Virus record (IMG/VR): IMGVR_UViG_3300036845_000721
Coordinates: 62,001-126,000 of that record
Length of the DNA: 64,000 bases
From: a virus
Direction: 5' to 3' (one strand)
In this document: one piece after another, positions 1 to 64,000 of the stretch
How the letters are laid out: each line of letters begins with the position of its first letter
Numbering within the stretch: position 1 is the first letter of the stretch
Made by a program: the position numbers and the translations under genes
Notes under the pieces: generated by a model
Told to the model about the DNA's origin: nothing
Seen by the model: the letters and a program-made list of their open reading frames with translations, nothing else
Database searches by the model: none

Positions 1-205
1 CCTCGCTGGCGATGTCGGCGCGCATGCCGACCGCCAGCCCGATCGGGTACGCGGCGGCCGGCGGGATGACCAGCACCCCGTCTTCGACCCGGGCGCCGGC
101 CTCCGCCGCCGCGGCCATGCTCTCGCTGCCGCTGGCGATCAGGTCGGCCAGCCATTCCGCCTGGCGCGGCGTGACCGGGATGCGGATATCGGTTTTGTCT
201 GTCAT
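1..205 (-). CDS. Hypothetical protein, partial (runs off left edge)
   Basis: The start is an ATG at 205 read leftwards, with GGAGG about 10 nt upstream, and the reading frame stays open to the window edge (68 residues visible). It begins MTDKTDIRIPVTPRQ and has an Ala-rich middle. No motif is recognised. It is the most distal visible gene of the leftward array and lies 2 nt after the stop of the next gene, so the two are probably co-transcribed. Confidence 0.6.
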   Translation of the reverse strand, partial: MTDKTDIRIPVTPRQAEWLADLIASGSESMAAAAEAGARVEDGVLVIPPAAAYPIGLAVGMRADIASE

Positions 206-207
206 TG

Positions 208-492
208 TCAGCTGCCTCCGGTCAGGCCGCGCTGGATCGCGTCCATGATCGCGGACGCGGCCTCGCGGCAGCCGATTGTCTGGGCGTAGTCGGACTGCAG
301 GTTCCACTCGTGGATCACGCTGATCACTTCGATCAGGGCGGTGGCGAACGCGGCCACGGTCGGGTCGGCGGCTGCGCGGGCATGGGCCAGGGCCGCGCTC
401 AGCTGCCCTTCCACGTCCGCCGGGCCGGGGAACAGCGCCCGCAGCTTGCTGGCGGCGGCGGCGAAGTCCGGGTCCGGGGGTGTGCTGCTCAT
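208..492 (-). CDS. Hypothetical protein, 94 aa
   Basis: The chosen start MSSTPPD has AGGAGGA 7-8 nt upstream. An upstream in-frame ATG at 537 lies inside palindrome P1 and has no ribosome-binding site. The protein is acidic and Ala-rich with a predicted helical middle (LRALFPGPADVEGQL). No family is recognised. It is downstream of the GIY-YIG-like gene and separated from it by P1. Confidence 0.65.
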   Translation of the reverse strand: MSSTPPDPDFAAAASKLRALFPGPADVEGQLSAALAHARAAADPTVAAFATALIEVISVIHEWNLQSDYAQTIGCREAASAIMDAIQRGLTGGS

Positions 493-521
493 CGCGTTGT
501 CCTCCTGTGTTCTCGGGTGCC

Positions 522-539
522 GAGTGCAGAATTGCACTC
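522..539. repeat. P1 palindrome
   Basis: GAGTGCAGAATTGCACTC. It overlaps the stop codon of the gene ending at 538 and precedes the ribosome-binding site of the gene starting at 492. Confidence 0.8.
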
Positions 540-996
540 AGGCGGCCAGCAGGGCCGGCGTCTTGCGCTTGCGCCGGTACCGTTTCGGGATGATCGACAG
601 CCCGGTCCGAGTGCCGGGATTGCAGCGCGGGCACAGCTTCGGTCCGTAGTTCCGGTCCTTGAGCGCCTTCTCGTGCTCCTCGGTGGCGCTCGCCCAGATC
701 CGGACGATGGTGAACTCGGTGCCCGCCCCGGTGACCACGGCCAGCAGCCGCGCGCCGCGCCCGGCCCGGTGCTGCCTGATCCGGTCCGCGACCCCGGCCG
801 CCTGCTCGCCGGTCAGGTACCGGCAGGTGATCCGGGTCTGCATCGCGGCCCGGACCTCGGCCATGATCTCCGGGACGGCGAGCGCCGGGTCATCGGGGTA
901 GGCGAAGCCGAGGTAATGCCGGGCGTGCTGGTAGGGATTGTCCGCCCAGCACACCAGGTACAGCGCGCCGCGCCGCCGGTACCGGCGCCGGCTCAC
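538..996 (-). CDS. GIY-YIG/URI-like nuclease-fold protein
   Basis: The 152-aa protein has the outline of small GIY-YIG-like proteins of actinobacteria: YLV (13-15), HYLG (27-30), GRGARLL (79-85), a Glu followed by ALK (109-113) and a CPRC zinc-knuckle-like pair (122-125). The family normally cuts DNA, but many short members are unproven as nucleases. A basic tail (PKRYRRKRK) could bind nucleic acid. The GTG start at 996 overlaps the TGA of the upstream gene. Fold assignment is moderate; activity is inference. Confidence 0.55.
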   Translation of the reverse strand: MSRRRYRRRGALYLVCWADNPYQHARHYLGFAYPDDPALAVPEIMAEVRAAMQTRITCRYLTGEQAAGVADRIRQHRAGRGARLLAVVTGAGTEFTIVRIWASATEEHEKALKDRNYGPKLCPRCNPGTRTGLSIIPKRYRRKRKTPALLAA

Positions 997-1433
997 GCGT
1001 CCCGCTCCGGATCGTGCAGCCCCGGCCACATGCTGCCGCGCGGCGGCGCCTGCGGGCAGGCCAGCCGGTCGATCTCGTCCCGGCCGTCGTCACGCGGCGG
1101 CCGTGCCCAGGCATCGCTCTGATCGGCCCACAGCCCGTCAGCGCCCTGCTCGATGTCTGCCCGGCAGTACCGGCACCTGCGCACCAGGGCATCGGTCCCG
1201 GCGTGCATGCCCGGGGCCAGGTCGCGGATTACTCGGCCGTCGCCCGCGTTCCGCCAGTAGTAGCCGTTCTCGTCCGGGCTGCGCGTCTCGTCATCGGCCG
1301 AGATGCTGACACGGGTCACCTGCCGGCCCAGCCGGTCGGTCAGGCCGATGACGACGTTGACGATGCAGCCGGGCAGCTCGATGTGCAGCCGGTCCCCGCT
1401 GCGGTTGCGCTCGCCGAACACGATGGTTTTCAC
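993..1433 (-). CDS. Hypothetical protein with CxxC motif, 146 aa
   Basis: The GTG start at 1433 overlaps the preceding stop (GTGA). Its ribosome-binding site is a doubled SAS (AGGAGACAGGAGAC) lying inside the coding end of the upstream RyR gene. The N-terminal half looks beta-rich (VKTIVFGERN..., GCIVNVVIGL). The C-terminal half has CRYC (about 104-107) and a later single Cys, suggesting a small metal site. No family is recognised. Confidence 0.65.
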   Translation of the reverse strand: MKTIVFGERNRSGDRLHIELPGCIVNVVIGLTDRLGRQVTRVSISADDETRSPDENGYYWRNAGDGRVIRDLAPGMHAGTDALVRRCRYCRADIEQGADGLWADQSDAWARPPRDDGRDEIDRLACPQAPPRGSMWPGLHDPERDA

Positions 1434-1846
1434 GGTCTGTCTCCTGTCTCCTGATCTTTCCGGGCCGCCCGCCGCCGGGTGTAGTCCTGCACGATGCCCA
1501 GGAACACGCGGTCCTTGAACAGCTCGCCGGCGGGCAGCTGCGAGTAGTCGTCCACCAGGCACGGGTGCGTCTTCCTCACGGGGTCCTTGACGTCGCCCCG
1601 CTTCCAGCCGTCCTTGCGCTTGGCAGCCGCCCAGCGCTGCCACAGCTGTTCCGCCGTGACGCCCGCCAGGACCGCGAGCACGCTGTCCCGGGTGGACTCC
1701 GCCATCCACCCGGGCGCGTCTTCCAGGCGCGGTGTCGGAGCCTCCGGCGGGCTGCCGGTACCGAGCTGGAGCCACCAGATCGCGCTGTTGCACGCGGCGA
1801 CCAGTTCCTCTAGCTCAGCGTCGCTTAGTCCCGGCACGGCGGTCAC
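1430..1846 (-). CDS. RyR-domain protein
   Basis: Residues about 65-122 match the RyR repeat (Pfam RyR, first seen in ryanodine receptors): EQLW near 66, DGW at 79-81, then KTHPCLV at 92-98 followed by an LP and a charged helix. Single RyR domains are common in phages and bacteria, and comparative work suggests a ligand-binding role, possibly for nucleotide-derived molecules, but no function is proven in phages. The GTG start at 1846 overlaps the upstream stop. The 3' end encodes DQET, which is the SAS of the next gene. Confidence 0.75.
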   Translation of the reverse strand: MTAVPGLSDAELEELVAACNSAIWWLQLGTGSPPEAPTPRLEDAPGWMAESTRDSVLAVLAGVTAEQLWQRWAAAKRKDGWKRGDVKDPVRKTHPCLVDDYSQLPAGELFKDRVFLGIVQDYTRRRAARKDQETGDRP

Positions 1847-2253
1847 CCGGCTGGCTGGCAGGTGCAGTGCTTGTCCAGCCCGGAGCCCTGCAGCCCGCAG
1901 TCGCCGGCGTGCACGACCGGGGCCGCCTCGGTCACGGCCGGGTAGAAGCCCTGGCTGATGCCGTCCAGCAGCTTCGCCATCGCCTCCGAGAACGTGGACA
2001 GCGGCTTGCCCATCGCTATCCCCAGGTGGGTGTAGCGCGCGGTCAGTTCCGCGCTGGCCGTGTACGTCCCGGGCCGCAGGGCCGCGTCGTACGACGCGAT
2101 CCAGTAGATGGTCCATTTCTCGGACGTATTGTCCGACCGGATGAACCAGCGCGGGTCACGCTTCAGGACGTACGCCCGGCCCGCGAGCTCCCGGCTGTAG
2201 GGCAGGCTTGCCCGCCGGAAGTTCACCCCGTACGGGGGAATCTGGCCTGTCAT
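1843..2253 (-). CDS. Hypothetical protein, 136 aa
   Basis: The ATG at 2253 follows a perfect SAS (GATCAGGAGACAGCA), and P2 lies just upstream. A Tyr/Trp-rich N-terminal half (KRDPRWFIRSD, EKWTIYWIASYD) is followed by a helical middle and a Cys-containing tail (CGLQG..CTC). No family is recognised. It is first in a small cluster with the RyR and GIY-YIG-like genes. Confidence 0.7.
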   Translation of the reverse strand: MTGQIPPYGVNFRRASLPYSRELAGRAYVLKRDPRWFIRSDNTSEKWTIYWIASYDAALRPGTYTASAELTARYTHLGIAMGKPLSTFSEAMAKLLDGISQGFYPAVTEAAPVVHAGDCGLQGSGLDKHCTCQPAG

Positions 2254-2277
2254 TGCTGTCTCCTGATCTTGTAGTTG

Positions 2278-2293
2278 TTCCGGTTGACCGGAA
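2278..2293. repeat. P2 palindrome
   Basis: TTCCGGTTGACCGGAA, arms of six or more bases, between the stop of the gene at 2296 and the SAS of the gene starting at 2253. Confidence 0.75.
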
Positions 2294-2295
2294 AT

Positions 2296-2796
2296 TCAGA
2301 GGTCGGTGATCTCGGACGCGCGTCCGTGCGGGTCGGGGACCGGGGATACCCAGCCGTGGCTGGCTGCCCAGTTCCGCCGGGCGGCCATGGCGTCGATCTC
2401 GTCGGCCAGCTCCGGGTCACGCCATCCGGCCGCATCGAACTCGGCTTCCAGCCGGTTCAGCTCGGCGGCGGCCTCCGCTGTCCACGGGCCGGGGCAGTCG
2501 TGGTCGGCCGCCATGCCGATCAGGACCGCCAGCTCGTCGCCGTCCTGCACATCGCACAGCCGCAGCCCGCACACGGTGTGGACCAGCTCCAGGTCATCCT
2601 TGGCCGGGTCACCGGAGTCCAGGGCCTCGAACTGGCCCAGGAACGCGCCGGCCTCCGCGATGCCGACGTCCCATACCATCGGCGTCTGCGTTACCGGCGG
2701 GTAGTGGTCCGGGTTGTTCAGCGCGTGCGCGACAGCCCCGGGGATATCCAGGGTGCCGTCCGGCGTAGTGATCGTGATGAGCAGCATCGTTTTCAC
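2296..2796 (-). CDS. Hypothetical acidic protein, 166 aa
   Basis: The GTG start at 2796 overlaps the TGA of the gene at 2793 and has GAGGAGACC upstream. The N-terminus is beta-like (MKTMLLITITTPDG) and the rest is acidic and Ala-rich with two Cys (GLRLCDVQDG, DHDCPG). No domain is recognised. It is translationally coupled to the 356-aa gene upstream. Confidence 0.65.
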   Translation of the reverse strand: MKTMLLITITTPDGTLDIPGAVAHALNNPDHYPPVTQTPMVWDVGIAEAGAFLGQFEALDSGDPAKDDLELVHTVCGLRLCDVQDGDELAVLIGMAADHDCPGPWTAEAAAELNRLEAEFDAAGWRDPELADEIDAMAARRNWAASHGWVSPVPDPHGRASEITDL

Positions 2797-3863
2797 GAGG
2801 TCTCCTCGCGGTGCTCCCGCACGGACTCGCGCAGGCTCTCCGGGATCTGCCCCAGCGGCACGCCCGCGTACGCGAGCCAGGCCGGGATCACGGGGTCGGC
2901 GGTTCCGGTGCCGTCGCCGCCTTCCTCGCCCTCGTGATAGCCCGAGATCAGGAACTCCGGGTCGCTGCCCTGGCGGAGGAGCGCGTCACGCATCTCAGCC
3001 CGGGTCAGTTCCCTGTTGGACACGACGTGCCGGACCTCGCCGGAGGCACCGTCGTTGACGTTGATGGCAGCCGCCTCGTCCGGGCTCATCGGCCGGTCCG
3101 ACAGGACTTCGACCTTGAAGACGTTCTGGTAGTAGCGCTCCATTCGGCTCTCCTCGCTGTTGTTGTTGTACGGGTGGCCCAGCATCGCCAGCAGCCGGGC
3201 CAGGTGACCGGCGCAGTCGTGGCCGGCCTCGATCTCGGCGTCGTTGCTGTCACCGCTGGCGGCGTCGTCCAGCGTGGCCAGCGCCTCGTGCATGGCCTCG
3301 ATGTCGGCGGCGGGCAGGTCCAGGTCCAGGATCGGCTCGGTGAAGGTCTGGACGTCCCCGGCCGGCACACTGGCGTCCTCCGGGTCAGCGTCCACGAACG
3401 AGGCCTTACCGCGCGGCGCGACGCAGGTCAGCCTGTAGACCAGGCCGGGCGGGTCGTCCGCGCTCTCCTCCACGGTGTTGTCGCGGACGTTGAACTCCAT
3501 CAGCCCCTCGGCTGCGCGCCGGGCGGCGGCGTAGTCCGGTGCGCCGATGCGGAAGGTGGCGACGGCGACGATGTCGAACGTGTACTCCGTGAGCGCGGTG
3601 TGCTCGGTCACCCAGACGGCGACGGCGGCCTTCGCCCCGCTCTCGCCGTCTGCCCCGCCTTCCGCCAGCACCGCGTCATCGCCCTCGTCTACGTCGTTCC
3701 ACCGGTTGTAGACCGTCCAGCCCCATGGCTGGTGGCCGTCCCGGCCGTCTGGTGCGACTGACGCCCAGGACGCGCCGCCGGGGCTGCCGATGGCGGTCAG
3801 GTCGGTTTCCTGGTCGTGGTTGGCTTCGTCCGCGCTGGCGGACAGGGTCCAGGTCAGGTTCAT
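2793..3863 (-). CDS. Hypothetical protein, 356 aa, with possible nested second start
   Basis: The ATG at 3863 overlaps the upstream stop (ATGA). The N-terminal 240 residues are acidic and look like a beta-domain (ALTEYTFDIVAVATFRIG). At 3143 an in-frame ATG is preceded by GAGGAG, so a separate 116-aa product (MERYYQNVFKVEVL...) could be made from the same frame, or two ancestral genes may have fused. The joint (PYNNNSEES) is linker-like. No family is recognised. Confidence 0.6.
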   Translation of the reverse strand: MNLTWTLSASADEANHDQETDLTAIGSPGGASWASVAPDGRDGHQPWGWTVYNRWNDVDEGDDAVLAEGGADGESGAKAAVAVWVTEHTALTEYTFDIVAVATFRIGAPDYAAARRAAEGLMEFNVRDNTVEESADDPPGLVYRLTCVAPRGKASFVDADPEDASVPAGDVQTFTEPILDLDLPAADIEAMHEALATLDDAASGDSNDAEIEAGHDCAGHLARLLAMLGHPYNNNSEESRMERYYQNVFKVEVLSDRPMSPDEAAAINVNDGASGEVRHVVSNRELTRAEMRDALLRQGSDPEFLISGYHEGEEGGDGTGTADPVIPAWLAYAGVPLGQIPESLRESVREHREETS

Positions 3864-4276
3864 TTCTGGTCTCCGGCCCACTTGAGCAGACGGCTCGCCA
3901 TCCGCTTGTCTTCGGCCGGGGCGTACGTCCAGGCCGTAACCTGCCCGGCGATCTGCCGTGCGATGACGGGCATCAGGCCGGCGCGGACGGCCAGGTCGCC
4001 CAGCGCGAGCCGCTGGTTCTCGGCGGCGTCCGGCTCGTAGAAGTAGTGGCCGGCGGTGTAGCCCAGCTGGCCGTCTGTGCTGCCGTCCAGCCGGAACGCC
4101 ATCCAGGTCACCCACTGGCGGCCGTCGTCCTGCTGGGCTGCCACGTACCAGCTGTGCAGCAGGCCCGGGGTGGCGGGCGATCCGGGCAGCACCGCCCGGA
4201 TGGTGTACCCCTGGTTGCTGGTCACGTCCGGTCGCGGCGGCGCGGTCTTCTCGGGCCTGATATCGGTGTCGTTCAT
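3860..4276 (-). CDS. Hypothetical protein, 138 aa
   Basis: The ATG at 4276 has CAGGAGACAGAACCG upstream, a SAS variant in which the GATCAG element is repeated in tandem. It contains a Trp/Tyr-rich middle (HSWYVAAQQDDGRQWVTW). No motif is recognised. It begins a coupled set reading into the 356-aa gene, with P2 at 4321 immediately upstream. Confidence 0.65.
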   Translation of the reverse strand: MNDTDIRPEKTAPPRPDVTSNQGYTIRAVLPGSPATPGLLHSWYVAAQQDDGRQWVTWMAFRLDGSTDGQLGYTAGHYFYEPDAAENQRLALGDLAVRAGLMPVIARQIAGQVTAWTYAPAEDKRMASRLLKWAGDQK

Positions 4277-4320
4277 CGGTTCTGTCTCCTGTTCCTGATC
4301 CTGATCCTGGGGTCTGACAT

Positions 4321-4338
4321 TTTCCGGTCAGCCGGAAA
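4321..4338. repeat. P2 palindrome
   Basis: TTTCCGGTCAGCCGGAAA, identical to the copy at 7526, in the gap between genes ending at 4340 and starting at 4276. Confidence 0.8.
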
Positions 4339-4339
4339 G

Positions 4340-4732
4340 TCAGCCCTGCTGCTGGCTGACGTTGATGAGGATGTCTCCGAGGTACGCCAGGATCGCGGCA
4401 GCCTGCTGGTCGCTGGCGTAGATGACGACGCTGCCGCCCAGTCCTGCCTCGGCGTTGATCCCGGCCTCCCGGAACTTCGCGGCCATCGCCTCGGCGTCCT
4501 GCTGCAACGTATCCGGCTCACGGTCCGGGACCTCACGGTCCGGGACTTCGCGGACCACCAGGTCCCAGACGGTCATGTAGGTCTCGCCGCCGCTGACCAT
4601 GACCTTGCCGGTGCGGCCGTCGCCCGGCGCGCGGGTGGCGCACTGGAAGGTACCGGTGTCGCCCCGGAAGTCGGTCACGGTGTCGCCGCGCCGGACCTCG
4701 GTGCCATCGCTCTTGCGGTATGCCCTGAGCAT
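4340..4732 (-). CDS. Hypothetical protein, 130 aa
   Basis: The ATG at 4732 has ACAGGAGACAGCAA upstream. Residues 1-60 look like a small beta barrel (YRKSDGTEVRRGDTVTDFRG, similar in tone to KOW/SH3-like folds). A short repeat EVPDREVPDREPD follows, then a helical C-terminus. The imperfect internal repeat is also visible in the DNA. The function is unknown. Confidence 0.65.
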   Translation of the reverse strand: MLRAYRKSDGTEVRRGDTVTDFRGDTGTFQCATRAPGDGRTGKVMVSGGETYMTVWDLVVREVPDREVPDREPDTLQQDAEAMAAKFREAGINAEAGLGGSVVIYASDQQAAAILAYLGDILINVSQQQG

Positions 4733-4748
4733 TTGCTGTCTCCTGTCC

Positions 4749-5048
4749 TTATTGCACGTCGTGACGGGGGGACATCCGCGTCCGGTGCGTGCCGTGGTCG
4801 ATGTCCGTGAGGTGGGTCCGCTGCTTGCCGTTCTTGTGCTTCCACGGGATGGCGTCCGGGCTGGCCAGGATTTCCGCGAGCGTGTAACGCCGGGTCACGT
4901 AGCCGAAGTTGTTCAGCGTCACCGCCCCGGTGATCACCCACTGGCCGCTCGGCGTGTCGTAGGGCGGGGGCACGTCGTGCCGCTGCACCTGGCCGTTGTC
5001 GTGCAGCGTCCACCGTGAGCCGTCCTGGTTGATGATGGTTCTGGGCAT
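4749..5048 (-). CDS. Hypothetical protein, 99 aa
   Basis: The ATG at 5048 has ACAGGAGGCAGCAA upstream. The beta-rich N-terminus reads MPRTIINQDGSRWTLHDNG, and a basic His-rich tail follows (KHKNGKQRTHLTDIDHG). No family is recognised. It lies 16 nt downstream of the 320-aa gene, probably in the same transcript. Confidence 0.65.
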   Translation of the reverse strand: MPRTIINQDGSRWTLHDNGQVQRHDVPPPYDTPSGQWVITGAVTLNNFGYVTRRYTLAEILASPDAIPWKHKNGKQRTHLTDIDHGTHRTRMSPRHDVQ

Positions 5049-5064
5049 TTGCTGCCTCCTGTTC

Positions 5065-6027
5065 TCAGATGTCCTCGGCCAGCTGCTCCGTCAGCCCGGC
5101 CAGTTCCTCGTACGCGGCTGCTGCCTGGTCAGCCCGCTCGGCGGAGTCGGTGAACATCTGCGCCATCTGCCGCAGGCCGCCTGGCGTTGGCAGCAGGCTG
5201 ATCGCGTGCTCGCGCCGCAGCCGCTTCCGCAGCCGCTTCGCCAGCCGCGCCCCGGCGTCTATCAGCCGGGCCGCCGCGCGCACGTGCAGCCGGGCACGCG
5301 GCTGCAGCGCCGCCTCGCACTCGGCGGCTGTCTCGCGCATCCGCTCGGCGTAAACCTCCAGCGCGGTGCCCAGCACGCCGCTGTGCCGGAAGTCGAAGTC
5401 CGTGAGCGCGAGCACGAGATCCGCGGCGGTCTTACGGACGGTGGCGGCCGTGTGCTCCAGGCCGTCTGCGGTCTCGTTCGCGGCCTCGGTCACGGCCTCC
5501 CAGCCGAGGAAGCCGCAGCAGTCGGCCCGCTCGCTGCCGTGCTCGTCGGTGACCGTGTACGCGTACGTCTCGCCGTTCAGCCAGAAGCCGTAGGTCTCCA
5601 CCTCGGCCTCGATCATCCGCTGGGCCTGGGCGAGCTGTTCCGCTGAGCCGTCCCAGTCCGTGCCCTGGCAGTCGGCCCAGATTTCCGGGGTGATGTAGGC
5701 CAGGCCCAGCTGCCCGGAATCCCACGGGTCGCGGAACGGGTTGCCGCCGCCCACCGGGGCCACGCTCAGCGCCAGGCCGCTGTGATCGATCATGAAGACG
5801 GCCATGACGTACAGCGCGCCCTGCCGGGTCAGGAAGTCTGCTATCTCGCTCCAGCCGCCGAAGTCGTCCGGGCTTACGTCCGGGTCGTTCGGCAGCGTGT
5901 ACCGGCGGTGGAACAGGGCCAGCGCGCAGCCGGGGCTGGCGTCCTCGTGCGGGTTGCCGGCGTCCGGGTCGTGCTCGATGTCAACGGTGAATCCGTTGCG
6001 CTCGTAGCTTTCCAGGGTGGTGGTCAT
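5065..6027 (-). CDS. Conserved phage/plasmid-type hypothetical protein, 320 aa
   Basis: The pattern DHSGLALS (81-88) followed by PWDSGQLG (101-108) and a Tyr-rich strand is a signature I recognise from uncharacterised proteins of phages and integrative elements, often with a 'WDSGQ.G' core. The C-terminal third is a helical Arg/Ala-rich region that could form a coiled coil. The ATG at 6027 has ACAGGAGACAGAACCG upstream. No catalytic residue can be assigned. Confidence 0.6.
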   Translation of the reverse strand: MTTTLESYERNGFTVDIEHDPDAGNPHEDASPGCALALFHRRYTLPNDPDVSPDDFGGWSEIADFLTRQGALYVMAVFMIDHSGLALSVAPVGGGNPFRDPWDSGQLGLAYITPEIWADCQGTDWDGSAEQLAQAQRMIEAEVETYGFWLNGETYAYTVTDEHGSERADCCGFLGWEAVTEAANETADGLEHTAATVRKTAADLVLALTDFDFRHSGVLGTALEVYAERMRETAAECEAALQPRARLHVRAAARLIDAGARLAKRLRKRLRREHAISLLPTPGGLRQMAQMFTDSAERADQAAAAYEELAGLTEQLAEDI

Positions 6028-6049
6028 CGGTTCTGTCTCCTGTTTCTGT

Positions 6050-6376
6050 TCAGCGGCCCGTGCGGCGGCGCTGCCTGCGCAGCGCCCACGAGACGGTAAG
6101 GACGATCGCGCCGGGGATCAGCAGCCCGGCCGGGAAGGGCCAGAGCAGCAGCAGTACCAGCCCGAGACCCAGGCTGATCTCGGTGTAGGCCAGCACCAGG
6201 CCGGTCACGGCGAGCGGGCTGGTGCGCCGGCCCGCATCCCGGGCGGCGTAGTTGGACAGGTGCCCGAACAGCAGCCCGAACGGGAAGACGAACAGGCCGC
6301 CGAGCAGCGCGCACACGGCCAGCGCGTCATTGCGCGCCTCGGCCGGCTCTGGGCGGACGGGGGAGATCTGGTTCAT
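6050..6376 (-). CDS. DUF4190-like small membrane protein
   Basis: In 108 aa there are two hydrophobic segments (about 20-40 and 56-95). The sequence AVCALLGGLFVFPFG...LSNYAARDA...PLAVTGLVLAYTEI matches the pattern of DUF4190 proteins common in actinobacteria. A basic tail (RRQRRRTGR) suggests a cytoplasmic C-terminus. GGAGACACCC lies upstream of the ATG at 6376, followed by a full SAS and P1. Confidence 0.6.
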   Translation of the reverse strand: MNQISPVRPEPAEARNDALAVCALLGGLFVFPFGLLFGHLSNYAARDAGRRTSPLAVTGLVLAYTEISLGLGLVLLLLWPFPAGLLIPGAIVLTVSWALRRQRRRTGR

Positions 6377-6409
6377 GGTGAGGGTGTCTCCTGATCGTTG
6401 AAGGTTGCC

Positions 6410-6427
6410 GAGTGCAGGATTGCACTC
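6410..6427. repeat. P1 palindrome
   Basis: GAGTGCAGGATTGCACTC, one base before the TAG of the gene ending at 6429 and upstream of the SAS for the gene starting at 6376. Confidence 0.8.
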
Positions 6428-6428
6428 G

Positions 6429-7505
6429 CTAGCTGGCGGGCCAGGTTCCGAACACGGCCGGGTCCGGCTCCGGGCCGTCCCCGTCCGGGCTCTCGTCCGG
6501 GACGCGGGCTAGCGGCTCGCCCAGCTCGTCCACTTCATGCAGTACCCGGCAGGACCGGGCCTTGGCCTTGTCCCCGATCACGACCAGGGTCCGGCGGTCC
6601 ACCGCGCAGGCCAGGAACCGGGTCGCGCCGCCGTCGTAGCTGCGGGCGCCGGCCACCGTCGGGCTGAAGTGCAGGCCGCCGCCGCAGTGCTCGCCCGGCT
6701 CGTAGTCCTCCGCCGTGACCGTGGCCCCGATCCGGTACTCGGTCCCGTGGTAGGACAGCAGGCCATCGCGCACCGCCTTGAACATGACCACTTCGCCGTG
6801 CGCGGTGGCCAGCCCGTTGTCCCTGATCCACCGGTATCGTTCGGTGGCCTGGTGCAGCCAGGCGCGGCGCTCGGCCTCGGCGGCGTCCCGGCGGGCTTGC
6901 CGGGCTGCCTCCCGCTGACGCCTGATCTCCTCGGGATCGTTCAGCCGGCGCAGGCCGGCCGGGTTGATGACCTCGCCGTCGCCGTCCACCCTGATCCCGT
7001 CGGCGAACATGACCGGCATCTGTTTGGACCCGTAGTCCCGCTGCCCGGTGCCGTTGCAGTGATAGCACTCGGCCCAGCGCGACAGCGTGATCTTCGGCGG
7101 GAAAATCTGCCGGTGCCAGTAGCCGTCGTTATCGTCCCATCCGTGCTCGTAATACTCGCGGTAGCCGGGCTGAACGACCCGGCCGGCGCCGCTGCATATG
7201 CGGCACGTGCGCAGCTTCGGCGGCGTCCGCGGGTCGTTCTTGGTCCACACCGCCCAGATGCCGCGCTCGCTGTAGACGCGGGCCGGGCCGTAGCCGTTGA
7301 TCCGCTGCTTGGTCGTGGTCGTTTCCCAGCCGCCCGTGCTCAGCGTGAACGTGCCGTCCGGGTGGATCGTCACGACGTCGGTGTAGTGGTAGCGGATCGC
7401 GTAGCCGTTGCCGCGCGGGTACAGGTAGGTGTTATTGCCCAGCCGCCGCCGGCCGCTGCGGGAGCGGCGCATCAGCGCCTCGGCCTCGCTGAACGTGATT
7501 GTCAT
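6429..7505 (-). CDS. Hypothetical zinc-finger protein, 358 aa
   Basis: The N-terminal part (25-75) is a beta-rich module (NTYLYPRGNGYAIRYHYTD...) seen in other phage proteins. The middle has two DnaJ-type cysteine pairs, CRICSGAG (101-108) and CYHCNGTG (147-154), likely binding zinc. A charged helical linker follows. The C-terminal domain (HGEVVMFKAVRDGLLSY...GGGLHFSPT) resembles an uncharacterised domain found at the end of many phage proteins. SAS and P2 lie upstream of the ATG at 7505. Confidence 0.6.
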   Translation of the reverse strand: MTITFSEAEALMRRSRSGRRRLGNNTYLYPRGNGYAIRYHYTDVVTIHPDGTFTLSTGGWETTTTKQRINGYGPARVYSERGIWAVWTKNDPRTPPKLRTCRICSGAGRVVQPGYREYYEHGWDDNDGYWHRQIFPPKITLSRWAECYHCNGTGQRDYGSKQMPVMFADGIRVDGDGEVINPAGLRRLNDPEEIRRQREAARQARRDAAEAERRAWLHQATERYRWIRDNGLATAHGEVVMFKAVRDGLLSYHGTEYRIGATVTAEDYEPGEHCGGGLHFSPTVAGARSYDGGATRFLACAVDRRTLVVIGDKAKARSCRVLHEVDELGEPLARVPDESPDGDGPEPDPAVFGTWPAS

Positions 7506-7525
7506 CGGTGTCTCCTGATCTTGAT

Positions 7526-7543
7526 TTTCCGGTCAGCCGGAAA
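7526..7543. repeat. P2 palindrome
   Basis: TTTCCGGTCAGCCGGAAA, two bases before the stop codon of the gene ending at 7545. Confidence 0.8.
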
Positions 7544-7544
7544 G

Positions 7545-8063
7545 TTACCGGTCGGTCTCGGTTTCGCGGCGCACGATGATCCGCCCGGTGTAGCAGCGGT
7601 CGCCGTGCCGGACGTGGCGCAGGCCGGTGCCCAGCGAATCCGGATGCAGTTCCATGTGGTGCTCAACGCACAGGAAGGTCACCGTCTCGCCCGGGCCGGT
7701 CCTGCGGGCGCGCACGGCTGCCTGGCGGTCGATGAGCACGACGCCGCTGCCGTCCCGCCAGCCGCGCGGGCGGGCGTGCGGGCCGGCGTTCGGCCCGTGA
7801 TGGTGGGTGCTGCTGCCGAGCCGGTGATGTTCTCCGGCGTGCTCGCGGGACAGCTCGTTATCGGACCGGCCGAGCAGCCGGATACGCGGGTGCAGTAGCC
7901 GGACGTGCTCGCGGATGCCTGGCTGCTTCACCTGGATGACGATGTGCGGGTGCGGCGGGTCATTGTGGACGTAGACCAGCGTTGCCGAGTCGGCCGTCTG
8001 CTCGATGATCTTGTAGTCATCGGTGCTCATGAGCAGCCAGATAGCCCGCTCCAGATCGGTCAT
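7545..8063 (-). CDS. Hypothetical His-rich protein, 172 aa
   Basis: The ATG at 8063 has GGAGGG upstream within the end of the previous gene. Residues 1-50 read as a small alpha/beta unit (DYKIIEQTADSATLVYVHND), followed by a His-rich stretch (HAGEHHRLGSSTHHHG) and a basic C-terminus. It could bind metal, but no known motif is present. Confidence 0.6.
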   Translation of the reverse strand: MTDLERAIWLLMSTDDYKIIEQTADSATLVYVHNDPPHPHIVIQVKQPGIREHVRLLHPRIRLLGRSDNELSREHAGEHHRLGSSTHHHGPNAGPHARPRGWRDGSGVVLIDRQAAVRARRTGPGETVTFLCVEHHMELHPDSLGTGLRHVRHGDRCYTGRIIVRRETETDR

Positions 8064-8066
8064 GGC

Positions 8067-8465
8067 TCAGCCCTCCTGCCCGTGCACCCAGTCCGGCAGA
8101 ATCCACACAGGCCGGTGATCGCCGGTCTTGCGCAGCTGACGGGCGTCGTCCTCGGTTACCGCGTCGTCCGGCAGCGCCTCCCACACCGGCTCGGTTTCGT
8201 GGCCGGCCGTGATGACGGTCGGGACGGCCAGGCCGGCGCCGTACACGTGGAGCGTCCTGCTGAGCACGTCGGCAGTGTCGTAGTCCAGCGAGACGACCAG
8301 GATGCCGTCCCGCACGTAGGCGTACACCTGCACGCCGGCGATCTCGATGCACGGCGGCGCGTACGTCCCGTTGTTGTCCGCCGCGCTCACGGCCGGGTGG
8401 AAGACCGCGCCGGCGTTGACGAGACGGTCGCTGACGCCCAGGGCGTCCTTGGAAAACTCATTCAC
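8067..8465 (-). CDS. Hypothetical protein, 132 aa
   Basis: It starts at ATG 8465 with AGGAGAGATAACCCG upstream. The middle is beta-rich (CIEIAGVQVYAYVRDGILVVSLDYDT) and the tail is acidic. It lies between two unknown genes with 3-nt gaps, so it is in an operon. No family is recognised. Confidence 0.65.
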   Translation of the reverse strand: MNEFSKDALGVSDRLVNAGAVFHPAVSAADNNGTYAPPCIEIAGVQVYAYVRDGILVVSLDYDTADVLSRTLHVYGAGLAVPTVITAGHETEPVWEALPDDAVTEDDARQLRKTGDHRPVWILPDWVHGQEG

Positions 8466-8468
8466 GGG

Positions 8469-8801
8469 TTATCTCTCCTGTTCTGCGGCCCGCGCGCAGC
8501 CGGGGCAGATGACCCGGCGGCCGTGGCCGTCATAGCTCTCGCGGATCTCGGTACCGTCCAGCGGCAGGCCGCACAGCAGCACCGACGCGAAGTCATGGGC
8601 GTAGTGGATGAAGTCACCGAACCTGGTCCGCAGCAGGCAGCCGCGCCAGGCCGGGACCGGCGGCGCGGGCGATTCGGTGACGGCGTGGCCGCGCGAGCGG
8701 CCGGTGTCGAAGTGGGTCTGCCGGGCCTCGCAGCGGCGCTCGCGCGCCCGGTCCCGGGCCGGCCGCATCCGCCGGACTTTGTCTTGCGGTCGCATGGTCA
8801 C
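8469..8801 (-). CDS. Hypothetical protein with CPGC motif, 110 aa
   Basis: The GTG at 8801 overlaps the upstream TGA. The N-terminal 45 residues are Arg-rich. The C-terminal half (CLLRTRFGDFIHYAHD..., VICPGCARA) has a Cys pair of zinc-ribbon type and resembles small actinobacterial proteins that record a hydrophobic core plus one CxxC. The function is unknown. Confidence 0.6.
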   Translation of the reverse strand: MTMRPQDKVRRMRPARDRARERRCEARQTHFDTGRSRGHAVTESPAPPVPAWRGCLLRTRFGDFIHYAHDFASVLLCGLPLDGTEIRESYDGHGRRVICPGCARAAEQER

Positions 8802-9130
8802 AGGTTCCTGAATCCGACGAACCAGCCGTTGCCGGAGTCGTCGGTGCCGTGCGTGTCCTCGCGGTCGCAGTAGGCCACGGCATCGTCTCGCGTGACGTAG
8901 CCGAGATGCGCGTTCGCGTCCGCGAGACGTTCACGGAACAGCACCAGCTCCACGCTGGTCTCGTCCGTGTCACATGCGTCCACGAGATCGGGCAGCTCGG
9001 GCAGCGCGCGGATCAGCCGCAGTTCCCCGGTCGGCACCTCCGTGATCGCTTCCTTCTCGCCCCGTTCGATAGCGCCGGACACGTGGTACCTCAGCGCTGC
9101 ATGCGGATCGCTGAATGAGGGCATGGTCAT
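8798..9130 (-). CDS. Hypothetical acidic protein, 110 aa
   Basis: A perfect SAS (GATCAGGAGACATGACC) precedes the ATG at 9130. A second ATG two codons in also fits. Helical and acidic (CDTDETSVELVLFRERLADA), with a Gly/Phe C-terminus (GNGWFVGFRNL). No family is recognised. Confidence 0.65.
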   Translation of the reverse strand: MTMPSFSDPHAALRYHVSGAIERGEKEAITEVPTGELRLIRALPELPDLVDACDTDETSVELVLFRERLADANAHLGYVTRDDAVAYCDREDTHGTDDSGNGWFVGFRNL

Positions 9131-9142
9131 GTCTCCTGATCT

Positions 9143-9709
9143 TCAGTAGGTGTCGCGCATCAGCCGGGCCAGCTTGTCGCCGGCGGTGATCAGCCGGGCC
9201 GCCGTCAGTAGCGGCTTGCCTGGCGTGTCGCGGTGCGCGGCTTCGGCGGCGTCTTCCCATTCCGCGAGCGCGGTCTCCCGCGCGGCAGCGGCGGCGGCAC
9301 GCTCGTTTTCCTCCAGCCGGGCGCACAGCACCATGTGCCGCACGTGCCCCCGGCCCTGGAACCACTTGACGATGATGTGCTGGCAGTGGCAGCCCATGTT
9401 CCGCTCGAACTGGATGTCGCTGCGCAGCGAGCCGCGCCGCCGCCACCGGCACACCGCGACCGGGCCGACGCCGCGTCGCCACGACGATCCGCCCAGCCAG
9501 TTGCCGTTGTCCCAGTCCGGTCCTTTGACGCCGGCCGCGTTGTGCCAGAACAGCCCGTTCCAGCCCAGCACCCAGCCGAACCGGAACCGGCTGGACCACG
9601 GGGTCAGGTGGAACGACGTGCCGCGCAGGTACCTGATGTGCGGCCGGCGCGGCGGGTCGGCTTCCGCCGGCCTGCCGATGCCGATAGCGCCTGGCAGCCA
9701 GTGGCTCAT
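9143..9709 (-). CDS. Hypothetical protein, 188 aa
   Basis: The ATG at 9709 overlaps the upstream stop (ATGA). The N-terminal half is Trp/Arg-rich (TPWSSRFRFGWVLGWNGLFW), the middle has CHCQH, and the C-terminus is an Ala/Glu helix likely to form a coiled coil. It may bind metal through Cys/His, but no known pattern is complete. Confidence 0.6.
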   Translation of the reverse strand: MSHWLPGAIGIGRPAEADPPRRPHIRYLRGTSFHLTPWSSRFRFGWVLGWNGLFWHNAAGVKGPDWDNGNWLGGSSWRRGVGPVAVCRWRRRGSLRSDIQFERNMGCHCQHIIVKWFQGRGHVRHMVLCARLEENERAAAAAARETALAEWEDAAEAAHRDTPGKPLLTAARLITAGDKLARLMRDTY

Positions 9710-10098
9710 GATGCGTCCCTCCGGTCCGCGTGGCAGCCGGTCTGGCCGCAGCCCGCGCAGTAGCCGTCCTCGCCGATCTCGGTCAGGTCGTCGGTGTCCA
9801 CGACGTGCTCGCGGTCGTCGCCGACCATCACCGCGCGGACGTAGCCGGAGCGCGGGACCAGCTCCGGCTCGCTGTAGAGGTAGCAGTCCGGGTCGTGGCA
9901 CTCCGGGTCGTTCTCGTCGCAGATGTCGTAGACGTGCGCCGGGTTGCCGCAGGCCAGCTCCCACGACTCCTGGGTCCACTCCATGTCCCAGCCGTGCAGC
10001 CAGAACGCCACGCCGCGCATCCCGGCCACGGTGTACCGCGCCTCGAAGTCGATGCCGTTCTCGGTCCCGGTCACAGCCGGGCCGCTGTACCTGGTCAT
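9706..10098 (-). CDS. Hypothetical Cys-rich protein, 130 aa
   Basis: The ATG at 10098 overlaps the upstream stop. It has paired cysteines (CDENDPECHDPDC and CAGCGQTGC), consistent with one or two zinc sites, after a beta-rich N-terminal half. Acidic overall. No family is recognised. Confidence 0.65.
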   Translation of the reverse strand: MTRYSGPAVTGTENGIDFEARYTVAGMRGVAFWLHGWDMEWTQESWELACGNPAHVYDICDENDPECHDPDCYLYSEPELVPRSGYVRAVMVGDDREHVVDTDDLTEIGEDGYCAGCGQTGCHADRRDAS

Positions 10099-10757
10099 GA
10101 CGCCTCCATGTCGTTGGTTCCGGTCGGCTGGGTGATGATGACCTTGTCCAGCCGGCCCAGCTCGGCGCGCAGGTCCTGGATCGCCGCGCAGCGCGAGCAG
10201 GTCAGCATGTCCTGGAACGGGACGGCGTGACCGGGGCACATGCTGAACGTGCAGTCCATGGCCAGCAGGGTGTCGATGGCGAGCTGGAGCGCGTGCCGCG
10301 CGATGCCCGGGTGGTCTTCGTCCTTGCTGCGCGGCGGGAGCGCGTCCAGCTCACGGCGGCGAAGGCGGATGTGTTCCATGACATCGGCCAGCTCACGGCG
10401 GGCGTCGGCGGGAACGGCGTCCAGCTCGCGCCGGGCGCTGGATATCTCACTGCGCAGCCCGTCCAGCTCACGCCGGGCGGCGGCGGCCCGCGCGCTCCGG
10501 GACGGGGCCGCGCTCGCGGCCGGTGCCCAGTGCGGCCCGTCCGGCGTGTCGGTGACGGTGCCCAGGAACGTGCCCGGGTGATGGCCGGAGCTGCCCCCGG
10601 TCATCCAGACCGCGACCCGGTCCCGGCCCTTGTCATCCTCGCCGATGCACACTCTCACGCCGGCGTGCCAGCCGCGCGTGTGCGCCTCGCAGCCGGCCTT
10701 CATCCCGGCCCCGTAGTTCTTGCCGCGCCGGTTGTCGTAGTCGTGATAGAACCTCAT
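10095..10757 (-). CDS. Coiled-coil protein with C-terminal CxxC, 220 aa
   Basis: Residues 1-80 are a mixed domain (RFYHDYDNRRGKNYGAGMK...). Residues about 85-135 are a strong Arg/Glu/Leu heptad region (RRELDGLRSEISSARRELD), and the C-terminus has CPGH and CSRC, likely a zinc site. A SAS variant (GATCAGGAGAACGATC) precedes the ATG at 10757. The architecture suggests a nucleic-acid or scaffold role, which is inference. Confidence 0.6.
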   Translation of the reverse strand: MRFYHDYDNRRGKNYGAGMKAGCEAHTRGWHAGVRVCIGEDDKGRDRVAVWMTGGSSGHHPGTFLGTVTDTPDGPHWAPAASAAPSRSARAAAARRELDGLRSEISSARRELDAVPADARRELADVMEHIRLRRRELDALPPRSKDEDHPGIARHALQLAIDTLLAMDCTFSMCPGHAVPFQDMLTCSRCAAIQDLRAELGRLDKVIITQPTGTNDMEAS

Positions 10758-10793
10758 GATCGTTCTCCTGATCCTTGGTCGGTCAGTATGATT

Positions 10794-10809
10794 TTCCGGT
10801 CAGCCGGAA
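10794..10809. repeat. P2 palindrome
   Basis: TTCCGGTCAGCCGGAA in the gap between genes ending at 10813 and starting at 10757. A CATACTGACCGA box, repeated near 11570, lies between it and the SAS. Confidence 0.8.
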
Positions 10810-10812
10810 TGT

Positions 10813-11217
10813 TCAGGCGTCCGCGGTCTCCCACAGGTACGCGTCGTACTCGCCGCCCAGGAACTCGCGCAGCTTCCTGGTCTGCTCGCACACGGCGCGG
10901 TACAGGCTTACGGAATCCCCGGTGTCTGTGCCGTACTCGCGTGCCCAGTCCGCGTAGTCGCGGGAGTTGTCCAGGCTGGCCGCGTCGGCGGTCGTGCACG
11001 CCAGCACGTCATAGGCGTCCGGGATGCGCCCGTTGTGACCCGGTCCCATGTAGAACGGCAGCTTGAGGTCGCGCTTGCCGGGCCGGGACAGCGTGAGGTC
11101 CCACCAGTCCCCGTCACGCCGGTCGCTGCCGGCGATGACGGCCGGCGGCCGGTTCCGGCGCTTGGCGGCGGTGACGCCGATGTGGTCCGCGCGGATGCGC
11201 TCGGTGAGCGTTGTCAT
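10813..11217 (-). CDS. Hypothetical protein, 134 aa
   Basis: The ATG at 11217 has GAGGAGGCACGCC upstream. The N-terminus is basic (KRRNRPPAVIAGSDRRD), followed by a possible helical domain (DYADWAREYGTDTGDSVSLY) and an acidic tail. No motif is recognised. Confidence 0.65.
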   Translation of the reverse strand: MTTLTERIRADHIGVTAAKRRNRPPAVIAGSDRRDGDWWDLTLSRPGKRDLKLPFYMGPGHNGRIPDAYDVLACTTADAASLDNSRDYADWAREYGTDTGDSVSLYRAVCEQTRKLREFLGGEYDAYLWETADA

Positions 11218-11228
11218 GGCGTGCCTCC

Positions 11229-11546
11229 TCAGTGCCGGTGCGTGACGGTGATCGTTGCGGTGCCCTCACCAGGGAAGTCCGGTGAGCCGGGGTCGGCGTC
11301 GCGGGCGTCGCAGCGCTCGCCGATCACCCGCGCGTCCGGTAGCTCCAGCTCGTACTCGCCGCCCATGTCGTAGCGCGGCACGTCCGGCGCTGACGGCGCG
11401 CCGTTCAGCAGGTCTCGTTCGCGCTGGCGGACGTTGATGACGGGATGCTCGCGCCATTCGCCGGCGTCGTAGACGGTGACCGTCATGCCGTTGGACAGCT
11501 CCACGGTCACCGACGGCAGTTCGACGGTGCGCAGTTGCAGTTTCAT
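11229..11546 (-). CDS. Hypothetical beta-rich protein, 105 aa
   Basis: A SAS variant (GATCAGGAGAACGATC) precedes the ATG at 11546. The N-terminal strands alternate (LRTVELPSVTVELSNGMTVTV) and the C-terminus ends TATITVTHRH, suggesting a small all-beta protein. No family is recognised. Confidence 0.65.
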   Translation of the reverse strand: MKLQLRTVELPSVTVELSNGMTVTVYDAGEWREHPVINVRQRERDLLNGAPSAPDVPRYDMGGEYELELPDARVIGERCDARDADPGSPDFPGEGTATITVTHRH

Positions 11547-11636
11547 GATCGTTCTCCTGATCCTGTTCGGTCAGTATGGTTGGGCGGGTGCCGGCGCGCG
11601 GGCCTGGATGCGGTCCGCGCGCCGGCGTAGTCGGGG

Positions 11637-11771
11637 CTACCAGCCGTTGCCGGCGATGACCAGCTTGGCCTGGACGACTGGGTCCTGGTACGCCTCCACC
11701 GCCGGCCGGTGCACGACCGGCGGCTGCGGCGCAGGGTCCGGACCGTCCAGGACTATGGTGCTCGCGTTCAT
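11637..11771 (-). CDS. Small hypothetical protein, 44 aa
   Basis: ATG at 11771 with a perfect SAS (GATCAGGAGACAG) immediately upstream, ending TAG at 11637. It is Pro-rich (DGPDPAPQPPVVHRP) with no hydrophobic segment. Its reality rests on the SAS and on the otherwise unexplained gap. Confidence 0.55.
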   Translation of the reverse strand: MNASTIVLDGPDPAPQPPVVHRPAVEAYQDPVVQAKLVIAGNGW

Positions 11772-11808
11772 CTGTCTCCTGATCTGGTGATGCGGTGCCG
11801 GCGGCCGG

Positions 11809-12321
11809 TCAGCCGCCGGAGGTCACTGTGTGCGTGTAGGTCCGGGTGCCGGCCTTCGACACGGCCCATTTGCGGACGTCCTGCCACCAGCGCGGGTAGC
11901 TGCGCTCGTCCCGGTAGACGTTCTCGGTGTAGTGCGCGCCGGTCTTGCTGCGGCTGGTGATGCGCTCCCACTTCTGGTAGTCGTGGCCGCAGGCGTACTT
12001 GTGCACCCAGGTCTGCCGGACCGTGCCGGCTGACGACACCGAGTAGCTGTAGCTGTTCGTCGTCGTGCACGCGGTCGTGCGCGCGGCGGTCAGCACGGCC
12101 GCTGTAACGTGCGACGGGGCCGGCTGCGAGTGCGCGGGCGGCCCCGACGGCTGCCCGGACAGCAGCGCCATCGTCAGCATGCCGGCCGCTGCGGCGACCG
12201 CCAGCACGGCCAGCGCGAGCAGGACGGCGCGGCGCGGGAACGGTGCTGGCCTGGCGCGGCGGCCGGTGTTGCGGAGCGCGATCGCGTACGAGGGCGATCC
12301 GGTGTGACGGTTTGCGGACAT
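11809..12321 (-). CDS. Membrane-anchored or secreted hypothetical protein
   Basis: In 170 aa there is a basic N-terminus, then a strong hydrophobic segment (about 32-54, AVLLALAVLAVAAAAGMLTM), a Pro/Ser-rich linker and an extracellular-looking Tyr/Thr/Trp-rich domain with two Cys (TTACTTTN, KYACGHDY). It could be a type II membrane protein or an exported protein. SAS and P2 precede the ATG at 12321. Confidence 0.65.
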   Translation of the reverse strand: MSANRHTGSPSYAIALRNTGRRARPAPFPRRAVLLALAVLAVAAAAGMLTMALLSGQPSGPPAHSQPAPSHVTAAVLTAARTTACTTTNSYSYSVSSAGTVRQTWVHKYACGHDYQKWERITSRSKTGAHYTENVYRDERSYPRWWQDVRKWAVSKAGTRTYTHTVTSGG

Positions 12322-12350
12322 GAATCCTGTCTCCTGATCTGTTGTTGATC

Positions 12351-12366
12351 TTCCGGTCGGTCGGAA
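12351..12366. repeat. P2 palindrome (imperfect centre)
   Basis: TTCCGGTCGGTCGGAA; the outer five bases pair perfectly. It lies between the gene ending at 12376 and the SAS of the gene starting at 12321. Confidence 0.65.
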
Positions 12367-12375
12367 AGTCTCGGG

Positions 12376-12750
12376 TCAGGCCGGCGTGAGCGCCGTCCAG
12401 GCGGTGAGCTGCATGTTCTCGCGCATCTCGTAGTACCTCGGCTTGCGCGGGTCCGGGTCCTCGTCCCACAGCCGGCGCAGGACTGCGCGCTGCGCGTCGG
12501 TCAGCGTCAGGTCACCGCGCTTGAACACTGACCGGCCGTTGCTGTCCTGCCAGTTCGCGTACGCGTCCCGCACCGGGAGCATCATCCCGCGCCGCTGCGC
12601 GTTGTAATCGGCCCACGCGGCGGCGAAGGCGCCGGCGAACGCGGTCTCGCCGTCGGTCGCGCCGGCCGGCGTGGCGGCGGGCGTGCCGGTGCTGTCCTGG
12701 CTGGCCCAGGCGTAGCCCAGCGCGAGCCACCTGGCCTCATCGGGTGCCAT
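12376..12750 (-). CDS. Hypothetical protein, 124 aa
   Basis: The ATG at 12750 is 3 nt after the stop of the next gene. Helical, with Trp-rich blocks (WLALGYAWASQ, FAAAWADYNAQRR) and a basic/acidic C-terminus. No family is recognised. Confidence 0.6.
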   Translation of the reverse strand: MAPDEARWLALGYAWASQDSTGTPAATPAGATDGETAFAGAFAAAWADYNAQRRGMMLPVRDAYANWQDSNGRSVFKRGDLTLTDAQRAVLRRLWDEDPDPRKPRYYEMRENMQLTAWTALTPA

Positions 12751-12753
12751 GGC

Positions 12754-13146
12754 TCAGACCTCCGCCCCGGTCAGCGCGGCCAGCTCGGACAGCGCCGCGT
12801 CCACGGTGATGCCGTGCATGATGGCGCGGGTGAGGATGTCGTACACCTCGTCGGACTCCCAGGCCCGCCCGTAGATCAGCGTGAACGAGTCCGAGATGAG
12901 GTTGACCTGGCCGCGGATGTACTCGGCGTTGGGCTCGCCCGGCTCGGTCAGGTCCCGCGCCGCTTCCAGCACGCGGCGCAGGCTCGCCTGCTCGTGCTCG
13001 CCGTACGGTTTCCGGGCGCGCACCGCTGCGGTCAGCAACGCCAGGGCGTCATGCTCGTGGGCGCGCCCTGCCAGGGCCTCGTCAGCCAGGTGGAGCGCGA
13101 TAGCCAGCGGGATGACGGGAGTCGCGGGCGGCTGGTTAACGGTCAC
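12754..13146 (-). CDS. Hypothetical helical protein, 130 aa
   Basis: The GTG start is at 13146. All-helical, acidic. Its last residues ALTGAEV and the underlying DNA are shared with the end of the next gene upstream (13151), a local duplication. No family is recognised. Confidence 0.6.
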   Translation of the reverse strand: MTVNQPPATPVIPLAIALHLADEALAGRAHEHDALALLTAAVRARKPYGEHEQASLRRVLEAARDLTEPGEPNAEYIRGQVNLISDSFTLIYGRAWESDEVYDILTRAIMHGITVDAALSELAALTGAEV

Positions 13147-13150
13147 TGGC

Positions 13151-13531
13151 CTAGACCTCCGCCCCGGTCAGCGCGGCCAGCACGTTGCGGCGGCGCAGGA
13201 TCTCCGGGTCGGTCCCGGCCGGCAGCTCGTCCGTGAGGCCGGCGGTCCGGTAGGCCTTGATCGCCGCCTCCGCCAGCTCCGCGTCCGGTCCGGTCATCGC
13301 CCCGAAGTAGAGCCGGCGGTGCGACTCGTCCGGGATGTAGGTGCCGTCGCCGGGCTCCCCCGCCCACAGCTGGACGATGTCGTTGTAGCCGTGGTAGTCG
13401 CCGGCGGCCATGGACAGGTGCTCGTACATCGCGGCCACGCCCTGCCGGAACTCGGCCAGCTTCGGATCGGAGGCGGCCAGGTACCGGTTCGCCGCCGCGC
13501 GGATCTCGCTGACTCGCATGGTTTTTCTCAT
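13151..13531 (-). CDS. Hypothetical protein, 126 aa
   Basis: The ATG at 13531 was chosen because its distance to the SAS (GATCAGGAG, 9 nt) matches other genes. An ATG at 13537 is too close. Begins MRKTMRVSEIRAAANRY, helical, with a Tyr/Gly-rich middle and the C-terminus ALTGAEV shared with the downstream gene. No function is recognised. Confidence 0.6.
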   Translation of the reverse strand: MRKTMRVSEIRAAANRYLAASDPKLAEFRQGVAAMYEHLSMAAGDYHGYNDIVQLWAGEPGDGTYIPDESHRRLYFGAMTGPDAELAEAAIKAYRTAGLTDELPAGTDPEILRRRNVLAALTGAEV

Positions 13532-13558
13532 GATCATTTTCTCCTGATCTTCGGTGCG

Positions 13559-13576
13559 GAGTGCAGGATTGCACTC
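13559..13576. repeat. P1 palindrome
   Basis: GAGTGCAGGATTGCACTC, upstream of the SAS of the gene starting at 13531 and next to the structured element at 13586. Confidence 0.8.
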
Positions 13577-13585
13577 GGATGTGAA

Positions 13586-13726
13586 CCGGCAGCCGGCCGG
13601 GGAAACCGCACGCACCCGGTCACCCGGGTCCGTTCCATACCCGCCAGCGGCGGGAGCGGCTGCCTTACGCGGGCCTGCGGACGGAACCTGACCGTGCCGC
13701 TCACCCCTGTCCCGGCCGGCTGCCGG
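13586..13726 (-). ncRNA. Candidate structured RNA element
   Basis: Arms 13586-13601 and 13711-13726 are a perfect 16-bp inverted repeat (CCGGCAGCCGGCCGGG and its complement). Read on the minus strand, further helices nest inside: GCAC-GGTCA with TGACC-gg-GTGC, GTTCC with GGAAC, and a CCCGCC-GCT-GGCGGG hairpin. No coding frame is convincing here, and the 156-nt gap is long for this arm. It could be a stable ncRNA, a processing site or a long-range leader. No RNA family is recognised. Confidence 0.4.
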
Positions 13727-13732
13727 AGTCTG

Positions 13733-14449
13733 TTACTCGGTCGTCAGCCGGTAGCCGTCCGGCTGGATGGCAGCGAGCCGCCGCCACTCGGCTTCGCCGT
13801 GGACCAGGAAAGCGTCGGTCAGCTCTCCGTCGGTGTCGCGGACGTAAGCCATGGCCGGGTAAGTAGTCGGCACATCGCTCTCGTTGCTGTCGTCGGTGTC
13901 CGGGCGGTCGCAGCTCCAGAAACCCAGCTCCCCGCCGGCGTCCCACGACGATTCACAGCCGGCCAGCTCGCAGTCGGCGCAGACCAGGTCGGTGCCGTCC
14001 GCGCTGATCACCGTCTCCCCGCAGCACGGGCAGTCGTAGTAGCCCGGCTCGCGGAATGGCACCCGGCGGAACACGATCGCCCAGCCGGCCGCTTCCTCGG
14101 AGTCGTCCAGCGTCTCCACCGTGACCGCCGCGTACAGGCCGGGCCGGCGGACGATGTCCTCGGCGAGATGCCCGCCGATGTACTCCGACGCGTGCATGAT
14201 CGCCGGCGCGAAGTTGCCCTGCTGCCCGCTGTAGCCGTCGGTGAACGTTCCCCAGCCCGCGGCCTCGATGCCCGCGACCCACGCGTCATAGTCGGCCTGG
14301 AGGATCTGCCCGTCCGCGTCGGTGCCGATCACCGACTCCGGCGCGTGCACATCCGCCGGCCCGTCGCTCACGCGGCCTCTGGCGTCCACTGAGATCACGT
14401 GATCGAAATCCATCTCGGCGCTGAGCCAGTCAGCGTGACCGATTCCCAT
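13733..14449 (-). CDS. Hypothetical zinc-ribbon protein, 238 aa
   Basis: The ATG at 14449 has AAGGGAAAAACGACC upstream. The N-terminal half is mixed alpha/beta (MGIGHADWLSAEMDFDHVIS) and the middle has CPCCGE and CADCELAGC, a likely zinc ribbon (residues about 150-180). It is acidic. Domains of this kind occur in phage proteins of unknown role. Confidence 0.6.
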   Translation of the reverse strand: MGIGHADWLSAEMDFDHVISVDARGRVSDGPADVHAPESVIGTDADGQILQADYDAWVAGIEAAGWGTFTDGYSGQQGNFAPAIMHASEYIGGHLAEDIVRRPGLYAAVTVETLDDSEEAAGWAIVFRRVPFREPGYYDCPCCGETVISADGTDLVCADCELAGCESSWDAGGELGFWSCDRPDTDDSNESDVPTTYPAMAYVRDTDGELTDAFLVHGEAEWRRLAAIQPDGYRLTTE

Positions 14450-14471
14450 GGTCGTTTTTCCCTTCTCGATA

Positions 14472-14487
14472 TTCCGGTTAACCGGAA
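14472..14487. repeat. P2 palindrome
   Basis: TTCCGGTTAACCGGAA, a perfect 16-bp palindrome, upstream of the gene starting at 14449 and just after the stop of the gene at 14491. Confidence 0.8.
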
Positions 14488-14490
14488 AGT

Positions 14491-14859
14491 TCAGGCCAGG
14501 ATGCTGACGCAGTCCAGGCAGGTGATGGCGCGGCGGTGCAGCGCGGCGCGCCCGCCCTCGTCGCTGGATACGCCCGTCGCCCGGCCGCAGACCGGCGGCT
14601 CGCGCCACAGCGGCCGGTCGTCGTGCAGGGTGTCCAGGTCGATGGCGTGCACGGTGCCGTCGTCGTGCTCCACGCCGACGTAGCCGCGCGGCGTGAGCAT
14701 GACGGCTGCGAGCCGGCTCATCCGCTCGCCCTCGGCGTGCAGGTACGCGGCCAGCTCCAGGATGCCGGCGTGGTCGGCCGGCGTGATCCGGGGATCGGCG
14801 GCGCACGCGGCGCACGTCTCTACGGGGTCGGTGTGGAATCCGGGTTCGGGCCTGCTCAT
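14491..14859 (-). CDS. Hypothetical Cys-containing protein, 122 aa
   Basis: The ATG at 14859 overlaps the upstream stop (ATGA). It has CAACAADP near 16 and TCLDCVS near 113, which may join in a metal site, with a helical middle. No family is recognised. Confidence 0.6.
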   Translation of the reverse strand: MSRPEPGFHTDPVETCAACAADPRITPADHAGILELAAYLHAEGERMSRLAAVMLTPRGYVGVEHDDGTVHAIDLDTLHDDRPLWREPPVCGRATGVSSDEGGRAALHRRAITCLDCVSILA

Positions 14860-15413
14860 GACACGCCTGCCGCGTACAGGCCGGCGCCGTCGGCTTCCAT
14901 GCGCGCGATGTCAGCCTCGTCCGTGCTGGCCGGCTCCGGCTGGAACCAGAACACGACCGCGTCCCGCGACCCGCCGAGGTTGCTTCCGCAGACGTCGCAC
15001 GCGGACCAGGTGAACGTCAGCTGCTCGCACTCGCAGTCGCCGCCACGGTCGGACTCGGTCTCCAGCTCGTGGCCGCGCGCCACGGTCAGCCGGGCGCCGG
15101 CCGGGATCTCCCAGTGCGCCGCCTCCATCGCGTCGGCGTAGCTGCCCGCGAGCACTTCCACCGTGCCCCGGACCATCGACCCGCGCACGCGGTGCGGGAC
15201 CAGGTAGGTCACGGTCCAGTTGGACCGGCAGTCGTGGCCCTCGCGGAACATGCCCAGCGTGACCTCGCAGCCCTCGGTGTAGTGCGCGATCCGCGCCTGC
15301 CACTCGGTTATCTCGGCTGGCGTCCAGTCCGCCGGCGCGTCGCCGTTGGCCAGCAGGAACAGGCAGTCGGTGCAGCACCAGCCGCTGAACGTCTGGTCTC
15401 GGTTCATGGTCAT
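14856..15413 (-). CDS. Hypothetical Cys-rich protein, 185 aa
   Basis: The N-terminus has CCTDC (13-17). The C-terminal part (CECEQLTFTWSACDVCGSNLGG) matches a short Cys-rich module that I recall from many actinophage hypothetical proteins. The domain between them is beta-rich. A SAS and P1 precede the ATG at 15413. Zinc binding is likely; the role is unknown. Confidence 0.65.
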   Translation of the reverse strand: MTMNRDQTFSGWCCTDCLFLLANGDAPADWTPAEITEWQARIAHYTEGCEVTLGMFREGHDCRSNWTVTYLVPHRVRGSMVRGTVEVLAGSYADAMEAAHWEIPAGARLTVARGHELETESDRGGDCECEQLTFTWSACDVCGSNLGGSRDAVVFWFQPEPASTDEADIARMEADGAGLYAAGVS

Positions 15414-15450
15414 GATCGTTTGTCTCCTGATCGTGGTCGTCAGTGTTCCG

Positions 15451-15468
15451 GAGTGCAGGATTGCACTC
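15451..15468. repeat. P1 palindrome
   Basis: GAGTGCAGGATTGCACTC; its last two bases overlap the TGA of the gene ending at 15467. Confidence 0.8.
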
Positions 15469-16057
15469 AGCCGGGGTAGGGGTCGCGGAGAACAGCCTGG
15501 ATGTGCGGCGGGAGCAGCCCGATGACGATGTTGGCGGCGTCGGTTCCGGTCAGCCCGGACTCGCCCTCAAGCAGCAGATCCAGTGATGCGCTGTAGCCGG
15601 CGTTGCGCAGCCGCGTTTCGAGAGTGACCGGCTGCCAGTCACCTTGCAGCGTCTCGCCGTCCGGGTTTTCCGCGTACTCGAACCGGGTCAGGTCCACCGC
15701 GTACAGCATGTTGTCGTACTCGGGGCACTCCAGCGCGACGTTCGCGTCCGCGACGTGCTGCTCCGTCAGCTCGCCGAACCATGCCCACAGCTCGCCGTCA
15801 TCGTTGTTGGCCGCCTGCCAGACGTGCTCGGCGCGGGCGAACCAGCGCAGCGGCGGCACCATCGCGTTGGACGTCACCCACGCGATCGGGTCATCGCCCG
15901 ACGTGCGCGCGGCCACGATGATCTGGTCGGCCACGTCCTGCGCGAGACGCCGGACCGTGCCGCGCCCCACGGTGACGGGCAGCTCGATCGCGTCGCCGTA
16001 ACGACCGCCGGGAACGCCTATCGCGCCGTTCCGCGTGGTCGTGTATGCCTCGGTCAT
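15467..16057 (-). CDS. Hypothetical acidic protein, 196 aa
   Basis: The ATG at 16057 has AGGAGAACGATC upstream. The sequence is acidic with Trp-rich strands (FARAEHVWQAANNDDGELWAW) and no Cys pairs. No domain is recognised. It lies 19 nt downstream of a 44-aa gene and is probably co-transcribed with it. Confidence 0.65.
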   Translation of the reverse strand: MTEAYTTTRNGAIGVPGGRYGDAIELPVTVGRGTVRRLAQDVADQIIVAARTSGDDPIAWVTSNAMVPPLRWFARAEHVWQAANNDDGELWAWFGELTEQHVADANVALECPEYDNMLYAVDLTRFEYAENPDGETLQGDWQPVTLETRLRNAGYSASLDLLLEGESGLTGTDAANIVIGLLPPHIQAVLRDPYPG

Positions 16058-16076
16058 GATCGTTCTCCTATTCCGC

Positions 16077-16211
16077 CTAGCCGCGCGGGTCGCGGTCTAG
16101 CTGGCTGATAATCTCGCGCTCGTCTCGCTCGGCACACTGCCGGCGGGAGATACCCGGATCGCACGTGCACGGCTGGTCCGCGCTGTCCGGCCGGTAGCTG
16201 GGGGTTTGCAT
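16077..16211 (-). CDS. Small hypothetical protein, 44 aa
   Basis: The ATG at 16211 has GGAGGATCGATC upstream, and that GGAG is the right arm of P2. Encodes MQTPSYRPDSADQPC..., with one CTC motif and an acidic/basic helical tail. The start signal is the main support. Confidence 0.5.
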   Translation of the reverse strand: MQTPSYRPDSADQPCTCDPGISRRQCAERDEREIISQLDRDPRG

Positions 16212-16220
16212 GATCGATCC

Positions 16221-16234
16221 TCCGATCGGTCGGA
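16221..16234. repeat. P2 variant overlapping a ribosome-binding site
   Basis: TCCGATCGGTCGGA. On the minus strand the right arm supplies the GGAG of the gene starting at 16211, so pairing or protein binding would mask translation signals. Confidence 0.65.
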
Positions 16235-16237
16235 ATG

Positions 16238-16483
16238 TCAGTGAACGTAGGCACCGCGATCGGTGCAGGTGAACGTGTCGCCGTCGGGCAGCGTCACCGA
16301 ATCGCCCGGCTGCAATGCCGCGTGCCAGGTGCCGGTGATCACGGTGCCGGTATAGACCGGCTGGCTCGCCTGGCAGGTGACCGCCGGCGCGTAGTGGTGC
16401 GTCAGCCGCAGCGCCGCCACTTCGGCCTGGACCAGCAGCGCGAACGCCAGCAGAATCCAGCCGGTTCGCTCCCGCCAGCCCAT
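16238..16483 (-). CDS. Small membrane-anchored hypothetical protein, 81 aa
   Basis: The ATG at 16483 overlaps the upstream stop (TGATG). A hydrophobic segment at about 8-26 (TGWILLAFALLVQAEVAAL) is followed by a beta-rich domain with two Cys (VTCQAS, FTCTDR) that could form a disulfide outside the membrane. No family is recognised. Confidence 0.6.
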   Translation of the reverse strand: MGWRERTGWILLAFALLVQAEVAALRLTHHYAPAVTCQASQPVYTGTVITGTWHAALQPGDSVTLPDGDTFTCTDRGAYVH

Positions 16484-16659
16484 CAGGCCGCTTCCTTGCG
16501 CCACGCCGCGCGCTCGGCCGCGGACGGGGAGTCCGGCCTGCCAGGCCGGTGTGGTGGCCTGGTCAGGTCGATCTTGGGCTGGTGATCGAACATCGCCTCG
16601 AACAGCGCTTGCGCGGCCAGCGCGCCGGCTGTCGGGGTGTCTTGCTCGCGGGTGGTCAT
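16483..16659 (-). CDS. Small hypothetical protein, 58 aa
   Basis: The ATG at 16659 follows a SAS (GATCAGGAGACACGATC). Helical N-terminus (QDTPTAGALAAQALFEAMFD) and a Pro/Arg-rich tail ending AAWRKEAA. It is coupled by TGATG to the membrane protein downstream. Confidence 0.55.
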   Translation of the reverse strand: MTTREQDTPTAGALAAQALFEAMFDHQPKIDLTRPPHRPGRPDSPSAAERAAWRKEAA

Positions 16660-16684
16660 GATCGTGTCTCCTGATCGTGATGCG

Positions 16685-16702
16685 GAGTGCAGGACTGCAC
16701 TC
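16685..16702. repeat. P1 palindrome
   Basis: GAGTGCAGGACTGCACTC, between the gene ending at 16706 and the SAS of the gene starting at 16659. Confidence 0.8.
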
Positions 16703-16705
16703 GGG

Positions 16706-16942
16706 TTACGGGCAGGCCCGGTCCATGCCGGGCAGGTGCGACTGCCAGTGCCCGTGGATGTGGCGGACGTAGGTCTCGCACACCGTCATCTGGCGCGGCA
16801 GGCCGTGGATGAACGACTGCACCAGCGCCACGGTGCCGGCGCGGTCCAGCCCGATGCGGAACTGGTAGTAGCTGACCAGCGCGGCGCGGAGGTTCCGCTG
16901 GTGCGCGAACATGCACAGCAGGTGATTGATGAGATGGGCCAT
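16706..16942 (-). CDS. Hypothetical His-rich helical protein, 78 aa
   Basis: The ATG at 16942 is 8 nt from the GGAG embedded in P2. Another ATG at 16948 is too close to it. MAHLINHLLCMFAHQRN... then basic/aromatic helices and HIHGHWQSH. It may bind metal. No family is recognised. Confidence 0.55.
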   Translation of the reverse strand: MAHLINHLLCMFAHQRNLRAALVSYYQFRIGLDRAGTVALVQSFIHGLPRQMTVCETYVRHIHGHWQSHLPGMDRACP

Positions 16943-16944
16943 GG

Positions 16945-17115
16945 TCATTTCTCCGATCGGTCGGAAATCAGGTCCCGTATCCACGGGAACTGCCGGATGA
17001 ACTCGCGCCATTCGGGGGACTTATCCCGCCAGGCCGGCCAGCATGACGCGCAGATGTTGCCGCTGGCTGCCTCGTAGACGTGGCCGCATAGCCGGCACGC
17101 ACGCTTGGATTTCAC
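16945..17115 (-). CDS. Small zinc-ribbon protein, 56 aa
   Basis: The GTG start at 17115 is followed by KSKRACRLCGHVYEA and CASCW, a four-cysteine zinc ribbon spanning most of the protein. Its 3' end (SDRSEK) is encoded by P2. Proteins of this size often act as adaptors or nucleic-acid binders. Confidence 0.6.
   Translation of the reverse strand: MKSKRACRLCGHVYEAASGNICASCWPAWRDKSPEWREFIRQFPWIRDLISDRSEK
16952..16965. repeat. P2 variant inside a coding end and next to a ribosome-binding site
   Basis: TCCGATCGGTCGGA; lies in the 3' end of the gene at 16945 and supplies the GGAG of the gene starting at 16942. Confidence 0.65.
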
Positions 17116-17191
17116 TGGGTCACCCCCGTCTGGGATAGGTCCTGCGCGGCCCGCAGCGCCACGGAGAGGCGCGAACACGGGCCAGCGGGTG

Positions 17192-17365
17192 TTACCAGGT
17201 AGGCCGGCTCTCGGCGCGCCGTACGGCCAGCTCTGCGCGGATCGCGCGGACGGCCGGCGGTGACGCGAGCCGCAAGTCCAGCCCGCGGAGTACGTCGGTG
17301 CGGACATCGTCCAGCCGGATCGCCGTCCACACGGGCCGCGATTCCTGGCGCATGGTTGCGTACAT
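17192..17365 (-). CDS. Small hypothetical protein, 57 aa
   Basis: The ATG at 17365 follows a perfect SAS (GATCAGGAGACAGCAACC), ending TAA at 17192. The protein is basic and helical (AIRLDDVRTDVLRGLDLRL...AIRAELAVRR). The 76 nt between it and the next gene show no convincing start. Confidence 0.55.
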   Translation of the reverse strand: MYATMRQESRPVWTAIRLDDVRTDVLRGLDLRLASPPAVRAIRAELAVRRAESRPTW

Positions 17366-17436
17366 GGTTGCTGTCTCCTGATCGTGTTAGTTCCGTCAGT
17401 GTCGTGTTTCTGGGCGATTGCCGCAGCGCGCCGCCG

Positions 17437-17454
17437 GAGTGCAGAACTGCACTC
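17437..17454. repeat. P1 palindrome
   Basis: GAGTGCAGAACTGCACTC, about 55 bp upstream of the SAS of the gene starting at 17365. Confidence 0.8.
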
Positions 17455-17482
17455 GGCCGCGCGCCACGGGTGACGTCCAGCT

Positions 17483-18124
17483 TCAGCTGACGGCCGCCAG
17501 CTCGCCAAGGGCACCGTCGCGCGAGGCACGCTGGCGGCGCGGGCGCTTGACGGCCGCCTTGATCTGCGCGTCCATCTCGGCCCTGATCTTGGCGACCTTG
17601 GCCTCGGCCGCGGTCACCTCGCCCTGGAGGCGCAGCAGGTTGGCCTCGGCCTTGGCCAGCTGCGTCGGCAGGTCATCCTCGCCGGCGCCGTCCGCGTCGT
17701 CCGCGCCGTCGCCGTCGCCCTCGCCGTCGCCCTCGCCGGCCGGCTTGCGGGACTGCACGATCGCACGCGCGGCGGCCGTGGTCATCGCTTCCTGCACCAG
17801 CTCGAACCGGTCATCCTCACGGCCGAGGATCTGGTGCACCGTCCAGGATGCGACGCCGCGCTGGTCTGCCGGGTACTGCTCGGCGACCTTGCGGAAGTCG
17901 TACAGGGACTTGCCGGGGACGTCCAGGTCAGCGGCGAACCGCTCGATCGTGCTGGCACCGTAGGTCGTGGCGACCTTGAGCGCCAGGTCACCGAGGACCC
18001 AGTTGAACTTGTACTGCGACGCGATGGCGGCGCGGCCCTGCCGGACGGCGGTGTTGTACCGGGCCGGGCTGTCTTCCACGGCCACGACGGTCTTGACGGG
18101 GGTCTTACCGGACTTGCTTGCCAT
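17483..18124 (-). CDS. HTH plus coiled-coil DNA-binding-like protein
   Basis: In this 213-aa protein residues about 35-110 (WVLGDLALKVATTYG...IERFAADLDVPGKSLYDFRKVAEQYP) match a helix-turn-helix-like module I recognise from actinophage and plasmid proteins. A Glu/Asp/Gly-rich linker (GEGDGEGDGDGADD) follows, then a Leu/Ala/Glu coiled coil and a basic tail. The layout resembles KfrA- or ParB-associated DNA-binding proteins. It is a candidate binder of P1 or P2, which is inference. Confidence 0.55.
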   Translation of the reverse strand: MASKSGKTPVKTVVAVEDSPARYNTAVRQGRAAIASQYKFNWVLGDLALKVATTYGASTIERFAADLDVPGKSLYDFRKVAEQYPADQRGVASWTVHQILGREDDRFELVQEAMTTAAARAIVQSRKPAGEGDGEGDGDGADDADGAGEDDLPTQLAKAEANLLRLQGEVTAAEAKVAKIRAEMDAQIKAAVKRPRRQRASRDGALGELAAVS

Positions 18125-18161
18125 GATGTCTGTCTCCTGATCAGTTACCTGGCGGGTTGCC

Positions 18162-18179
18162 GAGTGCAGAACTGCACTC
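18162..18179. repeat. P1 palindrome
   Basis: GAGTGCAGAACTGCACTC, upstream of the SAS of the HTH gene starting at 18124; the same gap also has P2 at 18220. Confidence 0.8.
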
Positions 18180-18219
18180 GGCGGTGCCGTCGTCTCGCGG
18201 CACTCACGGGCCGGCAATG

Positions 18220-18235
18220 TTCCGGTCGATCGGAG
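18220..18235. repeat. P2 variant
   Basis: TTCCGGTCGATCGGAG; one outer base is mismatched. It is the only gap with both P1 and P2 and lies upstream of the HTH gene. Confidence 0.6.
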
Positions 18236-18264
18236 CATCGCCGGCCCGTCAGCGGGCGGGAACG

Positions 18265-18567
18265 TTACCGGCCGGCCGTCCAGTCGGTGTCGGTGTAGGC
18301 GCAGAAGTCGGACGGCACTGCGGCCCGGTCGGCTAGCCGTCGCAGGATGCGCGCGGCGTGGCGCGGCTCAGTCGCTGCGATGCGCGCGGCATAGGCACGC
18401 TGCGCGGTCTCGGTGTCCGGGCGCGGAGGGATGTGCAGCCGCGCGCAGTCCAGCGCGCCGGCGCCGCTGTGCGGCATGCCGTGGTCGGGGCTGTCGCAGC
18501 ACTGGCGGACGTAGGCGAACGGCCGCTCGGCCGGCTCAGCTTTGGGCTGGCGGTGCGTGTCACTCAT
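18265..18567 (-). CDS. Hypothetical protein, 100 aa
   Basis: The ATG at 18567 has a SAS variant (GATCGGGAGACATGATC) upstream. Contains QCCDSPDHGMPH and two other Cys, and a helical middle rich in Ala/Arg. No family is recognised. Confidence 0.6.
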   Translation of the reverse strand: MSDTHRQPKAEPAERPFAYVRQCCDSPDHGMPHSGAGALDCARLHIPPRPDTETAQRAYAARIAATEPRHAARILRRLADRAAVPSDFCAYTDTDWTAGR

Positions 18568-18592
18568 GATCATGTCTCCCGATCTTGCGGCG

Positions 18593-18610
18593 GAGTGCAG
18601 AACTGCACTC
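18593..18610. repeat. P1 palindrome
   Basis: GAGTGCAGAACTGCACTC, between the gene ending at 18614 and the SAS of the gene starting at 18567. Confidence 0.8.
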
Positions 18611-18613
18611 CGG

Positions 18614-18772
18614 TCAGCTAGCGGTTAGGGTGTCTGCGGCGACGTCGAACAGCGTCCGGGTACCGGGCACGATAAGCGGACCGGTCGGTACGTCACCCGC
18701 GATCACCCGCGCGCCCGTGCGCTCATACAGGCAGCGTCCGCACATCTGCGTGCGCGTGCAGTTGCAGGTCAT
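18614..18772 (-). CDS. Small Cys-rich protein, 52 aa
   Basis: The ATG at 18772 overlaps the upstream stop (ATGA). MTCNCTRTQMCGRCLYE provides four Cys within 15 residues, a compact zinc-binding site, followed by a short beta-like tail. Confidence 0.55.
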   Translation of the reverse strand: MTCNCTRTQMCGRCLYERTGARVIAGDVPTGPLIVPGTRTLFDVAADTLTAS

Positions 18773-18972
18773 GACCGGCCACTCCGCTCGATGATCGCGG
18801 CCCATCCGGCCAGCGATCGGTCGCTGTCGCGGTCGGCCGCGATGCCGGCGGCGGGCAGGCTGGTCTCGCCTAGCACAGCACCGCATCGCGGGCAGGCGGA
18901 CAGTGCCAGGTCGGGGGACGTGAATCCGCATCCGTCGCAGATCACGATGGGTTTGCGGGTAGTGCGTGCCAT
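18769..18972 (-). CDS. Small zinc-ribbon protein, 67 aa
   Basis: The ATG at 18972 has GAGAGGCACGATC upstream. VICDGCGF (10-17) and ACPRCGAV (26-33) form a classic two-knuckle zinc ribbon, with a hydrophobic-acidic C-terminus. Translationally coupled to the 52-aa Cys-rich gene, so the two may act together. Confidence 0.6.
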   Translation of the reverse strand: MARTTRKPIVICDGCGFTSPDLALSACPRCGAVLGETSLPAAGIAADRDSDRSLAGWAAIIERSGRS

Positions 18973-18990
18973 GATCGTGCCTCTCAGTTG

Positions 18991-19008
18991 GAGTGCAGGA
19001 TTGCACTC
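18991..19008. repeat. P1 palindrome
   Basis: GAGTGCAGGATTGCACTC, three bases before the stop codon of the gene ending at 19012. Confidence 0.8.
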
Positions 19009-19011
19009 GGG

Positions 19012-19515
19012 TCAGTTGTCGCCTAGCCATACCGGCTGGCGGCGGACGATTGCGACCGCGCCAAGCCCGTGCAGGACCGAACGATCGGCCATGGCCGGCC
19101 GCCGCAATCCCTCGGATTCGCCGGCCAGCCGTTGCCGTACCTCCATGCCGGCCACAGCGCGAACGCCGGTCGCTACCCGCGCGATGCGCGGTGCGGACAC
19201 GTGCGTGAGCGATTCGCTGGCATACTCGGCCGATTCGGCGCGCCGGCGGACACCTCCGCCACCCATCCGCGCGGTGCCCATTGTGTTGCCGCGCGCCGTG
19301 CGGGTAACCGCGCGGCCGTCACGGTCAGTTTGGGTGACCGTGCGGCGCGGTGCGCCGGCTACCCGCCGGCCGGCCGTCGGATCGGTCCGCGCGTTGCTGC
19401 CCGTGCGGCCGGCCGTGCCGTACGTGCCCGACCGCAGTGCCGGCGGAGGTGACTTAGGCGACAGTGCAGCGCGCGACACGGTGCCTAGCTTGGCTTGCTT
19501 GTGTCGTGATCCCAT
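19012..19515 (-). CDS. Hypothetical basic low-complexity protein, 167 aa
   Basis: The ATG at 19515 is 9 nt from the GGAG of the P2 variant. Rich in Arg, Thr, Ala, Gly and Ser (ARTDPTAGRRVAGAPRRTV), strongly basic and probably unstructured. It may bind nucleic acid. Coding status is moderately secure because the flanking genes have the same strand and spacing. Confidence 0.5.
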   Translation of the reverse strand: MGSRHKQAKLGTVSRAALSPKSPPPALRSGTYGTAGRTGSNARTDPTAGRRVAGAPRRTVTQTDRDGRAVTRTARGNTMGTARMGGGGVRRRAESAEYASESLTHVSAPRIARVATGVRAVAGMEVRQRLAGESEGLRRPAMADRSVLHGLGAVAIVRRQPVWLGDN

Positions 19516-19525
19516 GGCGGGAATC

Positions 19526-19539
19526 TCCGATCGGTCGGA
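19526..19539. repeat. P2 variant overlapping a ribosome-binding site
   Basis: TCCGATCGGTCGGA, identical to 16221 and 16952; its right arm supplies GGAG for the gene starting at 19515. Confidence 0.65.
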
Positions 19540-19633
19540 ATGTCGGTGCCCCGTTAGGCACTCACTGACCAGCCCGCGCGGGGATGCTACGGGCTGGACA
19601 GTCAATGAACGGTGCGGGATCGGTGCGGGTAGC

Positions 19634-20200
19634 TCACGCGACCTTCAGGCCGGCCGCGTTGCGGCTGCGCAGGATCGATCCGATGTACGCGGAGATGTCT
19701 TCCAGCTGCCCGCTGGTCAGCGCGTCCAGCTCACGGTGCAGGACCGCGATGCGCGCGGCATCGGCCGGCTTGACGGTGGTCACGTTGTCCGTGCCGCCGG
19801 CAGGCTTGGCGGCAGGCTTGGCGGCCGGCGCGCGCTTGACGGTTTTGCCGGCCTTCTCGGCATCGGTCTTGACGGTCCGCACACTGGCCTTGACCACTTG
19901 CGCAACCTCGCCGTATTCCATGCCGGCTTCCCTGAACAGCTCCACCAGGAACGTACGCGCGGCGGTATCGGGCTTGAATCCGTCCGAGTGCAGTTCTGCA
20001 CTCACGTACTCTGACCAGGTCTCGTAACCCATGAGGTAGTGAACCTGCTGGGCGTACGCGGTAACGATCATCGCGCCGAGCGTTTCGATCGCGTTGCCGG
20101 CGGTCGTGATCTGCGCATTGATTGCCGCAGTCACGCGCGGACCGTATTCCTCATTGTTCGCGTAGCGGAAGTTGTGCGGGTAGGTCGTGGTCTCACTCAT
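19634..20200 (-). CDS. HTH-like regulatory protein, first gene of the leftward arm
   Basis: In 188 aa, the helical N-terminal half includes GYETWSEYVSAELHSDGF and then REAGMEYGEVAQVVKASVRTVKTD, a typical helix-turn-helix outline (about 92-118). A Lys/Ala/Pro linker (KRAPAAKPAAKPAGG) and a C-terminal helix pair follow. The ATG at 20200 was chosen for its GGGAG; an ATG at 20212 lacks one. The gene contains P1 (19986-20003) in its own coding sequence and another P1-like site 27 bp upstream, suggesting autoregulation. Confidence 0.6.
   Translation of the reverse strand: MSETTTYPHNFRYANNEEYGPRVTAAINAQITTAGNAIETLGAMIVTAYAQQVHYLMGYETWSEYVSAELHSDGFKPDTAARTFLVELFREAGMEYGEVAQVVKASVRTVKTDAEKAGKTVKRAPAAKPAAKPAGGTDNVTTVKPADAARIAVLHRELDALTSGQLEDISAYIGSILRSRNAAGLKVA
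19986..20003. repeat. P1 palindrome inside a coding sequence
   Basis: GAGTGCAGTTCTGCACTC, encoding part of SAELHSD in the HTH-like gene. It is the only full P1 wholly within a gene. Confidence 0.75.
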
Positions 20201-20226
20201 GATGACTCCCATGGTTTGGGGGGTTC

Positions 20227-20246
20227 CAAGTGCAGATTTGCACTTG
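20227..20246. promoter_or_regulatory. P1-like operator upstream of leftward arm
   Basis: CAAGTGCAGATTTGCACTTG, a 20-bp palindrome (A/T outermost change from P1), 27 bp upstream of the first leftward gene. The position fits an operator for the leftward promoter. Confidence 0.55.
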
Positions 20247-20803
20247 GCGCGCGGGCCAGCCGGAGTCTGATTCCGTTGCCTACGTCCATAGGTCGCGCGG
20301 TTACGTTAGGCAATCCGCCATACCGCCGCTAGGCGATACCGATTGCAGCCCGTAGCCTGTATGCGACTGTCGCGTATCCATTGGCTGGCCCAATTGCTTA
20401 GGGGACACGCGCGGCGGTTTGCTAATCCGTCCGCATGCCGTGACCTCATATCGCACTACGCGCGATAGCGGAGGATTTCACCAGGTAACCGATAGGGGAC
20501 GACCGGGTCGTGGCAAAGAGGCATGCGCGCATTCCGCACCCTTGCAATGCTCGCCAGTCACGCTAACGGCTTGGTGTCGTCACTCTGGAGTTTTCAAGTT
20601 GCGGTGCCGGCTGGTGGCCGGCTTGCTCTCACCCTCCGGGCGGAGGGCTTGCCCGTAGCCTAATGGCAATTTGGCAATATGGCAACCTGGTAAGCCGAAA
20701 ACAGGCCTTATTTCATGATCAACATGCCCTCTGACCTGGCATTATAACAGGTTGATAACGGTCTTGAGACTAGGGGCAGAATGTCCGATATGTCCGGTTT
20801 AAC

Positions 20804-20821
20804 GAGTGCAGATCTGCACTC
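20804..20821. repeat. P1 palindrome
   Basis: GAGTGCAGATCTGCACTC, perfectly symmetric, in the central region about 80 bp before the 17-bp repeats. Confidence 0.8.
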
Positions 20822-20898
20822 GGAGATGCCTTATCGGAGCCATCCTCCGGTTAAGTTTTCGCTGGTCACAGCATCGCGCTTTTACCAGGTAGCCGGCT

Positions 20899-21044
20899 CC
20901 CACGGTCGGAGGTGGCCCACGGTCGGAGGTGGCCCACGGTCGGAGGTGGCCCACGGTCGGAGGTGGCCCACGGTCGGAGGTGGCCCACGGTCGGAGGTGG
21001 CCCACGGTCGGAGGTGGCCCACGGTCGGAGGTGGCCCACGGTCG
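20899..21044. repeat. Tandem 17-bp repeats (iteron-like)
   Basis: Eight uninterrupted copies of CCCACGGTCGGAGGTGG plus a partial ninth. The copies are identical, head-to-tail and without spacers, unlike CRISPR. The 17-bp length is typical of plasmid iterons bound by Rep proteins, or of centromere sites bound by partition proteins. The period is not a multiple of three, so all frames are read in turn. Confidence 0.8.
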
Positions 21045-21069
21045 TTAGCATGGCTCACAGCTGCCCGGT

Positions 21070-21097
21070 AACTATCTTCCACGGCATGCACTTGGCA
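21070..21097. repeat. 28-bp direct repeat, copy 1
   Basis: Starts AACTATCTTCCACGGCATGC and ends ACTTGGCA; identical to 21121-21148. Confidence 0.8.
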
Positions 21098-21120
21098 TAG
21101 GGTGGCTTACCGTGGGATGG

Positions 21121-21148
21121 AACTATCTTCCACGGCATGCACTTGGCA
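21121..21148. repeat. 28-bp direct repeat, copy 2
   Basis: Identical to 21070-21097. The two are 51 bp apart start to start, and a related version (TTCCGCGGAATGCACGTGGCA) ends at 21560. Confidence 0.8.
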
Positions 21149-21580
21149 GGTAACTCGTTAGCAGCAGAGCGCAGAAATCGAACACAGATCCGCCACATTT
21201 TTGTTCGATTTTTTGGTGCGCACCTCCCAGGATGCCCGCTTCACGCGATTCTCCCCCCGAACACGATTACCCAAAGGGCGAGGTCATCGAACGATTTGTC
21301 GAAATATGGCTTTGACCTGCAAGGGAATAAAGAAATGCCTGGTGGCGCTATACCTGGTCACGCGTCGCCAATGCCGTGAACTGTCCGGCAGGCAGGCAAC
21401 GGTCGGAGACCATTTTCGAGTAGATGTTCGATAGGGTTGGCTGGAACGACCAGAAACGGCCGGAGACCGCCGCCGGCGCCGCACCCGGAGATAGCTTCCG
21501 CGGAATGGATCCCGCGTGACCGCGAGGGGTGTAAGTATGTTCCGCGGAATGCACGTGGCAGCGGTTCGTGCCCGGATCGT

Positions 21581-21748
21581 TCACACTCGCAACGACTCTG
21601 TGACCGGGACCCGTGACTGTGACGTCGCTTTTCAGTGTGACTTTGTGATCGTCGCAGGCAGCGGCCCGGGTGTGACCGGGGTGTGATTTTGAGGCCCGGA
21701 CCCCGGATCACACCTCGGATCACACTCCCGGTCACACCCCGATCACAC
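21581..21748. promoter_or_regulatory. Cluster of TCACAC / GTGTGA boxes
   Basis: TCACAC starts at 21581, 21708, 21720, 21732 and 21743; GTGTGA starts at 21635, 21670 and 21681. The four rightmost boxes are 11-12 bp apart, about one helical turn, as expected for a protein binding one face of the DNA. A similar three-box set occurs at 22828-22856. Confidence 0.55.
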
Positions 21749-21823
21749 CCCCTGACCTGGGGTTTCCCCGCCGGAACAGAATAGGTGTCATAATGGTTAT
21801 GTGGCAACGAGGCAACCAGCAGG
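21732..21823. repeat. 92-bp control-region repeat, copy A
   Basis: From a TCACAC box to GCAGG, matching 22840-22931 at equal length. It includes two boxes, the promoter-like core and GTGGCAACGAGG. Differences are scattered, so the duplication is not very recent. Confidence 0.7.
21773..21800 (+). promoter_or_regulatory. Candidate promoter upstream of HNH gene
   Basis: Two readings are possible: a CATAAT -10 (21789-21794) placing the transcript start near GTG 21801 (leaderless), or GGAAC-N18-GTT (21773-21798), which resembles ECF-sigma promoters such as sigma-R. Both are conserved in copy B at 22881. Confidence 0.4.
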
Positions 21824-22901
21824 CAAGCGCGAACAGCTGGGCAGCAGGCTGTGTGCTGGGGACGGCTGCCTAGCTCGGGTACCTTACGCAGGCCGGGGAA
21901 GGCCTCGGTACTGCGATGCGTGCCGTCGGGAAAAACTCCGGGAGCAATGGAACCGATCAGGGCGCGATAGATATGCTCGCGGGTACAGGAAACCGAGGCA
22001 GAGTCGCTTGTGCAGCGGCGGCTGCGGGCGCCGGGTTAACTACCGGCCGGAGCGGGGTTCGCGAGAGCAGCCGGTATGTCGGGATTGCCGTAAAAGGGCT
22101 CGTCAGCACGTCTGCGAGCAGTGCGGAGCGCCCTTCGAGGCGTTCGGTAAGCCGCGCCCCGGGAAGTCTCACAAGTTCTGTTCGGATTGCCGTGCTGTTG
22201 CTCGCCGACGGCGAGGAAATAGCCGGTCTTCATCCAAGGTGTCATCGCGGGCCAGGAAGCTGCGGCATACTCTGACCTGGGATTTCGTAACGGATGAGCA
22301 GATCTTCGAGCGTGATGAGGGGGTCTGCCGGGTGCCGGAATGCGACCTGGGGCCGATCCGGTTTAACTTGAAATGCCCGCACCCGCTTAGTCCGACGATC
22401 GATCACATCATCCCGCTGAGCAGAGGCGGAACGGACACCGCACCGAATAAGCGCTCTGCGCACTGGCTCTGCAATGTCCGGCGCGGGAACCGGATGCACC
22501 CAGATGACTTGCAAGTACTCTCTCCCGAGCTGGCCCCGCTAGGGCTGTTGCCTGAGCGGAGGCAGCCAAAGCCGCCGGAGTGGTGCGCGAAATGCGGAAA
22601 ATCCCAGGTCAAGCGTTCAGGAGCTGTTTGCACGAGCTGCGCGTCAGCCACCCGGGCCGAGCGGCAGGACAGGATTCTGGCATGTCGCGGGGCTGGGATG
22701 AAGTGGGCAGATATAGCCGTCCGGTTCGGGCTGAGCAGCGCCGGCGCAGCGTACAACGTCGCATACGGCCTGGGAGTTCACCGCTGTAGGTATTGCGGGT
22801 ACCTGGTACCACCCCGTCATGCCTGCGTCACACCCTCCGTCACACCTGCGTCACACCCCTGGCCTGCGGTTTCCCTGCCGGGAACAGAATCGGTGTCATA
22901 A
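21801..22901 (+). CDS. HNH homing-type endonuclease
   Basis: In 366 aa the N-terminal half has repeated Cys pairs (CAGDGC, CDAC, CSGGC, CRDC, CEQC, CSDC), likely zinc knuckles. The HNH core is TIDHIIPLSRGGTD through NKRSAHWLCN (about 198-228), and the C-terminus has a helix-turn-helix-like stretch (KWADIAVRFGLSSAGAAYNV) and another CxxC. The architecture is that of a free-standing homing endonuclease. The GTG start has no Shine-Dalgarno. Third-position base use looks less GC-biased than neighbours, and a 92-bp repeat flanks the gene, both suggesting transfer. Confidence 0.75.
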   Translation: MATRQPAGKREQLGSRLCAGDGCLARVPYAGRGRPRYCDACRREKLREQWNRSGRDRYARGYRKPRQSRLCSGGCGRRVNYRPERGSREQPVCRDCRKRARQHVCEQCGAPFEAFGKPRPGKSHKFCSDCRAVARRRRGNSRSSSKVSSRARKLRHTLTWDFVTDEQIFERDEGVCRVPECDLGPIRFNLKCPHPLSPTIDHIIPLSRGGTDTAPNKRSAHWLCNVRRGNRMHPDDLQVLSPELAPLGLLPERRQPKPPEWCAKCGKSQVKRSGAVCTSCASATRAERQDRILACRGAGMKWADIAVRFGLSSAGAAYNVAYGLGVHRCRYCGYLVPPRHACVTPSVTPASHPWPAVSLPGTESVS

Positions 22902-22931
22902 TGGTTATGTGGCAACGAGGTAATCGGCAGG
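22840..22931. repeat. 92-bp control-region repeat, copy B
   Basis: Matches 21732-21823 without net length change. It lies partly inside the 3' end of the HNH gene and directly upstream of the gene at 22944. Confidence 0.7.
22881..22908 (+). promoter_or_regulatory. Candidate promoter upstream of AbrB-like gene
   Basis: Same elements as at 21773: GGAAC-N18-GTT and CATAAT at 22897-22902, preceded by TCACAC boxes at 22828, 22840 and 22851. Confidence 0.4.
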
Positions 22932-22943
22932 GAGGAGAGACCG

Positions 22944-23153
22944 ATGGCGAACAAGGCAGGAGTCAAGGGCGAGCTCGTCGTGGACGAGCGCGGCCGGGCC
23001 AGCCTGGCGAGGGTGCGGTCCCGGAACGACATCACCCGGTACGAGGTGGAGGAGTTCCCGGGCGGGGTCCTGGTGCTCATCCCGATCGTGAGCGTGCGCG
23101 AGTCCGACCTGCCCGCGGACGTGCGCGCCAAGCTGCGCAAGGAAGACCGCTGA
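22944..23153 (+). CDS. AbrB/SpoVT-like small DNA-binding protein
   Basis: 69 aa with GGGAGGAGAG upstream of the ATG. GELVVDERGRASLARVRSRND and TRYEVEEFPGGVLVLIP follow the swapped-hairpin AbrB pattern (strand, short loop, helix, strand). Such proteins are dimeric transcription regulators or antitoxins. No toxin partner is recognised next to it. It probably regulates the rightward arm; the target sites could be the boxes upstream. Confidence 0.5.
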   Translation: MANKAGVKGELVVDERGRASLARVRSRNDITRYEVEEFPGGVLVLIPIVSVRESDLPADVRAKLRKEDR

Positions 23154-23187
23154 GCTGGGGAAACGCGGGCGTGACAGGATGGTGCCC

Positions 23188-23469
23188 ATGACCCGCATGG
23201 ACGTCACCATCCACGACACCGACAGCACCACGGAGATCGCGCGGAAGCTGAGCGAGGCGCTGAACTGGGCGCACGAGCTCCGCGGCGCGGCCATGGTCTG
23301 GTACCGCGGCGAGCAGGTCGCCATGATCGTGCCGCCGAACGCCGGGCTGGCCTGGGCGCATGCCGAGGAGGCCGCCCGGCTGAGCGATATCGCGACCGCG
23401 GCGTCCGGGATCGCGCCATCCGGGATGCCCGCCCAGTCCCTGCCCAGGCTGCGGCCGGACCGCTTCTGA
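23188..23469 (+). CDS. Hypothetical protein, 93 aa
   Basis: The ATG at 23188 (MTRMDVTIHDTDS) has a weak AGGATGG upstream. An alternative ATG lies 9 nt before it. Alpha/beta with a strand-turn-strand (GAAMVWYRGEQVAMIVPP). No family is recognised. Confidence 0.55.
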   Translation: MTRMDVTIHDTDSTTEIARKLSEALNWAHELRGAAMVWYRGEQVAMIVPPNAGLAWAHAEEAARLSDIATAASGIAPSGMPAQSLPRLRPDRF

Positions 23470-23602
23470 GCTGCGCTGCCAGCCGCTGCCGCTCGCCCGC
23501 CGCGCGGCGCTGAGCAGGCACTTCCGGTAATCCGCCGCGGAGCCAGGCCCTGGCCCGTTACGATGGTCCGGCCGGGGATCGCCCGGCGGCTCGGAGGAAA
23601 CC

Positions 23603-23917
23603 GTGACCACCCTCGCAACGGAGGTGCGCCGCGGCATGCACCGGCACAGTGACGAGGCCGTGGCTGCCGTCGTGCTCCATGCGCTCCTGGGACTGCGCAC
23701 TGACCCGGCTGATGACCCGGCCTGGACGGCGGTGCCGCCGGAGGTCCGGGCCGTGCTGACCGAGCGGGTCAGGCAGATCCGGGCCGGCGTGCTGCCGCGT
23801 GAGCAGTACGAGAACATGGCCGGCCCCGGTGACCCCCCGTACAGCGACCTGCCGGTGACCCGGCGCGATGAGGATCAGCTGGAATGGCTGGTGACCCAGG
23901 CGCTGACCGGGGACTGA
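23603..23917 (+). CDS. Hypothetical protein, 104 aa
   Basis: GTG start with GGAGGAAACC upstream. Helical (SDEAVAAVVLHALLGLR) with an acidic C-terminus. The preceding gap (23470-23602) shows no gene. Confidence 0.55.
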   Translation: MTTLATEVRRGMHRHSDEAVAAVVLHALLGLRTDPADDPAWTAVPPEVRAVLTERVRQIRAGVLPREQYENMAGPGDPPYSDLPVTRRDEDQLEWLVTQALTGD

Positions 23918-24099
23918 CCCGGGCCATCGCCGCGCTGCGGGCGGCCGGGTTCCCGGTCACTGACCCGGGTGATGACCCGCCGGATCCCTGCTGCCGGAAC
24001 TGCGGGTGCAGCCTGCCGGTTCACGAGCGCCACGGCGCCAGCCGGTGCGCGAACCGGCGCCGCTGCCGCTGCCCGGGCTGGCGGGCGCCGCGGGAATGA
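23884..24099 (+). CDS. Hypothetical Cys-rich protein, 71 aa
   Basis: Overlaps the end of the previous gene by 34 nt, so the exact start is uncertain. The C-terminal half has CCRNCGCSLP, CANRRRCRCPGW, consistent with a zinc-binding miniprotein. Confidence 0.45.
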   Translation: MAGDPGADRGLTRAIAALRAAGFPVTDPGDDPPDPCCRNCGCSLPVHERHGASRCANRRRCRCPGWRAPRE

Positions 24100-24139
24100 C
24101 CCGGAACCGGGTCGCGGAATACCGCAGCCGGCGGTGATG

Positions 24140-24169
24140 TTGGGCACGTCAAGCATTCAGCGTGATACT
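24140..24169 (+). promoter_or_regulatory. Candidate promoter of the conjugation-like operon
   Basis: TTGGGC (24140-24145), 18-nt spacer, GATACT (24164-24169) fit an actinobacterial housekeeping promoter. It lies about 90 bp upstream of the DUF2637 gene. Confidence 0.35.
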
Positions 24170-24187
24170 CTGAGCGTCACGCTACGA

Positions 24188-24217
24188 AGGCCGGTCCCGC
24201 GGTACCGGAACCGGCCT
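24188..24217 (+). terminator. Hairpin in leader of the DUF2637 gene
   Basis: AGGCCGGT (24188-24195) pairs with ACCGGCCT (24210-24217) with a 14-nt loop. No T-run follows. It could end upstream transcription or act as an attenuator of the operon. Confidence 0.35.
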
Positions 24218-24255
24218 CCTGAACCGGATCGACCGAGCTAGGCGGTGACCGGCAC

Positions 24256-25269
24256 GTGAAGCAGCATACGATCAACCCCGGCTCCGGCACGAGGGCGCCC
24301 GGCGATATTGCCGTGGCCGTGCTGCTGGCCCTCGGCGCCGTCTTCGAGCGCCGTCCCCGCACCCACCGCGCGTGGATCGCGGCCGTTCCGATCGTCGCCG
24401 TCAACTACGTCGCGTTCCGCGCCCAGCTGCGGTACTGGGAAACCTACCTCAGCCATAGCGACGCCCTGCTGGTGTCCGCCGCGCTCGAATCGATCGCGAT
24501 CTACCTGGCCTGGCAGGCGCACGTCGCCCAGCTCGCCGACGACTCCGCGCTCCGGCTGCGGCTCGCCGCCTACGGCATGGCCGCGGGCATCGGCGCGCTG
24601 AACTACAGCCACTACATGCACCCGGGCTGGCGGCCCACCCCCGCCGCCGTCGTGTTCGGCGGCATGTCCGCTATCTCGCCTTGGCTGTGGTCCATCCACT
24701 CCCGCCGCGAGTCCCGCGACGCGCTGAAGGCGACCGGCCAGATCGATCCGCACGCCGTCCGGCTCGGCGCCACCCGCTGGATCTGGCACCTGTACCGGTG
24801 CTTCCGGGTCATGTGGGCCGCCAGCTGGATCGGCGAGACCCGGCCGGCCGAGGCCATCAAGCTGATCCAGGAGGACCGGATCCTTACCGCCAGCGGGGCT
24901 GGTGATGTTCTTACCGCGGACATCGAGAGCCGTCAGCCGGATCACGGCCCGGTTCGCGAGCCGGTTCCCGGCACCGCCCGCCCGGCGGCGCTTCCCCGGC
25001 CGGCCCGGGCCACGATGCCGGGTCACGGGGGCAAGTCGAACCTGGCGGCGGTCCGGGTCGCTGAGCTGAAGGCGGTCACCGAGCAGGAACTGGCCGTGGC
25101 GCTGGCTGCCGTGCCCGTGCTGCCCAGCGTCCGGTCGCTGGCTGATCACGAGAAGCTGGCCGGGCACGGATCGGAGTCCAGCCGGCGCCGGGCGGCGAGG
25201 CGGGTGCTGGCAGCGGTCAGCGCGCAGCGCAACGGAGGATCCCCTCATGACAGCGTCGACAGGGCCTAG
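24256..25269 (+). CDS. DUF2637 membrane protein (SpdB2-like)
   Basis: 337 aa. Hydrophobic segments near 16-30, 42-56, 75-95, 107-120 and 132-150 are followed by RESRDALKATGQIDPHAVRL and RWIWHLYRCFRVMW, a pattern typical of DUF2637 proteins encoded with Streptomyces conjugation (spd) genes. The C-terminal third is charged and ends in an Arg-rich helix. It begins a cluster leading to a TraB/FtsK-like translocase, suggesting a role at the membrane in DNA movement between or within hyphae. Confidence 0.65.
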   Translation: MKQHTINPGSGTRAPGDIAVAVLLALGAVFERRPRTHRAWIAAVPIVAVNYVAFRAQLRYWETYLSHSDALLVSAALESIAIYLAWQAHVAQLADDSALRLRLAAYGMAAGIGALNYSHYMHPGWRPTPAAVVFGGMSAISPWLWSIHSRRESRDALKATGQIDPHAVRLGATRWIWHLYRCFRVMWAASWIGETRPAEAIKLIQEDRILTASGAGDVLTADIESRQPDHGPVREPVPGTARPAALPRPARATMPGHGGKSNLAAVRVAELKAVTEQELAVALAAVPVLPSVRSLADHEKLAGHGSESSRRRAARRVLAAVSAQRNGGSPHDSVDRA

Positions 25270-27208
25270 CGGTCCCGCCGCCCCGGGCGGCCATGTCCGC
25301 TGGCGGCGCCGGCTGCTGATCGGGCTGGCCGTCGCGACCGGCATCGTCATGTTCGCCCGCACGGCCGGGCTCCGGACGGCGGAGATCACCGGAGGCGGTC
25401 TCGCGGTCGCCGGCCTGGTCGGCCTGTACCTGTGGCGCGGCCCGAAGCTGCACAAGCACCTGCGGGGGCTGCGCGGCGGGGGTCACAGCAGGACCGGCAG
25501 CCTCAACTGGCCCGGCCAGCGCGGCAAGGGACTGCCCAGCATCCGGTCGCCGGGGCACAGGCGCTTGGGCGGTTCCCGGGCGGGTATGCGCGCTGGTAGC
25601 CGGCACCGTCCGGCTATGGCTCCGTTCCGCCGCGCGGGCGGTGCCGGCCCCAGAGCAGGGTCACGCCATCGCAGGGGTCTCGGCAGGGTCTTCGGCTCTG
25701 CCGGTGCGCGGCGCCGTCCCGGCGGCCCGTCGCTGTCCGGCCGCCGGGGCGGCACAGGCCGTGGCCTGACGGGCCGGCGCAGCACTGGCCGTAGTCTGAC
25801 GGGCCGGCGCAGCACTGGTCGTGGCCTGACGGGCCGGCGCAGGCTTGCCGGGAGTTCCGGGACGTCCCGCCGGGGTTCCGGGGCAGCTCGCCGGCGTTCC
25901 GCCAGCCGCTTCTCACCGTCTCGCCGGCGATCCGGGGCTTTCCGCGGGTCTCGCCGGGTTTCCGGTGGTTCCCGCGGAGGATCGCGGGGTTCCGGACGGA
26001 CAAGGCCGGGATCGCGCGGTGCCGGATCACGCCGTCGCAGCCTGTTTCACCCCTTCAGCGGGCGCCGTCGCCCCGTCAGCGGCTCGCGCGGTCGCGGCGG
26101 CGCCCGGCCTGCGGGCCGCCGTATCCGCATTCTCGGGCTGTTCAGCCGCCGTCCGGCTGGCAGCAGCGGGCCGCGGGCGCGCCGGTCTCCCGCCCGGCCG
26201 CCCGGCCGCGTGCGCCGGGCCTGGCAGCGGCTGGGCGCCGCCCGTGCTGCGCGCGGTCCCGGCCCGGCCCGCTACGCGTGGTGGCGGCTGCGCGGAAGCC
26301 CCGGGACGCCCGGCAGCCGCGGCTCCCGGCGCCGCGCGCTGCGCAACCGCCGCAAGGCCTGGCGCCGCCGGCTCAAGGCGAACCCGGCGCTTGCCCGGCG
26401 CCGGCCCTGGTACGCGCCATGGCGCATGCAGCCGGGCGGGAAGCCCGCGCTGCGGCACCGGCTCAGCCGGCGGGTCCGCACCTGGCGCCGGCGGCACCGG
26501 CTGTACGCGCCGCGCAACCGGCAGGGCCGCCGGCTCACCTGGCGGGACCGGATCGCGCGCAGGTGGCACATCTGGCGCGGTCACCCGGGCTCCGGCGCCA
26601 TCCTGCTGGGCGGCCGGCCCCGGCTGAGCCGCCGGGTCGCTGCCCGGGCACGCCGGATCGCCAGCCCGCGGCGCTGGCGCTGGCTGCGCAGGCACCGTCA
26701 GGCTCCGCCCCGGCAGATGCCGGCCTGGACCGGCGCGGCCGGGCAGCGGATCAACCACCACCGCCAGTACCGGTGGCTGCGCGGCGGCACTCCGGTCCGG
26801 CCGCAGCCGCAGCCGCAGCCGCGCCGGCAGCGCGGCGCCCAGCCCGCAGGCAACGGCAGCAGCCGCAGTAACGGGTCCGGTCCCGTCCCGGGAGCCGGCC
26901 AGACACGAGGAGGAGCAATGGACACAGGCGCGATGGCAGAGTCGATCCGGGAGCAGGGCAACCACGAGTTTGTCGACCCGCAGGACGTGCACGACACCCT
27001 GACCGGGATGCACGAGATCGTGGCGGCAATGCACGACGCCCTGCAGGTGATGGCCCAGCACCTGGCCGAGTCCGGCGTGCACCCGGCGTACGCCGAGGCG
27101 ACGGCCGAGGCGGCGAATCAGATGACCGGGATCGCCGACGGCCTGCAGTCCGTCACCCAGGGCGGCGTGATGCAGGGTCCGGGCGGCGGCGGCGGAGGCA
27201 GCGGCTGA
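25247..27208 (+). CDS. Giant Arg-rich membrane-tethered protein with nested C-terminal gene
   Basis: The 653-aa frame starts with two hydrophobic segments (about 22-40 and 46-64). It continues with some 480 residues dominated by Arg, Gly, Ser and Pro, then Trp/Arg-rich sequence (WRRRLKANPALARRRPWYAPW). At 26918 an in-frame ATG has GAGGAGGAGCA upstream and opens a normal acidic 96-aa protein (MDTGAMAESIREQGNHEF...), so the last part may be translated separately. The basic part could bind DNA or RNA at the membrane. It overlaps the preceding gene by 23 nt. Confidence 0.5.
   Translation: MTASTGPSGPAAPGGHVRWRRRLLIGLAVATGIVMFARTAGLRTAEITGGGLAVAGLVGLYLWRGPKLHKHLRGLRGGGHSRTGSLNWPGQRGKGLPSIRSPGHRRLGGSRAGMRAGSRHRPAMAPFRRAGGAGPRAGSRHRRGLGRVFGSAGARRRPGGPSLSGRRGGTGRGLTGRRSTGRSLTGRRSTGRGLTGRRRLAGSSGTSRRGSGAARRRSASRFSPSRRRSGAFRGSRRVSGGSRGGSRGSGRTRPGSRGAGSRRRSLFHPFSGRRRPVSGSRGRGGARPAGRRIRILGLFSRRPAGSSGPRARRSPARPPGRVRRAWQRLGAARAARGPGPARYAWWRLRGSPGTPGSRGSRRRALRNRRKAWRRRLKANPALARRRPWYAPWRMQPGGKPALRHRLSRRVRTWRRRHRLYAPRNRQGRRLTWRDRIARRWHIWRGHPGSGAILLGGRPRLSRRVAARARRIASPRRWRWLRRHRQAPPRQMPAWTGAAGQRINHHRQYRWLRGGTPVRPQPQPQPRRQRGAQPAGNGSSRSNGSGPVPGAGQTRGGAMDTGAMAESIREQGNHEFVDPQDVHDTLTGMHEIVAAMHDALQVMAQHLAESGVHPAYAEATAEAANQMTGIADGLQSVTQGGVMQGPGGGGGGSG
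25766..25845. repeat. 30-bp tandem coding repeat
   Basis: CTGACGGGCCGGCGCAGCAC recurs at 25766, 25796 and in part at 25826, encoding the 10-residue unit TGRRSTGRSL. It shows expansion by unequal exchange within the Arg-rich gene. Confidence 0.7.
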
Positions 27209-27212
27209 CCGC

Positions 27213-27551
27213 ATGACGGATGCCCGGGACCCGCTGTTCGTCCCGGCCGCCAGGTGCGGTCGCGGGACGATCGACGGCGCCGTCTGGCGGCCCGGTGACC
27301 CGGTCAAGCACCTCGGGCCGCCGGGGCACCTGGGCATCCGCCTGTGGTCGAAGCTGTTCAGCACCCGGTGCGGTCTCGGCCCGCAGCCGGAGCCGGGGTA
27401 CGGCCGGTGGCAGCCGCAGGAGCACGACGGGTTCCGTGAGGATGACGACTACTGGTGCCCGCCCTGCCTGGACCAGGCGGGCATCAGCTACGAGCTATGG
27501 CCTGACGATGAGCCGGAGGGAGGCGGCAGTGAGCAGCGACCAGGACCGTGA
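27213..27551 (+). CDS. Hypothetical protein, 112 aa
   Basis: It follows the Arg-rich gene by 4 nt and overlaps the translocase start by 23 nt. It contains a CGRG, a later Cys and CPPC near the C-terminus, which may form a zinc site, and many Pro/Gly/Trp. No family is recognised, but its place suggests a role with the translocase. Confidence 0.55.
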   Translation: MTDARDPLFVPAARCGRGTIDGAVWRPGDPVKHLGPPGHLGIRLWSKLFSTRCGLGPQPEPGYGRWQPQEHDGFREDDDYWCPPCLDQAGISYELWPDDEPEGGGSEQRPGP

Positions 27552-29619
27552 CGGCCGGGAGACCCCGCCGCGTGACGCCGGCGGCCGGTGGACCCCGTCC
27601 GGGCGCGATGACGGCTGGCGGCAGGAGGACAGGCCGGAACAGCCGGAGCGCCCGCATGCCCCGTCGCTGGCCCGGCACTGCGGGGAGAGCTCGCTGGTAG
27701 CCGTGCTGTCGGTGCTGCTGGCGGCCTACCTGCTCCCGGCCTCGGTGCCGATGTGGATGCCGTTGTCGGCGCTCATCGCGGTCACCACGGTCACCTGGTA
27801 CGTGACCTTCCAGATGACCCGGTCGCGGCACCTGTCCGGCTACATGCTCGCCTGGGGCCTGCTGATCACCGGCTGGTTCACCCTCGCCCGGACCGACGGC
27901 GTGCACGAGCAGGTCATCGCCCTGCTGTTCATCCCGGCGATCGTGCTGGCGTTCCTGGGCGTGCCCGCCATTAGCCGCTACCGGGAAGTGCTCGCCGCCG
28001 GGGACCAGGCCGCGCGGGACAAGGCCGGCACCGCGATCCTGCGGCACTGGGAGCAGGTCCTGGAGGCGCACGGGGCGCACGGCGCTAAGGTGCTGGACGT
28101 GGTGCGGCACGACGGCAGCCTGGAGATCCGCGGCCGTCTCCCCCGCGCCGTCCCGGGCCGGACCACGATGACCTTCGCCCAGCTGCAGGCGCTCGGCCCG
28201 GAGATCGCGGTGAGCGAGCGCCGCAACGAGGACGGGATCTACTTCTCCAAGCCCGAGGACGGGTCCGCCGCCGACTTCGTGCTGCACGTCCGGGACCGGC
28301 GGTCCGGGCAGCGGGCACCGGTCCACCTGCCGGTCCGGCACGTTCCGCTGTCCGTCAACCGGTCGTTCGGGGTGGGCGTGCTGGACAGCGGCCGGGAGTA
28401 CGGCACGCTGCTGCGCGAGAAGCACATCCAGATCATCGGCGTTACCCGGGTCGGCAAGAGCAACCTGATCAACGTGTTCATTGACCGGATCGGCGGGATG
28501 ATCGACGCGCTGATCTGGATGATCGATATGAAGGGCGGGAGGACCAGCCGCCCGTGGATCGTGCCGTGGCTGCAGGGGCTCACGCCGCGCCCGGTTATCG
28601 ACTGGATGGCCACCACCCGCGAGGAAACCAAGATCATGCTGGACACCGCGCTGCTGGCGGTGCAGACCCGGGCCGGGTACCCGGGGTTCGAGAAGATCAT
28701 CCCGTCCCGTGACACTCCGGCGATCATCCTGATCTGCGACGACGTCGGCCGCTGTTTCGGGCACGGCGTCCGGGAAGGCGGCATCAGCAACTACGGCATG
28801 TCCCAGCTCGGCGCGCAGTTCACCGAGCTGGCCGGGTCTGAGGCCGGGGTGCTGATCGGGGCCGGCCAGCGGGCCAACGTGGAGCTGTGGGGCGGCACCG
28901 CGATGAAGTCCCAGTCCGAGCTGCGGTTCGGGCTGCGGGCCACGTCGTCGGCGGACGGCGCGCAGGTTTTCCCGGATAACGCGCAGGCGGCCCGGATGGT
29001 CGCCGGGCTGCGGGACAAGGGCGACTGCCTGGTCAAGGACGGCCCGGACATCAGCCCGGTCGTGCACCTGTACCGGGTCGGCGACGCGGACCGGATCACC
29101 AAGCGGGCGCTGTGGGCCGGCGACTACCGCCCGGAACCCGAGCGGCGGCTGATCGAGGCGATGGGCAGCGCGTATTCCGAGCGCTGGGACCGGTCCGCGA
29201 GCCTGCTGGACGAGTGGCGGCGGACGGCCGGCATCCCGGAGCCGACGGAGCCTGGCGGGCCGGATGACGACGGCGACGGCGATGATTCCGATCCGGATGA
29301 CTGGGACGCGAAGCGTTTCGAGCGCGAGTTCGGCCGGATTGTCGCGCAGGTGCCGGACGCGGAGGCGCCGGCCGACCCGCGCCGGAAGGTGATGTGGCGG
29401 ATCCTGCGCGACGCCGGCTGGGCGGGCCTGAGCGTCAAGTCCATCGTCATCCGGCTGGACACCGCGGGGGCGATGACCCGGCGGGACGTCGTGCACCACT
29501 GGCTCAAGGAAGACGAGCAGAAGGGCTGGGTGCGCCGCGGGAAGCGCGGTACCCAGCCGGTGTGGATCTGGTCCGGGCACGGCGATGCGGACTACATACT
29601 GGACGCCGAGGCGATGTAG
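27529..29619 (+). CDS. Membrane-anchored FtsK/TraB-like DNA translocase
   Basis: The GTG at 27529 follows GGAGGGAGG; earlier in-frame ATGs lack a site. The 696-aa protein has a charged N-terminus, four hydrophobic segments (about 53-155), a linker domain, a Walker A GVTRVGKSN (304-312) and a Walker B AIILICDD (about 398-405). The last 80 residues look like a winged helix (WRILRDAGWAGLSVKSIVIRL), as in FtsK-gamma and the TraB proteins that move double-stranded plasmid DNA in Streptomyces. With DUF2637 upstream it suggests conjugation-like transfer rather than capsid packaging. Confidence 0.75.
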   Translation: MSSDQDRDGRETPPRDAGGRWTPSGRDDGWRQEDRPEQPERPHAPSLARHCGESSLVAVLSVLLAAYLLPASVPMWMPLSALIAVTTVTWYVTFQMTRSRHLSGYMLAWGLLITGWFTLARTDGVHEQVIALLFIPAIVLAFLGVPAISRYREVLAAGDQAARDKAGTAILRHWEQVLEAHGAHGAKVLDVVRHDGSLEIRGRLPRAVPGRTTMTFAQLQALGPEIAVSERRNEDGIYFSKPEDGSAADFVLHVRDRRSGQRAPVHLPVRHVPLSVNRSFGVGVLDSGREYGTLLREKHIQIIGVTRVGKSNLINVFIDRIGGMIDALIWMIDMKGGRTSRPWIVPWLQGLTPRPVIDWMATTREETKIMLDTALLAVQTRAGYPGFEKIIPSRDTPAIILICDDVGRCFGHGVREGGISNYGMSQLGAQFTELAGSEAGVLIGAGQRANVELWGGTAMKSQSELRFGLRATSSADGAQVFPDNAQAARMVAGLRDKGDCLVKDGPDISPVVHLYRVGDADRITKRALWAGDYRPEPERRLIEAMGSAYSERWDRSASLLDEWRRTAGIPEPTEPGGPDDDGDGDDSDPDDWDAKRFEREFGRIVAQVPDAEAPADPRRKVMWRILRDAGWAGLSVKSIVIRLDTAGAMTRRDVVHHWLKEDEQKGWVRRGKRGTQPVWIWSGHGDADYILDAEAM

Positions 29620-29661
29620 CATGTATGCAGGTTGCTGTACGCAAAGAGCAGGAGACAGGCT

Positions 29662-29955
29662 ATGTTCCGGGTAACTCAGATCGACCTGGACGAGGGCGAG
29701 GAAATCTCCGTCCTGTACGCGGTCGCCGACTCCGCGACGGCAGAGGTCATCCGGCCGTTCACGGACCCGGCCGGCTTCGACTGCCGGACGGGCACCCTGT
29801 CGGACGGCACGGTCAGGATCCGGCTGACCATCGGCGCGGCTCACGACATCCTGGAGGTGACCGGCAAGATCCCGGGCGATAACCCGCACTGGCCGCTCAC
29901 CACGATCGTGAACAACAGCCTGTTCGGCATAATCAGCTCACTGGAAGGCTGGTGA
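29662..29955 (+). CDS. Hypothetical protein, 97 aa
   Basis: The ATG at 29662 has AGCAGGAGACAGGCT upstream, close to the left-arm SAS. An ATG 30 nt earlier has no site. Beta-rich and acidic (RVTQIDLDEGEEISVLYAVA). No family is recognised. Confidence 0.65.
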   Translation: MFRVTQIDLDEGEEISVLYAVADSATAEVIRPFTDPAGFDCRTGTLSDGTVRIRLTIGAAHDILEVTGKIPGDNPHWPLTTIVNNSLFGIISSLEGW

Positions 29956-29958
29956 CTC

Positions 29959-30345
29959 GTGGAACTTCCCGGCAGGGTGCAGATCGAGGTGCTGGCCGCG
30001 GGCGCCGTCGCCATCGGCGGCCTCGCCCTGTTCCGCGGTATCGCCCGGTCGGCCGCAGCGCACGCCGGCGAGATCATGACCGTCGCGCGGGACGCTGCCA
30101 CCGCCGTCATCGCCGCGGCCGGGCTGGCGGTCCTGCTGCTGACGGCCCGCACGGTTGCCCGGCAGGAAGGCCGGCACTGCGAGCCGCCGGCCCCGCAGCC
30201 CGCGCAGTACCCGCGGCCCCCGCGCCAGGCGCACCGGCCGGGCGAGGTCGTGCACACCTACACGCTGTACCCGCCCGCAGCTGAGCCCGCGCCCGTCATG
30301 GAGTCCCTGGACGACGAGGCCCTGGCCGAGACCTGGAGGCAGTGA
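29959..30345 (+). CDS. Hypothetical membrane protein, 128 aa
   Basis: GTG start. Two hydrophobic segments (9-27 and 44-64), then a Pro-rich cytoplasmic-like tail (PPAPQPAQYPRPPRQ). No family is recognised; it belongs to the run of small membrane proteins after the translocase. Confidence 0.6.
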   Translation: MELPGRVQIEVLAAGAVAIGGLALFRGIARSAAAHAGEIMTVARDAATAVIAAAGLAVLLLTARTVARQEGRHCEPPAPQPAQYPRPPRQAHRPGEVVHTYTLYPPAAEPAPVMESLDDEALAETWRQ

Positions 30346-30578
30346 TGGTGCCGGACGATCCGGACCGGCAGGCGCTGGGCTACGCTCACGCCGAGCTGGC
30401 TGCCCGGATAACGGGCCGGGGCTGGGGTTCAGGCGGGGAGCAGCCGCCCCGGATGACAGTCGTCGTGCCGGAGTGCTCCCCGGCGCTGGCCGACCCGGCT
30501 TGCCGGGAGCAGCTGGGAGACCTGGTGCTGCTCGGCCGGGCCGAGAACATCGTCGTTGTGCTGGGAGGGGTGCCATGA
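30342..30578 (+). CDS. Hypothetical protein, 78 aa
   Basis: The GTG at 30342 overlaps the upstream stop; an ATG follows directly. Soluble, alpha/beta (PPRMTVVVPECSPAL...NIVVVLGG). No family is recognised. Confidence 0.55.
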   Translation: MMVPDDPDRQALGYAHAELAARITGRGWGSGGEQPPRMTVVVPECSPALADPACREQLGDLVLLGRAENIVVVLGGVP

Positions 30579-30928
30579 CGCCGTACGCCGTGTCCCTCAT
30601 CGCCGTCCTCGCGGTCGCCTGGGCGTACCACGGGATCACCGAGCATCACTGGCACCGGGCGCTGCTGCGGATCGCGGAGCCGCGCACCGTCGTGCCCCCG
30701 GTCCGGCACGAGACCCGCTGGCACGCCATGAGCCACGCTGCCCGGCTCGCGGTCGACCTGGGCCTGGCCGTGGCGGCGGTGGCCCTCGGGACCGCCTGGA
30801 AGATGCAGCCGGCGATCACCATGGTCACGCTGATCGCCGCCGCCGTCATCGCTGTTACCGTGATCGCCGTCCGGAAGCTGTCGAAATCCCTCGGCGGCCG
30901 GCGCCCCGGGAACTGGGAAGGAAACTGA
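30575..30928 (+). CDS. Hypothetical membrane protein, 117 aa
   Basis: The ATG at 30575 overlaps the previous TGA (ATGA) with GGGAGGGG upstream. Three hydrophobic segments (1-16, about 52-67, 72-92) and a basic C-terminus. Its role is unknown; Spd-like spread proteins are similarly small, but similarity is not shown. Confidence 0.6.
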   Translation: MTPYAVSLIAVLAVAWAYHGITEHHWHRALLRIAEPRTVVPPVRHETRWHAMSHAARLAVDLGLAVAAVALGTAWKMQPAITMVTLIAAAVIAVTVIAVRKLSKSLGGRRPGNWEGN

Positions 30929-30929
30929 C

Positions 30930-31046
30930 ATGGATCTCGGAAGGATCATCTTCTACGTCGTGGTGGCCTGGATCATTCTCTGGGCGCTCAACCACGGGGC
31001 GGAAGTAGCCAGCTTTTTCCACTCGTTCGTCAACTCCACCAAGTAG
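30930..31046 (+). CDS. Single-pass micro membrane protein, 38 aa
   Basis: MDLGRIIFYVVVAWIILWAL and a short hydrophilic tail ending TAG at 31044-31046. GGAAGGAAAC precedes the ATG. The next gene has its SAS directly after the stop. Confidence 0.5.
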   Translation: MDLGRIIFYVVVAWIILWALNHGAEVASFFHSFVNSTK

Positions 31047-31055
31047 GAGACAGCC

Positions 31056-31364
31056 ATGCGGATCGGCACCCTGGCCGTGCTGGCCGCCGTCATCGCACTG
31101 GTGTCCCTGCTCGTGCATAACCCGCTGGGCGTTATCGGCGGCATCGGGGTGCTTGGCTACCTGCTCTCGCTGCTTATCGCCCCCAAGGTCAAGTGCCGGT
31201 CCTGCAGCGGCTCCGGGGATCACGGTGACGCGGTGGGATCGTCCGGTATCCGCAGGTGCTGGACCTGCCATGGCCGCAAGGAATACGCCCGCCTCGGTAC
31301 CCGGCTGCTCCGCCCGCAGGTGTACCAGGCGATCCAGTCCGGCCGCCATGGCAGGAACTGGTGA
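31056..31364 (+). CDS. Membrane protein with DnaJ-type zinc motif, 102 aa
   Basis: AGGAGACAGCC precedes the ATG. Two close hydrophobic segments (5-42), then CRSCSGSG (47-54) and CWTCHGRK (68-75), the paired CxxCxGxG-type knuckles of DnaJ-like zinc fingers. Probably a membrane-bound zinc protein facing the cytoplasm. Confidence 0.65.
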   Translation: MRIGTLAVLAAVIALVSLLVHNPLGVIGGIGVLGYLLSLLIAPKVKCRSCSGSGDHGDAVGSSGIRRCWTCHGRKEYARLGTRLLRPQVYQAIQSGRHGRNW

Positions 31365-31591
31365 TGACTGTGCACGACATCACGCTGACGCTCAGCCGCG
31401 AGCTGACCGAAGACGAGATCGAGGCACTGTTCGAGGCCTGCGACACCGATCCGGGAATCGAGACCGGGCCGCTCGGGACAATCGTGGAACTCCGCCTGGA
31501 AGCCCCGGCGTTCCAGGAGGCCGCCGATCGCGCGATCCGGCAGGTAACCCGGGTAATCCCGCAAGGCTGGATGATCCGGCCGGCCGGATAG
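31364..31591 (+). CDS. Hypothetical protein, 75 aa
   Basis: The ATG at 31364 overlaps the upstream stop (TGATGA). Ferredoxin-fold-like alternation (DITLTLSRELTEDEIEALFEA then IVELRLEAPAFQEAA). No family is recognised. Confidence 0.6.
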   Translation: MTVHDITLTLSRELTEDEIEALFEACDTDPGIETGPLGTIVELRLEAPAFQEAADRAIRQVTRVIPQGWMIRPAG

Positions 31592-31610
31592 ACAAGATCA
31601 GGAGACAGCC

Positions 31611-31910
31611 ATGCCAGAAAACGTCACTCACCGCGGGTTCGGCATCTACGCGGAACTCACCGACACGCACGGCAGCGAGGTGCGCGTCCAGGAATCCAGC
31701 GCCGCGGACTCCGCCTGCGTCTGGATCTTCGCTGATCACGTCCCGGCAGACAGGTATCTCAGAGCCGATCAGGCAGCCGTGCTCTCCCAGGCCGGCTTTT
31801 CGAGCCTGCACGAGCTGGCCGCGTTCCTGACCCCCAGCCCGCACCTGAACCTGGAGCAGGCCATCACGGTCCGCGACGCCCTGGACGCCTTCATCCGGGA
31901 GAACTCATGA
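31611..31910 (+). CDS. Hypothetical protein, 99 aa
   Basis: A perfect SAS (AGATCAGGAGACAGCC) precedes the ATG, showing that the signal is used on both strands. Alpha/beta, acidic (GFGIYAELTDTHGSEVRVQE). No family is recognised. Confidence 0.65.
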   Translation: MPENVTHRGFGIYAELTDTHGSEVRVQESSAADSACVWIFADHVPADRYLRADQAAVLSQAGFSSLHELAAFLTPSPHLNLEQAITVRDALDAFIRENS

Positions 31911-32149
31911 CCGGGGCTGGCGGCACGCGGCTACTGCACCTGATCCGCACCGAGCCCGGCCCGGGGGTCGCGGAGCCGACGGGCACCGTCGCCGAGGCCG
32001 TCGTGTTCAGTGACGGCACGGCGGTGCTGCACTGGCTGACCGACCCGTGCGGGACCGAGTTCTACGCATCGGAAGACGCGATGCGCGGCGTCCGTGAGCG
32101 CAGCGGCCGATCGGCGTTTGCCGAGTCCGCGACCAGGGAGCATTCATGA
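31907..32149 (+). CDS. Hypothetical protein, 80 aa
   Basis: Coupled by ATGA to both neighbours. Beta-rich (AEAVVFSDGTAVLHWLTD, CGTEFYAS). No family is recognised. Confidence 0.6.
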   Translation: MTGAGGTRLLHLIRTEPGPGVAEPTGTVAEAVVFSDGTAVLHWLTDPCGTEFYASEDAMRGVRERSGRSAFAESATREHS

Positions 32150-32562
32150 CGGACATCAGCGACGCCCAGGTCCGCGAGATCCAGTGGGCCAGCTCGGACA
32201 GGGGCAAGGCGCAGCTGCGGGCCGCCTGGGCAGAGGCCGTCCGGCTCGGCCTGTACGACAAGGGCACGGTCGTGACCATGGCCGACGTCAGCGCGATGTT
32301 GTGGGCTGCCCGCGAGGCCGTTGCGCCGCCCGCCGGGATGGCCACCGTGCTGTCCGGCTGCCAGTACTGCCACCGGATCATCGCCCGCGCGGGCGGCAGC
32401 GGCGACGGTGACGAGTGGCGGACCCTGCCGGACCGGGCGGCCGGGGGCCAGATCCTGTTCCCCGCCGCGGCGGTCGCCTGCGCTGCCAGCCCGGATGACC
32501 GGCATCACCCGCCGGACCCGGGCCGGAACTCCGGCGCGCTGCGGCATCTCGGGGAGATGTGA
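32146..32562 (+). CDS. Hypothetical protein with CxxC, 138 aa
   Basis: Coupled by ATGA. Residues 1-55 are helical (VREIQWASSDRGKAQLRAAW) and CQYCHR with a later Cys may bind metal. No family is recognised. Confidence 0.6.
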   Translation: MTDISDAQVREIQWASSDRGKAQLRAAWAEAVRLGLYDKGTVVTMADVSAMLWAAREAVAPPAGMATVLSGCQYCHRIIARAGGSGDGDEWRTLPDRAAGGQILFPAAAVACAASPDDRHHPPDPGRNSGALRHLGEM

Positions 32563-33152
32563 TGCACGCCCGGCTGCAGGCGGCCAGCCGCACCGCTACC
32601 TTCGGGCCGTGCCTGGGCCTGCCGCTGTACGGCTGGACTGAGCTCGGCAAGCCTGCGCAGCTGGCCGGCCTCGGCGTGATGACCGCGGTTGCCGTGCTTG
32701 TCTGGCCGCTGCTCGTCGTCTCGGTGCTGTTCTTCGTGCCCGAGCTGCTGGCGCCGGCCGGGCTGGTGCCGCGTAGCTGGCGGATCCGCTACCGGCAGCG
32801 GCACGGCCGTGTCGGCGCCGCCAGCTCCTACATTCCCAAGCGGCTGCGCCGGGTGGTCTACTTCGCCGACGGGCACCGCTGCGCCGGCTGCGGAGCCCGC
32901 CGTGTCCGGCTGCAGATCGACCACATCCGGCCGTGGGCGGCCGGCGGCCGGACCACCCTGTGGAACTGCATGTCGCTGTGCGAGCCGTGCAACGGGATCA
33001 AGTGCAACTACAGCCGGGACCGTGACGGGTACGAGCACTACGCCGGGAACCGGTACTGGATCCGGGACGCCCGGCAGATCCTGCGCCGGGAGCGCCGCCA
33101 CCGGCTGAACCCGGTGCGCTGGACCCGTGCGGCCTGGGCGCTGGGATCATGA
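32562..33152 (+). CDS. Membrane-anchored HNH endonuclease
   Basis: A hydrophobic N-terminal segment (about 30-60, LGVMTAVAVLVWPLLVVSVL) is followed by a complete HNH core: CAGCGA, then LQIDHIRPWAAGGRT, then NCMSLCEPCNGIK. The DH and N residues of the HNH motif and four Cys are present, so it should be an active nuclease. The N-terminal membrane anchor is unusual and suggests that cutting takes place at the envelope, for example on entering or leaving DNA. 196 aa, coupled to the neighbours. Confidence 0.7.
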   Translation: MHARLQAASRTATFGPCLGLPLYGWTELGKPAQLAGLGVMTAVAVLVWPLLVVSVLFFVPELLAPAGLVPRSWRIRYRQRHGRVGAASSYIPKRLRRVVYFADGHRCAGCGARRVRLQIDHIRPWAAGGRTTLWNCMSLCEPCNGIKCNYSRDRDGYEHYAGNRYWIRDARQILRRERRHRLNPVRWTRAAWALGS

Positions 33153-33589
33153 CGGCGGCCGTTCCGGTCCCGCCGCTCAGCGGGAAGCTGCTCGGCGTGC
33201 AGGAGACGGCTGACCGGCTGGGCGTGCACGCGAACACCGTGCGGAACTGGGTCAGGGCCGGGCGGCTCCGCGCGGCCAGGCCATTGCCGGGGCTGAAGTT
33301 CGATCCGGCTGAGGTGGAGCGGGTCCTGCGGAGCATGGCCGGCCGGGACCTGGCCAGTATCCAGCGCGGTAACGCCACGGTCGGGATCCTGGTGGTGGTC
33401 CGGCTGCCGGACATGATGACGCCGGAAGACGCTGTTAACGAGGTCCGCCGCGGGATCGAGTTCGGAGAGCCGCGGGTGGGACTGCACTTCGTTGTCCCGG
33501 ACGCCCGGGAACAGGAGGAATTATGGCTGAGCGGGTGCAGGTCTCGGTGCGGATGCACGGCCCGACGCACCGGGCCTGGAACGAGATAA
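33149..33589 (+). CDS. Excisionase/MerR-type HTH protein
   Basis: GVQETADRLGVHANTVRNWV (16-35), then RAGRLRAAR and an LKFDP turn, matches the HTH_17/excisionase-type winged helix that binds DNA. The C-terminal half is a second alpha/beta domain (TVGILVVVRLPDMMTP). It overlaps the next gene by 67 nt. It could be a recombination directionality factor or regulator, but no integrase is in the window. Confidence 0.65.
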   Translation: MTAAVPVPPLSGKLLGVQETADRLGVHANTVRNWVRAGRLRAARPLPGLKFDPAEVERVLRSMAGRDLASIQRGNATVGILVVVRLPDMMTPEDAVNEVRRGIEFGEPRVGLHFVVPDAREQEELWLSGCRSRCGCTARRTGPGTR

Positions 33590-33837
33590 CGGCGCTGAAC
33601 GGCCGGATGTCCAAGGAAGACACCCTGGACCAGCTGCTGCGCCGCGGGCTGGCCGTGACGTACCGCGAGCTGGGCATCGAGCGCGACCCGGCGGAAACGG
33701 CCGCGGAGCTGCTGGCGGCCCTGGCCGAGGCCTGGGGCGCCGAGCTGTCGGACGACGAGCTCGCCGCGTTCGGGACCGTCCAGGCAGCACTGGCCCGTAT
33801 CGTGCAGGTGCGCGCCCGGGACGCGGAAACGTCATGA
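33523..33837 (+). CDS. Hypothetical protein, possible ribbon-helix-helix, 104 aa
   Basis: AGGAGGAATT precedes the ATG. RVQVSVRMHGPTHRAWNEIT then SKEDTLDQLLRRGL resembles a strand and two helices as in ribbon-helix-helix proteins, then an acidic helical tail. The start lies inside the upstream gene. Confidence 0.5.
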   Translation: MAERVQVSVRMHGPTHRAWNEITALNGRMSKEDTLDQLLRRGLAVTYRELGIERDPAETAAELLAALAEAWGAELSDDELAAFGTVQAALARIVQVRARDAETS

Positions 33838-34133
33838 GCTCAGGGAACCTGGACCAGGCGGGTGACGCGCTCACGGGCGCGTTCCACGCGGCGGATGCCC
33901 GCGAGCTGGGCAGCATAATCGAGTCCCTGCCGGAGCTCACCCGGGTGCTGCACGAGGGGCTGGTCACCCTGGACGGCGAGGTCACCGAACGGGCCGGCCC
34001 GGCCCTGGAGCAGACTGGCGCGGCGATCGCGGCGCTGGCCCAGCATGCCGCCGCGCTGGCTGAGGCTGCCCAGGAGGCCGCGTCGTCCTGGCTGGAGGAG
34101 TCCGGCTGGTGGATGGCCGGCGGCGAGATCTGA
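33834..34133 (+). CDS. Hypothetical helical protein, 99 aa
   Basis: Coupled by ATGA. Mostly long helices rich in Ala, Glu and Leu (AAIAALAQHAAALAEAAQEA), a likely coiled coil. No family is recognised. Last gene before a 77-nt gap. Confidence 0.6.
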   Translation: MSSGNLDQAGDALTGAFHAADARELGSIIESLPELTRVLHEGLVTLDGEVTERAGPALEQTGAAIAALAQHAAALAEAAQEAASSWLEESGWWMAGGEI

Positions 34134-34210
34134 CAACTTGCAGGACTGCTTGCGCTGAAACTTGTTATCCTGGTGCCGTCCCGTGTCCCGAGCGCGAAAG
34201 GCGCACGCTG

Positions 34211-35065
34211 ATGCCGCACCCGTCCCATGCTGACCCGTCAGTTCTTGACCCGCAGGTTTCGATGGAGCTGCGGCGGTTCCGGGAGAACCTGCCCCGGGAG
34301 GTGGCCTCGGGTGCCGTCGCCCGGGCGCTGGGCTGGTCGCCGTCCAAGATGTCCCGGATCGAGCAGGCCCGCACCCCGGTGCCGCGGACTGCGCTGGAGC
34401 AGCTGCTGGCGTACTACACAGCCAGGCACGCGATGCCCGCCAGGACCGCGAAGGTGATCCGCGGCCTGTTCGAGGCGGCGGCAGACGGCAACCGCCGTCA
34501 CCCGTATCTCGGGCCGGCCGTGGCGGCGCCCATGGTCCGGGAGTGGGCTCCGCTGCTGGTGCCCCGGCTGCTGCAGGTCCCGGAGTACGCCGAGGCGGTG
34601 CTGACCGAGCTGCAGCCCGTCACCCAGCTGCCGCCGTCCGGGATCATCCCGGCCGTCCGGGCCGTTACCCGGTGGCAGCGCCAGCTCGCTGAGCACCCGC
34701 CGCAGCTGCTGCACGCGGTGCTCGATGAGTCCGTGCTGACCCGGGCGGCCGGCGGCCCGGAGGTGATGACCGCCCAGCTGGAGTACCTGGCGCAGCTGGG
34801 CGACGACGGGCCGGTCCAGGTCCGGGTGCTGCCGCTGGCCGCGGCCGGGCTGCCCCGGTGGATCTCCGGGTTCCGCTGCCTGCAGTACGCGGACCAGTCT
34901 CTCGCGACCCGGATCGAGACCGATGAGCTGGAAGGCACCGGGCAGCCCGCCAAGACCGACGACGGGCAGATGGAGTGGCGCCGTCAGCTATTGTTCCGGC
35001 AGCTGTGGAACGCGGCCGAGCCGGCCGGCCCGGTCATCGGCAAGGTACTGGCGGCCGGGACGTAA
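34211..35065 (+). CDS. XRE-family regulator with DUF5753 domain
   Basis: 284 aa. An N-terminal helix-turn-helix (MELRRFRENLPREVASGAVA, then LGWSPSKMSRIEQART) is followed by a DUF5753 sensor-type domain (PRLLQVPEYAEAVL..., QVRVLPLAAAGLP). This is a very common actinobacterial regulator class, often next to a DUF397 partner, which is not seen here. AGCGCGAAAGG precedes the ATG. It stands alone as a transcription unit and could control the surrounding genes. Confidence 0.8.
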   Translation: MPHPSHADPSVLDPQVSMELRRFRENLPREVASGAVARALGWSPSKMSRIEQARTPVPRTALEQLLAYYTARHAMPARTAKVIRGLFEAAADGNRRHPYLGPAVAAPMVREWAPLLVPRLLQVPEYAEAVLTELQPVTQLPPSGIIPAVRAVTRWQRQLAEHPPQLLHAVLDESVLTRAAGGPEVMTAQLEYLAQLGDDGPVQVRVLPLAAAGLPRWISGFRCLQYADQSLATRIETDELEGTGQPAKTDDGQMEWRRQLLFRQLWNAAEPAGPVIGKVLAAGT

Positions 35066-35075
35066 GCTGGTCCCC

Positions 35076-35115
35076 GCGGCCTGCGCCGCTGGCCCCCGCT
35101 TGCGGCGCAGGCCGC
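35076..35115. terminator. Bidirectional terminator hairpin
   Basis: Perfect 14-bp inverted repeat GCGGCCTGCGCCGC (35076-35089) and its complement (35102-35115), with a 12-nt loop, between convergent genes. No long T-run, as usual in high-GC actinobacteria. Confidence 0.7.
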
Positions 35116-35116
35116 T

Positions 35117-35920
35117 CTATGCCGCTGCCTCCCCGAGCTGCCGCCAGCAGGCGAGCTGCCGGGCGGTCCAGTAGCCGAGGTACGGCGGGATCGCTTCCTT
35201 GACCCGGTCCCGGGTGCTCATCCAGCCGATTTCCATCAGCGAGAAGACCGGTTCCTTGCGCTCGTGCCCGGCGGCCGACACGAACTTCCCGGGCGTCCAG
35301 TGCCCGGCCTTCGCGACCGGGACCGGGTGCGGCCAGCCGCAGTCCGGGCGACGGCGCACGATTCCTACCCGGTCGTACCCGGCCGGCGGGTTCCACGCCC
35401 AGGACGGCACTTCGTCTGTCCAGGGCGGAGGCATGGTGCGGCTTACCCACGGCGGCGGGTGCAGCACGAGGCCGCCGCCCGCCTCCAGCAGCCGGTGCCG
35501 GTAACCGGGACGGCCGAACATCCACATGCACACGGTCACCGGGTCACGCAGCGCGGACCGGGCGCCTTCCACGTTCTCGATCACGAACGGGATGCCGAGC
35601 TCGTCGGCGAGCGGCTGGATCGGCTTGATCAGCCGCGCGTACTCCCCGGCCAGTCCCGGCCGGCAGTTCGACATGCCGCTGTAGCCCTGGCACGGCGGGT
35701 GCAGGGACGCGAAGGTGAACCGGGACAGGAACGAGACGTCTTGCAGGACGTCCAGGATGTCCGCGCAGATGAACTCGTGCGCCCCCGACCGCAGGTACCC
35801 GTCCCGGCAGGACGCGTCGGTGTCGACGCCGACGACGTAGTGTCCCGCCCGTACCAGGCCGGCCGCGCCGCCGCCTTCGCTACAGCAGCCGTCCAGCGTG
35901 ACCTCGGTGAACCCGTCCAT
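35117..35920 (-). CDS. C5-cytosine DNA methyltransferase
   Basis: 267 aa. Motif I is DGCCSEGGGAAGL (10-22), motif IV contains the catalytic Cys in PPCQGYS (about 75-81), motif VI is IENVEGA, and motif VIII is YRHRLLE. The variable region is short, so specificity cannot be read. No restriction partner is adjacent; phage orphan methyltransferases usually protect the genome from host restriction. The ATG start at 35920 lies 28 bp from the divergent gene at 35949. Confidence 0.8.
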   Translation of the reverse strand: MDGFTEVTLDGCCSEGGGAAGLVRAGHYVVGVDTDASCRDGYLRSGAHEFICADILDVLQDVSFLSRFTFASLHPPCQGYSGMSNCRPGLAGEYARLIKPIQPLADELGIPFVIENVEGARSALRDPVTVCMWMFGRPGYRHRLLEAGGGLVLHPPPWVSRTMPPPWTDEVPSWAWNPPAGYDRVGIVRRRPDCGWPHPVPVAKAGHWTPGKFVSAAGHERKEPVFSLMEIGWMSTRDRVKEAIPPYLGYWTARQLACWRQLGEAAA

Positions 35921-35948
35921 GGCGTCTCCCGGCCTCTAAGCTAGCGGT

Positions 35949-36113
35949 ATGGACAGCAGTGCCGATTCCCGGCACCCTTGCGGGATCTGCGGCTGCGACG
36001 GCAGCCTGCGCTACACGCCGCTGCCCCCCGGCACCGTGACGGGCGAGCCGAGAAGCTACGTGAAGGACTGCTGCGGCTGCCTGGTTTACACGACGGCACG
36101 GGACGAGGGCTGA
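35949..36113 (+). CDS. Small Cys-rich protein, 54 aa
   Basis: MDSSADSRHPCGICGCDG... with a second CCGC cluster near 41, likely zinc-binding. No strong ribosome-binding site; ends TGA at 36113, facing the convergent gene. Confidence 0.5.
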   Translation: MDSSADSRHPCGICGCDGSLRYTPLPPGTVTGEPRSYVKDCCGCLVYTTARDEG

Positions 36114-36118
36114 CCGGC

Positions 36119-36760
36119 TCACGGCGTGCCGTCCGGGTTCCCGCGGTCTCGCGGGTCGCGGAGCGTGAACCCGGAGTCGGCCAGCCCGCCTGTCAGGCTG
36201 TCCCGGGTGAATACTGCAGCGGTCCCGGTGCGCTCGGCGGCGGCGTCGGCGCTGAACGAGCCGGTCAGGACGGGCAGCACGACGGCCTCGGAGTTGTGCC
36301 ACCGGCAGATGTCGCCCGCGGCCGGGCCGTACTGGAGGTAGAACACGCTGTCGGTTGCCCGGTTGTCGTCGCTGCAGATCAGTTCCAGGGTTCCCGGGTC
36401 GCTGCTGACCGCTGCCTCCTGCGCGCAGAACGCCTGCCACTGCGCGTCCGTTGCGGCCCATTCCCGGCGGCCGGCCAGGTAGATGCCGAAGCCCGTGAGC
36501 CGGTCATCGGGGTCGCGGCGGCCGGCCAGGACCTCTACGGTGACGGCCAGGTCGCCGGGCTGCGGGGCGTTGATGCGGTCGCTGATCCGCCGGACGACCG
36601 GCGCGGGCTGGCCGACCAGGGTAGCGGTGCGCAGGTGCGCGGCCATCGCGATCAGTGCCTCCCGGTGCGCGACGGCGCGCTCGTCCAGGGACAGCAGCCA
36701 GTCGTCCCGGTCTTCGCCGCGGATTCCCTCGTACGGCTGCGGCCAGCTCGCTCCGGTCAT
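36119..36760 (-). CDS. Hypothetical protein, 213 aa
   Basis: The ATG at 36760 overlaps the upstream stop (ATGA). Mixed alpha/beta with a helical N-terminus (DERAVAHREALIAMAAHL) and an acidic C-terminus. No family is recognised. Confidence 0.6.
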   Translation of the reverse strand: MTGASWPQPYEGIRGEDRDDWLLSLDERAVAHREALIAMAAHLRTATLVGQPAPVVRRISDRINAPQPGDLAVTVEVLAGRRDPDDRLTGFGIYLAGRREWAATDAQWQAFCAQEAAVSSDPGTLELICSDDNRATDSVFYLQYGPAAGDICRWHNSEAVVLPVLTGSFSADAAAERTGTAAVFTRDSLTGGLADSGFTLRDPRDRGNPDGTP

Positions 36761-36984
36761 GGCGTTTGCTCCGTTGCCCGTTCGCTGCTGCGGATTGTCA
36801 CGTCGCTGCCGTCGTCCTGGTGCTGCTGGACGTGGCTGGGGATGTCACCCAGGGCCAGTATCAGGGTCCGGCCCTTGTTGCGCGTGCAGCCGACGCACCA
36901 GGCCTCGCCGGGGTCCGGGTACGGGTCTGCGCGCCTGGCGATCCAGATGCGCAGCCGGGTCAGGGGTGAGTTCGGGTCACGCAT
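36757..36984 (-). CDS. Hypothetical protein, 75 aa
   Basis: The ATG at 36984 is preceded by GATAGGAGACCGG, a SAS-like signal. Basic N-terminus, CVGC pair and a strand (RTLILALGDIP). No family is recognised. Confidence 0.6.
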   Translation of the reverse strand: MRDPNSPLTRLRIWIARRADPYPDPGEAWCVGCTRNKGRTLILALGDIPSHVQQHQDDGSDVTIRSSERATEQTP

Positions 36985-37023
36985 CCGGTCTCCTATCGCT
37001 GTCTCTTAGAGTATTCTAGCCGT

Positions 37024-37278
37024 ATGCCTGAGTGCATTCACGAGATCGAGATCGCCACCTGCGGCGACTGCACCCCGCCGCCCCGGACATGGCGTCCCGA
37101 GGACGGCTGGGGCGCCTGGGTCACCGCCAGGTACCACAGTTTCTGCGCCGGCTGCGACCGGCCGATCGAGCCCGGTGACCAGATCCGGTCCGACGGGGCC
37201 GCCGGCTGGCTGTGCGTCACCTGCGGCAGCGCCGCCGGCGGCCCGCACACCATCACCGTTGCCGGGGGCCTGCTGTGA
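37024..37278 (+). CDS. Zinc-ribbon protein, 84 aa
   Basis: Cys pairs at CIHE..CGDC (4-16) and CAGC...CVTC (42-69) suggest two zinc sites; the second half (CAGCDRPIEPGDQI) resembles a LIM/PHD-style knuckle common in actinobacterial hypothetical proteins. Divergent from the gene at 36984, with a TTAGAGTATTCTAG sequence between them. Confidence 0.6.
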   Translation: MPECIHEIEIATCGDCTPPPRTWRPEDGWGAWVTARYHSFCAGCDRPIEPGDQIRSDGAAGWLCVTCGSAAGGPHTITVAGGLL

Positions 37279-37442
37279 AGCGCCCCCCGCACGGCGGAGA
37301 CGAGCAGGACGCGTTCACCGCCTGGCGGCACCTGCTGTACTGGCGGCCCGGGCAGCGTCAGGCGGTCAAGCGCCGCGCATCGCGCCGTACCCGCCGGCAG
37401 GCCCGGCAGGCGCTGCGATCCGGCCGCGGGGATGTGCTGTGA
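37275..37442 (+). CDS. Small basic protein, 55 aa
   Basis: The GTG at 37275 overlaps the previous stop (GTGA). Arg-rich C-terminal half (RQAVKRRASRRTRRQARQAL) suggests nucleic-acid binding. Its ending (RSGRGDVL) resembles the next gene's ending (RSGRGEDL). Confidence 0.5.
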   Translation: MKRPPHGGDEQDAFTAWRHLLYWRPGQRQAVKRRASRRTRRQARQALRSGRGDVL

Positions 37443-37654
37443 AGCCGCCTGAGCAGGCCGTCGCCTACCTGGCTGCCTCCGCCGTCGCCGGCGCCCTGCT
37501 GGACTCGTTCCTCCCGCCGGGCACGCGCTGGCTGGCCCTGGCCGTCGCCGTTGCTGCCGCGGTGCTGGCCGTCGTCTGGTATGTCCGGTACTGCTGCTCG
37601 CCGGCCGGCCAGGCCGAGCGGGTACTGCGGTCCGGCCGCGGAGAGGACCTGTGA
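37439..37654 (+). CDS. Hypothetical membrane protein, 71 aa
   Basis: GTG start overlapping the upstream stop. Two hydrophobic segments (7-22 and 30-48) then a basic tail ending RSGRGEDL. No family is recognised. Confidence 0.55.
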   Translation: MKPPEQAVAYLAASAVAGALLDSFLPPGTRWLALAVAVAAAVLAVVWYVRYCCSPAGQAERVLRSGRGEDL

Positions 37655-37866
37655 TGGCCCCGGATCCCCCGCACTGCCCGGGCTGCCGCGGGTACACCCC
37701 GCAGTGGGAGCACGAGTGCCCCGGGCTCGCGGTCACCCTGTACCAGCGCGTAGTCGGGAAACTGCCATGGCGGATGCGGCTGCGGGTGCTGGCCGGACGC
37801 CCGGTCGTCACCGGAGCCGGCGCGACCGCCTGGGGCGGCGGCGGAGGCGGCGGAGGCCAGCCATGA
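37654..37866 (+). CDS. Hypothetical Cys-containing protein, 70 aa
   Basis: The ATG is directly at the previous stop. CPGCRG and a later Cys, a basic middle, and a poly-Gly tail (WGGGGGGGGQP). No family is recognised. Confidence 0.5.
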   Translation: MAPDPPHCPGCRGYTPQWEHECPGLAVTLYQRVVGKLPWRMRLRVLAGRPVVTGAGATAWGGGGGGGGQP

Positions 37867-38111
37867 CGGACAAGCCGATGTCAGCGCTGGCGTTCCTGCG
37901 CGCGTACACCCGGCAGGCCACCCGCAGGCAGCTCGCCGCGCTGTCGGCCGTCGCCGCGCTGGACGTGCTCATCCAGGTGTCGGCGGTAACTTCCGTTCAC
38001 GGCATCGCCCGGATCTGCTGGGCGGTAGCGTTCGCGGCCACCTGGGGACTGGCCTGGTGGCTGCTCGGCTGGCCCCCGGCGCAGCGGTGGATCTGGGGCG
38101 GCCAGCCGTGA
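37863..38111 (+). CDS. Hypothetical membrane protein, 82 aa
   Basis: Coupled by ATGA. Two hydrophobic segments (about 26-43 and 51-70) ending with Trp-rich WWLLGWPPAQRWIW. No family is recognised. Confidence 0.55.
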   Translation: MTDKPMSALAFLRAYTRQATRRQLAALSAVAALDVLIQVSAVTSVHGIARICWAVAFAATWGLAWWLLGWPPAQRWIWGGQP

Positions 38112-38659
38112 GCAGGGCATTTACCGGCTCCACCCCGGCGGGCGTGCTGGGCGAGGCGGTGATGTCCGACGACGGCGCCTACCGGTACGTGCTGAACCGG
38201 CGCTGGGACCGGGAGCGCCCGGTGCTGCCCTGGATCATGCTCAACCCGTCGGTCGCGGACGAGAAGACCGATGACCCGACGATCGCCCGGTGCATGACGC
38301 GGGCGCTGCGGGCCGGGTACGGCGGCATCTGCGTGCTCAACCTGTTCGCGCTGCGCGCCACCGATCCCGCCGCCCTGCTCCGTCATCCCGACCCGGAAGG
38401 CCCGGAGAACGACAGCTGGCTGGACGGGCTGGCCGGCGACACCGGGCACGGCACGGCGCCGGTCGTGATCGCCTGGGGCGCCCTGGCCGCGTCGCGGCTG
38501 CGGGAACAGGCTTCCCGCGTGCTGGGCATCCTGATCCTGGGCGGCTGCCGGCTGGAGTGCCTGGGCGTTACCGGCGGCGGCTACCCGCGTCACCCGTGCC
38601 GTCTCGGCTACGATGTCCCGCTGCGGCCCTACTCCCGGCAGGCTGCTGACCGTGAGTAG
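38108..38659 (+). CDS. DUF1643 protein
   Basis: 183 aa. YRYVLNRRWDRE, ILMNPS-type core (WIMLNPSVADEKTDDPTI), then VLNLFALRATDP match DUF1643, a small family widespread in bacteria and phages with no established function. A later VIAWGALAA segment completes the fold. The GTG start at 38108 overlaps the preceding stop. Confidence 0.7.
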   Translation: MSRAFTGSTPAGVLGEAVMSDDGAYRYVLNRRWDRERPVLPWIMLNPSVADEKTDDPTIARCMTRALRAGYGGICVLNLFALRATDPAALLRHPDPEGPENDSWLDGLAGDTGHGTAPVVIAWGALAASRLREQASRVLGILILGGCRLECLGVTGGGYPRHPCRLGYDVPLRPYSRQAADRE

Positions 38660-38668
38660 CCTGGTGCC

Positions 38669-39121
38669 GTGACCGGGCTCGCCGTCGTTAACGACATCTG
38701 GCTGCCGGACGGTACCGTGCTGCGCGGCGGTGACGCGATCGGCTATCACGCGGAAAGGGACCTCCGGGCCACCCTCGCGGCCTGCGCGGCCGACCCGTCG
38801 GTGCGCTGGCGCGAGCTGGCCGGGCTCGGGAACGGCGGAGCCGGGGCATACTGGCAGGAATGGCATTGCGAGCCGCCGCCGCCCGGCCAGGGGTTCTGGG
38901 TGACCAGCCAGGACTGGGTAACTGACAAGGGCGGGCTCCCGGTGCGGCGCATCTACGAGATCGAGCTCGCTCATGCCCGCACGGGAAACAATCGCAGCGA
39001 TAGACGAGACGCTGACCGGGATGGACCGTCTCGATCCGGCCCCGCCGCCGCAGCCGGAATCCCCTGGCCGTGCCCGGACGCCGCCGCCCCGGGCGTCACC
39101 GCACCGGAAGGGGCCGGTTGA
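38669..39121 (+). CDS. Hypothetical protein sharing the terminase N-terminus
   Basis: 150 aa, GTG start. Its first 25 residues (LAVVNDIWLPDGTVLRGGDA) closely match those of the large terminase at 43181 (LAVVPDVWLPDGTVLRGSEA), and the DNA is also similar. The middle is different and the C-terminal 50 residues overlap the next gene in another frame, so the true end may be functionally unimportant. The role is unknown. Confidence 0.5.
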   Translation: MTGLAVVNDIWLPDGTVLRGGDAIGYHAERDLRATLAACAADPSVRWRELAGLGNGGAGAYWQEWHCEPPPPGQGFWVTSQDWVTDKGGLPVRRIYEIELAHARTGNNRSDRRDADRDGPSRSGPAAAAGIPWPCPDAAAPGVTAPEGAG

Positions 39122-39371
39122 GGCTGCCGTCGCCCGGGACCTGAAGGCGATGCCGGCCGCGCTGCGCGGCGGGGCGGTCGCCGCGACAGCGCTCAAGCTG
39201 GCCCGCGAGCTGGACACCTTGCCGATGACCCCCCGGGACGCGTCCGGGCATGCCCGCGAGCTGCGCATGCACATGACCCAGCTGGCCGAGATGGCGCCGG
39301 GCGAGCGGAAGGGCGACGTCACCGACGAGGTGCGGGCGCGGCGCGAGTCCCGGCTGGCCGACAGCGGGTAA
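38973..39371 (+). CDS. Possible terminase small subunit
   Basis: 132 aa. The C-terminal half (LKAMPAALRGGAVAATALKL...LDTLPMTPRDASGHARELRM then EVRARRESRLADSG) resembles small terminase proteins of actinophages, in which AAVA.TAL.LA..LD is followed by a helix and RRA.RLA. The N-terminal half is Pro-rich. It would bind the packaging site. It overlaps the previous gene by 149 nt and lies 4 kb from the large subunit, which is unusual. Confidence 0.4.
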   Translation: MPARETIAAIDETLTGMDRLDPAPPPQPESPGRARTPPPRASPHRKGPVEAAVARDLKAMPAALRGGAVAATALKLARELDTLPMTPRDASGHARELRMHMTQLAEMAPGERKGDVTDEVRARRESRLADSG

Positions 39372-39432
39372 CCCTGTCTCTTGCGGTATCATGAACCGGA
39401 CGGCTGAACAGACCCGGGACAGGAGACCGCCG

Positions 39433-39675
39433 ATGACAGCAGGCAAGGGCATGGACAGGGACCAGCTGGTCCGGGCGGTAGCCGAGCTGATCGCCGGGCT
39501 CGCCGTGCCGGTCTCGATGGAGATGCCGCTCGGCCGGGCCGGGGTCGCCTGGACCGCGCTGCACAGTGACCTGGCCGTCTTCGGCTGGGCGACCGCGGAG
39601 GAGTACGAGACCGCGATCCGCGGGAAGCTGGGCCTGCCCGCCCTCGCCCCGGCCCCGGCGCAGGAGCCGGCATGA
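39433..39675 (+). CDS. Hypothetical protein, 80 aa
   Basis: The ATG at 39433 has GACAGGAGACCGCCG upstream (SAS-like). Helical then acidic (DQLVRAVAELIAGLAVPV). No family is recognised. Confidence 0.6.
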   Translation: MTAGKGMDRDQLVRAVAELIAGLAVPVSMEMPLGRAGVAWTALHSDLAVFGWATAEEYETAIRGKLGLPALAPAPAQEPA

Positions 39676-39893
39676 CCGCCGACGCCGGCGACTGGGACGA
39701 GGCCTTCGCCGCGATCGAGGCGGGGCTGCAGCGGGACCGGGCGGTGTGCAAGAACGGCGGCCATCAGATCCACAAGGCCCCGGACGGCGGCTGGGTCGGC
39801 GACGACGGCGACCCGGCCTGCATGGTGACCGCCGACGGCAGCCCGCACGAGCCCGTCACCATGCCGCGGCAGGGAAGATCGGGGGCACGGTAA
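39672..39893 (+). CDS. Hypothetical protein, 73 aa
   Basis: Coupled by ATGA. Short helix then a beta-rich acidic part (HQIHKAPDGGWVGDDGDPAC). No family is recognised. Confidence 0.55.
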   Translation: MTADAGDWDEAFAAIEAGLQRDRAVCKNGGHQIHKAPDGGWVGDDGDPACMVTADGSPHEPVTMPRQGRSGAR

Positions 39894-40588
39894 TGGACAT
39901 GAAGTTCGAGGTGCACCCGTACCAGGCGGGCCGGTGGGCTGATCCGGAGACGCCGGCGGAGGCGCGCCGCAGCAGTGCCCTGTTCCGGCAGGCGGGCCGC
40001 CGCTACGGTGAGGGCGCCCGCGACGTCGGCTTCTGGAAATCCACCCTGGCGCTGCTGGAGGAGGAAACCGCCGCGCTCGCCCTGGACGGCCTGGTCGTCA
40101 TCGAGGCCGGGTTCGCCGAGTGGGACCTGCGGATGGACCGCACCGGCCCGCTGGCCCGCGTGACCGAGTCCCATCCGGGTGCCGTCGTGTCGTTCACCTC
40201 CGGGCTGTACGGCCCGCTGCGCTACGCCACCGACGCCTACGAGCAGCGGTGGACCGGGACCCCGCCCGGCTGGCAGGCCAACGTCCGCGCGGTCGCGCTC
40301 ACCCTGGGCGCGCTGCGCGCCATCGACCGGTGGGGCGTCGCCCGCAGCGGCCAGCAGTACGCCGGCTGGCTCGCGCTGCCCGAGGGCGGCCAGGGCTTCC
40401 CGTCCGCCGACGCCGCGCTGCGCTGGATGAAGGAAAACACCCCGCAGGGCTTCATCGGCGACACTGCCCGCGAGCTGTACCGGGCGCTGGCCAAGCGCTG
40501 GCACAAGGAAGGCAGCGAGCCGGATCAGGAGAACTGGGACCGGCTGCAGGCCGCCCGGCTGCTGCTCGAACAAGCGAAGGTGATCTGA
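39893..40588 (+). CDS. J-domain-like phage protein
   Basis: 231 aa. The C-terminus (DTARELYRALAKRWHKEGSEPDQENWDRLQAARLLLEQ) follows the J-domain helix II-loop-helix III layout, with HKE in place of the catalytic HPD. The N-terminal 150 residues form a mixed domain seen in actinophage proteins. The altered HPD suggests that it does not activate DnaK in the usual way. Confidence 0.45.
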   Translation: MDMKFEVHPYQAGRWADPETPAEARRSSALFRQAGRRYGEGARDVGFWKSTLALLEEETAALALDGLVVIEAGFAEWDLRMDRTGPLARVTESHPGAVVSFTSGLYGPLRYATDAYEQRWTGTPPGWQANVRAVALTLGALRAIDRWGVARSGQQYAGWLALPEGGQGFPSADAALRWMKENTPQGFIGDTARELYRALAKRWHKEGSEPDQENWDRLQAARLLLEQAKVI

Positions 40589-41142
40589 TGAGCCGTCCGC
40601 ACGACGTCGTAGCGCGGCAGCTGGAGCGCAGCGGCCAGACGCTGATGCTCGGCCTGGAGCCGCTGGACGACGGCGAGTTCTACAAGGTCAACGGCAACGG
40701 GTTCTCCGCCGCCTGGGTCACCGGGCACCTGGCCTGCGTCACCGACCTGTTCAGTTCCTGGTTCGACCACGACCGCGGGCTGCTGGGCAGCCCCGGCTTC
40801 CATGCCGTGTTCAACGAGACGGGCGACGGCACCACGGCGGGCACGGCCGGGCGGTGCGCGGAGGCGGAGGCCTGGTCGAAAGAGGTGCTGCTGGAGAGCT
40901 ACCGCCGGGCCGTGATCCGGGCGCTGCGGGTACTGCGCCGCTTTGGCGAGTCGCAGTGGGACGCCCCCGGCCCGCCCGGCACGCCTGCCCTGCTGACCGG
41001 CGGCGGGGTCTGGGAGCACCTGGCCGTGCACACCTACTGGCACCTCGGCGAGCTGGCCGGCAGCATGCCCCGGTTCCGCGGCACCTATACCCTCGGCATC
41101 CTCCCGCACCATTTCTATCTCCCGCCCGGGGAGGCCGGATGA
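40588..41142 (+). CDS. DinB-like metal-binding helical protein
   Basis: 184 aa. The first helix pair (LERSGQTLMLGLEPL...), WVTGHLACVTD with a central His, and EHLAVHTYWHLGELAGSMP with two His are typical of the DinB/YfiT four-helix fold, which binds a divalent metal through three His. Known members are bacillithiol- or mycothiol-linked transferases. Substrate cannot be predicted. Confidence 0.55.
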   Translation: MSRPHDVVARQLERSGQTLMLGLEPLDDGEFYKVNGNGFSAAWVTGHLACVTDLFSSWFDHDRGLLGSPGFHAVFNETGDGTTAGTAGRCAEAEAWSKEVLLESYRRAVIRALRVLRRFGESQWDAPGPPGTPALLTGGGVWEHLAVHTYWHLGELAGSMPRFRGTYTLGILPHHFYLPPGEAG

Positions 41143-41420
41143 GCGCCCGCAGGATCGCCGTGACCGCCGCAGTTACCGTCGCGGTGACCGCCGCCGCCGC
41201 CGAGATCGTCACCCGGATCGTGCTGCGGCCATGGCCGGTCCCGGCGGAGATCGCGGCCGGCGTCGCCAGCCTGGAGGCCGACGGCTTCAAGTCCGCCGGA
41301 TTCTGCCCGCGCCGCTGCCCGCACCGCGACCGGGTGCACGTGCACATGCTCACCCCCGGCGGGAAGCCGATCACCGTCGGCCCGCAGTACCGGGACCCGG
41401 CACACGTGAGAATGCTCTGA
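41139..41420 (+). CDS. Hypothetical protein with N-terminal membrane segment, 93 aa
   Basis: Ala/Val-rich hydrophobic segment (6-28), then FCPRRCPHRDRVHVHM, a Cys/His cluster that may bind metal. Coupled to both neighbours. No family is recognised. Confidence 0.55.
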   Translation: MSARRIAVTAAVTVAVTAAAAEIVTRIVLRPWPVPAEIAAGVASLEADGFKSAGFCPRRCPHRDRVHVHMLTPGGKPITVGPQYRDPAHVRML

Positions 41421-41956
41421 TGAGCGCCGAGCCAGTGCCGGTCCCGACGCCCTGGGACGCGCCGTGGATCACCAGCTTCTCCGGCCGGTACGCGTGCCTG
41501 TCGAATTTCCACCCGTGCCCGGTGGTCTACGAGGGCGGCGTCTACCCCGGCGGCGAGTGGGCGTTCCAGGCCGCCAAGACCTGCAGCCAGGCGATGCGGC
41601 AGCGGATCGCGATGATGAAAACCGGCGGCGAGGCCAAGGCGTACGGCCGGGCGCTGCCGCTGCGCCCCGACTGGGAAACCGTCAAGTACGCCGTCATGCT
41701 GGACGTGTGCCGGGACAAGTTCGCCCGCAACCCGGGGCTGGGCTCCATCCTGGCCGCCACCGGGGACGCGGTGCTGGTGGAGGGCAACCGGTGGGGTGAC
41801 GACATCTGGGGCGCGGTGCCCGTCGCGACCCGCCCGGCGGCGGTCGGGCTGCCGCTGTGGCAGCCGGAACCGGCCGATCCGCGCACCTGGCTCGCCGGGC
41901 ACAACTGGCTCGGGCAGACCCTGATGACGGTCCGCCGCGGGCTGCAGGGACGGTGA
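41420..41956 (+). CDS. NADAR-family protein (YbiA-like)
   Basis: 178 aa. ITSFSGRYACLSNFHPCPVV (17-36), GEWAFQAAK (45-53), YAVMLDVCRDKFARNP and a later EGNRWGDDIWG are the signature blocks of the NADAR fold (DUF1768). Members remove ADP-ribose from guanine in DNA or act on riboflavin intermediates, and some phages carry them, possibly against ADP-ribosylating defences. The role here is inference. Confidence 0.8.
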   Translation: MSAEPVPVPTPWDAPWITSFSGRYACLSNFHPCPVVYEGGVYPGGEWAFQAAKTCSQAMRQRIAMMKTGGEAKAYGRALPLRPDWETVKYAVMLDVCRDKFARNPGLGSILAATGDAVLVEGNRWGDDIWGAVPVATRPAAVGLPLWQPEPADPRTWLAGHNWLGQTLMTVRRGLQGR

Positions 41957-41959
41957 CCG

Positions 41960-42127
41960 GTGCGCCGCTACCTGATCCGGGGCTGCGGCACGGCCCACGA
42001 CGGGATCTGCTGGGCGGAGCGCTTCGCTCGCTGGTCGGCGCCGGGCGCGTGGCTGCCGCCCGAGTACCGGAGGGGCGGCTGGTACCGGCTGACCCCGGAA
42101 GGCCGGGTGCCGTTGCCATGTCATTGA
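41960..42127 (+). CDS. Small hypothetical protein, 55 aa
   Basis: GTG start 3 nt after the NADAR gene. Arg/Trp-rich (WAERFARWSAPGAWLPPEYR) with two Cys. It overlaps the next gene by 10 nt. No family is recognised. Confidence 0.45.
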   Translation: MRRYLIRGCGTAHDGICWAERFARWSAPGAWLPPEYRRGGWYRLTPEGRVPLPCH

Positions 42128-42330
42128 TGCCAGACAGCGGGGTACCGCCGGGCACGCAGGAGATCCGCGCCACCCACCCGGACTCGTTCCGCAGCGGGCA
42201 GTGGGCGACCCTGACCGGCATCGTGGAGGACCCGGAGACCGGCCGGGTGTGCTATGCGGTCCTGTTCCCCGACGGCACAGCAGACTTCTGGCTGGTGCGG
42301 GACAGGGAGCACGGGTATGAGTTCCGGTAA
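42118..42330 (+). CDS. Hypothetical protein, 70 aa
   Basis: Beta-rich small protein (QWATLTGIVEDPETGRVCYA, LFPDGTADFWLV) of SH3/KOW-like outline. Overlaps the previous gene. No family is recognised. Confidence 0.55.
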   Translation: MSLMPDSGVPPGTQEIRATHPDSFRSGQWATLTGIVEDPETGRVCYAVLFPDGTADFWLVRDREHGYEFR

Positions 42331-42477
42331 CGCCGGCCGGCGGCGGGATATAAAAGGCCGGCAGCCAGGCCCGGTGCCACTCCCCCGTTTCCCGGCATGC
42401 GGGCCGGCTGAGGCGGCAGGCCCGCGTGCAACCCCCCGGAGCGCCGGGCCTGCCGCTCCCGTAACCGAGGAGAGCAC

Positions 42478-43071
42478 GTGGTAAAGATCATCCTGACGGC
42501 CGGCATCGGGGTGCTCGTGGCCCGGGCCGCGTTCGGTCACGGCGGGCTGCGCGCGAACCTGGCCATCATCGCTCAGTACCGGCTGCAGCACCTGCTGGCC
42601 GGCCTGCTGGCTATCGCGGCCGTGGCCGGCACGGCGATCGGGCTGCACTTCGCGGCGCCGTCGGTCTTCGACAAGAACCCGGTCCTGTGGGTCATCGCGG
42701 AGATCTTCCATGCCGGCAGCGGCAACGGCCAGGGCAACCTGCTGTTCACCGGGGTGACGGCCTGGAAGTGGTACGCCGTCATCTTCCTGCCGGTGCTCGC
42801 CCTGGCCCTGCCGCGGCTCGCGCGGGCCGAGGAGGTGAAGTACCGGGCCGGGACCCGGGACTGGCGGCACGGCTGCCTGCGGAGCCTGCGCTTCGGCCTC
42901 GTGCACATGACCATGCTCATCCCGTTCGGCGCCTCGCTGGCGCTGACCTGGGGCGGCCTGCTGTTCACCTGGGCGTACTTCCGGGGCGGCACGGAGGCCA
43001 GCACGCTCTACCACGCCGTGTTCAATACCGTGCTCATCGCGGTACTGCTCGCCGCGGTGCTCACCGCCTGA
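42478..43071 (+). CDS. CPBP-family intramembrane metalloprotease
   Basis: 197 aa with about five hydrophobic segments. The three CPBP (Abi/CAAX protease) motifs are present in order: EExxxR at 118-123 (EEVKYR), FxxxH at 139-143 (FGLVH) and HxxxN at 179-183 (HAVFN). The family cleaves within the membrane, and bacterial members process peptides or give bacteriocin immunity and abortive-infection-like effects. GAGGAGAGCAC precedes the GTG start. A 147-nt leader with hairpins lies upstream. A phage copy may alter the host envelope or defence signalling. Confidence 0.7.
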   Translation: MVKIILTAGIGVLVARAAFGHGGLRANLAIIAQYRLQHLLAGLLAIAAVAGTAIGLHFAAPSVFDKNPVLWVIAEIFHAGSGNGQGNLLFTGVTAWKWYAVIFLPVLALALPRLARAEEVKYRAGTRDWRHGCLRSLRFGLVHMTMLIPFGASLALTWGGLLFTWAYFRGGTEASTLYHAVFNTVLIAVLLAAVLTA

Positions 43072-43122
43072 GCAGGCACCCTGCCGTTTCCCCGTGACAC
43101 GGAGTTACGCTTAGGGGCAGCT

Positions 43123-43147
43123 AGCCCGCGGCCGTCACGGAGCCGGG
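43123..43147 (+). promoter_or_regulatory. Shared head-operon leader motif, copy 1
   Basis: AGCCCGCGGCCGTCACGGAG then CCGGG. Nearly the same sequence occurs before the portal (47498) and before 52278. It may be a late control element. Confidence 0.5.
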
Positions 43148-43176
43148 ACCCCGATCCCCCGGGAGGTCCCGGCTCC
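43139..43176 (+). promoter_or_regulatory. Leader hairpin covering the terminase ribosome-binding site
   Basis: GGAGCCGGGACC (43139-43150) pairs perfectly with GGTCCCGGCTCC (43165-43176). The likely Shine-Dalgarno GGGAGG (43161-43166) lies in the loop and stem edge, 4 nt before the hairpin ends and 14 nt before the ATG, so folding could limit terminase translation. Confidence 0.5.
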
Positions 43177-43180
43177 GGTC

Positions 43181-44869
43181 ATGACAGTGCTCGCCGTCGT
43201 TCCCGATGTCTGGCTGCCAGACGGCACCGTGCTGCGCGGCAGCGAAGCGCTCGGTACCCAGCACCCGCGATTCTGGACGGCGCCCGCCCGGCACCGGAAC
43301 CCCGACCCCGGCTGCGCGGCCTGCGCGAACCCCGGCTACGCCAGCGGCTGCGGCGATTACCAGGCCGCCGACATGCTGGAGTGGGCGGCCGGGTTCGGCT
43401 ACGACCTGGACCCGTGGCAGCGGTGGTGGCTGGGCGAGCTGTGCGGCACCAAGCCGGACGGCCACTGGGCCAGCTTCGAGAACTACCTCGTCATGAGCAG
43501 GCAGAACGGGAAAAACACCTGCCTGGAGGTGCGCGAGCTGGCCGGGCTGTTCCTGTTCGGCGAGTCGATGCTGATCCACACGGCGCACGAGTTCAAGGCC
43601 GCCGCCGAGCATTTCCGCCGGGTCCGCGACGCGGTCACCGGCTACGACGAGCTGCGCCGCCGCCTGAAGTCGGTCACCACCAGCCACGGCGACGAGGCGA
43701 TCGAGCTGCGCCCCGCCCCGACGCTCATCTTCGGGTCCGGCGGGAAGCGCATCCGCCGCAACGTCGCCGCCCGGCTGCGGTTCCTGGCCCGGTCCCGCGG
43801 ATCCGGGCGCGCGTTCACCGCCGACCTGGTGGTCTACGACGAGGCGATGATCCTGTCTGATGAGGTGGTGGGGGCCTCGCTGCCGACCCTGTCGGCGGTG
43901 CCCAACCCGCAGGTCGTCTACACCGCGTCGGCCGGCTACAAGGACAGCGTGCAGCTCGCGTCCGTGCGCCGCCGGGTGCTGCGCCGGGACCCGAAGCTGA
44001 TGGGCGCCGAGTGGTCCGTTAACCCGCACCTGGACACCTGCCCGCGCGACGAGCTGCGCGGCCGGTCCGCCAACCGGTACATCGTGTGCCCGCTGCACGA
44101 CGACCGGGACGACCCGCGGTCCTGGGCGAAGGCCAACCCGGCGCTCGGCACCCGGATCAGCGCCGAGCACGTCGCGCACGAGCTGGCCGCCATGTCCGGC
44201 CCGACATTCGACCGGGAACGCCTCGGCGTCGGCGACTGGCCCGGCGGCGACGAGTCCTGGGCGGTGCTGTCGGAGGAAGCCTGGGCCGCCTGCGCGATGA
44301 CTGACCCCGGCGGCGCGGTGCGCCCGGTCGCGTTCGCGGTCGACGTCGACCCGGACATGATCAGCGCCTGCATTTCCGCCGCCTGGTACCGGCCGGCTGC
44401 GGGCGGCGGGAAGGCGCGGCCGGTGCTGGAGATTCCCCGCGGCTGCCACCGGGAGGGCACCGCCTGGGTCATCCCGCGGCTGCTGGAGCTGCGCCGGTCC
44501 TGGCGCCCGTCCGCCGTCGTCATCCCCAAGAACGGGCCGGCTGCCGGGCTCGCCGACGGCGCGGAGAACGCCGGGCTGGACATCACCCGGGCCAGCTCGG
44601 CCGACGAGGCCGCCGCGTTCGCGCTGATGGTCACCGAGGTCCGGCGCGCCCCGGAAGACGGGCGGCTCATCCACCTCGGCCGCGAGCTGGCGCCCGGGCT
44701 GTGGAGCTCGGTCGCCTCCGCGGAAACCCGCGACGTCGGCGACGGCGGCCGGGCCTGGTCCCGCCGCGACAGCGCGTCCGACATCACCCCGGTCAGCTCC
44801 GCCACCCTCGCGCTGTGGGCGCTGAACGCCCGCCGCCGCAGCTACGATCCGCTGAAATCTGTACGGTAA
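43181..44869 (+). CDS. terL: Large terminase subunit
   Basis: 562 aa. Residue 60 onward matches phage TerL: DPWQRWW (78-84), Walker A-like MSRQNGKNT (105-113), Walker B VVYDEA (217-222) and an ATPase coupling segment VYTASAG. The C-terminal nuclease starts with AFAVDVDPD, and later acidic residues of the RNase H-type site follow. It drives DNA packaging into procapsids and cuts concatemers. The N-terminus has an odd WLPDGTVLRG block shared with the gene at 38669. The family is the HK97/actinophage type. Confidence 0.9.
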   Translation: MTVLAVVPDVWLPDGTVLRGSEALGTQHPRFWTAPARHRNPDPGCAACANPGYASGCGDYQAADMLEWAAGFGYDLDPWQRWWLGELCGTKPDGHWASFENYLVMSRQNGKNTCLEVRELAGLFLFGESMLIHTAHEFKAAAEHFRRVRDAVTGYDELRRRLKSVTTSHGDEAIELRPAPTLIFGSGGKRIRRNVAARLRFLARSRGSGRAFTADLVVYDEAMILSDEVVGASLPTLSAVPNPQVVYTASAGYKDSVQLASVRRRVLRRDPKLMGAEWSVNPHLDTCPRDELRGRSANRYIVCPLHDDRDDPRSWAKANPALGTRISAEHVAHELAAMSGPTFDRERLGVGDWPGGDESWAVLSEEAWAACAMTDPGGAVRPVAFAVDVDPDMISACISAAWYRPAAGGGKARPVLEIPRGCHREGTAWVIPRLLELRRSWRPSAVVIPKNGPAAGLADGAENAGLDITRASSADEAAAFALMVTEVRRAPEDGRLIHLGRELAPGLWSSVASAETRDVGDGGRAWSRRDSASDITPVSSATLALWALNARRRSYDPLKSVR

Positions 44870-44888
44870 CCGACGAAAGGGCAATGTC

Positions 44889-45173
44889 ATGAACGACATC
44901 ATGAACAGGGGCACCGGGGACGAAGCCGGGACCGGGACGACTGAGCCGGCCGCTGCTGAGGAGCGGGAGCCGGCGGGCAAGCCGCAGAGCCAGATCGATG
45001 CCGAGGCCCCGCTGGAGGGGGAGGCCGCCGACGCCGCCGCCGCCGAGTACGCGTCCCGGGTGCCCGGGGAAGAAGGGCTGTCGGTGGAGCCCGCGGGGGA
45101 GCCCGGAGAAGACGGCCTCACGGAGCGCGAGCGCGCTGAGCGCGAGCCCGCTGAGCGCGAGCCCGCTGAGTGA
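44889..45173 (+). CDS. Hypothetical acidic protein, 94 aa
   Basis: AAAGGGCAATGTC precedes the ATG. Almost entirely Glu/Ala/Pro, with an imperfect repeat at the end (REPAEREPAE) encoded by short DNA repeats. Disordered; it may be a scaffold-like or DNA-mimic protein, but nothing specific is recognised. Confidence 0.55.
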   Translation: MNDIMNRGTGDEAGTGTTEPAAAEEREPAGKPQSQIDAEAPLEGEAADAAAAEYASRVPGEEGLSVEPAGEPGEDGLTERERAEREPAEREPAE

Positions 45174-45195
45174 CGCCGGCCGGACGGGAAAGGCC

Positions 45196-45816
45196 ATGGC
45201 ACAGGCAGCAACTCCGGCGGCGCACCGCCATGAGGCCGTCCGGAGCCTGATGGCCACGCTGCAGCCGAATCCCCGGCTGGACGGCGTGGCCCTGGACATT
45301 GCCGTGCGTGCCTGGGAGTTCGCCGTCGCGATGTGCGGCCTGCTCAACGACGGTCCCGAGCTGGCAGCCGGGCTCCGCAAGCTGCGCGAGGCCAAGGACT
45401 GCCTGGTGATCCAGGGCCTGACTGACTCCGGCGCGATTCCCCCGCTGCCCGGTGAGTTATATGCGCCCGCGCCCGGTGCCTTGCGTGCACGCAAGTCTTA
45501 TGTCGCGGCGCGGGCCGCACCCCTCGCGGAAAGAGGTAACGATATGACAACGGCCATGGAGGACCGGCTGCACGTCGCCGAGCTCACCGGGCAGGCCCGT
45601 CGCGCGCCGGCCCCGGCCCGGGTGGCGGTCACGCTGATCGCCGGGTTCTTCTACGTGATCGGCTGGATCATCGGCGGCACCTGGCGCGGGCTCGCGTTCT
45701 GCGCCGTCGCCGCCCGGTACGGCTACTGGCAGGGCCTCGGCCTGGACGACGGGCAGATCGCCGCCCGGCTCGCCGCCAGGAACCCGCCCGCGCCCGCGCC
45801 CGAGCCGGCCCGGTAG
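45196..45816 (+). CDS. Fused protein: Acb2-like N-terminal part and membrane C-terminal part
   Basis: 206 aa. Residues 28-80 (ALDIAVRAWEFAVAMCGLLN, PELAAGLRKLREAKDC) resemble Acb2/DUF7681 phage proteins, whose hallmark is SxExxLALxKLEEA. Acb2 sequesters cyclic nucleotides of CBASS. After a linker, an ATG at 45544 with AAGAGGTAACG upstream opens a possible separate 90-aa protein with a hydrophobic segment (VTLIAGFFYVIGWIIGG). The DNA between holds a 16-bp palindrome and A/T-rich bases, so two genes in one frame are plausible. Confidence 0.5.
   Translation: MAQAATPAAHRHEAVRSLMATLQPNPRLDGVALDIAVRAWEFAVAMCGLLNDGPELAAGLRKLREAKDCLVIQGLTDSGAIPPLPGELYAPAPGALRARKSYVAARAAPLAERGNDMTTAMEDRLHVAELTGQARRAPAPARVAVTLIAGFFYVIGWIIGGTWRGLAFCAVAARYGYWQGLGLDDGQIAARLAARNPPAPAPEPAR
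45480..45495. repeat. 16-bp perfect palindrome
   Basis: CTTGCGTGCACGCAAG, within the linker of the fused gene, followed by TCTTATG. It could be an operator for an internal promoter of the second half. Confidence 0.45.
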
Positions 45817-45818
45817 CC

Positions 45819-46025
45819 ATGCCGTACGAAATCCGCCCGGTGACCAAGGCCGGCGTCAAGGTCGGCGAGAAGGTCTACAACACCGAGACCGGGCACGCGG
45901 CCAGCACCCGGCCGCTCGATCACGTCACCGCGGTCAAGCAGTTCCGGTTGCTGGAAGGGCTGGAGAACGGCTGGACGCCGACCGGCAAGCCGAGCGACCT
46001 GGACAGGAAAGACACGCCCGGGTGA
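45819..46025 (+). CDS. Hypothetical protein, 68 aa
   Basis: Starts 2 nt after the previous stop. Small beta domain (YEIRPVTKAGVKVGEKVYNT), then a helix. No family is recognised. Confidence 0.6.
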   Translation: MPYEIRPVTKAGVKVGEKVYNTETGHAASTRPLDHVTAVKQFRLLEGLENGWTPTGKPSDLDRKDTPG

Positions 46026-46067
46026 GGGATACCTGGACGAGGGGCGCTAGCACGCGATAATGGCCTG

Positions 46068-46253
46068 GTGAAGCTGATCGTGGAGCTGGACGACGCCACC
46101 GACGCGGACCGGCTGACGAGGATCCTGGCGGCGCTGGCGGCGCACCGGCCGTACGTCCGGGCCGGCCTGATTGTCGTCTCCGGCACCGACAGCGACGGCG
46201 ACTGCGCCGCTGCCGGCACTGGCGGCGGCGGTCTCGGAACGGAGTGGTGGTAA
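46068..46253 (+). CDS. Hypothetical protein, 61 aa
   Basis: GTG start. Ferredoxin-like (KLIVELDDATDADRLTRIL...YVRAGLIVVSG) with a Gly tail. No family is recognised. Overlaps the next start by one base. Confidence 0.55.
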   Translation: MKLIVELDDATDADRLTRILAALAAHRPYVRAGLIVVSGTDSDGDCAAAGTGGGGLGTEWW

Positions 46254-46417
46254 TGCAGAGACTTGTCCTGGTGACGCACCCGTTCGATGACGGGGAGATG
46301 GTGCAGGCCGCGGTGGCCGCCATCCAGGCGGCGGGCAGCGTCAGCTACACCGACGCGTCCGGGGCCACGGTCAGCGTGACCGTCGGCGACGTCACGGTGG
46401 AGTCCGTCCCTGAATGA
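46253..46417 (+). CDS. Small hypothetical protein, 54 aa
   Basis: The ATG shares a base with the previous TAA (TAATG). Beta-rich (SVSYTDASGATVSVTVGDVT). Supported by tight spacing and a clear stop; no other evidence. Confidence 0.5.
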   Translation: MQRLVLVTHPFDDGEMVQAAVAAIQAAGSVSYTDASGATVSVTVGDVTVESVPE

Positions 46418-46418
46418 G

Positions 46419-46724
46419 GTGACGGCGGCCCTGCTCGATGAGGGGGTGACGGCGGACGTCGCCGCCTCGGTGGCCGGCCGCCTGCCCGAGTACAAGCCGG
46501 ACACCCTGCAGGCGCAGGTCATCCAGGCGGCCAGCGCGATGACGGAAATCGGCATCCCGTTCGCGATGCAGGTCCGGGTGTTCATGCGGGCGTTCGGCGT
46601 CGGCATCGGCGGCGGCGGCGGTGCCGGGTCGGGCGGGCCGGCGCCGGATCCGTGCCCGTGGTGCCGCGGCACCGGGTCGCACGGCGGCTTCTGTCCCGGT
46701 CCCGCGCTCGGCTACCTGCCGTGA
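46419..46724 (+). CDS. Hypothetical protein with C-terminal CxxC, 101 aa
   Basis: GTG start one base after the previous stop. Helical (LDEGVTADVAASVAGRLPEY), then Gly-rich and CPWCRGTGSHGGFC, a probable zinc knuckle. Confidence 0.55.
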   Translation: MTAALLDEGVTADVAASVAGRLPEYKPDTLQAQVIQAASAMTEIGIPFAMQVRVFMRAFGVGIGGGGGAGSGGPAPDPCPWCRGTGSHGGFCPGPALGYLP

Positions 46725-46927
46725 GCCGCCGGGTCGTCATCCCGCGGGCCGCGCTGGTGCCCGAGATCGAGTTCGCCATCGCCTACACCCGGGCCTGCAA
46801 CCCGGACCGTGACTTGACCGGGGAGGAAGACCGCGGGCTGCTGGCCGCCGCGATCGTGGACCTGCTGTACGAGCGCGCCGCGGCCGGGCTGTCCGGCATG
46901 CGGATCACCGAGAAGGACCCGGCGTGA
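46721..46927 (+). CDS. Hypothetical protein, 68 aa
   Basis: GTG overlapping the upstream stop. All helical (EIEFAIAYTRACNPD, AAAIVDLLYERAAAG). No family is recognised. Confidence 0.55.
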   Translation: MSRRVVIPRAALVPEIEFAIAYTRACNPDRDLTGEEDRGLLAAAIVDLLYERAAAGLSGMRITEKDPA

Positions 46928-46939
46928 GGGAGGCCCCCC

Positions 46940-47443
46940 GTGACAGGATTCACCGGCACCGTCCACGGTCCGCGCGGCCAGCGGCTGACCGTCACGCGTG
47001 ACGTCACGGAGGTTTCCTACCTGACCGACCTGGACCGCAACTGGACGTACACCGACCGGAACGGGCACCGGCACTACTGCGACTACGAGGCCGCGGACCA
47101 CTACCCCACCCTGCTGGCCGTCTATGACGAGGACCACTGGTGCGCGGACTGCGGCGGCGATTACGCCCCGCTCGATCACTGGGAGTGCCGTCAGTGCGGT
47201 GAGCAGGTTACGCCCGGCATGACCGGTCCCGGCGTCCTCCGCGTGCCTGGCCTGGAGGAATGGACGCTGACCGAGACCCTGACCGGGGACGATGCCCGCC
47301 GCGCCATCGAGTCCGGCGACTGCGATTCCGTCACGGCCCGCGGCAGCCTGATCGAGGCGGTCCGCACCCGGTACCTGAGCCGTGAGGAGGGCCGGGAACT
47401 GCTCGCGGCCTGGTCCGGAATGGCAGCCGGCGACGGAAAGTGA
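46940..47443 (+). CDS. Hypothetical zinc-ribbon protein, 167 aa
   Basis: GTG start with GGGAGGCC upstream. Beta-rich N-terminus, then HYCDYEA, CADCGG and CRQCGEQ (about 70-95), a zinc ribbon. The C-terminal 70 residues are helical. It lies just before the portal leader but has no known structural counterpart. Confidence 0.6.
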   Translation: MTGFTGTVHGPRGQRLTVTRDVTEVSYLTDLDRNWTYTDRNGHRHYCDYEAADHYPTLLAVYDEDHWCADCGGDYAPLDHWECRQCGEQVTPGMTGPGVLRVPGLEEWTLTETLTGDDARRAIESGDCDSVTARGSLIEAVRTRYLSREEGRELLAAWSGMAAGDGK

Positions 47444-47497
47444 TCAGGCCAGGCTGGCTCAGCTGCTGAACTCGGCGTAACGTGCTGTTTAGCCATT

Positions 47498-47522
47498 AGC
47501 CCGCGGCCGGAACGGAGCCGGG
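47498..47522 (+). promoter_or_regulatory. Shared head-operon leader motif, copy 2
   Basis: AGCCCGCGGCCGGAACGGAG then CCGGG, 39 bp before the portal start. Upstream reads GGCGTAACGTGCTGTTTAGC, with similarity to GAGTTACGCTTAGGGGCAGC before copy 1. Confidence 0.5.
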
Positions 47523-47560
47523 TCTCCGTCGTTTCCAGCCGCAGGGAGTGTCCCAGGTCC

Positions 47561-49120
47561 GTGGGACTGATTGAGCGTATCCAGGCGAGCCGCACCGAGC
47601 AGCGCGTCATCGGCGGTGTCCCCTGGCGGCCGTGGGACAGCCCGTACTGGAAGTTCGACACAGGCGGGCCGGTGCATCCCAGCCGGGCGATGTTCGGCAC
47701 TGACCGGGCGCTCGGGCTGCCCGCGCTGTACTCCGGGGTCCGGCTGCTGGCCGAGTCGGCCGCGGCGCTGCCGCTCAAGCTCTACACCCGGGCGAACGAC
47801 AATCGCACCCACCGGTACAACGGCCCGTCGATTTTCGACAAGCCGTCCGCGGACGGGACGATCTTCGACTGGATCTTCACCGCCATGACGTCGCTGCTAC
47901 TGCAGGGCAACGCGTGGGGGTTCATCACCGGCAACGACGGCTACGGCTACCCGACCGGCATCGAGTGGATCCCGCCGGAGGACGTGATCTGCGTCAATGA
48001 CGAGATGCAGCCGTGGAACCCGATGCGGACCCGGATCTACGCTTACGGGCGGCTGATAGACCGCAATGACCTGTTCCATGTCAAGGCGTTCAGCCTGGCC
48101 GGGCGCACCGAGGGCATCTCGGTGCTGCGCGCGTTCGCGGCGACCATCATGGCCGGCCTGGAGGCCGAGCGGTACGGCACCGACTGGTACCTCGCGGGAG
48201 GTTTCCCGCCCGGCACGTTCCAGAACACCGAGATCGAGATCAACGAGGAGCAGGCCGGCGAGATCCGGTCGATCCTGCTCGGCTCGCTGCGGCAGCGCGC
48301 CCCGCTGGTGTACGGCCGCGACTGGGACTACAAGCCGGTCGTGGTGCCGCCGTCCGAGGCGCAGTTCATCGAGGCGCTGCGGATGAACGCGACGATGGTC
48401 GCGTCGGTGCTGGGGCTGCCGCCGGACCGGATCGGCGGCACCCGGGGCGACTCGCTGACGTACAACACGGTGGAGCAGTCCACGCTGCAGGTGATCGAGG
48501 CGCTGCGGCCGTGGCTGGTGCGGCTGGAGACGGCGTTCTTCGAGCTGCTGCCGTCCAACCGGTACGTCCGGTTCAACAGTGATGCGCTATTGAAAACCGA
48601 TCTCAAGACCAGGACCGAGATTTACCAGATCCAGCGGGACATCGGCATGCTCAGCATCGATGAGATCCGCGATATCGAGGACATGGAGCCGCTGCCCGGC
48701 GGCCAGGGGAACGAGAACATCCCGCTCGAAGTCATGGTCGCGATGGCCCGCTCGATCCGCGGTATCCCGAAGACGATGCTGCCGGCCACCGTGCTGGAGA
48801 TGGACCTGGCGGCCGACAAGCTGGAGGAGCTGGAAAAAGAGGGCCTGGCCCAGCCGGACATTCCCGGCCAGCCGGTGGTGCCCTCCTCGTCGCAGATGCT
48901 CGGGCAGGTCATCGGCTCTCAGCGGCACTACGGCGGCAGCCGCGAGGAGCGCGAGGACGCGGACCTTATCTGGAACTTCCTGCAGGCGCGGCGGGCGGCC
49001 CTGGCCGCGCAGGCACGGAAGCAGGCGGACGGGCCGGAGTTCGTCGGGGCGTGGATACCGTCCCGGCGTGATCTGGTCACGTCCGCGAACGGCAACGGTA
49101 ACGGGCTCGGTGGTCACTGA
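47561..49120 (+). CDS. Phage portal protein (HK97 family)
   Basis: 519 aa, GTG start with AGGGAG upstream. The fold-typical sequence includes ALGLPALYSGVRLLAESAAALPLKLY, a central IEWIPPEDV..., DLFHVKAFS, the crown/wing part GTFQNTEIEINEEQAGEI, and EALRMNATMVASVLGLPPDRIGG with YNTVEQST. It forms the dodecameric DNA gate at the capsid vertex. The C-terminal 100 residues are charged and helical. Confidence 0.9.
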   Translation: MGLIERIQASRTEQRVIGGVPWRPWDSPYWKFDTGGPVHPSRAMFGTDRALGLPALYSGVRLLAESAAALPLKLYTRANDNRTHRYNGPSIFDKPSADGTIFDWIFTAMTSLLLQGNAWGFITGNDGYGYPTGIEWIPPEDVICVNDEMQPWNPMRTRIYAYGRLIDRNDLFHVKAFSLAGRTEGISVLRAFAATIMAGLEAERYGTDWYLAGGFPPGTFQNTEIEINEEQAGEIRSILLGSLRQRAPLVYGRDWDYKPVVVPPSEAQFIEALRMNATMVASVLGLPPDRIGGTRGDSLTYNTVEQSTLQVIEALRPWLVRLETAFFELLPSNRYVRFNSDALLKTDLKTRTEIYQIQRDIGMLSIDEIRDIEDMEPLPGGQGNENIPLEVMVAMARSIRGIPKTMLPATVLEMDLAADKLEELEKEGLAQPDIPGQPVVPSSSQMLGQVIGSQRHYGGSREEREDADLIWNFLQARRAALAAQARKQADGPEFVGAWIPSRRDLVTSANGNGNGLGGH

Positions 49121-49135
49121 TGAGAGGTCTGTTAA

Positions 49136-50161
49136 ATGAGTGAGCCCCGGGCCGCGCTGACATCAGCGGCCATCAACGATCTCCCTGATAGCGCATTCGC
49201 TCACATAGAGCCAGGGGGCACGAAGGACTCGTCGGGCAAGACGACACCCAGGAGCAAGCGGCACTTTCCCGTGCATGACGAGGCACATACCAGGAATGCC
49301 CTGTCGCGGGCGCCGCAGAGCCCGTTCGGCAAGTCGGCGATGCCGAAGATCCTGGCCGCGGCCAAGAAATTCGGCATCAACGTGTCGGCCGACAACCGGG
49401 CCGCGTTCGGCTTCTCCGAGCCGGACGGCATCCCCGAGCGCCGGTTCACCCGGTTCCCGCCGGAAGTCCGCACCGAGAACGGCGAGGGGCCGCAGTACAT
49501 CTACGGCTACGCCGCCGCGTTCGGCAAGCTGAGCCGCAAGCTGGGCGGTTTCGTGGAGCAGGTCGACCCGATCGCGTTCAACGAGGCCAAGACCGCCGGC
49601 TGGCCGGACGTGGTGTGCCGGTACAACCACCGTGACGACCAGCTGCTCGGCACTACCTACGCGCGCACGCTGCGGCTGGCCACCGACCAGACCGGGCTGG
49701 TGTACGAGGTGGAGCCGCCGAAGTCCCGCGGCGACGTGCTGGAGTACGTGCAGCGCGGCGACGTGCGGCACAGCTCGTTCGCGTTCCGGGTCTATCCCGG
49801 CGGCGACGAGTGGGGCGTGTCGGAGTTCAACTACCCGATGCGGACCCTGCTGAGCGTGCAGCTGGTCGACGTCGCGCCCGTGCTCGATCCCGCCTACCCG
49901 GACGCCACCGCCGGCGCCCGCGCGCTCAACGGCGCGGTGCAGAGCCTCGCCGACTGGGTGCAGGCCGACGTGGAGGAAGTCCGGTCCCGGCTGACCGAGG
50001 GCCGCGGCATGGAGTTCTTCCGCCGGTTCCGCGACGTGGACGGCGGCAGGCCGAAGCCCGACCAGCGGCTCAAGCCGCCCAAGAAGCCGGTACTTACCGG
50101 TGCCCAGGCGCTGCTCACGCTGCAGGCCAACATGGAAGACCCGTACGCCGACGAGGAGTAG
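49136..50161 (+). CDS. Prohead protease with N-terminal extension
   Basis: 341 aa. Residues about 105-230 form an HK97-type prohead protease with catalytic His165 (NHRDDQLLG) and Ser213 or Ser214 (DVRHSSFAF). Residues 10-85 (SAFAHIEP, HFPVHDEAHTRNALSR, AMPKILAAAKKFGI) match a short phage domain annotated DUF6582, fused here in front of the protease. It cleaves the capsid protein's N-terminal delta domain. A disordered acidic tail follows. Confidence 0.85.
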   Translation: MSEPRAALTSAAINDLPDSAFAHIEPGGTKDSSGKTTPRSKRHFPVHDEAHTRNALSRAPQSPFGKSAMPKILAAAKKFGINVSADNRAAFGFSEPDGIPERRFTRFPPEVRTENGEGPQYIYGYAAAFGKLSRKLGGFVEQVDPIAFNEAKTAGWPDVVCRYNHRDDQLLGTTYARTLRLATDQTGLVYEVEPPKSRGDVLEYVQRGDVRHSSFAFRVYPGGDEWGVSEFNYPMRTLLSVQLVDVAPVLDPAYPDATAGARALNGAVQSLADWVQADVEEVRSRLTEGRGMEFFRRFRDVDGGRPKPDQRLKPPKKPVLTGAQALLTLQANMEDPYADEE

Positions 50162-50265
50162 TACCCCCGGAAACACAAGAAACGCAAGCGCGCTGCAGGC
50201 CGTAGCTGCAAACGGACGGAGCCAGTGCAGGTGCAGATGGCTGCAAATCGAAAGGAATCACGGAC

Positions 50266-51519
50266 ATGCCATCTGAAGTTGCCAAGAGGCTCCGCGACCG
50301 CCGCCTGAACGTGTGGGAGGAAGCGAAGGGCATCGCCGAGAAGGCTGCCGAGGAGAACCGCGCCCTGACCGAGGAGGAGCAGGGCCGCTGGGACGCCTAC
50401 CAGGAGGAGATGGGCAAGCTGGACACGCGCATCCGCGCGGTCCTGGACACCGAGAAGCGCGCCAAGGAAGCCGACGACGCGTTCGACGCCCTCTCCGGCC
50501 GCAAGCCCGATCAGGGGCAGGCCGCCCGCACCGCCGGCGGCGGCCGGATGCTGGAGGATATCCGCAAGTGGGCGCGCGGTGAGGAGGGTTCCGGGCGGGT
50601 CATGGAAGTCCGTCGCGCCCCGGAGCTCGGCCCGATCAACTACCGGGTGCTGATGACCGGCGCCGGAAACGCATCTTCTATCGTGCCGATCGACTTCTAC
50701 GACATGCTTATCGCACACCTGATCGAGGTGTCCGGGGTCATGCAGTGCGGTCCCACCGTGCTCAACACCGGAGGCGGCGAGACGCTGCAGGTCCCCAAGA
50801 CCACCAGCCACTCCTCGGCCGCGTCGGCCGCCCAGGCCGGCTCGCTGCCGACCTCCGACCCGGGCTTCTCCACCCAGCCGCTGAGCGCTTTCAAGTACGG
50901 AGTGCTACTCCAGGTAGCGCGGGAGCTGATCGATGACACCGCCGTCGACCTGCTCGGCTACCTGGCCATGCAGGCCGGCCGGGCGCTCGGCAACGCGTTC
51001 GGCAACGACCTGGTCAACGGGACCGGGACCGGGCAGCCGTCCGGCCTGATCACCACCGCGACCGCGGGCGTGACCGGCTCGGTGACCGGCGTGTCCGGCG
51101 CCCCGTCCTATGCCAACCTGGTCGACCTGGAGTACAGCGTCATCGCGCCCTACCGCCAGTCGCGCAGCTGCTACTGGCTGGCCGCCGACAAGACCATCGG
51201 AGGCTTCCGCAAGATCACCGACACCGTGGGCCGCCCGATCTGGGAGCCGTCCGCGGTGCTGGGCAGCCCCGACCTGCTGCTCGGCAAGCCGCTGGTGGCT
51301 GACCCGTTCATGCCCGCCATGGCGACCAGCGCCAAGTCCATCCTGTTCGGCGACTTCAGCCAGTTCTTCGTGAGACTGGTGGGAGGCGTGCGGTTCGAGA
51401 GGTCGGACGACTTCGCTTTCGGTAGCGATTTGGTCACGTTCCGTGCCATCCTGCGCGGCGACGGCACGCTAGTCGACAGAACCGGCGCCATCCGGTACTA
51501 CGCCGGCGCCGGAACCTGA
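50266..51519 (+). CDS. Major capsid protein (HK97 fold)
   Basis: 417 aa. Residues 1-80 are a charged coiled coil (WEEAKGIAEKAAEENRALTEEE) typical of the delta/scaffold domain removed by the protease. The rest contains HK97 landmarks: VLMTGAGNASSIVPIDFYDM, LQVPKTTSHSSA, FKYGVLLQVARELIDDTAVD and the C-terminal FVRLVGGVRFERSDDFAFG. A SAS-like signal is absent; AAAGGAATCACGGAC precedes the ATG. Confidence 0.9.
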   Translation: MPSEVAKRLRDRRLNVWEEAKGIAEKAAEENRALTEEEQGRWDAYQEEMGKLDTRIRAVLDTEKRAKEADDAFDALSGRKPDQGQAARTAGGGRMLEDIRKWARGEEGSGRVMEVRRAPELGPINYRVLMTGAGNASSIVPIDFYDMLIAHLIEVSGVMQCGPTVLNTGGGETLQVPKTTSHSSAASAAQAGSLPTSDPGFSTQPLSAFKYGVLLQVARELIDDTAVDLLGYLAMQAGRALGNAFGNDLVNGTGTGQPSGLITTATAGVTGSVTGVSGAPSYANLVDLEYSVIAPYRQSRSCYWLAADKTIGGFRKITDTVGRPIWEPSAVLGSPDLLLGKPLVADPFMPAMATSAKSILFGDFSQFFVRLVGGVRFERSDDFAFGSDLVTFRAILRGDGTLVDRTGAIRYYAGAGT

Positions 51520-51585
51520 CGGCAGTGGCCCCTCCCGCCGGGCGAGTGGCCGCGCGGCGGGAGGGGAACCAGGAGGGAGGCTAGC

Positions 51586-52197
51586 ATGCCTGATCGGACA
51601 GTCCGGGTCAGGATGACCGCCAGCCTGTCTGGCAGCAGCCCGGACCGGGACTGGCGCGCTTTCCCGGCCGGCTCCGAACTGGATGTAGAGGACTGGGAAG
51701 CCGATGAGCTGGTGCGCGGCGCCCAGGTAGCGGTTGAGATTCCTGGCCGGCAAGCCGTCGCCGCCAGGGAAAAGGGCACGGGCGATGCTCTGGCTGAGCC
51801 CGAGCCCGTGGCGGAGGTCCCGGCTGAGACCGAGCCCGAGGCCGGGGCCTCCGTAACTGCCGGGACCCCGGAGGCCGAGATCTCGCCGGTCACCGAGGTG
51901 TCGCCGCTCGCGGAGACGGCCGGGACCGCCGCCGGGCAGCAGCTGCCGGGCACCCCGCCGCCCCCGGAGCCGGCGCAGGAGCCGCCCCCGGAGCCGGTTC
52001 AGGAACCGCCCCCGGAACTGGCTCAGGAACCGCCCCCGGCTCCGGCCGAAGCTGCACCGCTGCCTTCGAGGCCGCCGAGCCCGCACGCCAGCAAGCAGCA
52101 CTGGATCGACTACGCGGTCACGCGCGGCGAGGACCCGGTCACCGCCGCGGCCATGGCCAAAGCGGACCTGATGAGCAAGTACGGAGGCCGGCTGTAA
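51586..52197 (+). CDS. Head-associated hypothetical protein, 203 aa
   Basis: Residues 1-65 are a small beta domain (RTVRVRMTASLSGSS...AGSELDVEDWEADEL) seen in actinophage proteins next to capsid genes. The middle is a Pro/Glu-rich linker with EPPPEPVQEPPPELAQ repeats. The C-terminus (SKQHWIDYAVTRGEDPVTAA) is a short helical module. A role in head completion or decoration is inferred from position. Confidence 0.6.
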   Translation: MPDRTVRVRMTASLSGSSPDRDWRAFPAGSELDVEDWEADELVRGAQVAVEIPGRQAVAAREKGTGDALAEPEPVAEVPAETEPEAGASVTAGTPEAEISPVTEVSPLAETAGTAAGQQLPGTPPPPEPAQEPPPEPVQEPPPELAQEPPPAPAEAAPLPSRPPSPHASKQHWIDYAVTRGEDPVTAAAMAKADLMSKYGGRL

Positions 52198-52230
52198 CCG
52201 CATCCGGCCTAGACTGAGGACAACTCAACC

Positions 52231-52253
52231 GCCCGCGGCCAGCAGGAGCCGGG
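52231..52253 (+). promoter_or_regulatory. Shared head-operon leader motif, copy 3
   Basis: GCCCGCGGCCAGCAGGAGCC then GGG, 25 bp before the gene at 52278. It differs from copies 1 and 2 mainly in the middle. Confidence 0.45.
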
Positions 52254-52277
52254 CTTCGCAGGACAGGAGCCCAGCAA

Positions 52278-52835
52278 ATGGCTGACAACAGCAACTCGGT
52301 CGCCGGCTACACCCGGGACCAGGCCTCCCGCGGGGCGCCCGACCGGTCCGGCACCTCCGGCGGCGGCGACGTCACGAGCCTGCCCGGCCAGCTGCCGGGC
52401 GAGACCGATCACGGCATCTTCGGCGGCCCGCTGCCCACGTCGACCGGCGCGCCCGGCTCGGCCGGCGGAGCCGCGCCAGCGGACCCGACCAACGAGGCCG
52501 GGCAGGAGACCGACAGCTTCACCGGCCTGTCTACCGACGACATCACCGACACCGGGGCGCCGGGCACGACCGGGGCGCAGCACTCGGAGGGCACCGGATC
52601 GGACTCGGTCAGCTTCACCCGGCCCGGCAGCTTCCAGTCCGGTACCTACGCCTCCGACACCGTCCGCGACAACATCGACGGTCCCGGCAACTGGACCGAG
52701 GCCAACGACTCCGGGTACGGGACCGGCGGCCCGCAGCTGCCCGGCATCAAGGGCAACGAGCCCGAAGCCGGGTCGTCCCGGTACCAGCCGGGCGGCGGCC
52801 GGGTGCTGCGCGGCGGCCGGGACGTCCGCGGATAG
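52278..52835 (+). CDS. Hypothetical paralogue A, 185 aa
   Basis: ACAGGAGCCCAGCAA precedes the ATG. Gly/Pro/Ser-rich. It shares blocks with the next gene: DVTSLPGQLPGE, DHGIFGGPLP, SFTRPGS, GNWTEANDSGYGTGGPQLPG. The low complexity suggests a flexible structural or tail-chaperone-like protein. No family is recognised. Confidence 0.55.
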   Translation: MADNSNSVAGYTRDQASRGAPDRSGTSGGGDVTSLPGQLPGETDHGIFGGPLPTSTGAPGSAGGAAPADPTNEAGQETDSFTGLSTDDITDTGAPGTTGAQHSEGTGSDSVSFTRPGSFQSGTYASDTVRDNIDGPGNWTEANDSGYGTGGPQLPGIKGNEPEAGSSRYQPGGGRVLRGGRDVRG

Positions 52836-52838
52836 CCG

Positions 52839-53408
52839 GTGGCGAGCCAGGTCCCCGGCTACGGCCCCGCCCGCCGCGCCGGGGAGGACGAGACCGGCGC
52901 GTCTTCCGGCGTGCGCGAGCGCGATGACGTCACCAGCCTGCCCGGCCAGCTGCCCGGCGAGAACGACCACGGCATCTTCGGCGGCCCGCTGCCGGCCGGG
53001 ACCGGCGCGCCGGGTTCCGAGCCGTCCCGCCGGACCGCCTCGCCGGCCGATGCGACCAACCTGCCCGGCCAGCTCGGCGAGGTGTTCACCGGGGTGCCGG
53101 TGTCGGATGCCGCCGGCTACTCCCCGTCGCTGAAGATCGGGACGCAGGGCGCGGTCCCCAGCACCGGCACCGGCCCGGACCCGGTCAGCTTCACCCGGCC
53201 CGGGTCCTACCTGTCCGGCACGTACGCGGCGGAGACCGTCCGCGGCGACATCGAGGGACCGGGCAACTGGACCGAGGCGAACGATTCCGGCTACGCGACG
53301 GGCGGCCCGCAGCTGCCCGGCATCCGGGGAAACGAGCCGGTGGCCGGCGGGGACCGCTACCAGCCGGGCGCCCCCGGCCGGATCCGGCACGGCACCGGCC
53401 GTAACTGA
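52839..53408 (+). CDS. Hypothetical paralogue B, 189 aa
   Basis: GTG start 3 nt after paralogue A, to which it aligns in the same block order (DDVTSLPGQLPGENDHGIFG, PVSFTRPGSYLSGTY, TEANDSGYATGGPQLPG). Tandem duplication is clear. The role is unknown, probably structural. Confidence 0.55.
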   Translation: MASQVPGYGPARRAGEDETGASSGVRERDDVTSLPGQLPGENDHGIFGGPLPAGTGAPGSEPSRRTASPADATNLPGQLGEVFTGVPVSDAAGYSPSLKIGTQGAVPSTGTGPDPVSFTRPGSYLSGTYAAETVRGDIEGPGNWTEANDSGYATGGPQLPGIRGNEPVAGGDRYQPGAPGRIRHGTGRN

Positions 53409-53422
53409 ACAGGAGGAACCTG

Positions 53423-53857
53423 ATGCCTGACTGGGACAACCACGGTACTGTCCGGGACCTGTCCGAGCTCGCCGCCGACTCGATGTGGCTCACCAGCCAG
53501 TCGGCGGGCAACATGACGTCGTCCAGCAAGCAGGCAATGACCGCGCCCGGTTCGACGCCGGTCGACCCGCTGCCGGACCGGGTGCACCAGTCCGATCCGC
53601 AGGTCGTGCCGTCCGGCCCGCAGATCGAGGTCGGCACCAGCGGCAAGCCGCAGGCCCGGACCGACTCCGGCCCGGCGCCGCGGGCGGCCTGGGTCCCGAC
53701 GGTGCCGGCCGAGCCGGACCGCCCGGAGCCGCGCCCGGACCCGCTGGCGGTAGCCGACCGCGAGCCTGACGAGCCCCACCCGGGTACCCAGATGCCTTTC
53801 AGCCACGGAACGTCCCGTGCCGCGGCCGGCCCCGCCGGGGTCACCGCGGCCGGATAG
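53423..53857 (+). CDS. Hypothetical Pro-rich protein, 144 aa
   Basis: CAGGAGGAACCTG precedes the ATG. A helical N-terminus (VRDLSELAADSMWLTSQSA) and a long Pro/Asp/Gly disordered tail. No family is recognised. Confidence 0.55.
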   Translation: MPDWDNHGTVRDLSELAADSMWLTSQSAGNMTSSSKQAMTAPGSTPVDPLPDRVHQSDPQVVPSGPQIEVGTSGKPQARTDSGPAPRAAWVPTVPAEPDRPEPRPDPLAVADREPDEPHPGTQMPFSHGTSRAAAGPAGVTAAG

Positions 53858-53870
53858 TGAGGAGACAGCA

Positions 53871-54047
53871 ATGCCCGATGCACCCAGCCCGATCACCAGC
53901 CCGCCCGAAGTACCCGGCCAGCCGTGGGACGCCACGTCCGAGACCCCGGTCGCCGGGTGGAAGTCCGTCGATGACGTGGCCGGCACTGACGGCGACCACT
54001 TCGACGGCCTGCCCGACGCCGGCGAGGGCGGCTGGAAGCAGACCTGA
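53871..54047 (+). CDS. Small hypothetical protein, 58 aa
   Basis: GTGAGGAGACAGCA precedes the ATG (SAS-like). Pro/Asp/Gly-rich (PSPITSPPEVPGQPWDATSE). One of several tiny genes after the capsid block. Confidence 0.5.
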   Translation: MPDAPSPITSPPEVPGQPWDATSETPVAGWKSVDDVAGTDGDHFDGLPDAGEGGWKQT

Positions 54048-54049
54048 CT

Positions 54050-54247
54050 ATGAGCCAGCCCTGGCCGGACGGCACAGAGCCCGGTAACCCGGGCGGCCTG
54101 GATATGGGCACCGTCAAGGAACCCGGTACCGAGTGCGCCCGGGAATGGCCTGATGGCCCGCCCGGCGCGGATTTCTACGACCCGCCGCCCGCGGGTGACG
54201 GCTCGGTCCGGGAGCCCGGCCGCCGCGAGCGCGGCGGAGGGAGGTAA
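54050..54247 (+). CDS. Small hypothetical protein, 65 aa
   Basis: Starts 2 nt after the previous stop. Pro/Gly/Asp-rich with two WPDG units (QPWPDGTEPGNPG, REWPDGPPG), a unit also present in the PKD gene (VWPDGTLPG). Confidence 0.45.
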   Translation: MSQPWPDGTEPGNPGGLDMGTVKEPGTECAREWPDGPPGADFYDPPPAGDGSVREPGRRERGGGR

Positions 54248-54252
54248 CGCCG

Positions 54253-54399
54253 ATGAGCGACATCGCCAAGCCGCACCCGCCGGGTAAGGAACTCGCGGTG
54301 CCCGGTACCGGCGGCACGTCCAAGCCGGCCGGGAAAGAGCTGGCCACCAACGCGAACGGCAACCTGGCGCACGATTACGGCAAGGACCTGGCCCAGTAG
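54253..54399 (+). CDS. Small hypothetical protein, 48 aa
   Basis: GGGAGGTAACGCCG precedes the ATG. Contains GKELAVPG, GKELATNANGNLAHD, repeated units related to the 54399 and 54844 genes. Confidence 0.45.
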   Translation: MSDIAKPHPPGKELAVPGTGGTSKPAGKELATNANGNLAHDYGKDLAQ

Positions 54400-54821
54400 T
54401 GACGCTGCCGCAGCCTTACCCGCCCGGCCAGGAGATCGCCACCGTCGCCAACGGGGACCAGGCGCATGCCGGCAACGTGGTTCCCATCAGGGTCAAGCTG
54501 CCCGGCGAGGAGCTGTCCCGGGTCTGGCCGGACGGGACGCTGCCGGGGATGCCGGGCCAGCCGCCGACCGCATCGTTCACCTACACGCCGCCCAGTCCCG
54601 GCACGAACACGAACGTAACGTTCGACGGGACGGGCTCTACGGCCGCCCTCCCGTCGCAGCCGATCACCCGGTACGACTGGCTGTTCAACAACACGACCGG
54701 GGCCAGCGGGGTTACGGCGGCCTGGCGGACGCCGAACAAGAGCGGCAGCTACCCGGTCACGCTGACCGTCACCGCCAGCGATGACCAGCAGGGCAGCCAG
54801 ACGCAGGTGATCACCTTCTAG
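54399..54821 (+). CDS. PKD-domain virion-type protein
   Basis: 140 aa, GTG overlapping the previous TAG. Residues about 58-140 (TASFTYTPPSPGTNTNVTFD, ITRYDWLFNN, GSYPVTLTVTASD) match the PKD Ig-like fold that decorates phage heads or tails or binds carbohydrates. The N-terminus has the VANGDQAHAG unit shared with neighbours. Position after the capsid block suggests a head decoration role. Confidence 0.65.
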   Translation: MTLPQPYPPGQEIATVANGDQAHAGNVVPIRVKLPGEELSRVWPDGTLPGMPGQPPTASFTYTPPSPGTNTNVTFDGTGSTAALPSQPITRYDWLFNNTTGASGVTAAWRTPNKSGSYPVTLTVTASDDQQGSQTQVITF

Positions 54822-54843
54822 CGCGCGGAAGGGGTGCAGGGAA

Positions 54844-55098
54844 ATGAGCGGGGACCTGGCCAGCAACGCGAACGGCGACCTGGCCCACGAGGGTGCCGCG
54901 CCGCCCGGCAACGCCGACATGAGCCACGCCGGGAACGGCGACCTGGCCTACGACGGCGCCGCGGAGCCGGCCCCCGCGCCGCCGCCGGAGGAGCCGCCGC
55001 CGGACCCGGAAGTGCCGCCGGAGGAGCCGCCGCCGGATCCGGAAGTGCCGCCGGAGGAGCCGCCGCAGGTGTGGCCGGGTCCGGGCGAACCCGGATGA
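54844..55098 (+). CDS. Hypothetical repeat protein, 84 aa
   Basis: Three NANGDLAHE-like units, then a Pro/Glu repeat (EEPPPDPEVPPEEPPPDPEV). Probably disordered. GGGGTGCAGGGAA precedes the ATG. Confidence 0.5.
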   Translation: MSGDLASNANGDLAHEGAAPPGNADMSHAGNGDLAYDGAAEPAPAPPPEEPPPDPEVPPEEPPPDPEVPPEEPPQVWPGPGEPG

Positions 55099-55118
55099 GA
55101 GAGAGAGAGAGAGAGAGA
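55097..55118. repeat. (GA)11 microsatellite in a leader
   Basis: Eleven uninterrupted GA units, followed by GGGAGA, between the stop at 55096-55098 and the ATG at 55132. The tract is purine-rich and may serve as the ribosome-binding region. Dinucleotide repeats of this length are prone to slippage. Confidence 0.8.
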
Positions 55119-55131
55119 GGGAGATCATCAT

Positions 55132-55314
55132 ATGAGCACAGTCCTGGCATCAGGATTCGCCGTGCACGGCGCGCATGGCGTGCTGGTGCTGATCGCGCTG
55201 TTCGCCTTCGCGGTTGCCGCGGTGATCGCCTGGCTGGTCGATCCCCGGCAGGTCTGGGCGATCTTCGTCGCGGGCGGGCTGGCGATCTACATGCTCTCGC
55301 TGCTGTGGACGTAG
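55132..55314 (+). CDS. Small membrane protein, 60 aa
   Basis: The ATG follows the GA tract and GGGAGATCATCAT. Two hydrophobic segments (about 14-34 and 41-58) with a short loop, the topology of a class II-like holin. Holin function is only a possibility; no endolysin is recognised nearby. Confidence 0.55.
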   Translation: MSTVLASGFAVHGAHGVLVLIALFAFAVAAVIAWLVDPRQVWAIFVAGGLAIYMLSLLWT

Positions 55315-55323
55315 CGTGACAGC

Positions 55324-56031
55324 ATGGAAGATTCCGCGCGGGTGCTGGTCATCGTGCCGAGCCGGAACCGGTTTGACCGGCTGCAGTACATGCTGGGCGA
55401 GGCGCTGAGGCTGTCCGGCGGCGGCGCCGACTTCGCGGTCTGCACCGACGACGATGACCCGGCCCCGTACGGGGACTTGGTATCGGACCGGGTGGCCTGG
55501 TTCCACGGCCGCCGGAAGTCCATGTGCGCCTGGACCAACTACGCCGCCGCCCACCCGCGCGCCTGCCGGTACGGCTACCTGGCCTCATTCGGCGACGATC
55601 ACGTGCCGCGCACCCGCGGCTGGGACGGGGCACTGCCCGGCGCGATCGAGGAGGCGGGCGGCACCGGCATCGCCTACGGCGACGACCTGCACCAGGGCGG
55701 GGACCTGCCCACCGCCCCGGTGATCTCCCGCGACATCACCGACGCGCTCGGCTGGATGTGCCTGCCCGGGCTGGCGTCCAAGTACTGCGACGACGCGTGG
55801 AAGATCCTCGGCGGCGGGGCCGGCTGCCTGCTGTACGAGCCGGAGGTCGTCATCGAGCACGTGCACCCGGACGCGGGCAAGGCCCCGCAGGACGCGGTCT
55901 ACGTCGCCGGGAACGAGTCCTACCCCGATGACGGGCACGTGTTCCGGGCATGGACCCGGGCCGGGGCCGCCGCGGACACCGACCGGGTACGGCAGCTGAT
56001 GGCCGCCCGCCGCCGGGGGGTGCCGGCATGA
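55324..56031 (+). CDS. GT-A family glycosyltransferase-like protein
   Basis: 235 aa. VLVIVPSRNRFDRLQYMLGE, TDDDDP and FGDDHVPRTRGW, GYLASFGDDH fit a GT-A nucleotide-sugar fold with an acidic DxD-like centre. Later Trp and His residues (WMCLPGLA, EHVHPD) match phage glycosyltransferases. Likely transfers sugar to virion proteins, DNA or host surface; target unknown. Confidence 0.65.
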   Translation: MEDSARVLVIVPSRNRFDRLQYMLGEALRLSGGGADFAVCTDDDDPAPYGDLVSDRVAWFHGRRKSMCAWTNYAAAHPRACRYGYLASFGDDHVPRTRGWDGALPGAIEEAGGTGIAYGDDLHQGGDLPTAPVISRDITDALGWMCLPGLASKYCDDAWKILGGGAGCLLYEPEVVIEHVHPDAGKAPQDAVYVAGNESYPDDGHVFRAWTRAGAAADTDRVRQLMAARRRGVPA

Positions 56032-56573
56032 CCCTGCAGGCGCAGCACACCGCCCGGGCGGGCACCCGGTCGGACATCAGCGGCCACCTGGACTTCCTGT
56101 ACCGGGTCGCGAAGGGCCGCGCGGTGCTGGCCGAGCTCGGCGTCCGCGAGGGCAACTCCACCTGCGCCCTGCTGGCCGCGATCGAGGCAGCCGGCACCGG
56201 GCAGCTCTGGAGTGTCGACATCGCGCCGCCGGCCGTCCCGCAATCCTGGCAGGACCTGCCGTACTGGCACTTCCTGCAGGCCGACGACCTGTCCCGCCCG
56301 GCCCGCGCGCACATCCCGGGGCAGCTGGACCTGCTGTTCATCGACACCAGCCACAGCTACGATCACACCCTGGCCGAGCTGGCCGTCTACGCCCCGCGGG
56401 TCCGGCCCGGCGGCGTCATCTGCTGCCACGACACCTGCTGGGCGCCCGGCGACATCGAGCTGCGCGCCCCGGCCGGCCCGGTCGCCCAGGCGCTGGACAC
56501 CTGGTGCAGGATGAAGCGGCTGGAGTGGGAGAACCGGCCCGGCAGCTACGGCATGGGGGTGATCTGGCTGTGA
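56028..56573 (+). CDS. Class I SAM methyltransferase
   Basis: 181 aa. GRAVLAELGVREGNSTCALL (SAM motif I), SVDIAPP (motif II acidic), LDLLFIDTSHSYDHTLAELA and PGGVICCHD are characteristic of Methyltransf_24-type O-methyltransferases often linked to sugar modification. Coupled (ATGA) with the glycosyltransferase upstream. Confidence 0.7.
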   Translation: MTLQAQHTARAGTRSDISGHLDFLYRVAKGRAVLAELGVREGNSTCALLAAIEAAGTGQLWSVDIAPPAVPQSWQDLPYWHFLQADDLSRPARAHIPGQLDLLFIDTSHSYDHTLAELAVYAPRVRPGGVICCHDTCWAPGDIELRAPAGPVAQALDTWCRMKRLEWENRPGSYGMGVIWL

Positions 56574-56785
56574 CGGCGGAACAGCTGGGCGACCGGCACA
56601 AGTACACCGCGGTCTGCGAAGGCTTCTGCCCGGACTGCCTGGTCCGGATGATCCCGCTGCGCTACGCCGGCGGCGGCGCGATCGCCGGGCTCTGCAGAGT
56701 GTGCCGGACCGGCTGGCGGGCGGTCACGGCCGGGCTGGAGCCGGGCTGGGACGTGCGCAGCTTCCCGTCGCGGAGCGCCCGGTGA
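56570..56785 (+). CDS. Zinc-ribbon protein, 71 aa
   Basis: GTG overlapping the previous stop. CEGFCPDC and CRVC (17-50) form a zinc ribbon, with a beta hairpin tail. No family is recognised. Confidence 0.6.
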   Translation: MTAEQLGDRHKYTAVCEGFCPDCLVRMIPLRYAGGGAIAGLCRVCRTGWRAVTAGLEPGWDVRSFPSRSAR

Positions 56786-57048
56786 GCGCGCGGTACTGGG
56801 TGCTGATCTCCGACGAGCTGCTGGCCCGCGGGATCGCGTGGCCGGACGGGCTGCGGTTCGCTTCCCCGCCGGTCCTGCCGTCCCAGGGAACCGACGTGAT
56901 TACCGAGCCGCACGAGCTGCCGGGCATGACCTGGCGGCTGATCCAGGATGACGACGCGCCCGCCGAGCTGGAGGGCTGCCGGGTAGAGCTGGTCTTCCGG
57001 TCCGAGAGCGGCAGGCCCGTGCTGGCGGAACGGCGGGCAGCCTCGTGA
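56782..57048 (+). CDS. Hypothetical protein, 88 aa
   Basis: GTG overlapping the upstream stop. Alpha/beta (YWVLISDELLARGIAW, WRLIQDDDAPAELEGC). No family is recognised. Confidence 0.55.
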   Translation: MSARYWVLISDELLARGIAWPDGLRFASPPVLPSQGTDVITEPHELPGMTWRLIQDDDAPAELEGCRVELVFRSESGRPVLAERRAAS

Positions 57049-57665
57049 CCGCCCGGCAGCCGCCGAAGGTGTCGGTGATCACCCCCACCTGGCAGCGGCA
57101 CGAGCTGCTGACCGGCCGGTGCATCCCGAGCGTGCAGGCGCAGCTGCACCAGGCGGTGGAGCACATCGTGGTTTCCGACGGCCCGGACCCGGAGCTCAAG
57201 GGGATCCTGGCGCAGCCGCAGCCGCAGTCGCGGCGGCTGTGGTATCACGAGCTGCCCGTGCACGACGAGGCGCCGCACTGGGGCGGCCCGGCCCGGACAG
57301 CCGGCATCGAGCTGGCCGCCGGGGAGTTCATCACCTACTGCGACGACGACGACGCGCTGCGGCCGGAGCACTGCACGCTGCTGGCCGAAGCGCTCGATAA
57401 CCACCCGGACGCCGGGTTCGCGGTGTCCCGGATGCTGTCCCACCAGCCGGGCGGCGAGCTGACAATCGGCACCGGGCCGCTGGCCGGCGGCGACGTCGGA
57501 ACCCCGATGATCATGCACCGCCGGTCCGTGCTGGACACCGCCGGCTGGGGCGAGCCGGACCGGTTCGAGGACTGGAACCTGGTCTGGGCCTGGATCCGCG
57601 CCGGCATCGGCTATGTCCGGGTGCAGGCCGAGACCAGCGACGTCTGGCCGTCTATCTTCCGCTAG
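57045..57665 (+). CDS. Family 2 glycosyltransferase
   Basis: 206 aa. KVSVITPTWQRHELLTG (nucleotide-binding strand), VSDGPDPE, ITYCDDDDALRPEH (DxD) and a late EDWNLVWAWI with the catalytic-base type Asp are GT2 landmarks. Coupled to the gene upstream. It acts with the other glycosyltransferases of this block. Confidence 0.8.
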   Translation: MTARQPPKVSVITPTWQRHELLTGRCIPSVQAQLHQAVEHIVVSDGPDPELKGILAQPQPQSRRLWYHELPVHDEAPHWGGPARTAGIELAAGEFITYCDDDDALRPEHCTLLAEALDNHPDAGFAVSRMLSHQPGGELTIGTGPLAGGDVGTPMIMHRRSVLDTAGWGEPDRFEDWNLVWAWIRAGIGYVRVQAETSDVWPSIFR

Positions 57666-57674
57666 GAGACCGTC

Positions 57675-57944
57675 ATGACCATGCCGCCGCGCCCCGGCGA
57701 ACTGCTGGCCGCTGTCGATGAGGCGAACACGCTGCTCGCGGCCGGCCCGGCCACGATGGTCACCGGGCGGAACGGGCCGCTGGGGCTGTTCACCATCCGC
57801 ACCCCGACCACCACGCTGACCATCCAGCTGCCGCGGGCCGACATCCTCGCCTGGGCCGGGCTGCTCAGAGAGCTCGGCGACTCGATGGAAGACCGCTCCC
57901 CGCTGCTGGTCGCCAGCCCGAACACCGTGCTGCTGCGGCCGTGA
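57675..57944 (+). CDS. Hypothetical protein, 89 aa
   Basis: AGGAGACCGTC (SAS-like) precedes the ATG. Helix then beta hairpin (GLFTIRTPTTTLTIQL) and a helix. No family is recognised. Confidence 0.55.
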   Translation: MTMPPRPGELLAAVDEANTLLAAGPATMVTGRNGPLGLFTIRTPTTTLTIQLPRADILAWAGLLRELGDSMEDRSPLLVASPNTVLLRP

Positions 57945-58093
57945 AGTACAAGGTGACACTGTACTGGGACGGGCCGGTGTTCCGCGGCGAGGGGGCCGTC
58001 GCGGTGGAGGCCGACAGCGAGGGCGACGCGGTGCGCGAGGCGCTGGCCTATGCCGGGCTGCCGAAGATCGGGGAGGTGACTCCGCAGCCGTGA
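57941..58093 (+). CDS. Small hypothetical protein, 50 aa
   Basis: GTG overlapping the previous stop. Beta-rich MKYKVTLYWDGPVFRGE, ending GEVTPQP encoded by DNA repeated at the end of the next gene. Confidence 0.5.
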   Translation: MKYKVTLYWDGPVFRGEGAVAVEADSEGDAVREALAYAGLPKIGEVTPQP

Positions 58094-58248
58094 GAGACGA
58101 CCGCCAGGATGCCGCGTGCCTGCGTGGCGCAGCCCGGGTCCTGCGCGCCCGCGCACGGCGCGTCACGTTCGCGCTCCGGGTCATTATCCGTGTCCTGGAG
58201 CGGTCCGCGGACCGGATCGACGGCGGGGAGGTGACCCCGCAGCCGTGA
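58090..58248 (+). CDS. Small basic protein, 52 aa
   Basis: GTG overlapping the previous stop. Arg-rich helix (LRGAARVLRARARRVTFALR), ending GEVTPQP like the previous gene. The shared 24-base end (58070-58093 and 58225-58248) shows a local duplication. Confidence 0.45.
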   Translation: MRDDRQDAACLRGAARVLRARARRVTFALRVIIRVLERSADRIDGGEVTPQP

Positions 58249-58565
58249 ACGTGACGTGGTCGGTGAAGCCGGCTGCTGATTTCGGCACCGAGCCCGGTGA
58301 GCTGACCTTGCGGCCACTGAGCGGGTACCGGCCCGGCGACGGCCAGGTGGAAGTGCTGCGCGCCGACCGGGTCGTCTACATCGCCGACGAGATAATGAGC
58401 CTGATCCAGGACGGGGAGCTCCCGTGGGCGCAGCTGGTGCAGGAGAACCTGTGGGTCATCGGGTCGGTGCTGAAGATCCGCGGCCGGAACCGCCTGGTCA
58501 TCTACGTGATCACCGGGCACTGCGGCCCGCGGGTCAGTGCTTACCTTGCCGAGCAGCCGGACTAG
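58245..58565 (+). CDS. Hypothetical protein, 106 aa
   Basis: GTG overlapping the upstream stop. Alpha/beta (VEVLRADRVVYIADEIM, RNRLVIYVITGH). No family is recognised. Confidence 0.55.
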   Translation: MNVTWSVKPAADFGTEPGELTLRPLSGYRPGDGQVEVLRADRVVYIADEIMSLIQDGELPWAQLVQENLWVIGSVLKIRGRNRLVIYVITGHCGPRVSAYLAEQPD

Positions 58566-58599
58566 GAAGGGTCAGCGGAAACGCTGGTGATCAGCACTG

Positions 58600-58646
58600 A
58601 TGAAGATTTTCGCCGGGCATGACGGCGGATCCGGGTGCGCTTTTTT
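58600..58646 (+). other. Displaced N-terminus of the glycosyltransferase (frameshift at T6)
   Basis: ATG at 58600 encodes MKIFAGHDGGSGCA, the usual start of this GT family. After the T6 run at 58641-58646 the expected continuation FYRMRLP is in the frame used from 58619. One T fewer would join them. This may be a real frameshift, slippage or a sequencing error. Confidence 0.6.
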
Positions 58647-59635
58647 ACCGGATGCGCTTGCCGCTGGAGGAGCTGAACCGCCGGGACGGGTTCGAGGTCA
58701 CGTTCGCCGACGCCGGCGATGGCGACGGGTCCCGCCCGCCTGCCGTTACCCTGCGCGACCTGGAAGGCTACGACGTGATCACGGCGCAGCGGTGGAACAA
58801 GCACACCGGGCTGGAGGTGTGGCGGCGCGCCGGCGGCCCGCTGGCCAGGCGGGTCTACGAGCTGGACGACGACCTGTGGAATATCACGCCGGAGAACTGG
58901 CAGGCCTACCAGCTGTATAACCGCCCGGACATCCGCGACGCGGTGGAGCACGCCGCCGAGACCGCCGACCTGGTGACCGTGTCGACGGAGCCGCTGGCGG
59001 AGGTGCTGCGCGAGTTCAACCCGAACGTGGCGGTGCTGCCGAACTGCATCCCGGAATGGGTCACGAAGCTGCCCCGGAAGCAGCGCCGGCGCCCCCGGGT
59101 GGGCTGGCAGGGCGGCGCCAGCCACGGTATCGACATCGGCCAGGTGGCCGCCCCGGTGCGCCGGTTCCTGAAACGGTTCCCGGACTGGGACCTGCAGCTC
59201 AACGGGTCGGACTACCGGCCCACGGTCAAGGCCCCGGCAGGCCGGATGTTCTACGCGCCCTGGGTGCCGGTCTGGGAGAACCCGGAGAAGTACTACACCT
59301 CGGTCGACTTCGACATCGGGCTGTGCCCGCTGTACCCGACGAAGTTCTCCCGCGCCAAGTCCGCGATCAAGGCCCTGGAGTACGGCGCCCGCGGCATCCC
59401 GGTGATCGCGTCGGATATCGAGCCGTACGCCAGTGTCATCACGCACGGCACGGACGGGTTCCTGGTGCGCCGGGACCATGAGTGGCTGAAGTACCTGTCC
59501 GAGCTCGCCGCCGACGAGCAGCTGCGGGAGAAGATGGGCGCCGCCGCCCGCGAGATGGCCCGGCGGCACCTGATCGGCGACGGCGCGGACGCCTGGGCCG
59601 CCGCCTACACCGGGCTGTTCACCCGGCCGCGGTAA
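58619..59635 (+). CDS. GT4/GT-B glycosyltransferase, N-terminus frameshifted
   Basis: 338 aa as read from 58619. GYDVITAQRWNKHTGLEV, YELDDDLWNI, VSTEPLAEVLREF..VAVLPN, RVGWQGGASH, YYTSVDFDIGLCP, KSAIKALEYGARGIPVIAS and a HGTDGFLV loop form a GT-B donor-binding half like GT4. The true N-terminus (MKIFAGHDGG) is one frame off at 58600 (see separate entry), so expression of the full protein depends on slippage unless the sequence has an error. Confidence 0.75.
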   Translation: MTADPGALFYRMRLPLEELNRRDGFEVTFADAGDGDGSRPPAVTLRDLEGYDVITAQRWNKHTGLEVWRRAGGPLARRVYELDDDLWNITPENWQAYQLYNRPDIRDAVEHAAETADLVTVSTEPLAEVLREFNPNVAVLPNCIPEWVTKLPRKQRRRPRVGWQGGASHGIDIGQVAAPVRRFLKRFPDWDLQLNGSDYRPTVKAPAGRMFYAPWVPVWENPEKYYTSVDFDIGLCPLYPTKFSRAKSAIKALEYGARGIPVIASDIEPYASVITHGTDGFLVRRDHEWLKYLSELAADEQLREKMGAAAREMARRHLIGDGADAWAAAYTGLFTRPR

Positions 59636-59664
59636 ACTGAACCCGCAGGTGAGGAGGGTTTTTC

Positions 59665-60303
59665 ATGGGCGAGAACAGCGGCGGGTGGATGCAGGGCCTG
59701 TTCCGGACCGGGCCGGGCGGTGAGCTGCCGGCCGTCGCGGTGACCCGGCTGCCCCCGGAGCTGGAACAGCAGCAGCGCCGGGCTGCCCCGCCGAAGCCGG
59801 AGCCGGCGCTGCCGTCCGAGCCCGGGTTCGGCGGCGCGCCCGGCGACCCGGATTTCGTTGCCGGGTCGGTGACCGGGTACCGGTGGTGGGCGACGACCGG
59901 GGACGGGGTGCTGCTCGGCATGCACGCTTCCTGGACGGACGGCGAGAACACCGCCCGCTGCCTGGCTGTCCAGCAGGGCGCGTCTCCCCAGGCGGGCAGG
60001 CATTCCGATGCCGAGGTGCCGGCCAGGGGCTGCGGCTGCGGGTTCTACGCCTGGTGGACGGTGCAGCCGCGGTACGCGACCGGGTCGCTGCTGCCGGTCC
60101 TCGGCGTGATCGAGGGCTACGGCCGGACCCGGACCGGGAGCAAGGGGTTCCGCTGCGCGAAGGCGCGGATCCTGGCGCTGTGCCCGTCCTGGGACGAGCC
60201 GGAGGCTGCCATGGCCGTCATCATGGCCTACCCCGCCGCCAGGGTGTACCGGCAGCCGGGCGCGATGCTGGCCGAGTTCCCGCCCGACCCGAACTACCCG
60301 TAG
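59665..60303 (+). CDS. Hypothetical protein, 212 aa
   Basis: GTGAGGAGGGTTTTTC precedes the ATG. After a Pro-rich N-terminal third, the domain VPARGCGCGFYAWW, LPVLGVIEGYGRT, KGFRCAKARILALCPSW is a recurring actinobacterial module of unknown function with three to four Cys. It is the last gene before the terminator. Confidence 0.6.
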   Translation: MGENSGGWMQGLFRTGPGGELPAVAVTRLPPELEQQQRRAAPPKPEPALPSEPGFGGAPGDPDFVAGSVTGYRWWATTGDGVLLGMHASWTDGENTARCLAVQQGASPQAGRHSDAEVPARGCGCGFYAWWTVQPRYATGSLLPVLGVIEGYGRTRTGSKGFRCAKARILALCPSWDEPEAAMAVIMAYPAARVYRQPGAMLAEFPPDPNYP

Positions 60304-60312
60304 ACGGCCGGA

Positions 60313-60355
60313 AAGGCCCCGGTTCCCGCGAGCGGTTGTACGGGAGCGGGGCCTT
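60313..60355 (+). terminator. Terminator hairpin after the glycosylation block
   Basis: AAGGCCCC...CCCG and CGGGAGCGGGGCCTT pair around a 12-nt loop with a short mismatch, 10 bp after the stop at 60303. Confidence 0.7.
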
Positions 60356-60709
60356 CCTGGATTGATCCGCCAGCTAAGCGGTTTCGGTTGTAGCGTCATG
60401 ATACACGGCGGGTTACCGGATGGCTACACCTAGACACGGCCCGGCAGCGGAACGTATCCTGCCGATGGCCCTCGGTAATCCTGCCCGGGGCTAGACGGCC
60501 TCTTTGCATGGCGTACTCACCGGCCCGTGGGGCGTCATCGCGGTGATGCTTTCTGTTTTGCCAGCAGTACAGCACGACTCTTTCCTGCGCGGCGGCCCGG
60601 GGACGCACGGCCCCCCGGCCGCCGCGTGGCATTCCGGCCAGAGGGGAGCGGTCATGATCATCCACTGCTAGGCATTCCCAGACAGTAATCAGATGGTTAC
60701 TATCGGTTC
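60356..60709. other. Non-coding gap after the terminator
   Basis: About 350 bp with no convincing gene. It ends with CAGTAATCAGATGGTTACTATCG, where a TACTAT -10-like hexamer (60698-60703) is 6 bp before the ATG at 60710, so the next gene may have a leaderless transcript. Otherwise nothing is recognised. Confidence 0.5.
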
Positions 60710-61489
60710 ATGAACGAGTCGACACAGTGGCTGAGTGACGCGGCGGTCGCGCCTGCCCTGCCCGCCTTGCTGTCCGGCCTGGTCCGTCAGCTGCGGGTGT
60801 ACCTCAACTCCGGCTGGCCGGCTTTCGACCGGCTGGCCGCGATCCGCGAGGAGCTGGACGGCCTCGCGCCGCCGCCGCCGCCGGACCCGGATACCGGCGG
60901 CCCGGTCTACGGCCGGGACCTGATCGGGCAGCTGCTGGCGACGAGCACCAGCCCGGCCACCATGCTGTTCTCCGCGATCGCGGGCGCGCCGGTCAGCTTC
61001 GCGGTGTGGACGGACGGCTGCGTGCAGCTGACCGGCGAGCAGTGCAAAAGCCTGGACGCCGAGCCGGGCACCTGGGCGGAGCACCGCCGCGGCACCTTCA
61101 AGCTGGACGGCCGGGTGCTCGCCGACGTGACCTCGGACGTGATCACGAGCCGGATGCCGTCCGCCGCGGTCGCCCGCCTGGAAGCGGGCACCCCGCTGGG
61201 CGCCGTGCTGGCCGCCATCGGCCGCCGTGAGCCGCTGTCGGTGCTGCCGTGGGGCGGCGGCCTGGTGTCGTCCGCGCGGATGTGGACTACGGGCCACGGG
61301 GGCAGGCGGCCGGAGCGGGTCGCGCTCGCCGAGGAGACCGTCCACCCCTGGTTCTGCCAGCGGGTGCCGGACCCGGACGTGCTACTGCAGCGGACGGGCG
61401 GCGCCGAGGAAACGCAGGTAGCGGAACAGGTCCATGATCGCCTCGTTGCGGGACAGCCCGAACCCGCCGCGGCCGGCGTGCAGGTCTGA
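60710..61489 (+). CDS. Hypothetical protein, weakly chorismate lyase-like
   Basis: 259 aa. Residues about 100-180 (PVSFAVWTDGCVQL, DVTSDVITSRMPSAAVARLE, PLGAVLAAIGRREPLSVLPW) recall the UbiC/UTRA-type fold of chorismate lyases. The reading frame overlaps the opposite-strand gene by 108 bp. No Shine-Dalgarno; the -10-like TACTAT just upstream supports a leaderless start. Confidence 0.5.
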   Translation: MNESTQWLSDAAVAPALPALLSGLVRQLRVYLNSGWPAFDRLAAIREELDGLAPPPPPDPDTGGPVYGRDLIGQLLATSTSPATMLFSAIAGAPVSFAVWTDGCVQLTGEQCKSLDAEPGTWAEHRRGTFKLDGRVLADVTSDVITSRMPSAAVARLEAGTPLGAVLAAIGRREPLSVLPWGGGLVSSARMWTTGHGGRRPERVALAEETVHPWFCQRVPDPDVLLQRTGGAEETQVAEQVHDRLVAGQPEPAAAGVQV

Positions 61490-61654
61490 TCCCTTCGTGG
61501 CGGCCACGTACAGCTTCGGTCCCCCGCCGCTGCGGGCCAGCCGGGCGGTCTCGATGTGCAGCCCGCCGATCACGACCGGCTCGAATACCCGGTCTGTCTG
61601 CAGCGGCAGCAGCGGGGTAACCACGGGCCGGGTGACGTCGTTGTCACCGTCCAT
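61382..61654 (-). CDS. Hypothetical protein, 90 aa
   Basis: The ATG at 61654 lies just downstream of P2, whose right arm gives GGAAAATC as a weak ribosome-binding site. Alpha/beta (VFEPVVIGGLHIETARLA) with an Arg/Leu helical end. Its control signal links it to the distant left arm. Confidence 0.55.
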   Translation of the reverse strand: MDGDNDVTRPVVTPLLPLQTDRVFEPVVIGGLHIETARLARSGGGPKLYVAATKGSDLHAGRGGFGLSRNEAIMDLFRYLRFLGAARPLQ

Positions 61655-61984
61655 GATTTTCCGATCGATCGGAAGTCCTGCATCCGGGGACCCGGCCCGG
61701 GGTCACTCGGCAGTAACCCTGCTGGTGCTGGGGCCGCCGTCCCGTGTCCGGGACGTGCGGGCCGCCGGCCGGCTTCGCCCTGGGGCGCCCCGGCGGGTCC
61801 TCCGTCGTGCTGTCCCCCAATGCAACAGCCCGGGCGCCAGGTGCCGGGCGCACGACCCGGCGGCTGCTTCCCCTGCCCGGTGCCCTGGCAGGTGCTGTCA
61901 TCGTAACGGGCCGCAGGCGGGACGTCACGCAGGGCCGCGGCGTGTCCCGGCCTGTTCCGCGCCCGGCCGGGGTAGGGTGGCCCG
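61655..61984. other. Divergent promoter-type gap
   Basis: 330 bp between the minus-strand gene and the plus-strand gene at 61985. Includes P2 at 61659. The rest is GC-rich with a possible -10 near GTAGGGT just before 61985. No gene is supported here. Confidence 0.45.
61659..61674. repeat. P2 palindrome, right-arm copy
   Basis: TTCCGATCGATCGGAA, perfectly symmetric, 5 bp upstream of the minus-strand ATG at 61654. It is about 42 kb from the nearest left-arm copy. Confidence 0.75.
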
Positions 61985-62299
61985 GTGCCCGTTAGCTGGA
62001 ACGGCCGCCGCCCGGTCAAGGCCCCGCAGTGGAGTCTCCGGGGCCTGGGCGCGCTGTTCGCTCCCGCGGGCGCGGCCACGGCGCTGTGCTCCCCGGCGGT
62101 CCTGCGGCGGGACGCCGCCTGGTGGGAGGAGGCGGCGCGGACGGCCTGCAACCCGCGGCTGGCCGCCCTGGCGGCCGGGACGGCGGCGGAGTACCGCGCC
62201 GCGGCGGACCGGTACGAGGAATGGCTGCGCTGGCTGGGATCCGCGGCTGGACACCCGGCGCCCGCCACTGTTAGTCTCAGACCGATTACTGAGAGCTAG
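61985..62299 (+). CDS. Hypothetical protein, 104 aa
   Basis: GTG start, no Shine-Dalgarno (possible leaderless). Helical (AWWEEAARTACNPRLAALAAG, ADRYEEWLRWLG). No family is recognised. Confidence 0.5.
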   Translation: MPVSWNGRRPVKAPQWSLRGLGALFAPAGAATALCSPAVLRRDAAWWEEAARTACNPRLAALAAGTAAEYRAAADRYEEWLRWLGSAAGHPAPATVSLRPITES

Positions 62300-62311
62300 C
62301 TAGGAGCCTCG

Positions 62312-62956
62312 ATGACCGACACCCCGCTGCTCGAAACCCCGGTGAGCAGGCGCAGCCTCCTGCGCGGCGCGGTCGCGGGAGCGGGGGGCCTGACCCTCGC
62401 CAGCCTCGGCCTTGCGGTCACGGGCAAGACCGCCCGCGCGTCCAGCCTCTACTCGATCCAGGCCGACTGGGCCTGGTGCTCGCTCTGCTCCCAGGCGTAT
62501 TACGCCACCGGGGCGTTCCGCGGCTCCGGGGACTGCCCGAAGCAGCCCGGCGACGGGCACGCCGCCCCCGGCTGGCACTACTCGATGGTCTACGGTCAGG
62601 GCACGACCGGCGGCCTGCCCGGCACCCCCGGTTACCAGAACGGCTGGCGCTGGTGCCAGTACTGCTACTCGCCCTACTGGCCCGGCACCAACGCGGGCGG
62701 CCAGTGCGTCGCCAGCCGCGGCAACGGCTCGCATTCTCCCGGCGCGTCGTTCAGCTACGCGATGCCGGTCGGGCTGCCCGGCGGCTACCAGGGCGGCTGG
62801 TCGCCCTGCGCCGCCTGCTCCACCCTGTACCACTCCGGCTCCGGCTCCGGCACCGACTGGGGCTACTGCTACGTCAACGCCAACCGCTTCGGCGGCAAGG
62901 TGAGCCACAGTCACAACGGCAGCTGGCCGTACGTGCTGATCGTCAACTCAACCTGA
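62312..62956 (+). CDS. Tat-exported Trp/Cys repeat protein
   Basis: 214 aa. AGGAGCCTCG precedes the ATG. A twin-arginine signal (SRRSLLRG at 12-19, then a hydrophobic stretch and ARA) leads to three repeats of about 50 residues, each beginning GWxxC..C (DWAWCSLC, GWRWCQYC, GWSPCAAC) and ending with H, Gly and a short beta strand. Such repeats occur in secreted actinobacterial proteins. It is likely exported to the cell surface or medium; the role is unknown. Confidence 0.7.
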   Translation: MTDTPLLETPVSRRSLLRGAVAGAGGLTLASLGLAVTGKTARASSLYSIQADWAWCSLCSQAYYATGAFRGSGDCPKQPGDGHAAPGWHYSMVYGQGTTGGLPGTPGYQNGWRWCQYCYSPYWPGTNAGGQCVASRGNGSHSPGASFSYAMPVGLPGGYQGGWSPCAACSTLYHSGSGSGTDWGYCYVNANRFGGKVSHSHNGSWPYVLIVNST

Positions 62957-63178
62957 CCCGTGCAGGATCACGCCGTGCTCCCAGGCGGCCCGCCTGATCC
63001 GGCGGCGCATCACCGCGATCACCGCGTCCGCCTCCCAGGAGTCCAGCTGGTCCAGCTGCACCAGGTGCCCGCGAACCGACGGGTGGCCGATCAGGTGCCA
63101 GGCCTGCCGGACGTGCGCCGGGCTGTCCAGCGGCATCGCGTCCAGCCAGCCCGGCACGGTGACGCCGGCCCGGCCCAT
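62948..63178 (-). CDS. Hypothetical protein, 76 aa
   Basis: Overlaps the end of the Tat protein gene by 9 bp (convergent). Helical (SPAHVRQAWHLIGHPSVRGH) with an Arg-rich end. Probably in an operon with the next gene upstream. Confidence 0.55.
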   Translation of the reverse strand: MGRAGVTVPGWLDAMPLDSPAHVRQAWHLIGHPSVRGHLVQLDQLDSWEADAVIAVMRRRIRRAAWEHGVILHGSG

Positions 63179-63182
63179 GATG

Positions 63183-63395
63183 TCACCGGCCCGCGGCCCG
63201 GCCGGCGATCCGCCGCATCGGGTGGTGCCGGCCGTACAGCCGGGTGACTTCCAGGTGGTCCGCGATGTCCGGTACCCCGGCCGCGATCCCGCAGGCCTTA
63301 CCGATCGCCGCGGGCAGGCTGGCGGCCTGCACGCCGAACGTCATGATGCCGCCGTTCGGGTAGGTGACGCGCGCCTGCCACTGCCGGGTCTTCAT
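63183..63395 (-). CDS. Hypothetical protein, 70 aa
   Basis: GGAGGGAACGGTC precedes the ATG at 63395. Longer in-frame extensions lack a start signal. MKTRQWQARVTYPNGGIMTF then a helix: a short double-psi or beta-alpha unit seen in phage proteins. No function is recognised. Confidence 0.55.
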   Translation of the reverse strand: MKTRQWQARVTYPNGGIMTFGVQAASLPAAIGKACGIAAGVPDIADHLEVTRLYGRHHPMRRIAGRAAGR

Positions 63396-63419
63396 GACCG
63401 TTCCCTCCGGGTACAGCAA

Positions 63420-63449
63420 GACCCCGGACGGTGTCGGCCATCCGGGGTC
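63420..63449 (-). terminator. Terminator hairpin after the Ro-like gene
   Basis: GACCCCGGA (63420-63428) and TCCGGGGTC (63441-63449) pair with a 12-nt loop. On the minus strand a TTGCTGT follows. Confidence 0.65.
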
Positions 63450-63477
63450 CTGCCGTGTCTCCTGCGTTGCCCTTCTC

Positions 63478-64000
63478 CTAGATGCTACCCCGCGCGTGGT
63501 CGGCGAGCAGGGCCGGCACGTCGGCATCGAAGCCCGAGACGTCCAGGCTTCCCGCGTCGTCCGGGTCCGCCAGCGCGAACCGCGTCGGGGTGGTCATGAT
63601 GGTCTGCATCCGGGCATTGATGCCCATCCGCTGGCGGTAGTTCTCCAGCGCCTGGAAGACGTGGATACCGCGGTTGGCCTCGTAGTCGCTCCAGATCTGG
63701 AACGTGTCGACCTCGATCTTGTTGGTCGCGGCCCAGACCATCGGCAGCGAGCAGTCGGTGGCGCCGAACGGCAGCGCCGCCATGTAGCCCATCGCCTGGT
63801 CCAGCCGCATCTGCGGGGACAGCTGCAGCGGCATGAACCAGTCGCTGAAGCCGTAGCAGCCCCAGGCCGGCTCGGTGTTCATGACCACCAGCGACATCGC
63901 CGCGACGGCCTCCCGCGCGGTCAGGCCGTAGCCCGCCGCCGAGTAGGTCATCGACCCGGAGATGTCCAGCGCGATCATGGTCCGCTTGCCGGCCGGCTCG
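63478..64000 (-). CDS. rsr: Ro60/TROVE-domain protein, C-terminal part
   Basis: The frame is open to the right window edge (174 residues visible). GKRTMIALDISGSM, a Thr in FGATDCSLPMVWA, IWSDYEANRGIH, QALENYRQRMGI and ADPDDAGSLDVSGFDADVP match the von Willebrand A-like domain of Ro60/Rsr proteins, including the metal-site DxSxS and Thr. The N-terminal HEAT-like ring that binds RNA lies outside. Bacterial Ro works with Y-RNA and PNPase in RNA quality control. Some mycobacteriophages carry it, so a Y-like RNA may be adjacent beyond the edge. Confidence 0.8.
   Translation of the reverse strand, partial: EPAGKRTMIALDISGSMTYSAAGYGLTAREAVAAMSLVVMNTEPAWGCYGFSDWFMPLQLSPQMRLDQAMGYMAALPFGATDCSLPMVWAATNKIEVDTFQIWSDYEANRGIHVFQALENYRQRMGINARMQTIMTTPTRFALADPDDAGSLDVSGFDADVPALLADHARGSI

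Follow-up and report, generated by a model that had tools for sequence, protein, structure and literature searches.

Palindromes and start signals of the left arm

The locus belongs to the genome (G000) of a large uncultured virus of soil actinobacteria, represented by a contig of 131,444 bp. The window is the whole stretch of 64,000 nucleotides of this contig that was analyzed; coordinates are window positions, and negative values are relative to the window start. Comparison of the terminase and the capsid revealed no close cultured relative, and a near-DNA search against cultured phages gave 0 matches. Judged from its terminase and capsid sequences, the phage sits among actinobacterial phages and elements. 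The left arm is an array of non-structural genes that are all oriented leftward, so the minus strand is the one on which the motifs are read. Genes for head and packaging functions were identified at 43 to 49 kb, away from the region 522-20821 in which the first palindrome occurs.

This palindrome, P1, has the sequence GAGTGCA-N4-TGCACTC. An initial annotation of the DNA had counted 12 copies including one variant between 500 and 20821, and exactly 12 were recounted, 11 of them exact. All copies lie within 522-20821, with 0 elsewhere in the contig, and 0 shuffles of the window reached this count. P1 is a single palindrome of 7-4-7 geometry with a fixed 4-bp spacer; its arms are invariant in 11 of the 12 copies, and its spacers vary and are asymmetric relative to the coding strand. 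The copy at 522..539 extends over the stop codon of gene 538-996, 29 nt ahead of the start of gene 208-492, and those at 6410..6427 and 18991..19008 lie 33 nt ahead of the start of gene 6050-6376 and 18 nt ahead of ORF 18769-18972. Genes 14856-15413, 16483-16659 and 18265-18567 are preceded by copies at 15451..15468, 16685..16702 and 18593..18610, and gene 17192-17365 by a copy at 17437..17454, downstream of gene 17483. Two copies occupy long gaps: 13559..13576 has the start of gene 13151-13537 at a distance of 21 nt and the upstream stop codon at 156 nt, and 18162..18179 is 37 nt ahead of gene 17483 and 85 nt from the stop codon. The last three are found within the coding sequence of gene 19634 (19986..20003), directly upstream of that gene (20228..20245, a variant changed symmetrically at both outer bases, AAGTGCAGATTTGCACTT) and in a non-coding control region (20804..20821).

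The second palindrome, P2, has a core of 6-4-6 geometry, also a single palindrome with a fixed 4-bp spacer, within a 24-bp dyad with symmetric flanks (consensus GATYYTCCGG-N4-CCGGARRATC); its inner pair is mildly asymmetric relative to the coding strand. As previously counted, ten copies lie between 500 and 20821. Those at 2278..2293, 4322..4337 and 7527..7542 precede the starts of genes 1843-2253, 3860-4276 and 6429-7505 by 24, 45 and 21 nt, and the copy at 12351..12366 lies ahead of gene 11809-12321. The copies at 10794..10809 and 14472..14487 precede genes 10095-10757 and 13733-14449, whose orthologs in the relative G011 likewise have an upstream P2. The other four are variants: 16220..16235 (CTCCG on the plus strand), 8 nt ahead of gene 16077-16211; 16951..16966, over the 3' end of gene 16945-17115 and immediately ahead of gene 16706-16942; 18220..18235, about 95 nt ahead of gene 17483, the P2 of the G011 homolog being at a similar -104; and 19525..19540, 6 nt ahead of ORF 19012-19518. 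P2 does not hold as a motif of the left arm only, since exact copies were also found at -42945, -39432, -14442, -1344 and +61659. The last of these (61659..61674, TTCCGATCGATCGGAA) lies between rightward genes, and the closest relative, G001, has the same core in its corresponding gap (4874).

The palindromes had been described as nearly all intergenic, which is correct for 20 of 22; the exceptions are P1 19986, inside gene 19634, and P2 16951, overlapping the 3' end of a gene. With 11% of the arm intergenic, the counts of 11/12 for P1 (p 3e-10) and 9/10 for P2 (p 2e-8) show a placement that is not random. All 12 gaps of 39 to 70 nt in the left arm hold a palindrome, gaps below this size rarely do, and among the 22 gaps that measure at most 25 nt there is none with a palindrome. 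The sites usually start -2 to 9 nt past the stop codon, and the distance to the next start codon is usually 20 to 45 nt (median, 27 nt); in long gaps the palindrome is mostly near the start codon. The conserved start signal reported downstream of the palindromes is borne out by the enrichment of GATCAGGAGA, which precedes 12 of 26 genes with an upstream palindrome versus 13 of 199 contig-wide (p 8e-7). An example of the start signal GATCAGGAGAC lies at 6386..6396 on the minus strand, with exact copies at 1446, 2258, 7510, 9131, 11774, 12329, 15422, 16666, 17373 and 18132 on the same strand and at 31596 on the plus strand. Strict alternation of the two palindrome classes, as initially perceived, is unsupported (p 0.125).

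Candidate regulators and the occurrence of P2 in relatives

Gene 17483 (17483..18124, minus strand; listed as ORF 17483-18238 from an earlier ATG) encodes a product of 213 aa with a predicted helix-turn-helix domain and a long C-terminal coiled coil (model pLDDT, 66). No supporting Pfam match and no PDB sequence match were found for it. The best Foldseek neighbors of the model were the DNA-binding domains of ParB, SopB, KorB and Noc, at a non-significant E above 1, and no ParB/KorB domain was recognizable in the product.

A scan of relatives, as the initial annotation had advised, revealed P2 again in five or more diverged relatives, all of which have a homolog of gene 17483. Intergenic P2 cores, observed versus expected, numbered 15 versus 0.13 in G000, 6 versus 0.3 in G004, 11 versus 0.17 in G006, 27 versus 0.17 in G011 and 5 versus 0.03 in G017; there were zero in G008, G012 and G014. 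The carriers of a 17483 homolog are exactly the five P2-rich genomes of this count. Another genome, G019, was fetched via its capsid gene only and then found to have both P2 and the homolog; it is the sole genome found without using P2 or gene 17483, and it fitted the prediction. Homologs occur in all five relatives with P2 arrays plus a complete array head, and the large relatives G008, G014 and G020 are missing both the arrays and the gene, a co-occurrence of 6/6 versus 0/3 (Fisher p 0.012). The fragment G015 has a small number of P2 copies and no 17483 homolog on the fragment. P2 copies cluster around the homolog: those within 30 kb of it numbered, for example, 11 of 11 in G006 (expected 23%) and 19 of 27 in G011 (expected 17%). 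Conservation of the palindromes at the same genes was found in part: P2 presence is partly common to orthologous genes of G000 and G011 (p 0.006), and other genome pairs have little or no site sharing at orthologs. The 17483 homologs of G006 and G017 each have a P2 core within their own coding sequence, comparable to the P1 copy inside gene 19634.

Gene 17483 as a single query had no matches in IMG/VR, and an alignment search returned known relatives only, with no hit among 84,980 bacterial and archaeal genomes. A search of IMG/VR for the extended P2 operator revealed 8 contigs; one is G011, and the other 7 have P2 cores at background numbers only and no 17483 homolog. P2 is most likely bound by the product of gene 17483, a candidate regulator (family A1) whose DNA-binding domain is predicted from the model. 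The co-occurrence may also reflect common descent, because the carriers of P2 and of the regulator may all belong to a single clade.

The candidate P1-binding protein is the 192-aa product of gene 19634 (19634..20212, minus strand), the first gene of the leftward operon. It has a very weak Sigma70 region 4 (helix-turn-helix) match and a poor model (pLDDT, 43), and searches of phage records, of IMG/VR and of the relatives that were fetched found no sequence-supported homolog. P1 itself gave no arrays in IMG/VR contigs, where 75 contigs have one exact copy each, about the chance level, and 18 relatives, scanned with as many as 2 mismatches allowed, had no more than isolated matches that lack the symmetry. 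By these sequence searches P1 is restricted to this genome, like gene 19634. The binder of P1 would be a second regulator, most likely the 19634 product, in view of the gene's position (one P1 before it and one within) and this shared uniqueness. Of the three binders first proposed, 17483 (by P2 co-occurrence) and 19634 are retained; gene 22944 was dropped, having no family match that would suggest a regulator.

P1 and P2 as probable DNA operators and the alternatives

The arrangement is best explained by P1 and P2 being dispersed DNA operators for two phage regulators, a reading to which we give a probability of about 0.6. The palindromes are probably docking sites because P2 always recurs with the same predicted DNA-binding protein in distant relatives. 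Repeated gap sites that co-occur with a phage DNA-binding gene, as in phage operator arrays in general, are present here, DNA binding by the 17483 product being a structure-based prediction. Each pair of half-sites would take up one dimer of a DNA-binding protein that the phage encodes, most likely the 17483 product on P2 and a second regulator, most likely the 19634 product, on P1. Binding would switch many genes together, because a site is present in nearly every array gap, about 27 nt ahead of the start signal. The most likely mode would be a block of transcription initiation or elongation at each gap, in the manner of stoperators. We infer the binding, the assignment of proteins to sites and repression over activation. 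Between operators for two regulators and RNA-level punctuation, which had both been offered at first, operators are the better supported, and the RNA level is disfavored for the stand-alone sites of this genome.

The relatives may provide a link between the two levels. Type II hammerhead ribozymes are a known kind of RNA in prophages (PMC3088659). Their core (GAAA, NUH, CUGAUGA and three stems) was recognized in G011, G019 and G004, which carry hammerhead-like RNAs in the same gaps, and in many of the relatives' copies P2 is built into stem III; in two of the relatives, G011 and G019, the ribozymes with P2 in stem III occur as arrays. No hammerhead was found in this genome (Rfam on the window, motif match in the genome). 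Tentatively, P2 may have two readings in this phage group, as a protein-binding DNA site and as part of stem III of self-cleaving hammerheads (G011 and G019), and this genome would then have P2 as operator only plus a newly acquired P1 with its own regulator. If this is true, a single regulator could act on both transcription and mRNA cleavage, one gene at a time, and the overlap of P2 with the hammerhead would join DNA-level and RNA-level gene punctuation in one phage group.

That the palindromes act as RNA punctuation, with mRNA hairpins after each stop codon that set mRNA ends, stability or processing, is unlikely. Their usual position just past the stop codon, the P2 in stem III in G011 and G019, the long hairpins in gene gaps of G008 and the asymmetry of the P1 spacer and the inner P2 pair relative to the coding strand would all suit this reading. 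On the coding strand, however, A·C mismatches in the palindromes are at least as frequent as G·U wobbles, which is evidence against mRNA hairpins, and per-copy covariation is absent at most flanking pairs. The arm sequence is fixed; in G011 compensated changes are seen in the lower stem III, whereas the P2 tip is constant in sequence. In addition, sites in long gaps lie mostly near the start and not the stop codon, and P1 is present within a gene and in the control region as well. No T-run follows the palindromes, A/C-rich linkers being found instead, and the scan listed no terminator-like site on the coding strand at them, so the make-up of an intrinsic terminator (a GC-rich hairpin and then a T-run) is absent.

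The start-proximal position of the palindromes would fit parts of a phage-specific promoter, used for instance with an activator or an altered polymerase, with a transcript start for each gene. The extended start-associated sequences (ESAS) of cluster K phages come with putative SigA-like promoters (PMC11373665), and a possible leftward extended -10 (TGTTATAAT, near 20745) follows P1 20804 at a distance of about 60 bp downstream. This element is absent from the promoter-scan list, however, the scan found no sigma-70-like promoter at the gaps, and no -10 is shared within the usual 20 to 45 nt between palindrome and start codon, which leaves such promoters rather improbable.

More doubtful is a role as gene-cassette linkers, in which modules of palindrome and start signal would have spread by duplication and would aid recombinational gene shuffling without any regulator. 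Some copies are alike beyond the motif, such as P2 -42945 and -39432, which have about 30 nt in common, start signal included, and the spacers of array copies look related. Invariant arms with differing spacers and exact dyad symmetry point to recognition instead, and linkers would leave the co-occurrence with one predicted DNA-binding gene family unexplained.

Proteins of the ParB, SopB, KorB and Noc type recognize short palindromes at many sites along a replicon, and KorB acts as a global repressor, too. A reading of the palindromes as partition or DNA-organizing sites (parS, KorB or Noc-like) for a ParB-related 17483 product, with secondary effects on transcription, is very improbable: the structural resemblance named above is weak and non-significant, 213 aa are too short for the N-terminal CTPase-like region, a non-exhaustive search identified no ParA partner, and partition would make a strict link to gene starts unnecessary.

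Relation to known phage repeat systems

As DNA operators, the arrays are best read as organized like the start-associated sequences (SAS) and ESAS of cluster K and the stoperators of L5, belonging to neither. In cluster K mycobacteriophages, the 13-bp SAS consensus GGGATAGGAGCCC lies at start codons, and ESAS consists of two imperfect inverted repeats of 17 bp, separated by a variable spacer, together with putative SigA promoters; in Pixie and TM4 the ESAS repeat is a 6-bp half-site, a 4-bp spacer and the inverse half-site, and its sequence differs between subclusters (PMC3203893, PMC11373665, PMC12699233). The resemblance to this system that was first proposed stands for layout and geometry: inverted repeats occur just before an AGGAG-containing start-proximal signal, upstream of a subset of genes that are all non-structural, and the 6-4-6 of Pixie and TM4 is close to the 7-4-7 and 6-4-6 found here. 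It fails for sequence, as had already been remarked, and for descent. The start signal here is GATCAGGAGAC and not GGGATAGGAGCCC, the AGGAG core alone being common; each site is one short palindrome with 6- to 7-bp arms and a fixed 4-bp spacer, not a variably spaced pair of imperfect 17-bp repeats; no promoter with -35/-10 hexamers was recognizable in the promoter scan; and two unrelated palindrome classes share one operon in a different phage lineage. What the cluster K layout does has been unclear since 2011, and an apparently independent lineage with the same layout and, through its relatives, a specific candidate regulator family that co-occurs with one of the palindromes makes the idea directly testable.

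The stoperators of cluster A mycobacteriophages such as L5 are 13 bp long, asymmetric, oriented with transcription and bound by a monomer of the immunity repressor, which stops elongation; there are more than 20 such repressor sites, in short intergenic spaces and at promoters (PMC9283540). Like them, the sites described here are dispersed in short intergenic spaces; unlike them, they are dyads with a mild asymmetry of the inner pair. A non-exhaustive search identified no L5-type immunity repressor in this genome. SPBRE of phage SPbeta, a 15-bp motif at promoter regions that is bound by MrpR, a protein of tyrosine-recombinase fold, differs in its binder, the candidate here having a helix-turn-helix and a coiled coil (PMC10516654). 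It, too, is repeated in intergenic regions and was recognized in silico before it was shown to be where the phage's master repressor binds (PMC10516654).

Number and placement of the palindromes

Scanning of the whole contig revealed 11 exact copies and one symmetric variant of P1 (GAGTGCA-N4-TGCACTC), every one located within positions 522 to 20821 of the window, and none in the rest of the contig. P2 (core TTCCG-N6-CGGAA and variants) is present in ten copies in the left arm (500 to 20821) and is sparser elsewhere. These numbers reproduce those of the initial annotation, which had also placed nearly all copies in gene gaps. Genes were called with a codon-model script, and two missed ORFs were corrected by hand in later counts. 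Eleven of 12 P1 copies (p = 3e-10) and 9 of 10 P2 copies (p = 2e-8) are intergenic, whereas intergenic DNA makes up 11% of the arm. The placement is far from random. A palindrome occupies all 12 left-arm gaps of 39 to 70 nt and none of the 22 gaps that are at most 25 nt long. Palindromes lie a median of 27 nt from the next start codon; in long gaps (13559, 18162, and -14442, the last lying left of the window) this distance is mostly kept and the distance to the stop codon is not. The proposed pairing with a start signal was borne out, as GATCAGGAGA is enriched contig-wide before those genes that have a palindrome upstream (p = 8e-7).

These palindromes constitute a real, ordered system of two interleaved classes of dispersed sites. 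We infer that they behave as dispersed phage operators, such as stoperators (L5-type repressor sites) and the SPBRE sites of phage SPbeta; binding and the direction of regulation are likewise inferred. In sequence, they match none of these systems. The layout resembles SAS/ESAS of cluster K mycobacteriophages and the sequences differ, both as initially described; the additional claim that the two classes alternate was not significant (p = 0.125).

Conservation of P2 with gene 17483

Large relatives were found via terminase and capsid searches and then fetched. The motif scan upheld conservation for P2 and not for P1, which was absent from the 18 scanned relatives. In gene gaps of G004, G006, G011, and G017, the P2 core was found 5 to 27 times versus an expected 0.03 to 0.3; none was found in those of G008, G012, and G014. 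Coding-strand alignment of the sites revealed a 24-bp dyad, GATYYTCCGG-N4-CCGGARRATC. The full layout of stop codon, palindrome, A/C-rich linker, AGGAG signal, and start codon recurs in relatives, e.g., TGACTTTCCGGGCGCCCGGAACATTCACACAGGAACAGG in G004 and TAGAACCTCCGGCCAGCCGGACGATTCACAGATCAGGAGACACCGATG in G011.

Among the fetched relatives, homologs of gene 17483 (17483 to 18124, minus strand) were present in exactly these four carriers of P2 arrays (31 to 47% identity). A further relative, G019 (210 kb), was retrieved through its capsid gene and has a homolog (E = 6e-49) with P2 sites nearby; G020 has neither. The co-occurrence tally was 6/6 versus 0/3 (p = 0.012), with G008 and G012 counted as one lineage and G020 and G021 likewise; this pairing may reflect one single clade. 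A few P2 copies are also present on fragment G015, which itself lacks a homolog. P2 sites cluster near the homolog (in G006, 11 of 11 within 30 kb), and its coding sequence contains a P2 core in G006 and G017, just as gene 19634 contains a P1. In the predicted structure of the gene 17483 product (pLDDT 66), a helical domain that includes a helix-turn-helix precedes a long coiled coil, as would be expected for a dimer binding a dyad. The DNA-binding domains of ParB, SopB, KorB, and Noc were its best structural neighbors, none significant.

Gene 19634 (19634 to 20212, minus strand), the first gene of its operon, has P1 directly upstream and within its coding sequence. Its only domain match was a very weak sigma region 4, and no supported relatives were found. 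Because P1 and gene 19634 are both unique to this virus, its product is the leading candidate for binding P1. The P2 class is conserved together with a family of candidate regulators, that of gene 17483, and the P1 class is unique to this virus.

Probable DNA sites and hammerhead-like elements

Terminator and promoter scans did not explain the sites. In dyads with one broken pair, the coding strand shows A·C mismatches no less often than G·U wobbles, and per-copy covariation is absent at most flanking pairs; the palindrome arms are fixed in sequence and the spacers vary; and in hammerhead-like elements of G011, lower stem III varies with compensation and the P2 tip is constant. These features favor stand-alone sites acting as DNA. 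The inner P2 pair and the spacer of P1 show an asymmetry relative to transcription that would be unnecessary in a site serving purely to bind a dimer.

The hammerhead-like elements, of type II, occupy the same kind of gene gap as the palindromes, and many have P2 in stem III. About 15 were found in G011 (L158, 1675 to 18431; L159, 3929 to 4014), about 13 in G019 (L295, 4761 to 18796; L296, 2023 to 2104), and one in G004 (L137, 12468 to 12528); none was found in the virus under study or in the P2-negative relatives tested. The consensus fold has the topology of a hammerhead, and stems I and III carry compensatory changes. The stem I loop and the 3' tail match each other (TGGCC with GGCCA in G011, TGACC with GGTCA in G019), as in the pseudoknot reported for hammerheads of this type (PMC3088659). 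Catalysis in G011 is uncertain, because in many copies core position 4 deviates (CCGAUGA) and an extra U is present. The arrays of about 15 in G011 and 13 in G019 each lie in a single phage genome; arrangements of up to three were tested in the prophage hammerhead paper (PMC3088659).

In P2-negative G008, at about 139 to 157 kb (L156 and L157), long hairpins follow the stop codon in many gene gaps, with arms of 12 to 17 bp, variable sequence, and often a short CCGGTCAGGG-type element after them. Rfam gave no match to these hairpins, which are possibly a different, RNA-type punctuation.

Genomic setting

The full record comprises 131,444 bp (71% G+C), of which the window covers 62001 to 126000. 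Relatives of the terminase, portal, and capsid belong to actinophages or elements in Streptomyces, Actinomadura, Kribbella, and a Micromonosporaceae MAG; therefore, the host is probably an actinobacterium. A DNA-level search revealed no close cultured phage. Left-arm genes are transcribed leftward, away from a noncoding control region at about 20.2 to 22.9 kb. This region contains about eight iteron-like tandem 17-bp units (GGTCGGAGGTGGCCCAC) at 20900 to 21050, a possible replication origin. Rightward ORFs are preceded by two near-identical blocks (21770 to 21815 and 22880 to 22930) that terminate in GTGTCATAATGGTTATGTGGCAACGAGG; these resemble a duplicated promoter containing a CATAA-TGG-TTATG dyad. 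Near the control region, an FtsK/SpoIIIE-like protein (PHROG 31069; 27220 to 29619) recalls actinobacterial conjugative elements. XRE-type proteins with HTH_31 and DUF5753 domains are typical actinobacterial regulators; one such gene at 34262 to 35065 possibly encodes another repressor, here without a link to P1 or P2. Fifteen tRNA matches on the minus strand form a cluster at the contig's right end (127 to 131.4 kb; L083, 7785 to 11444).
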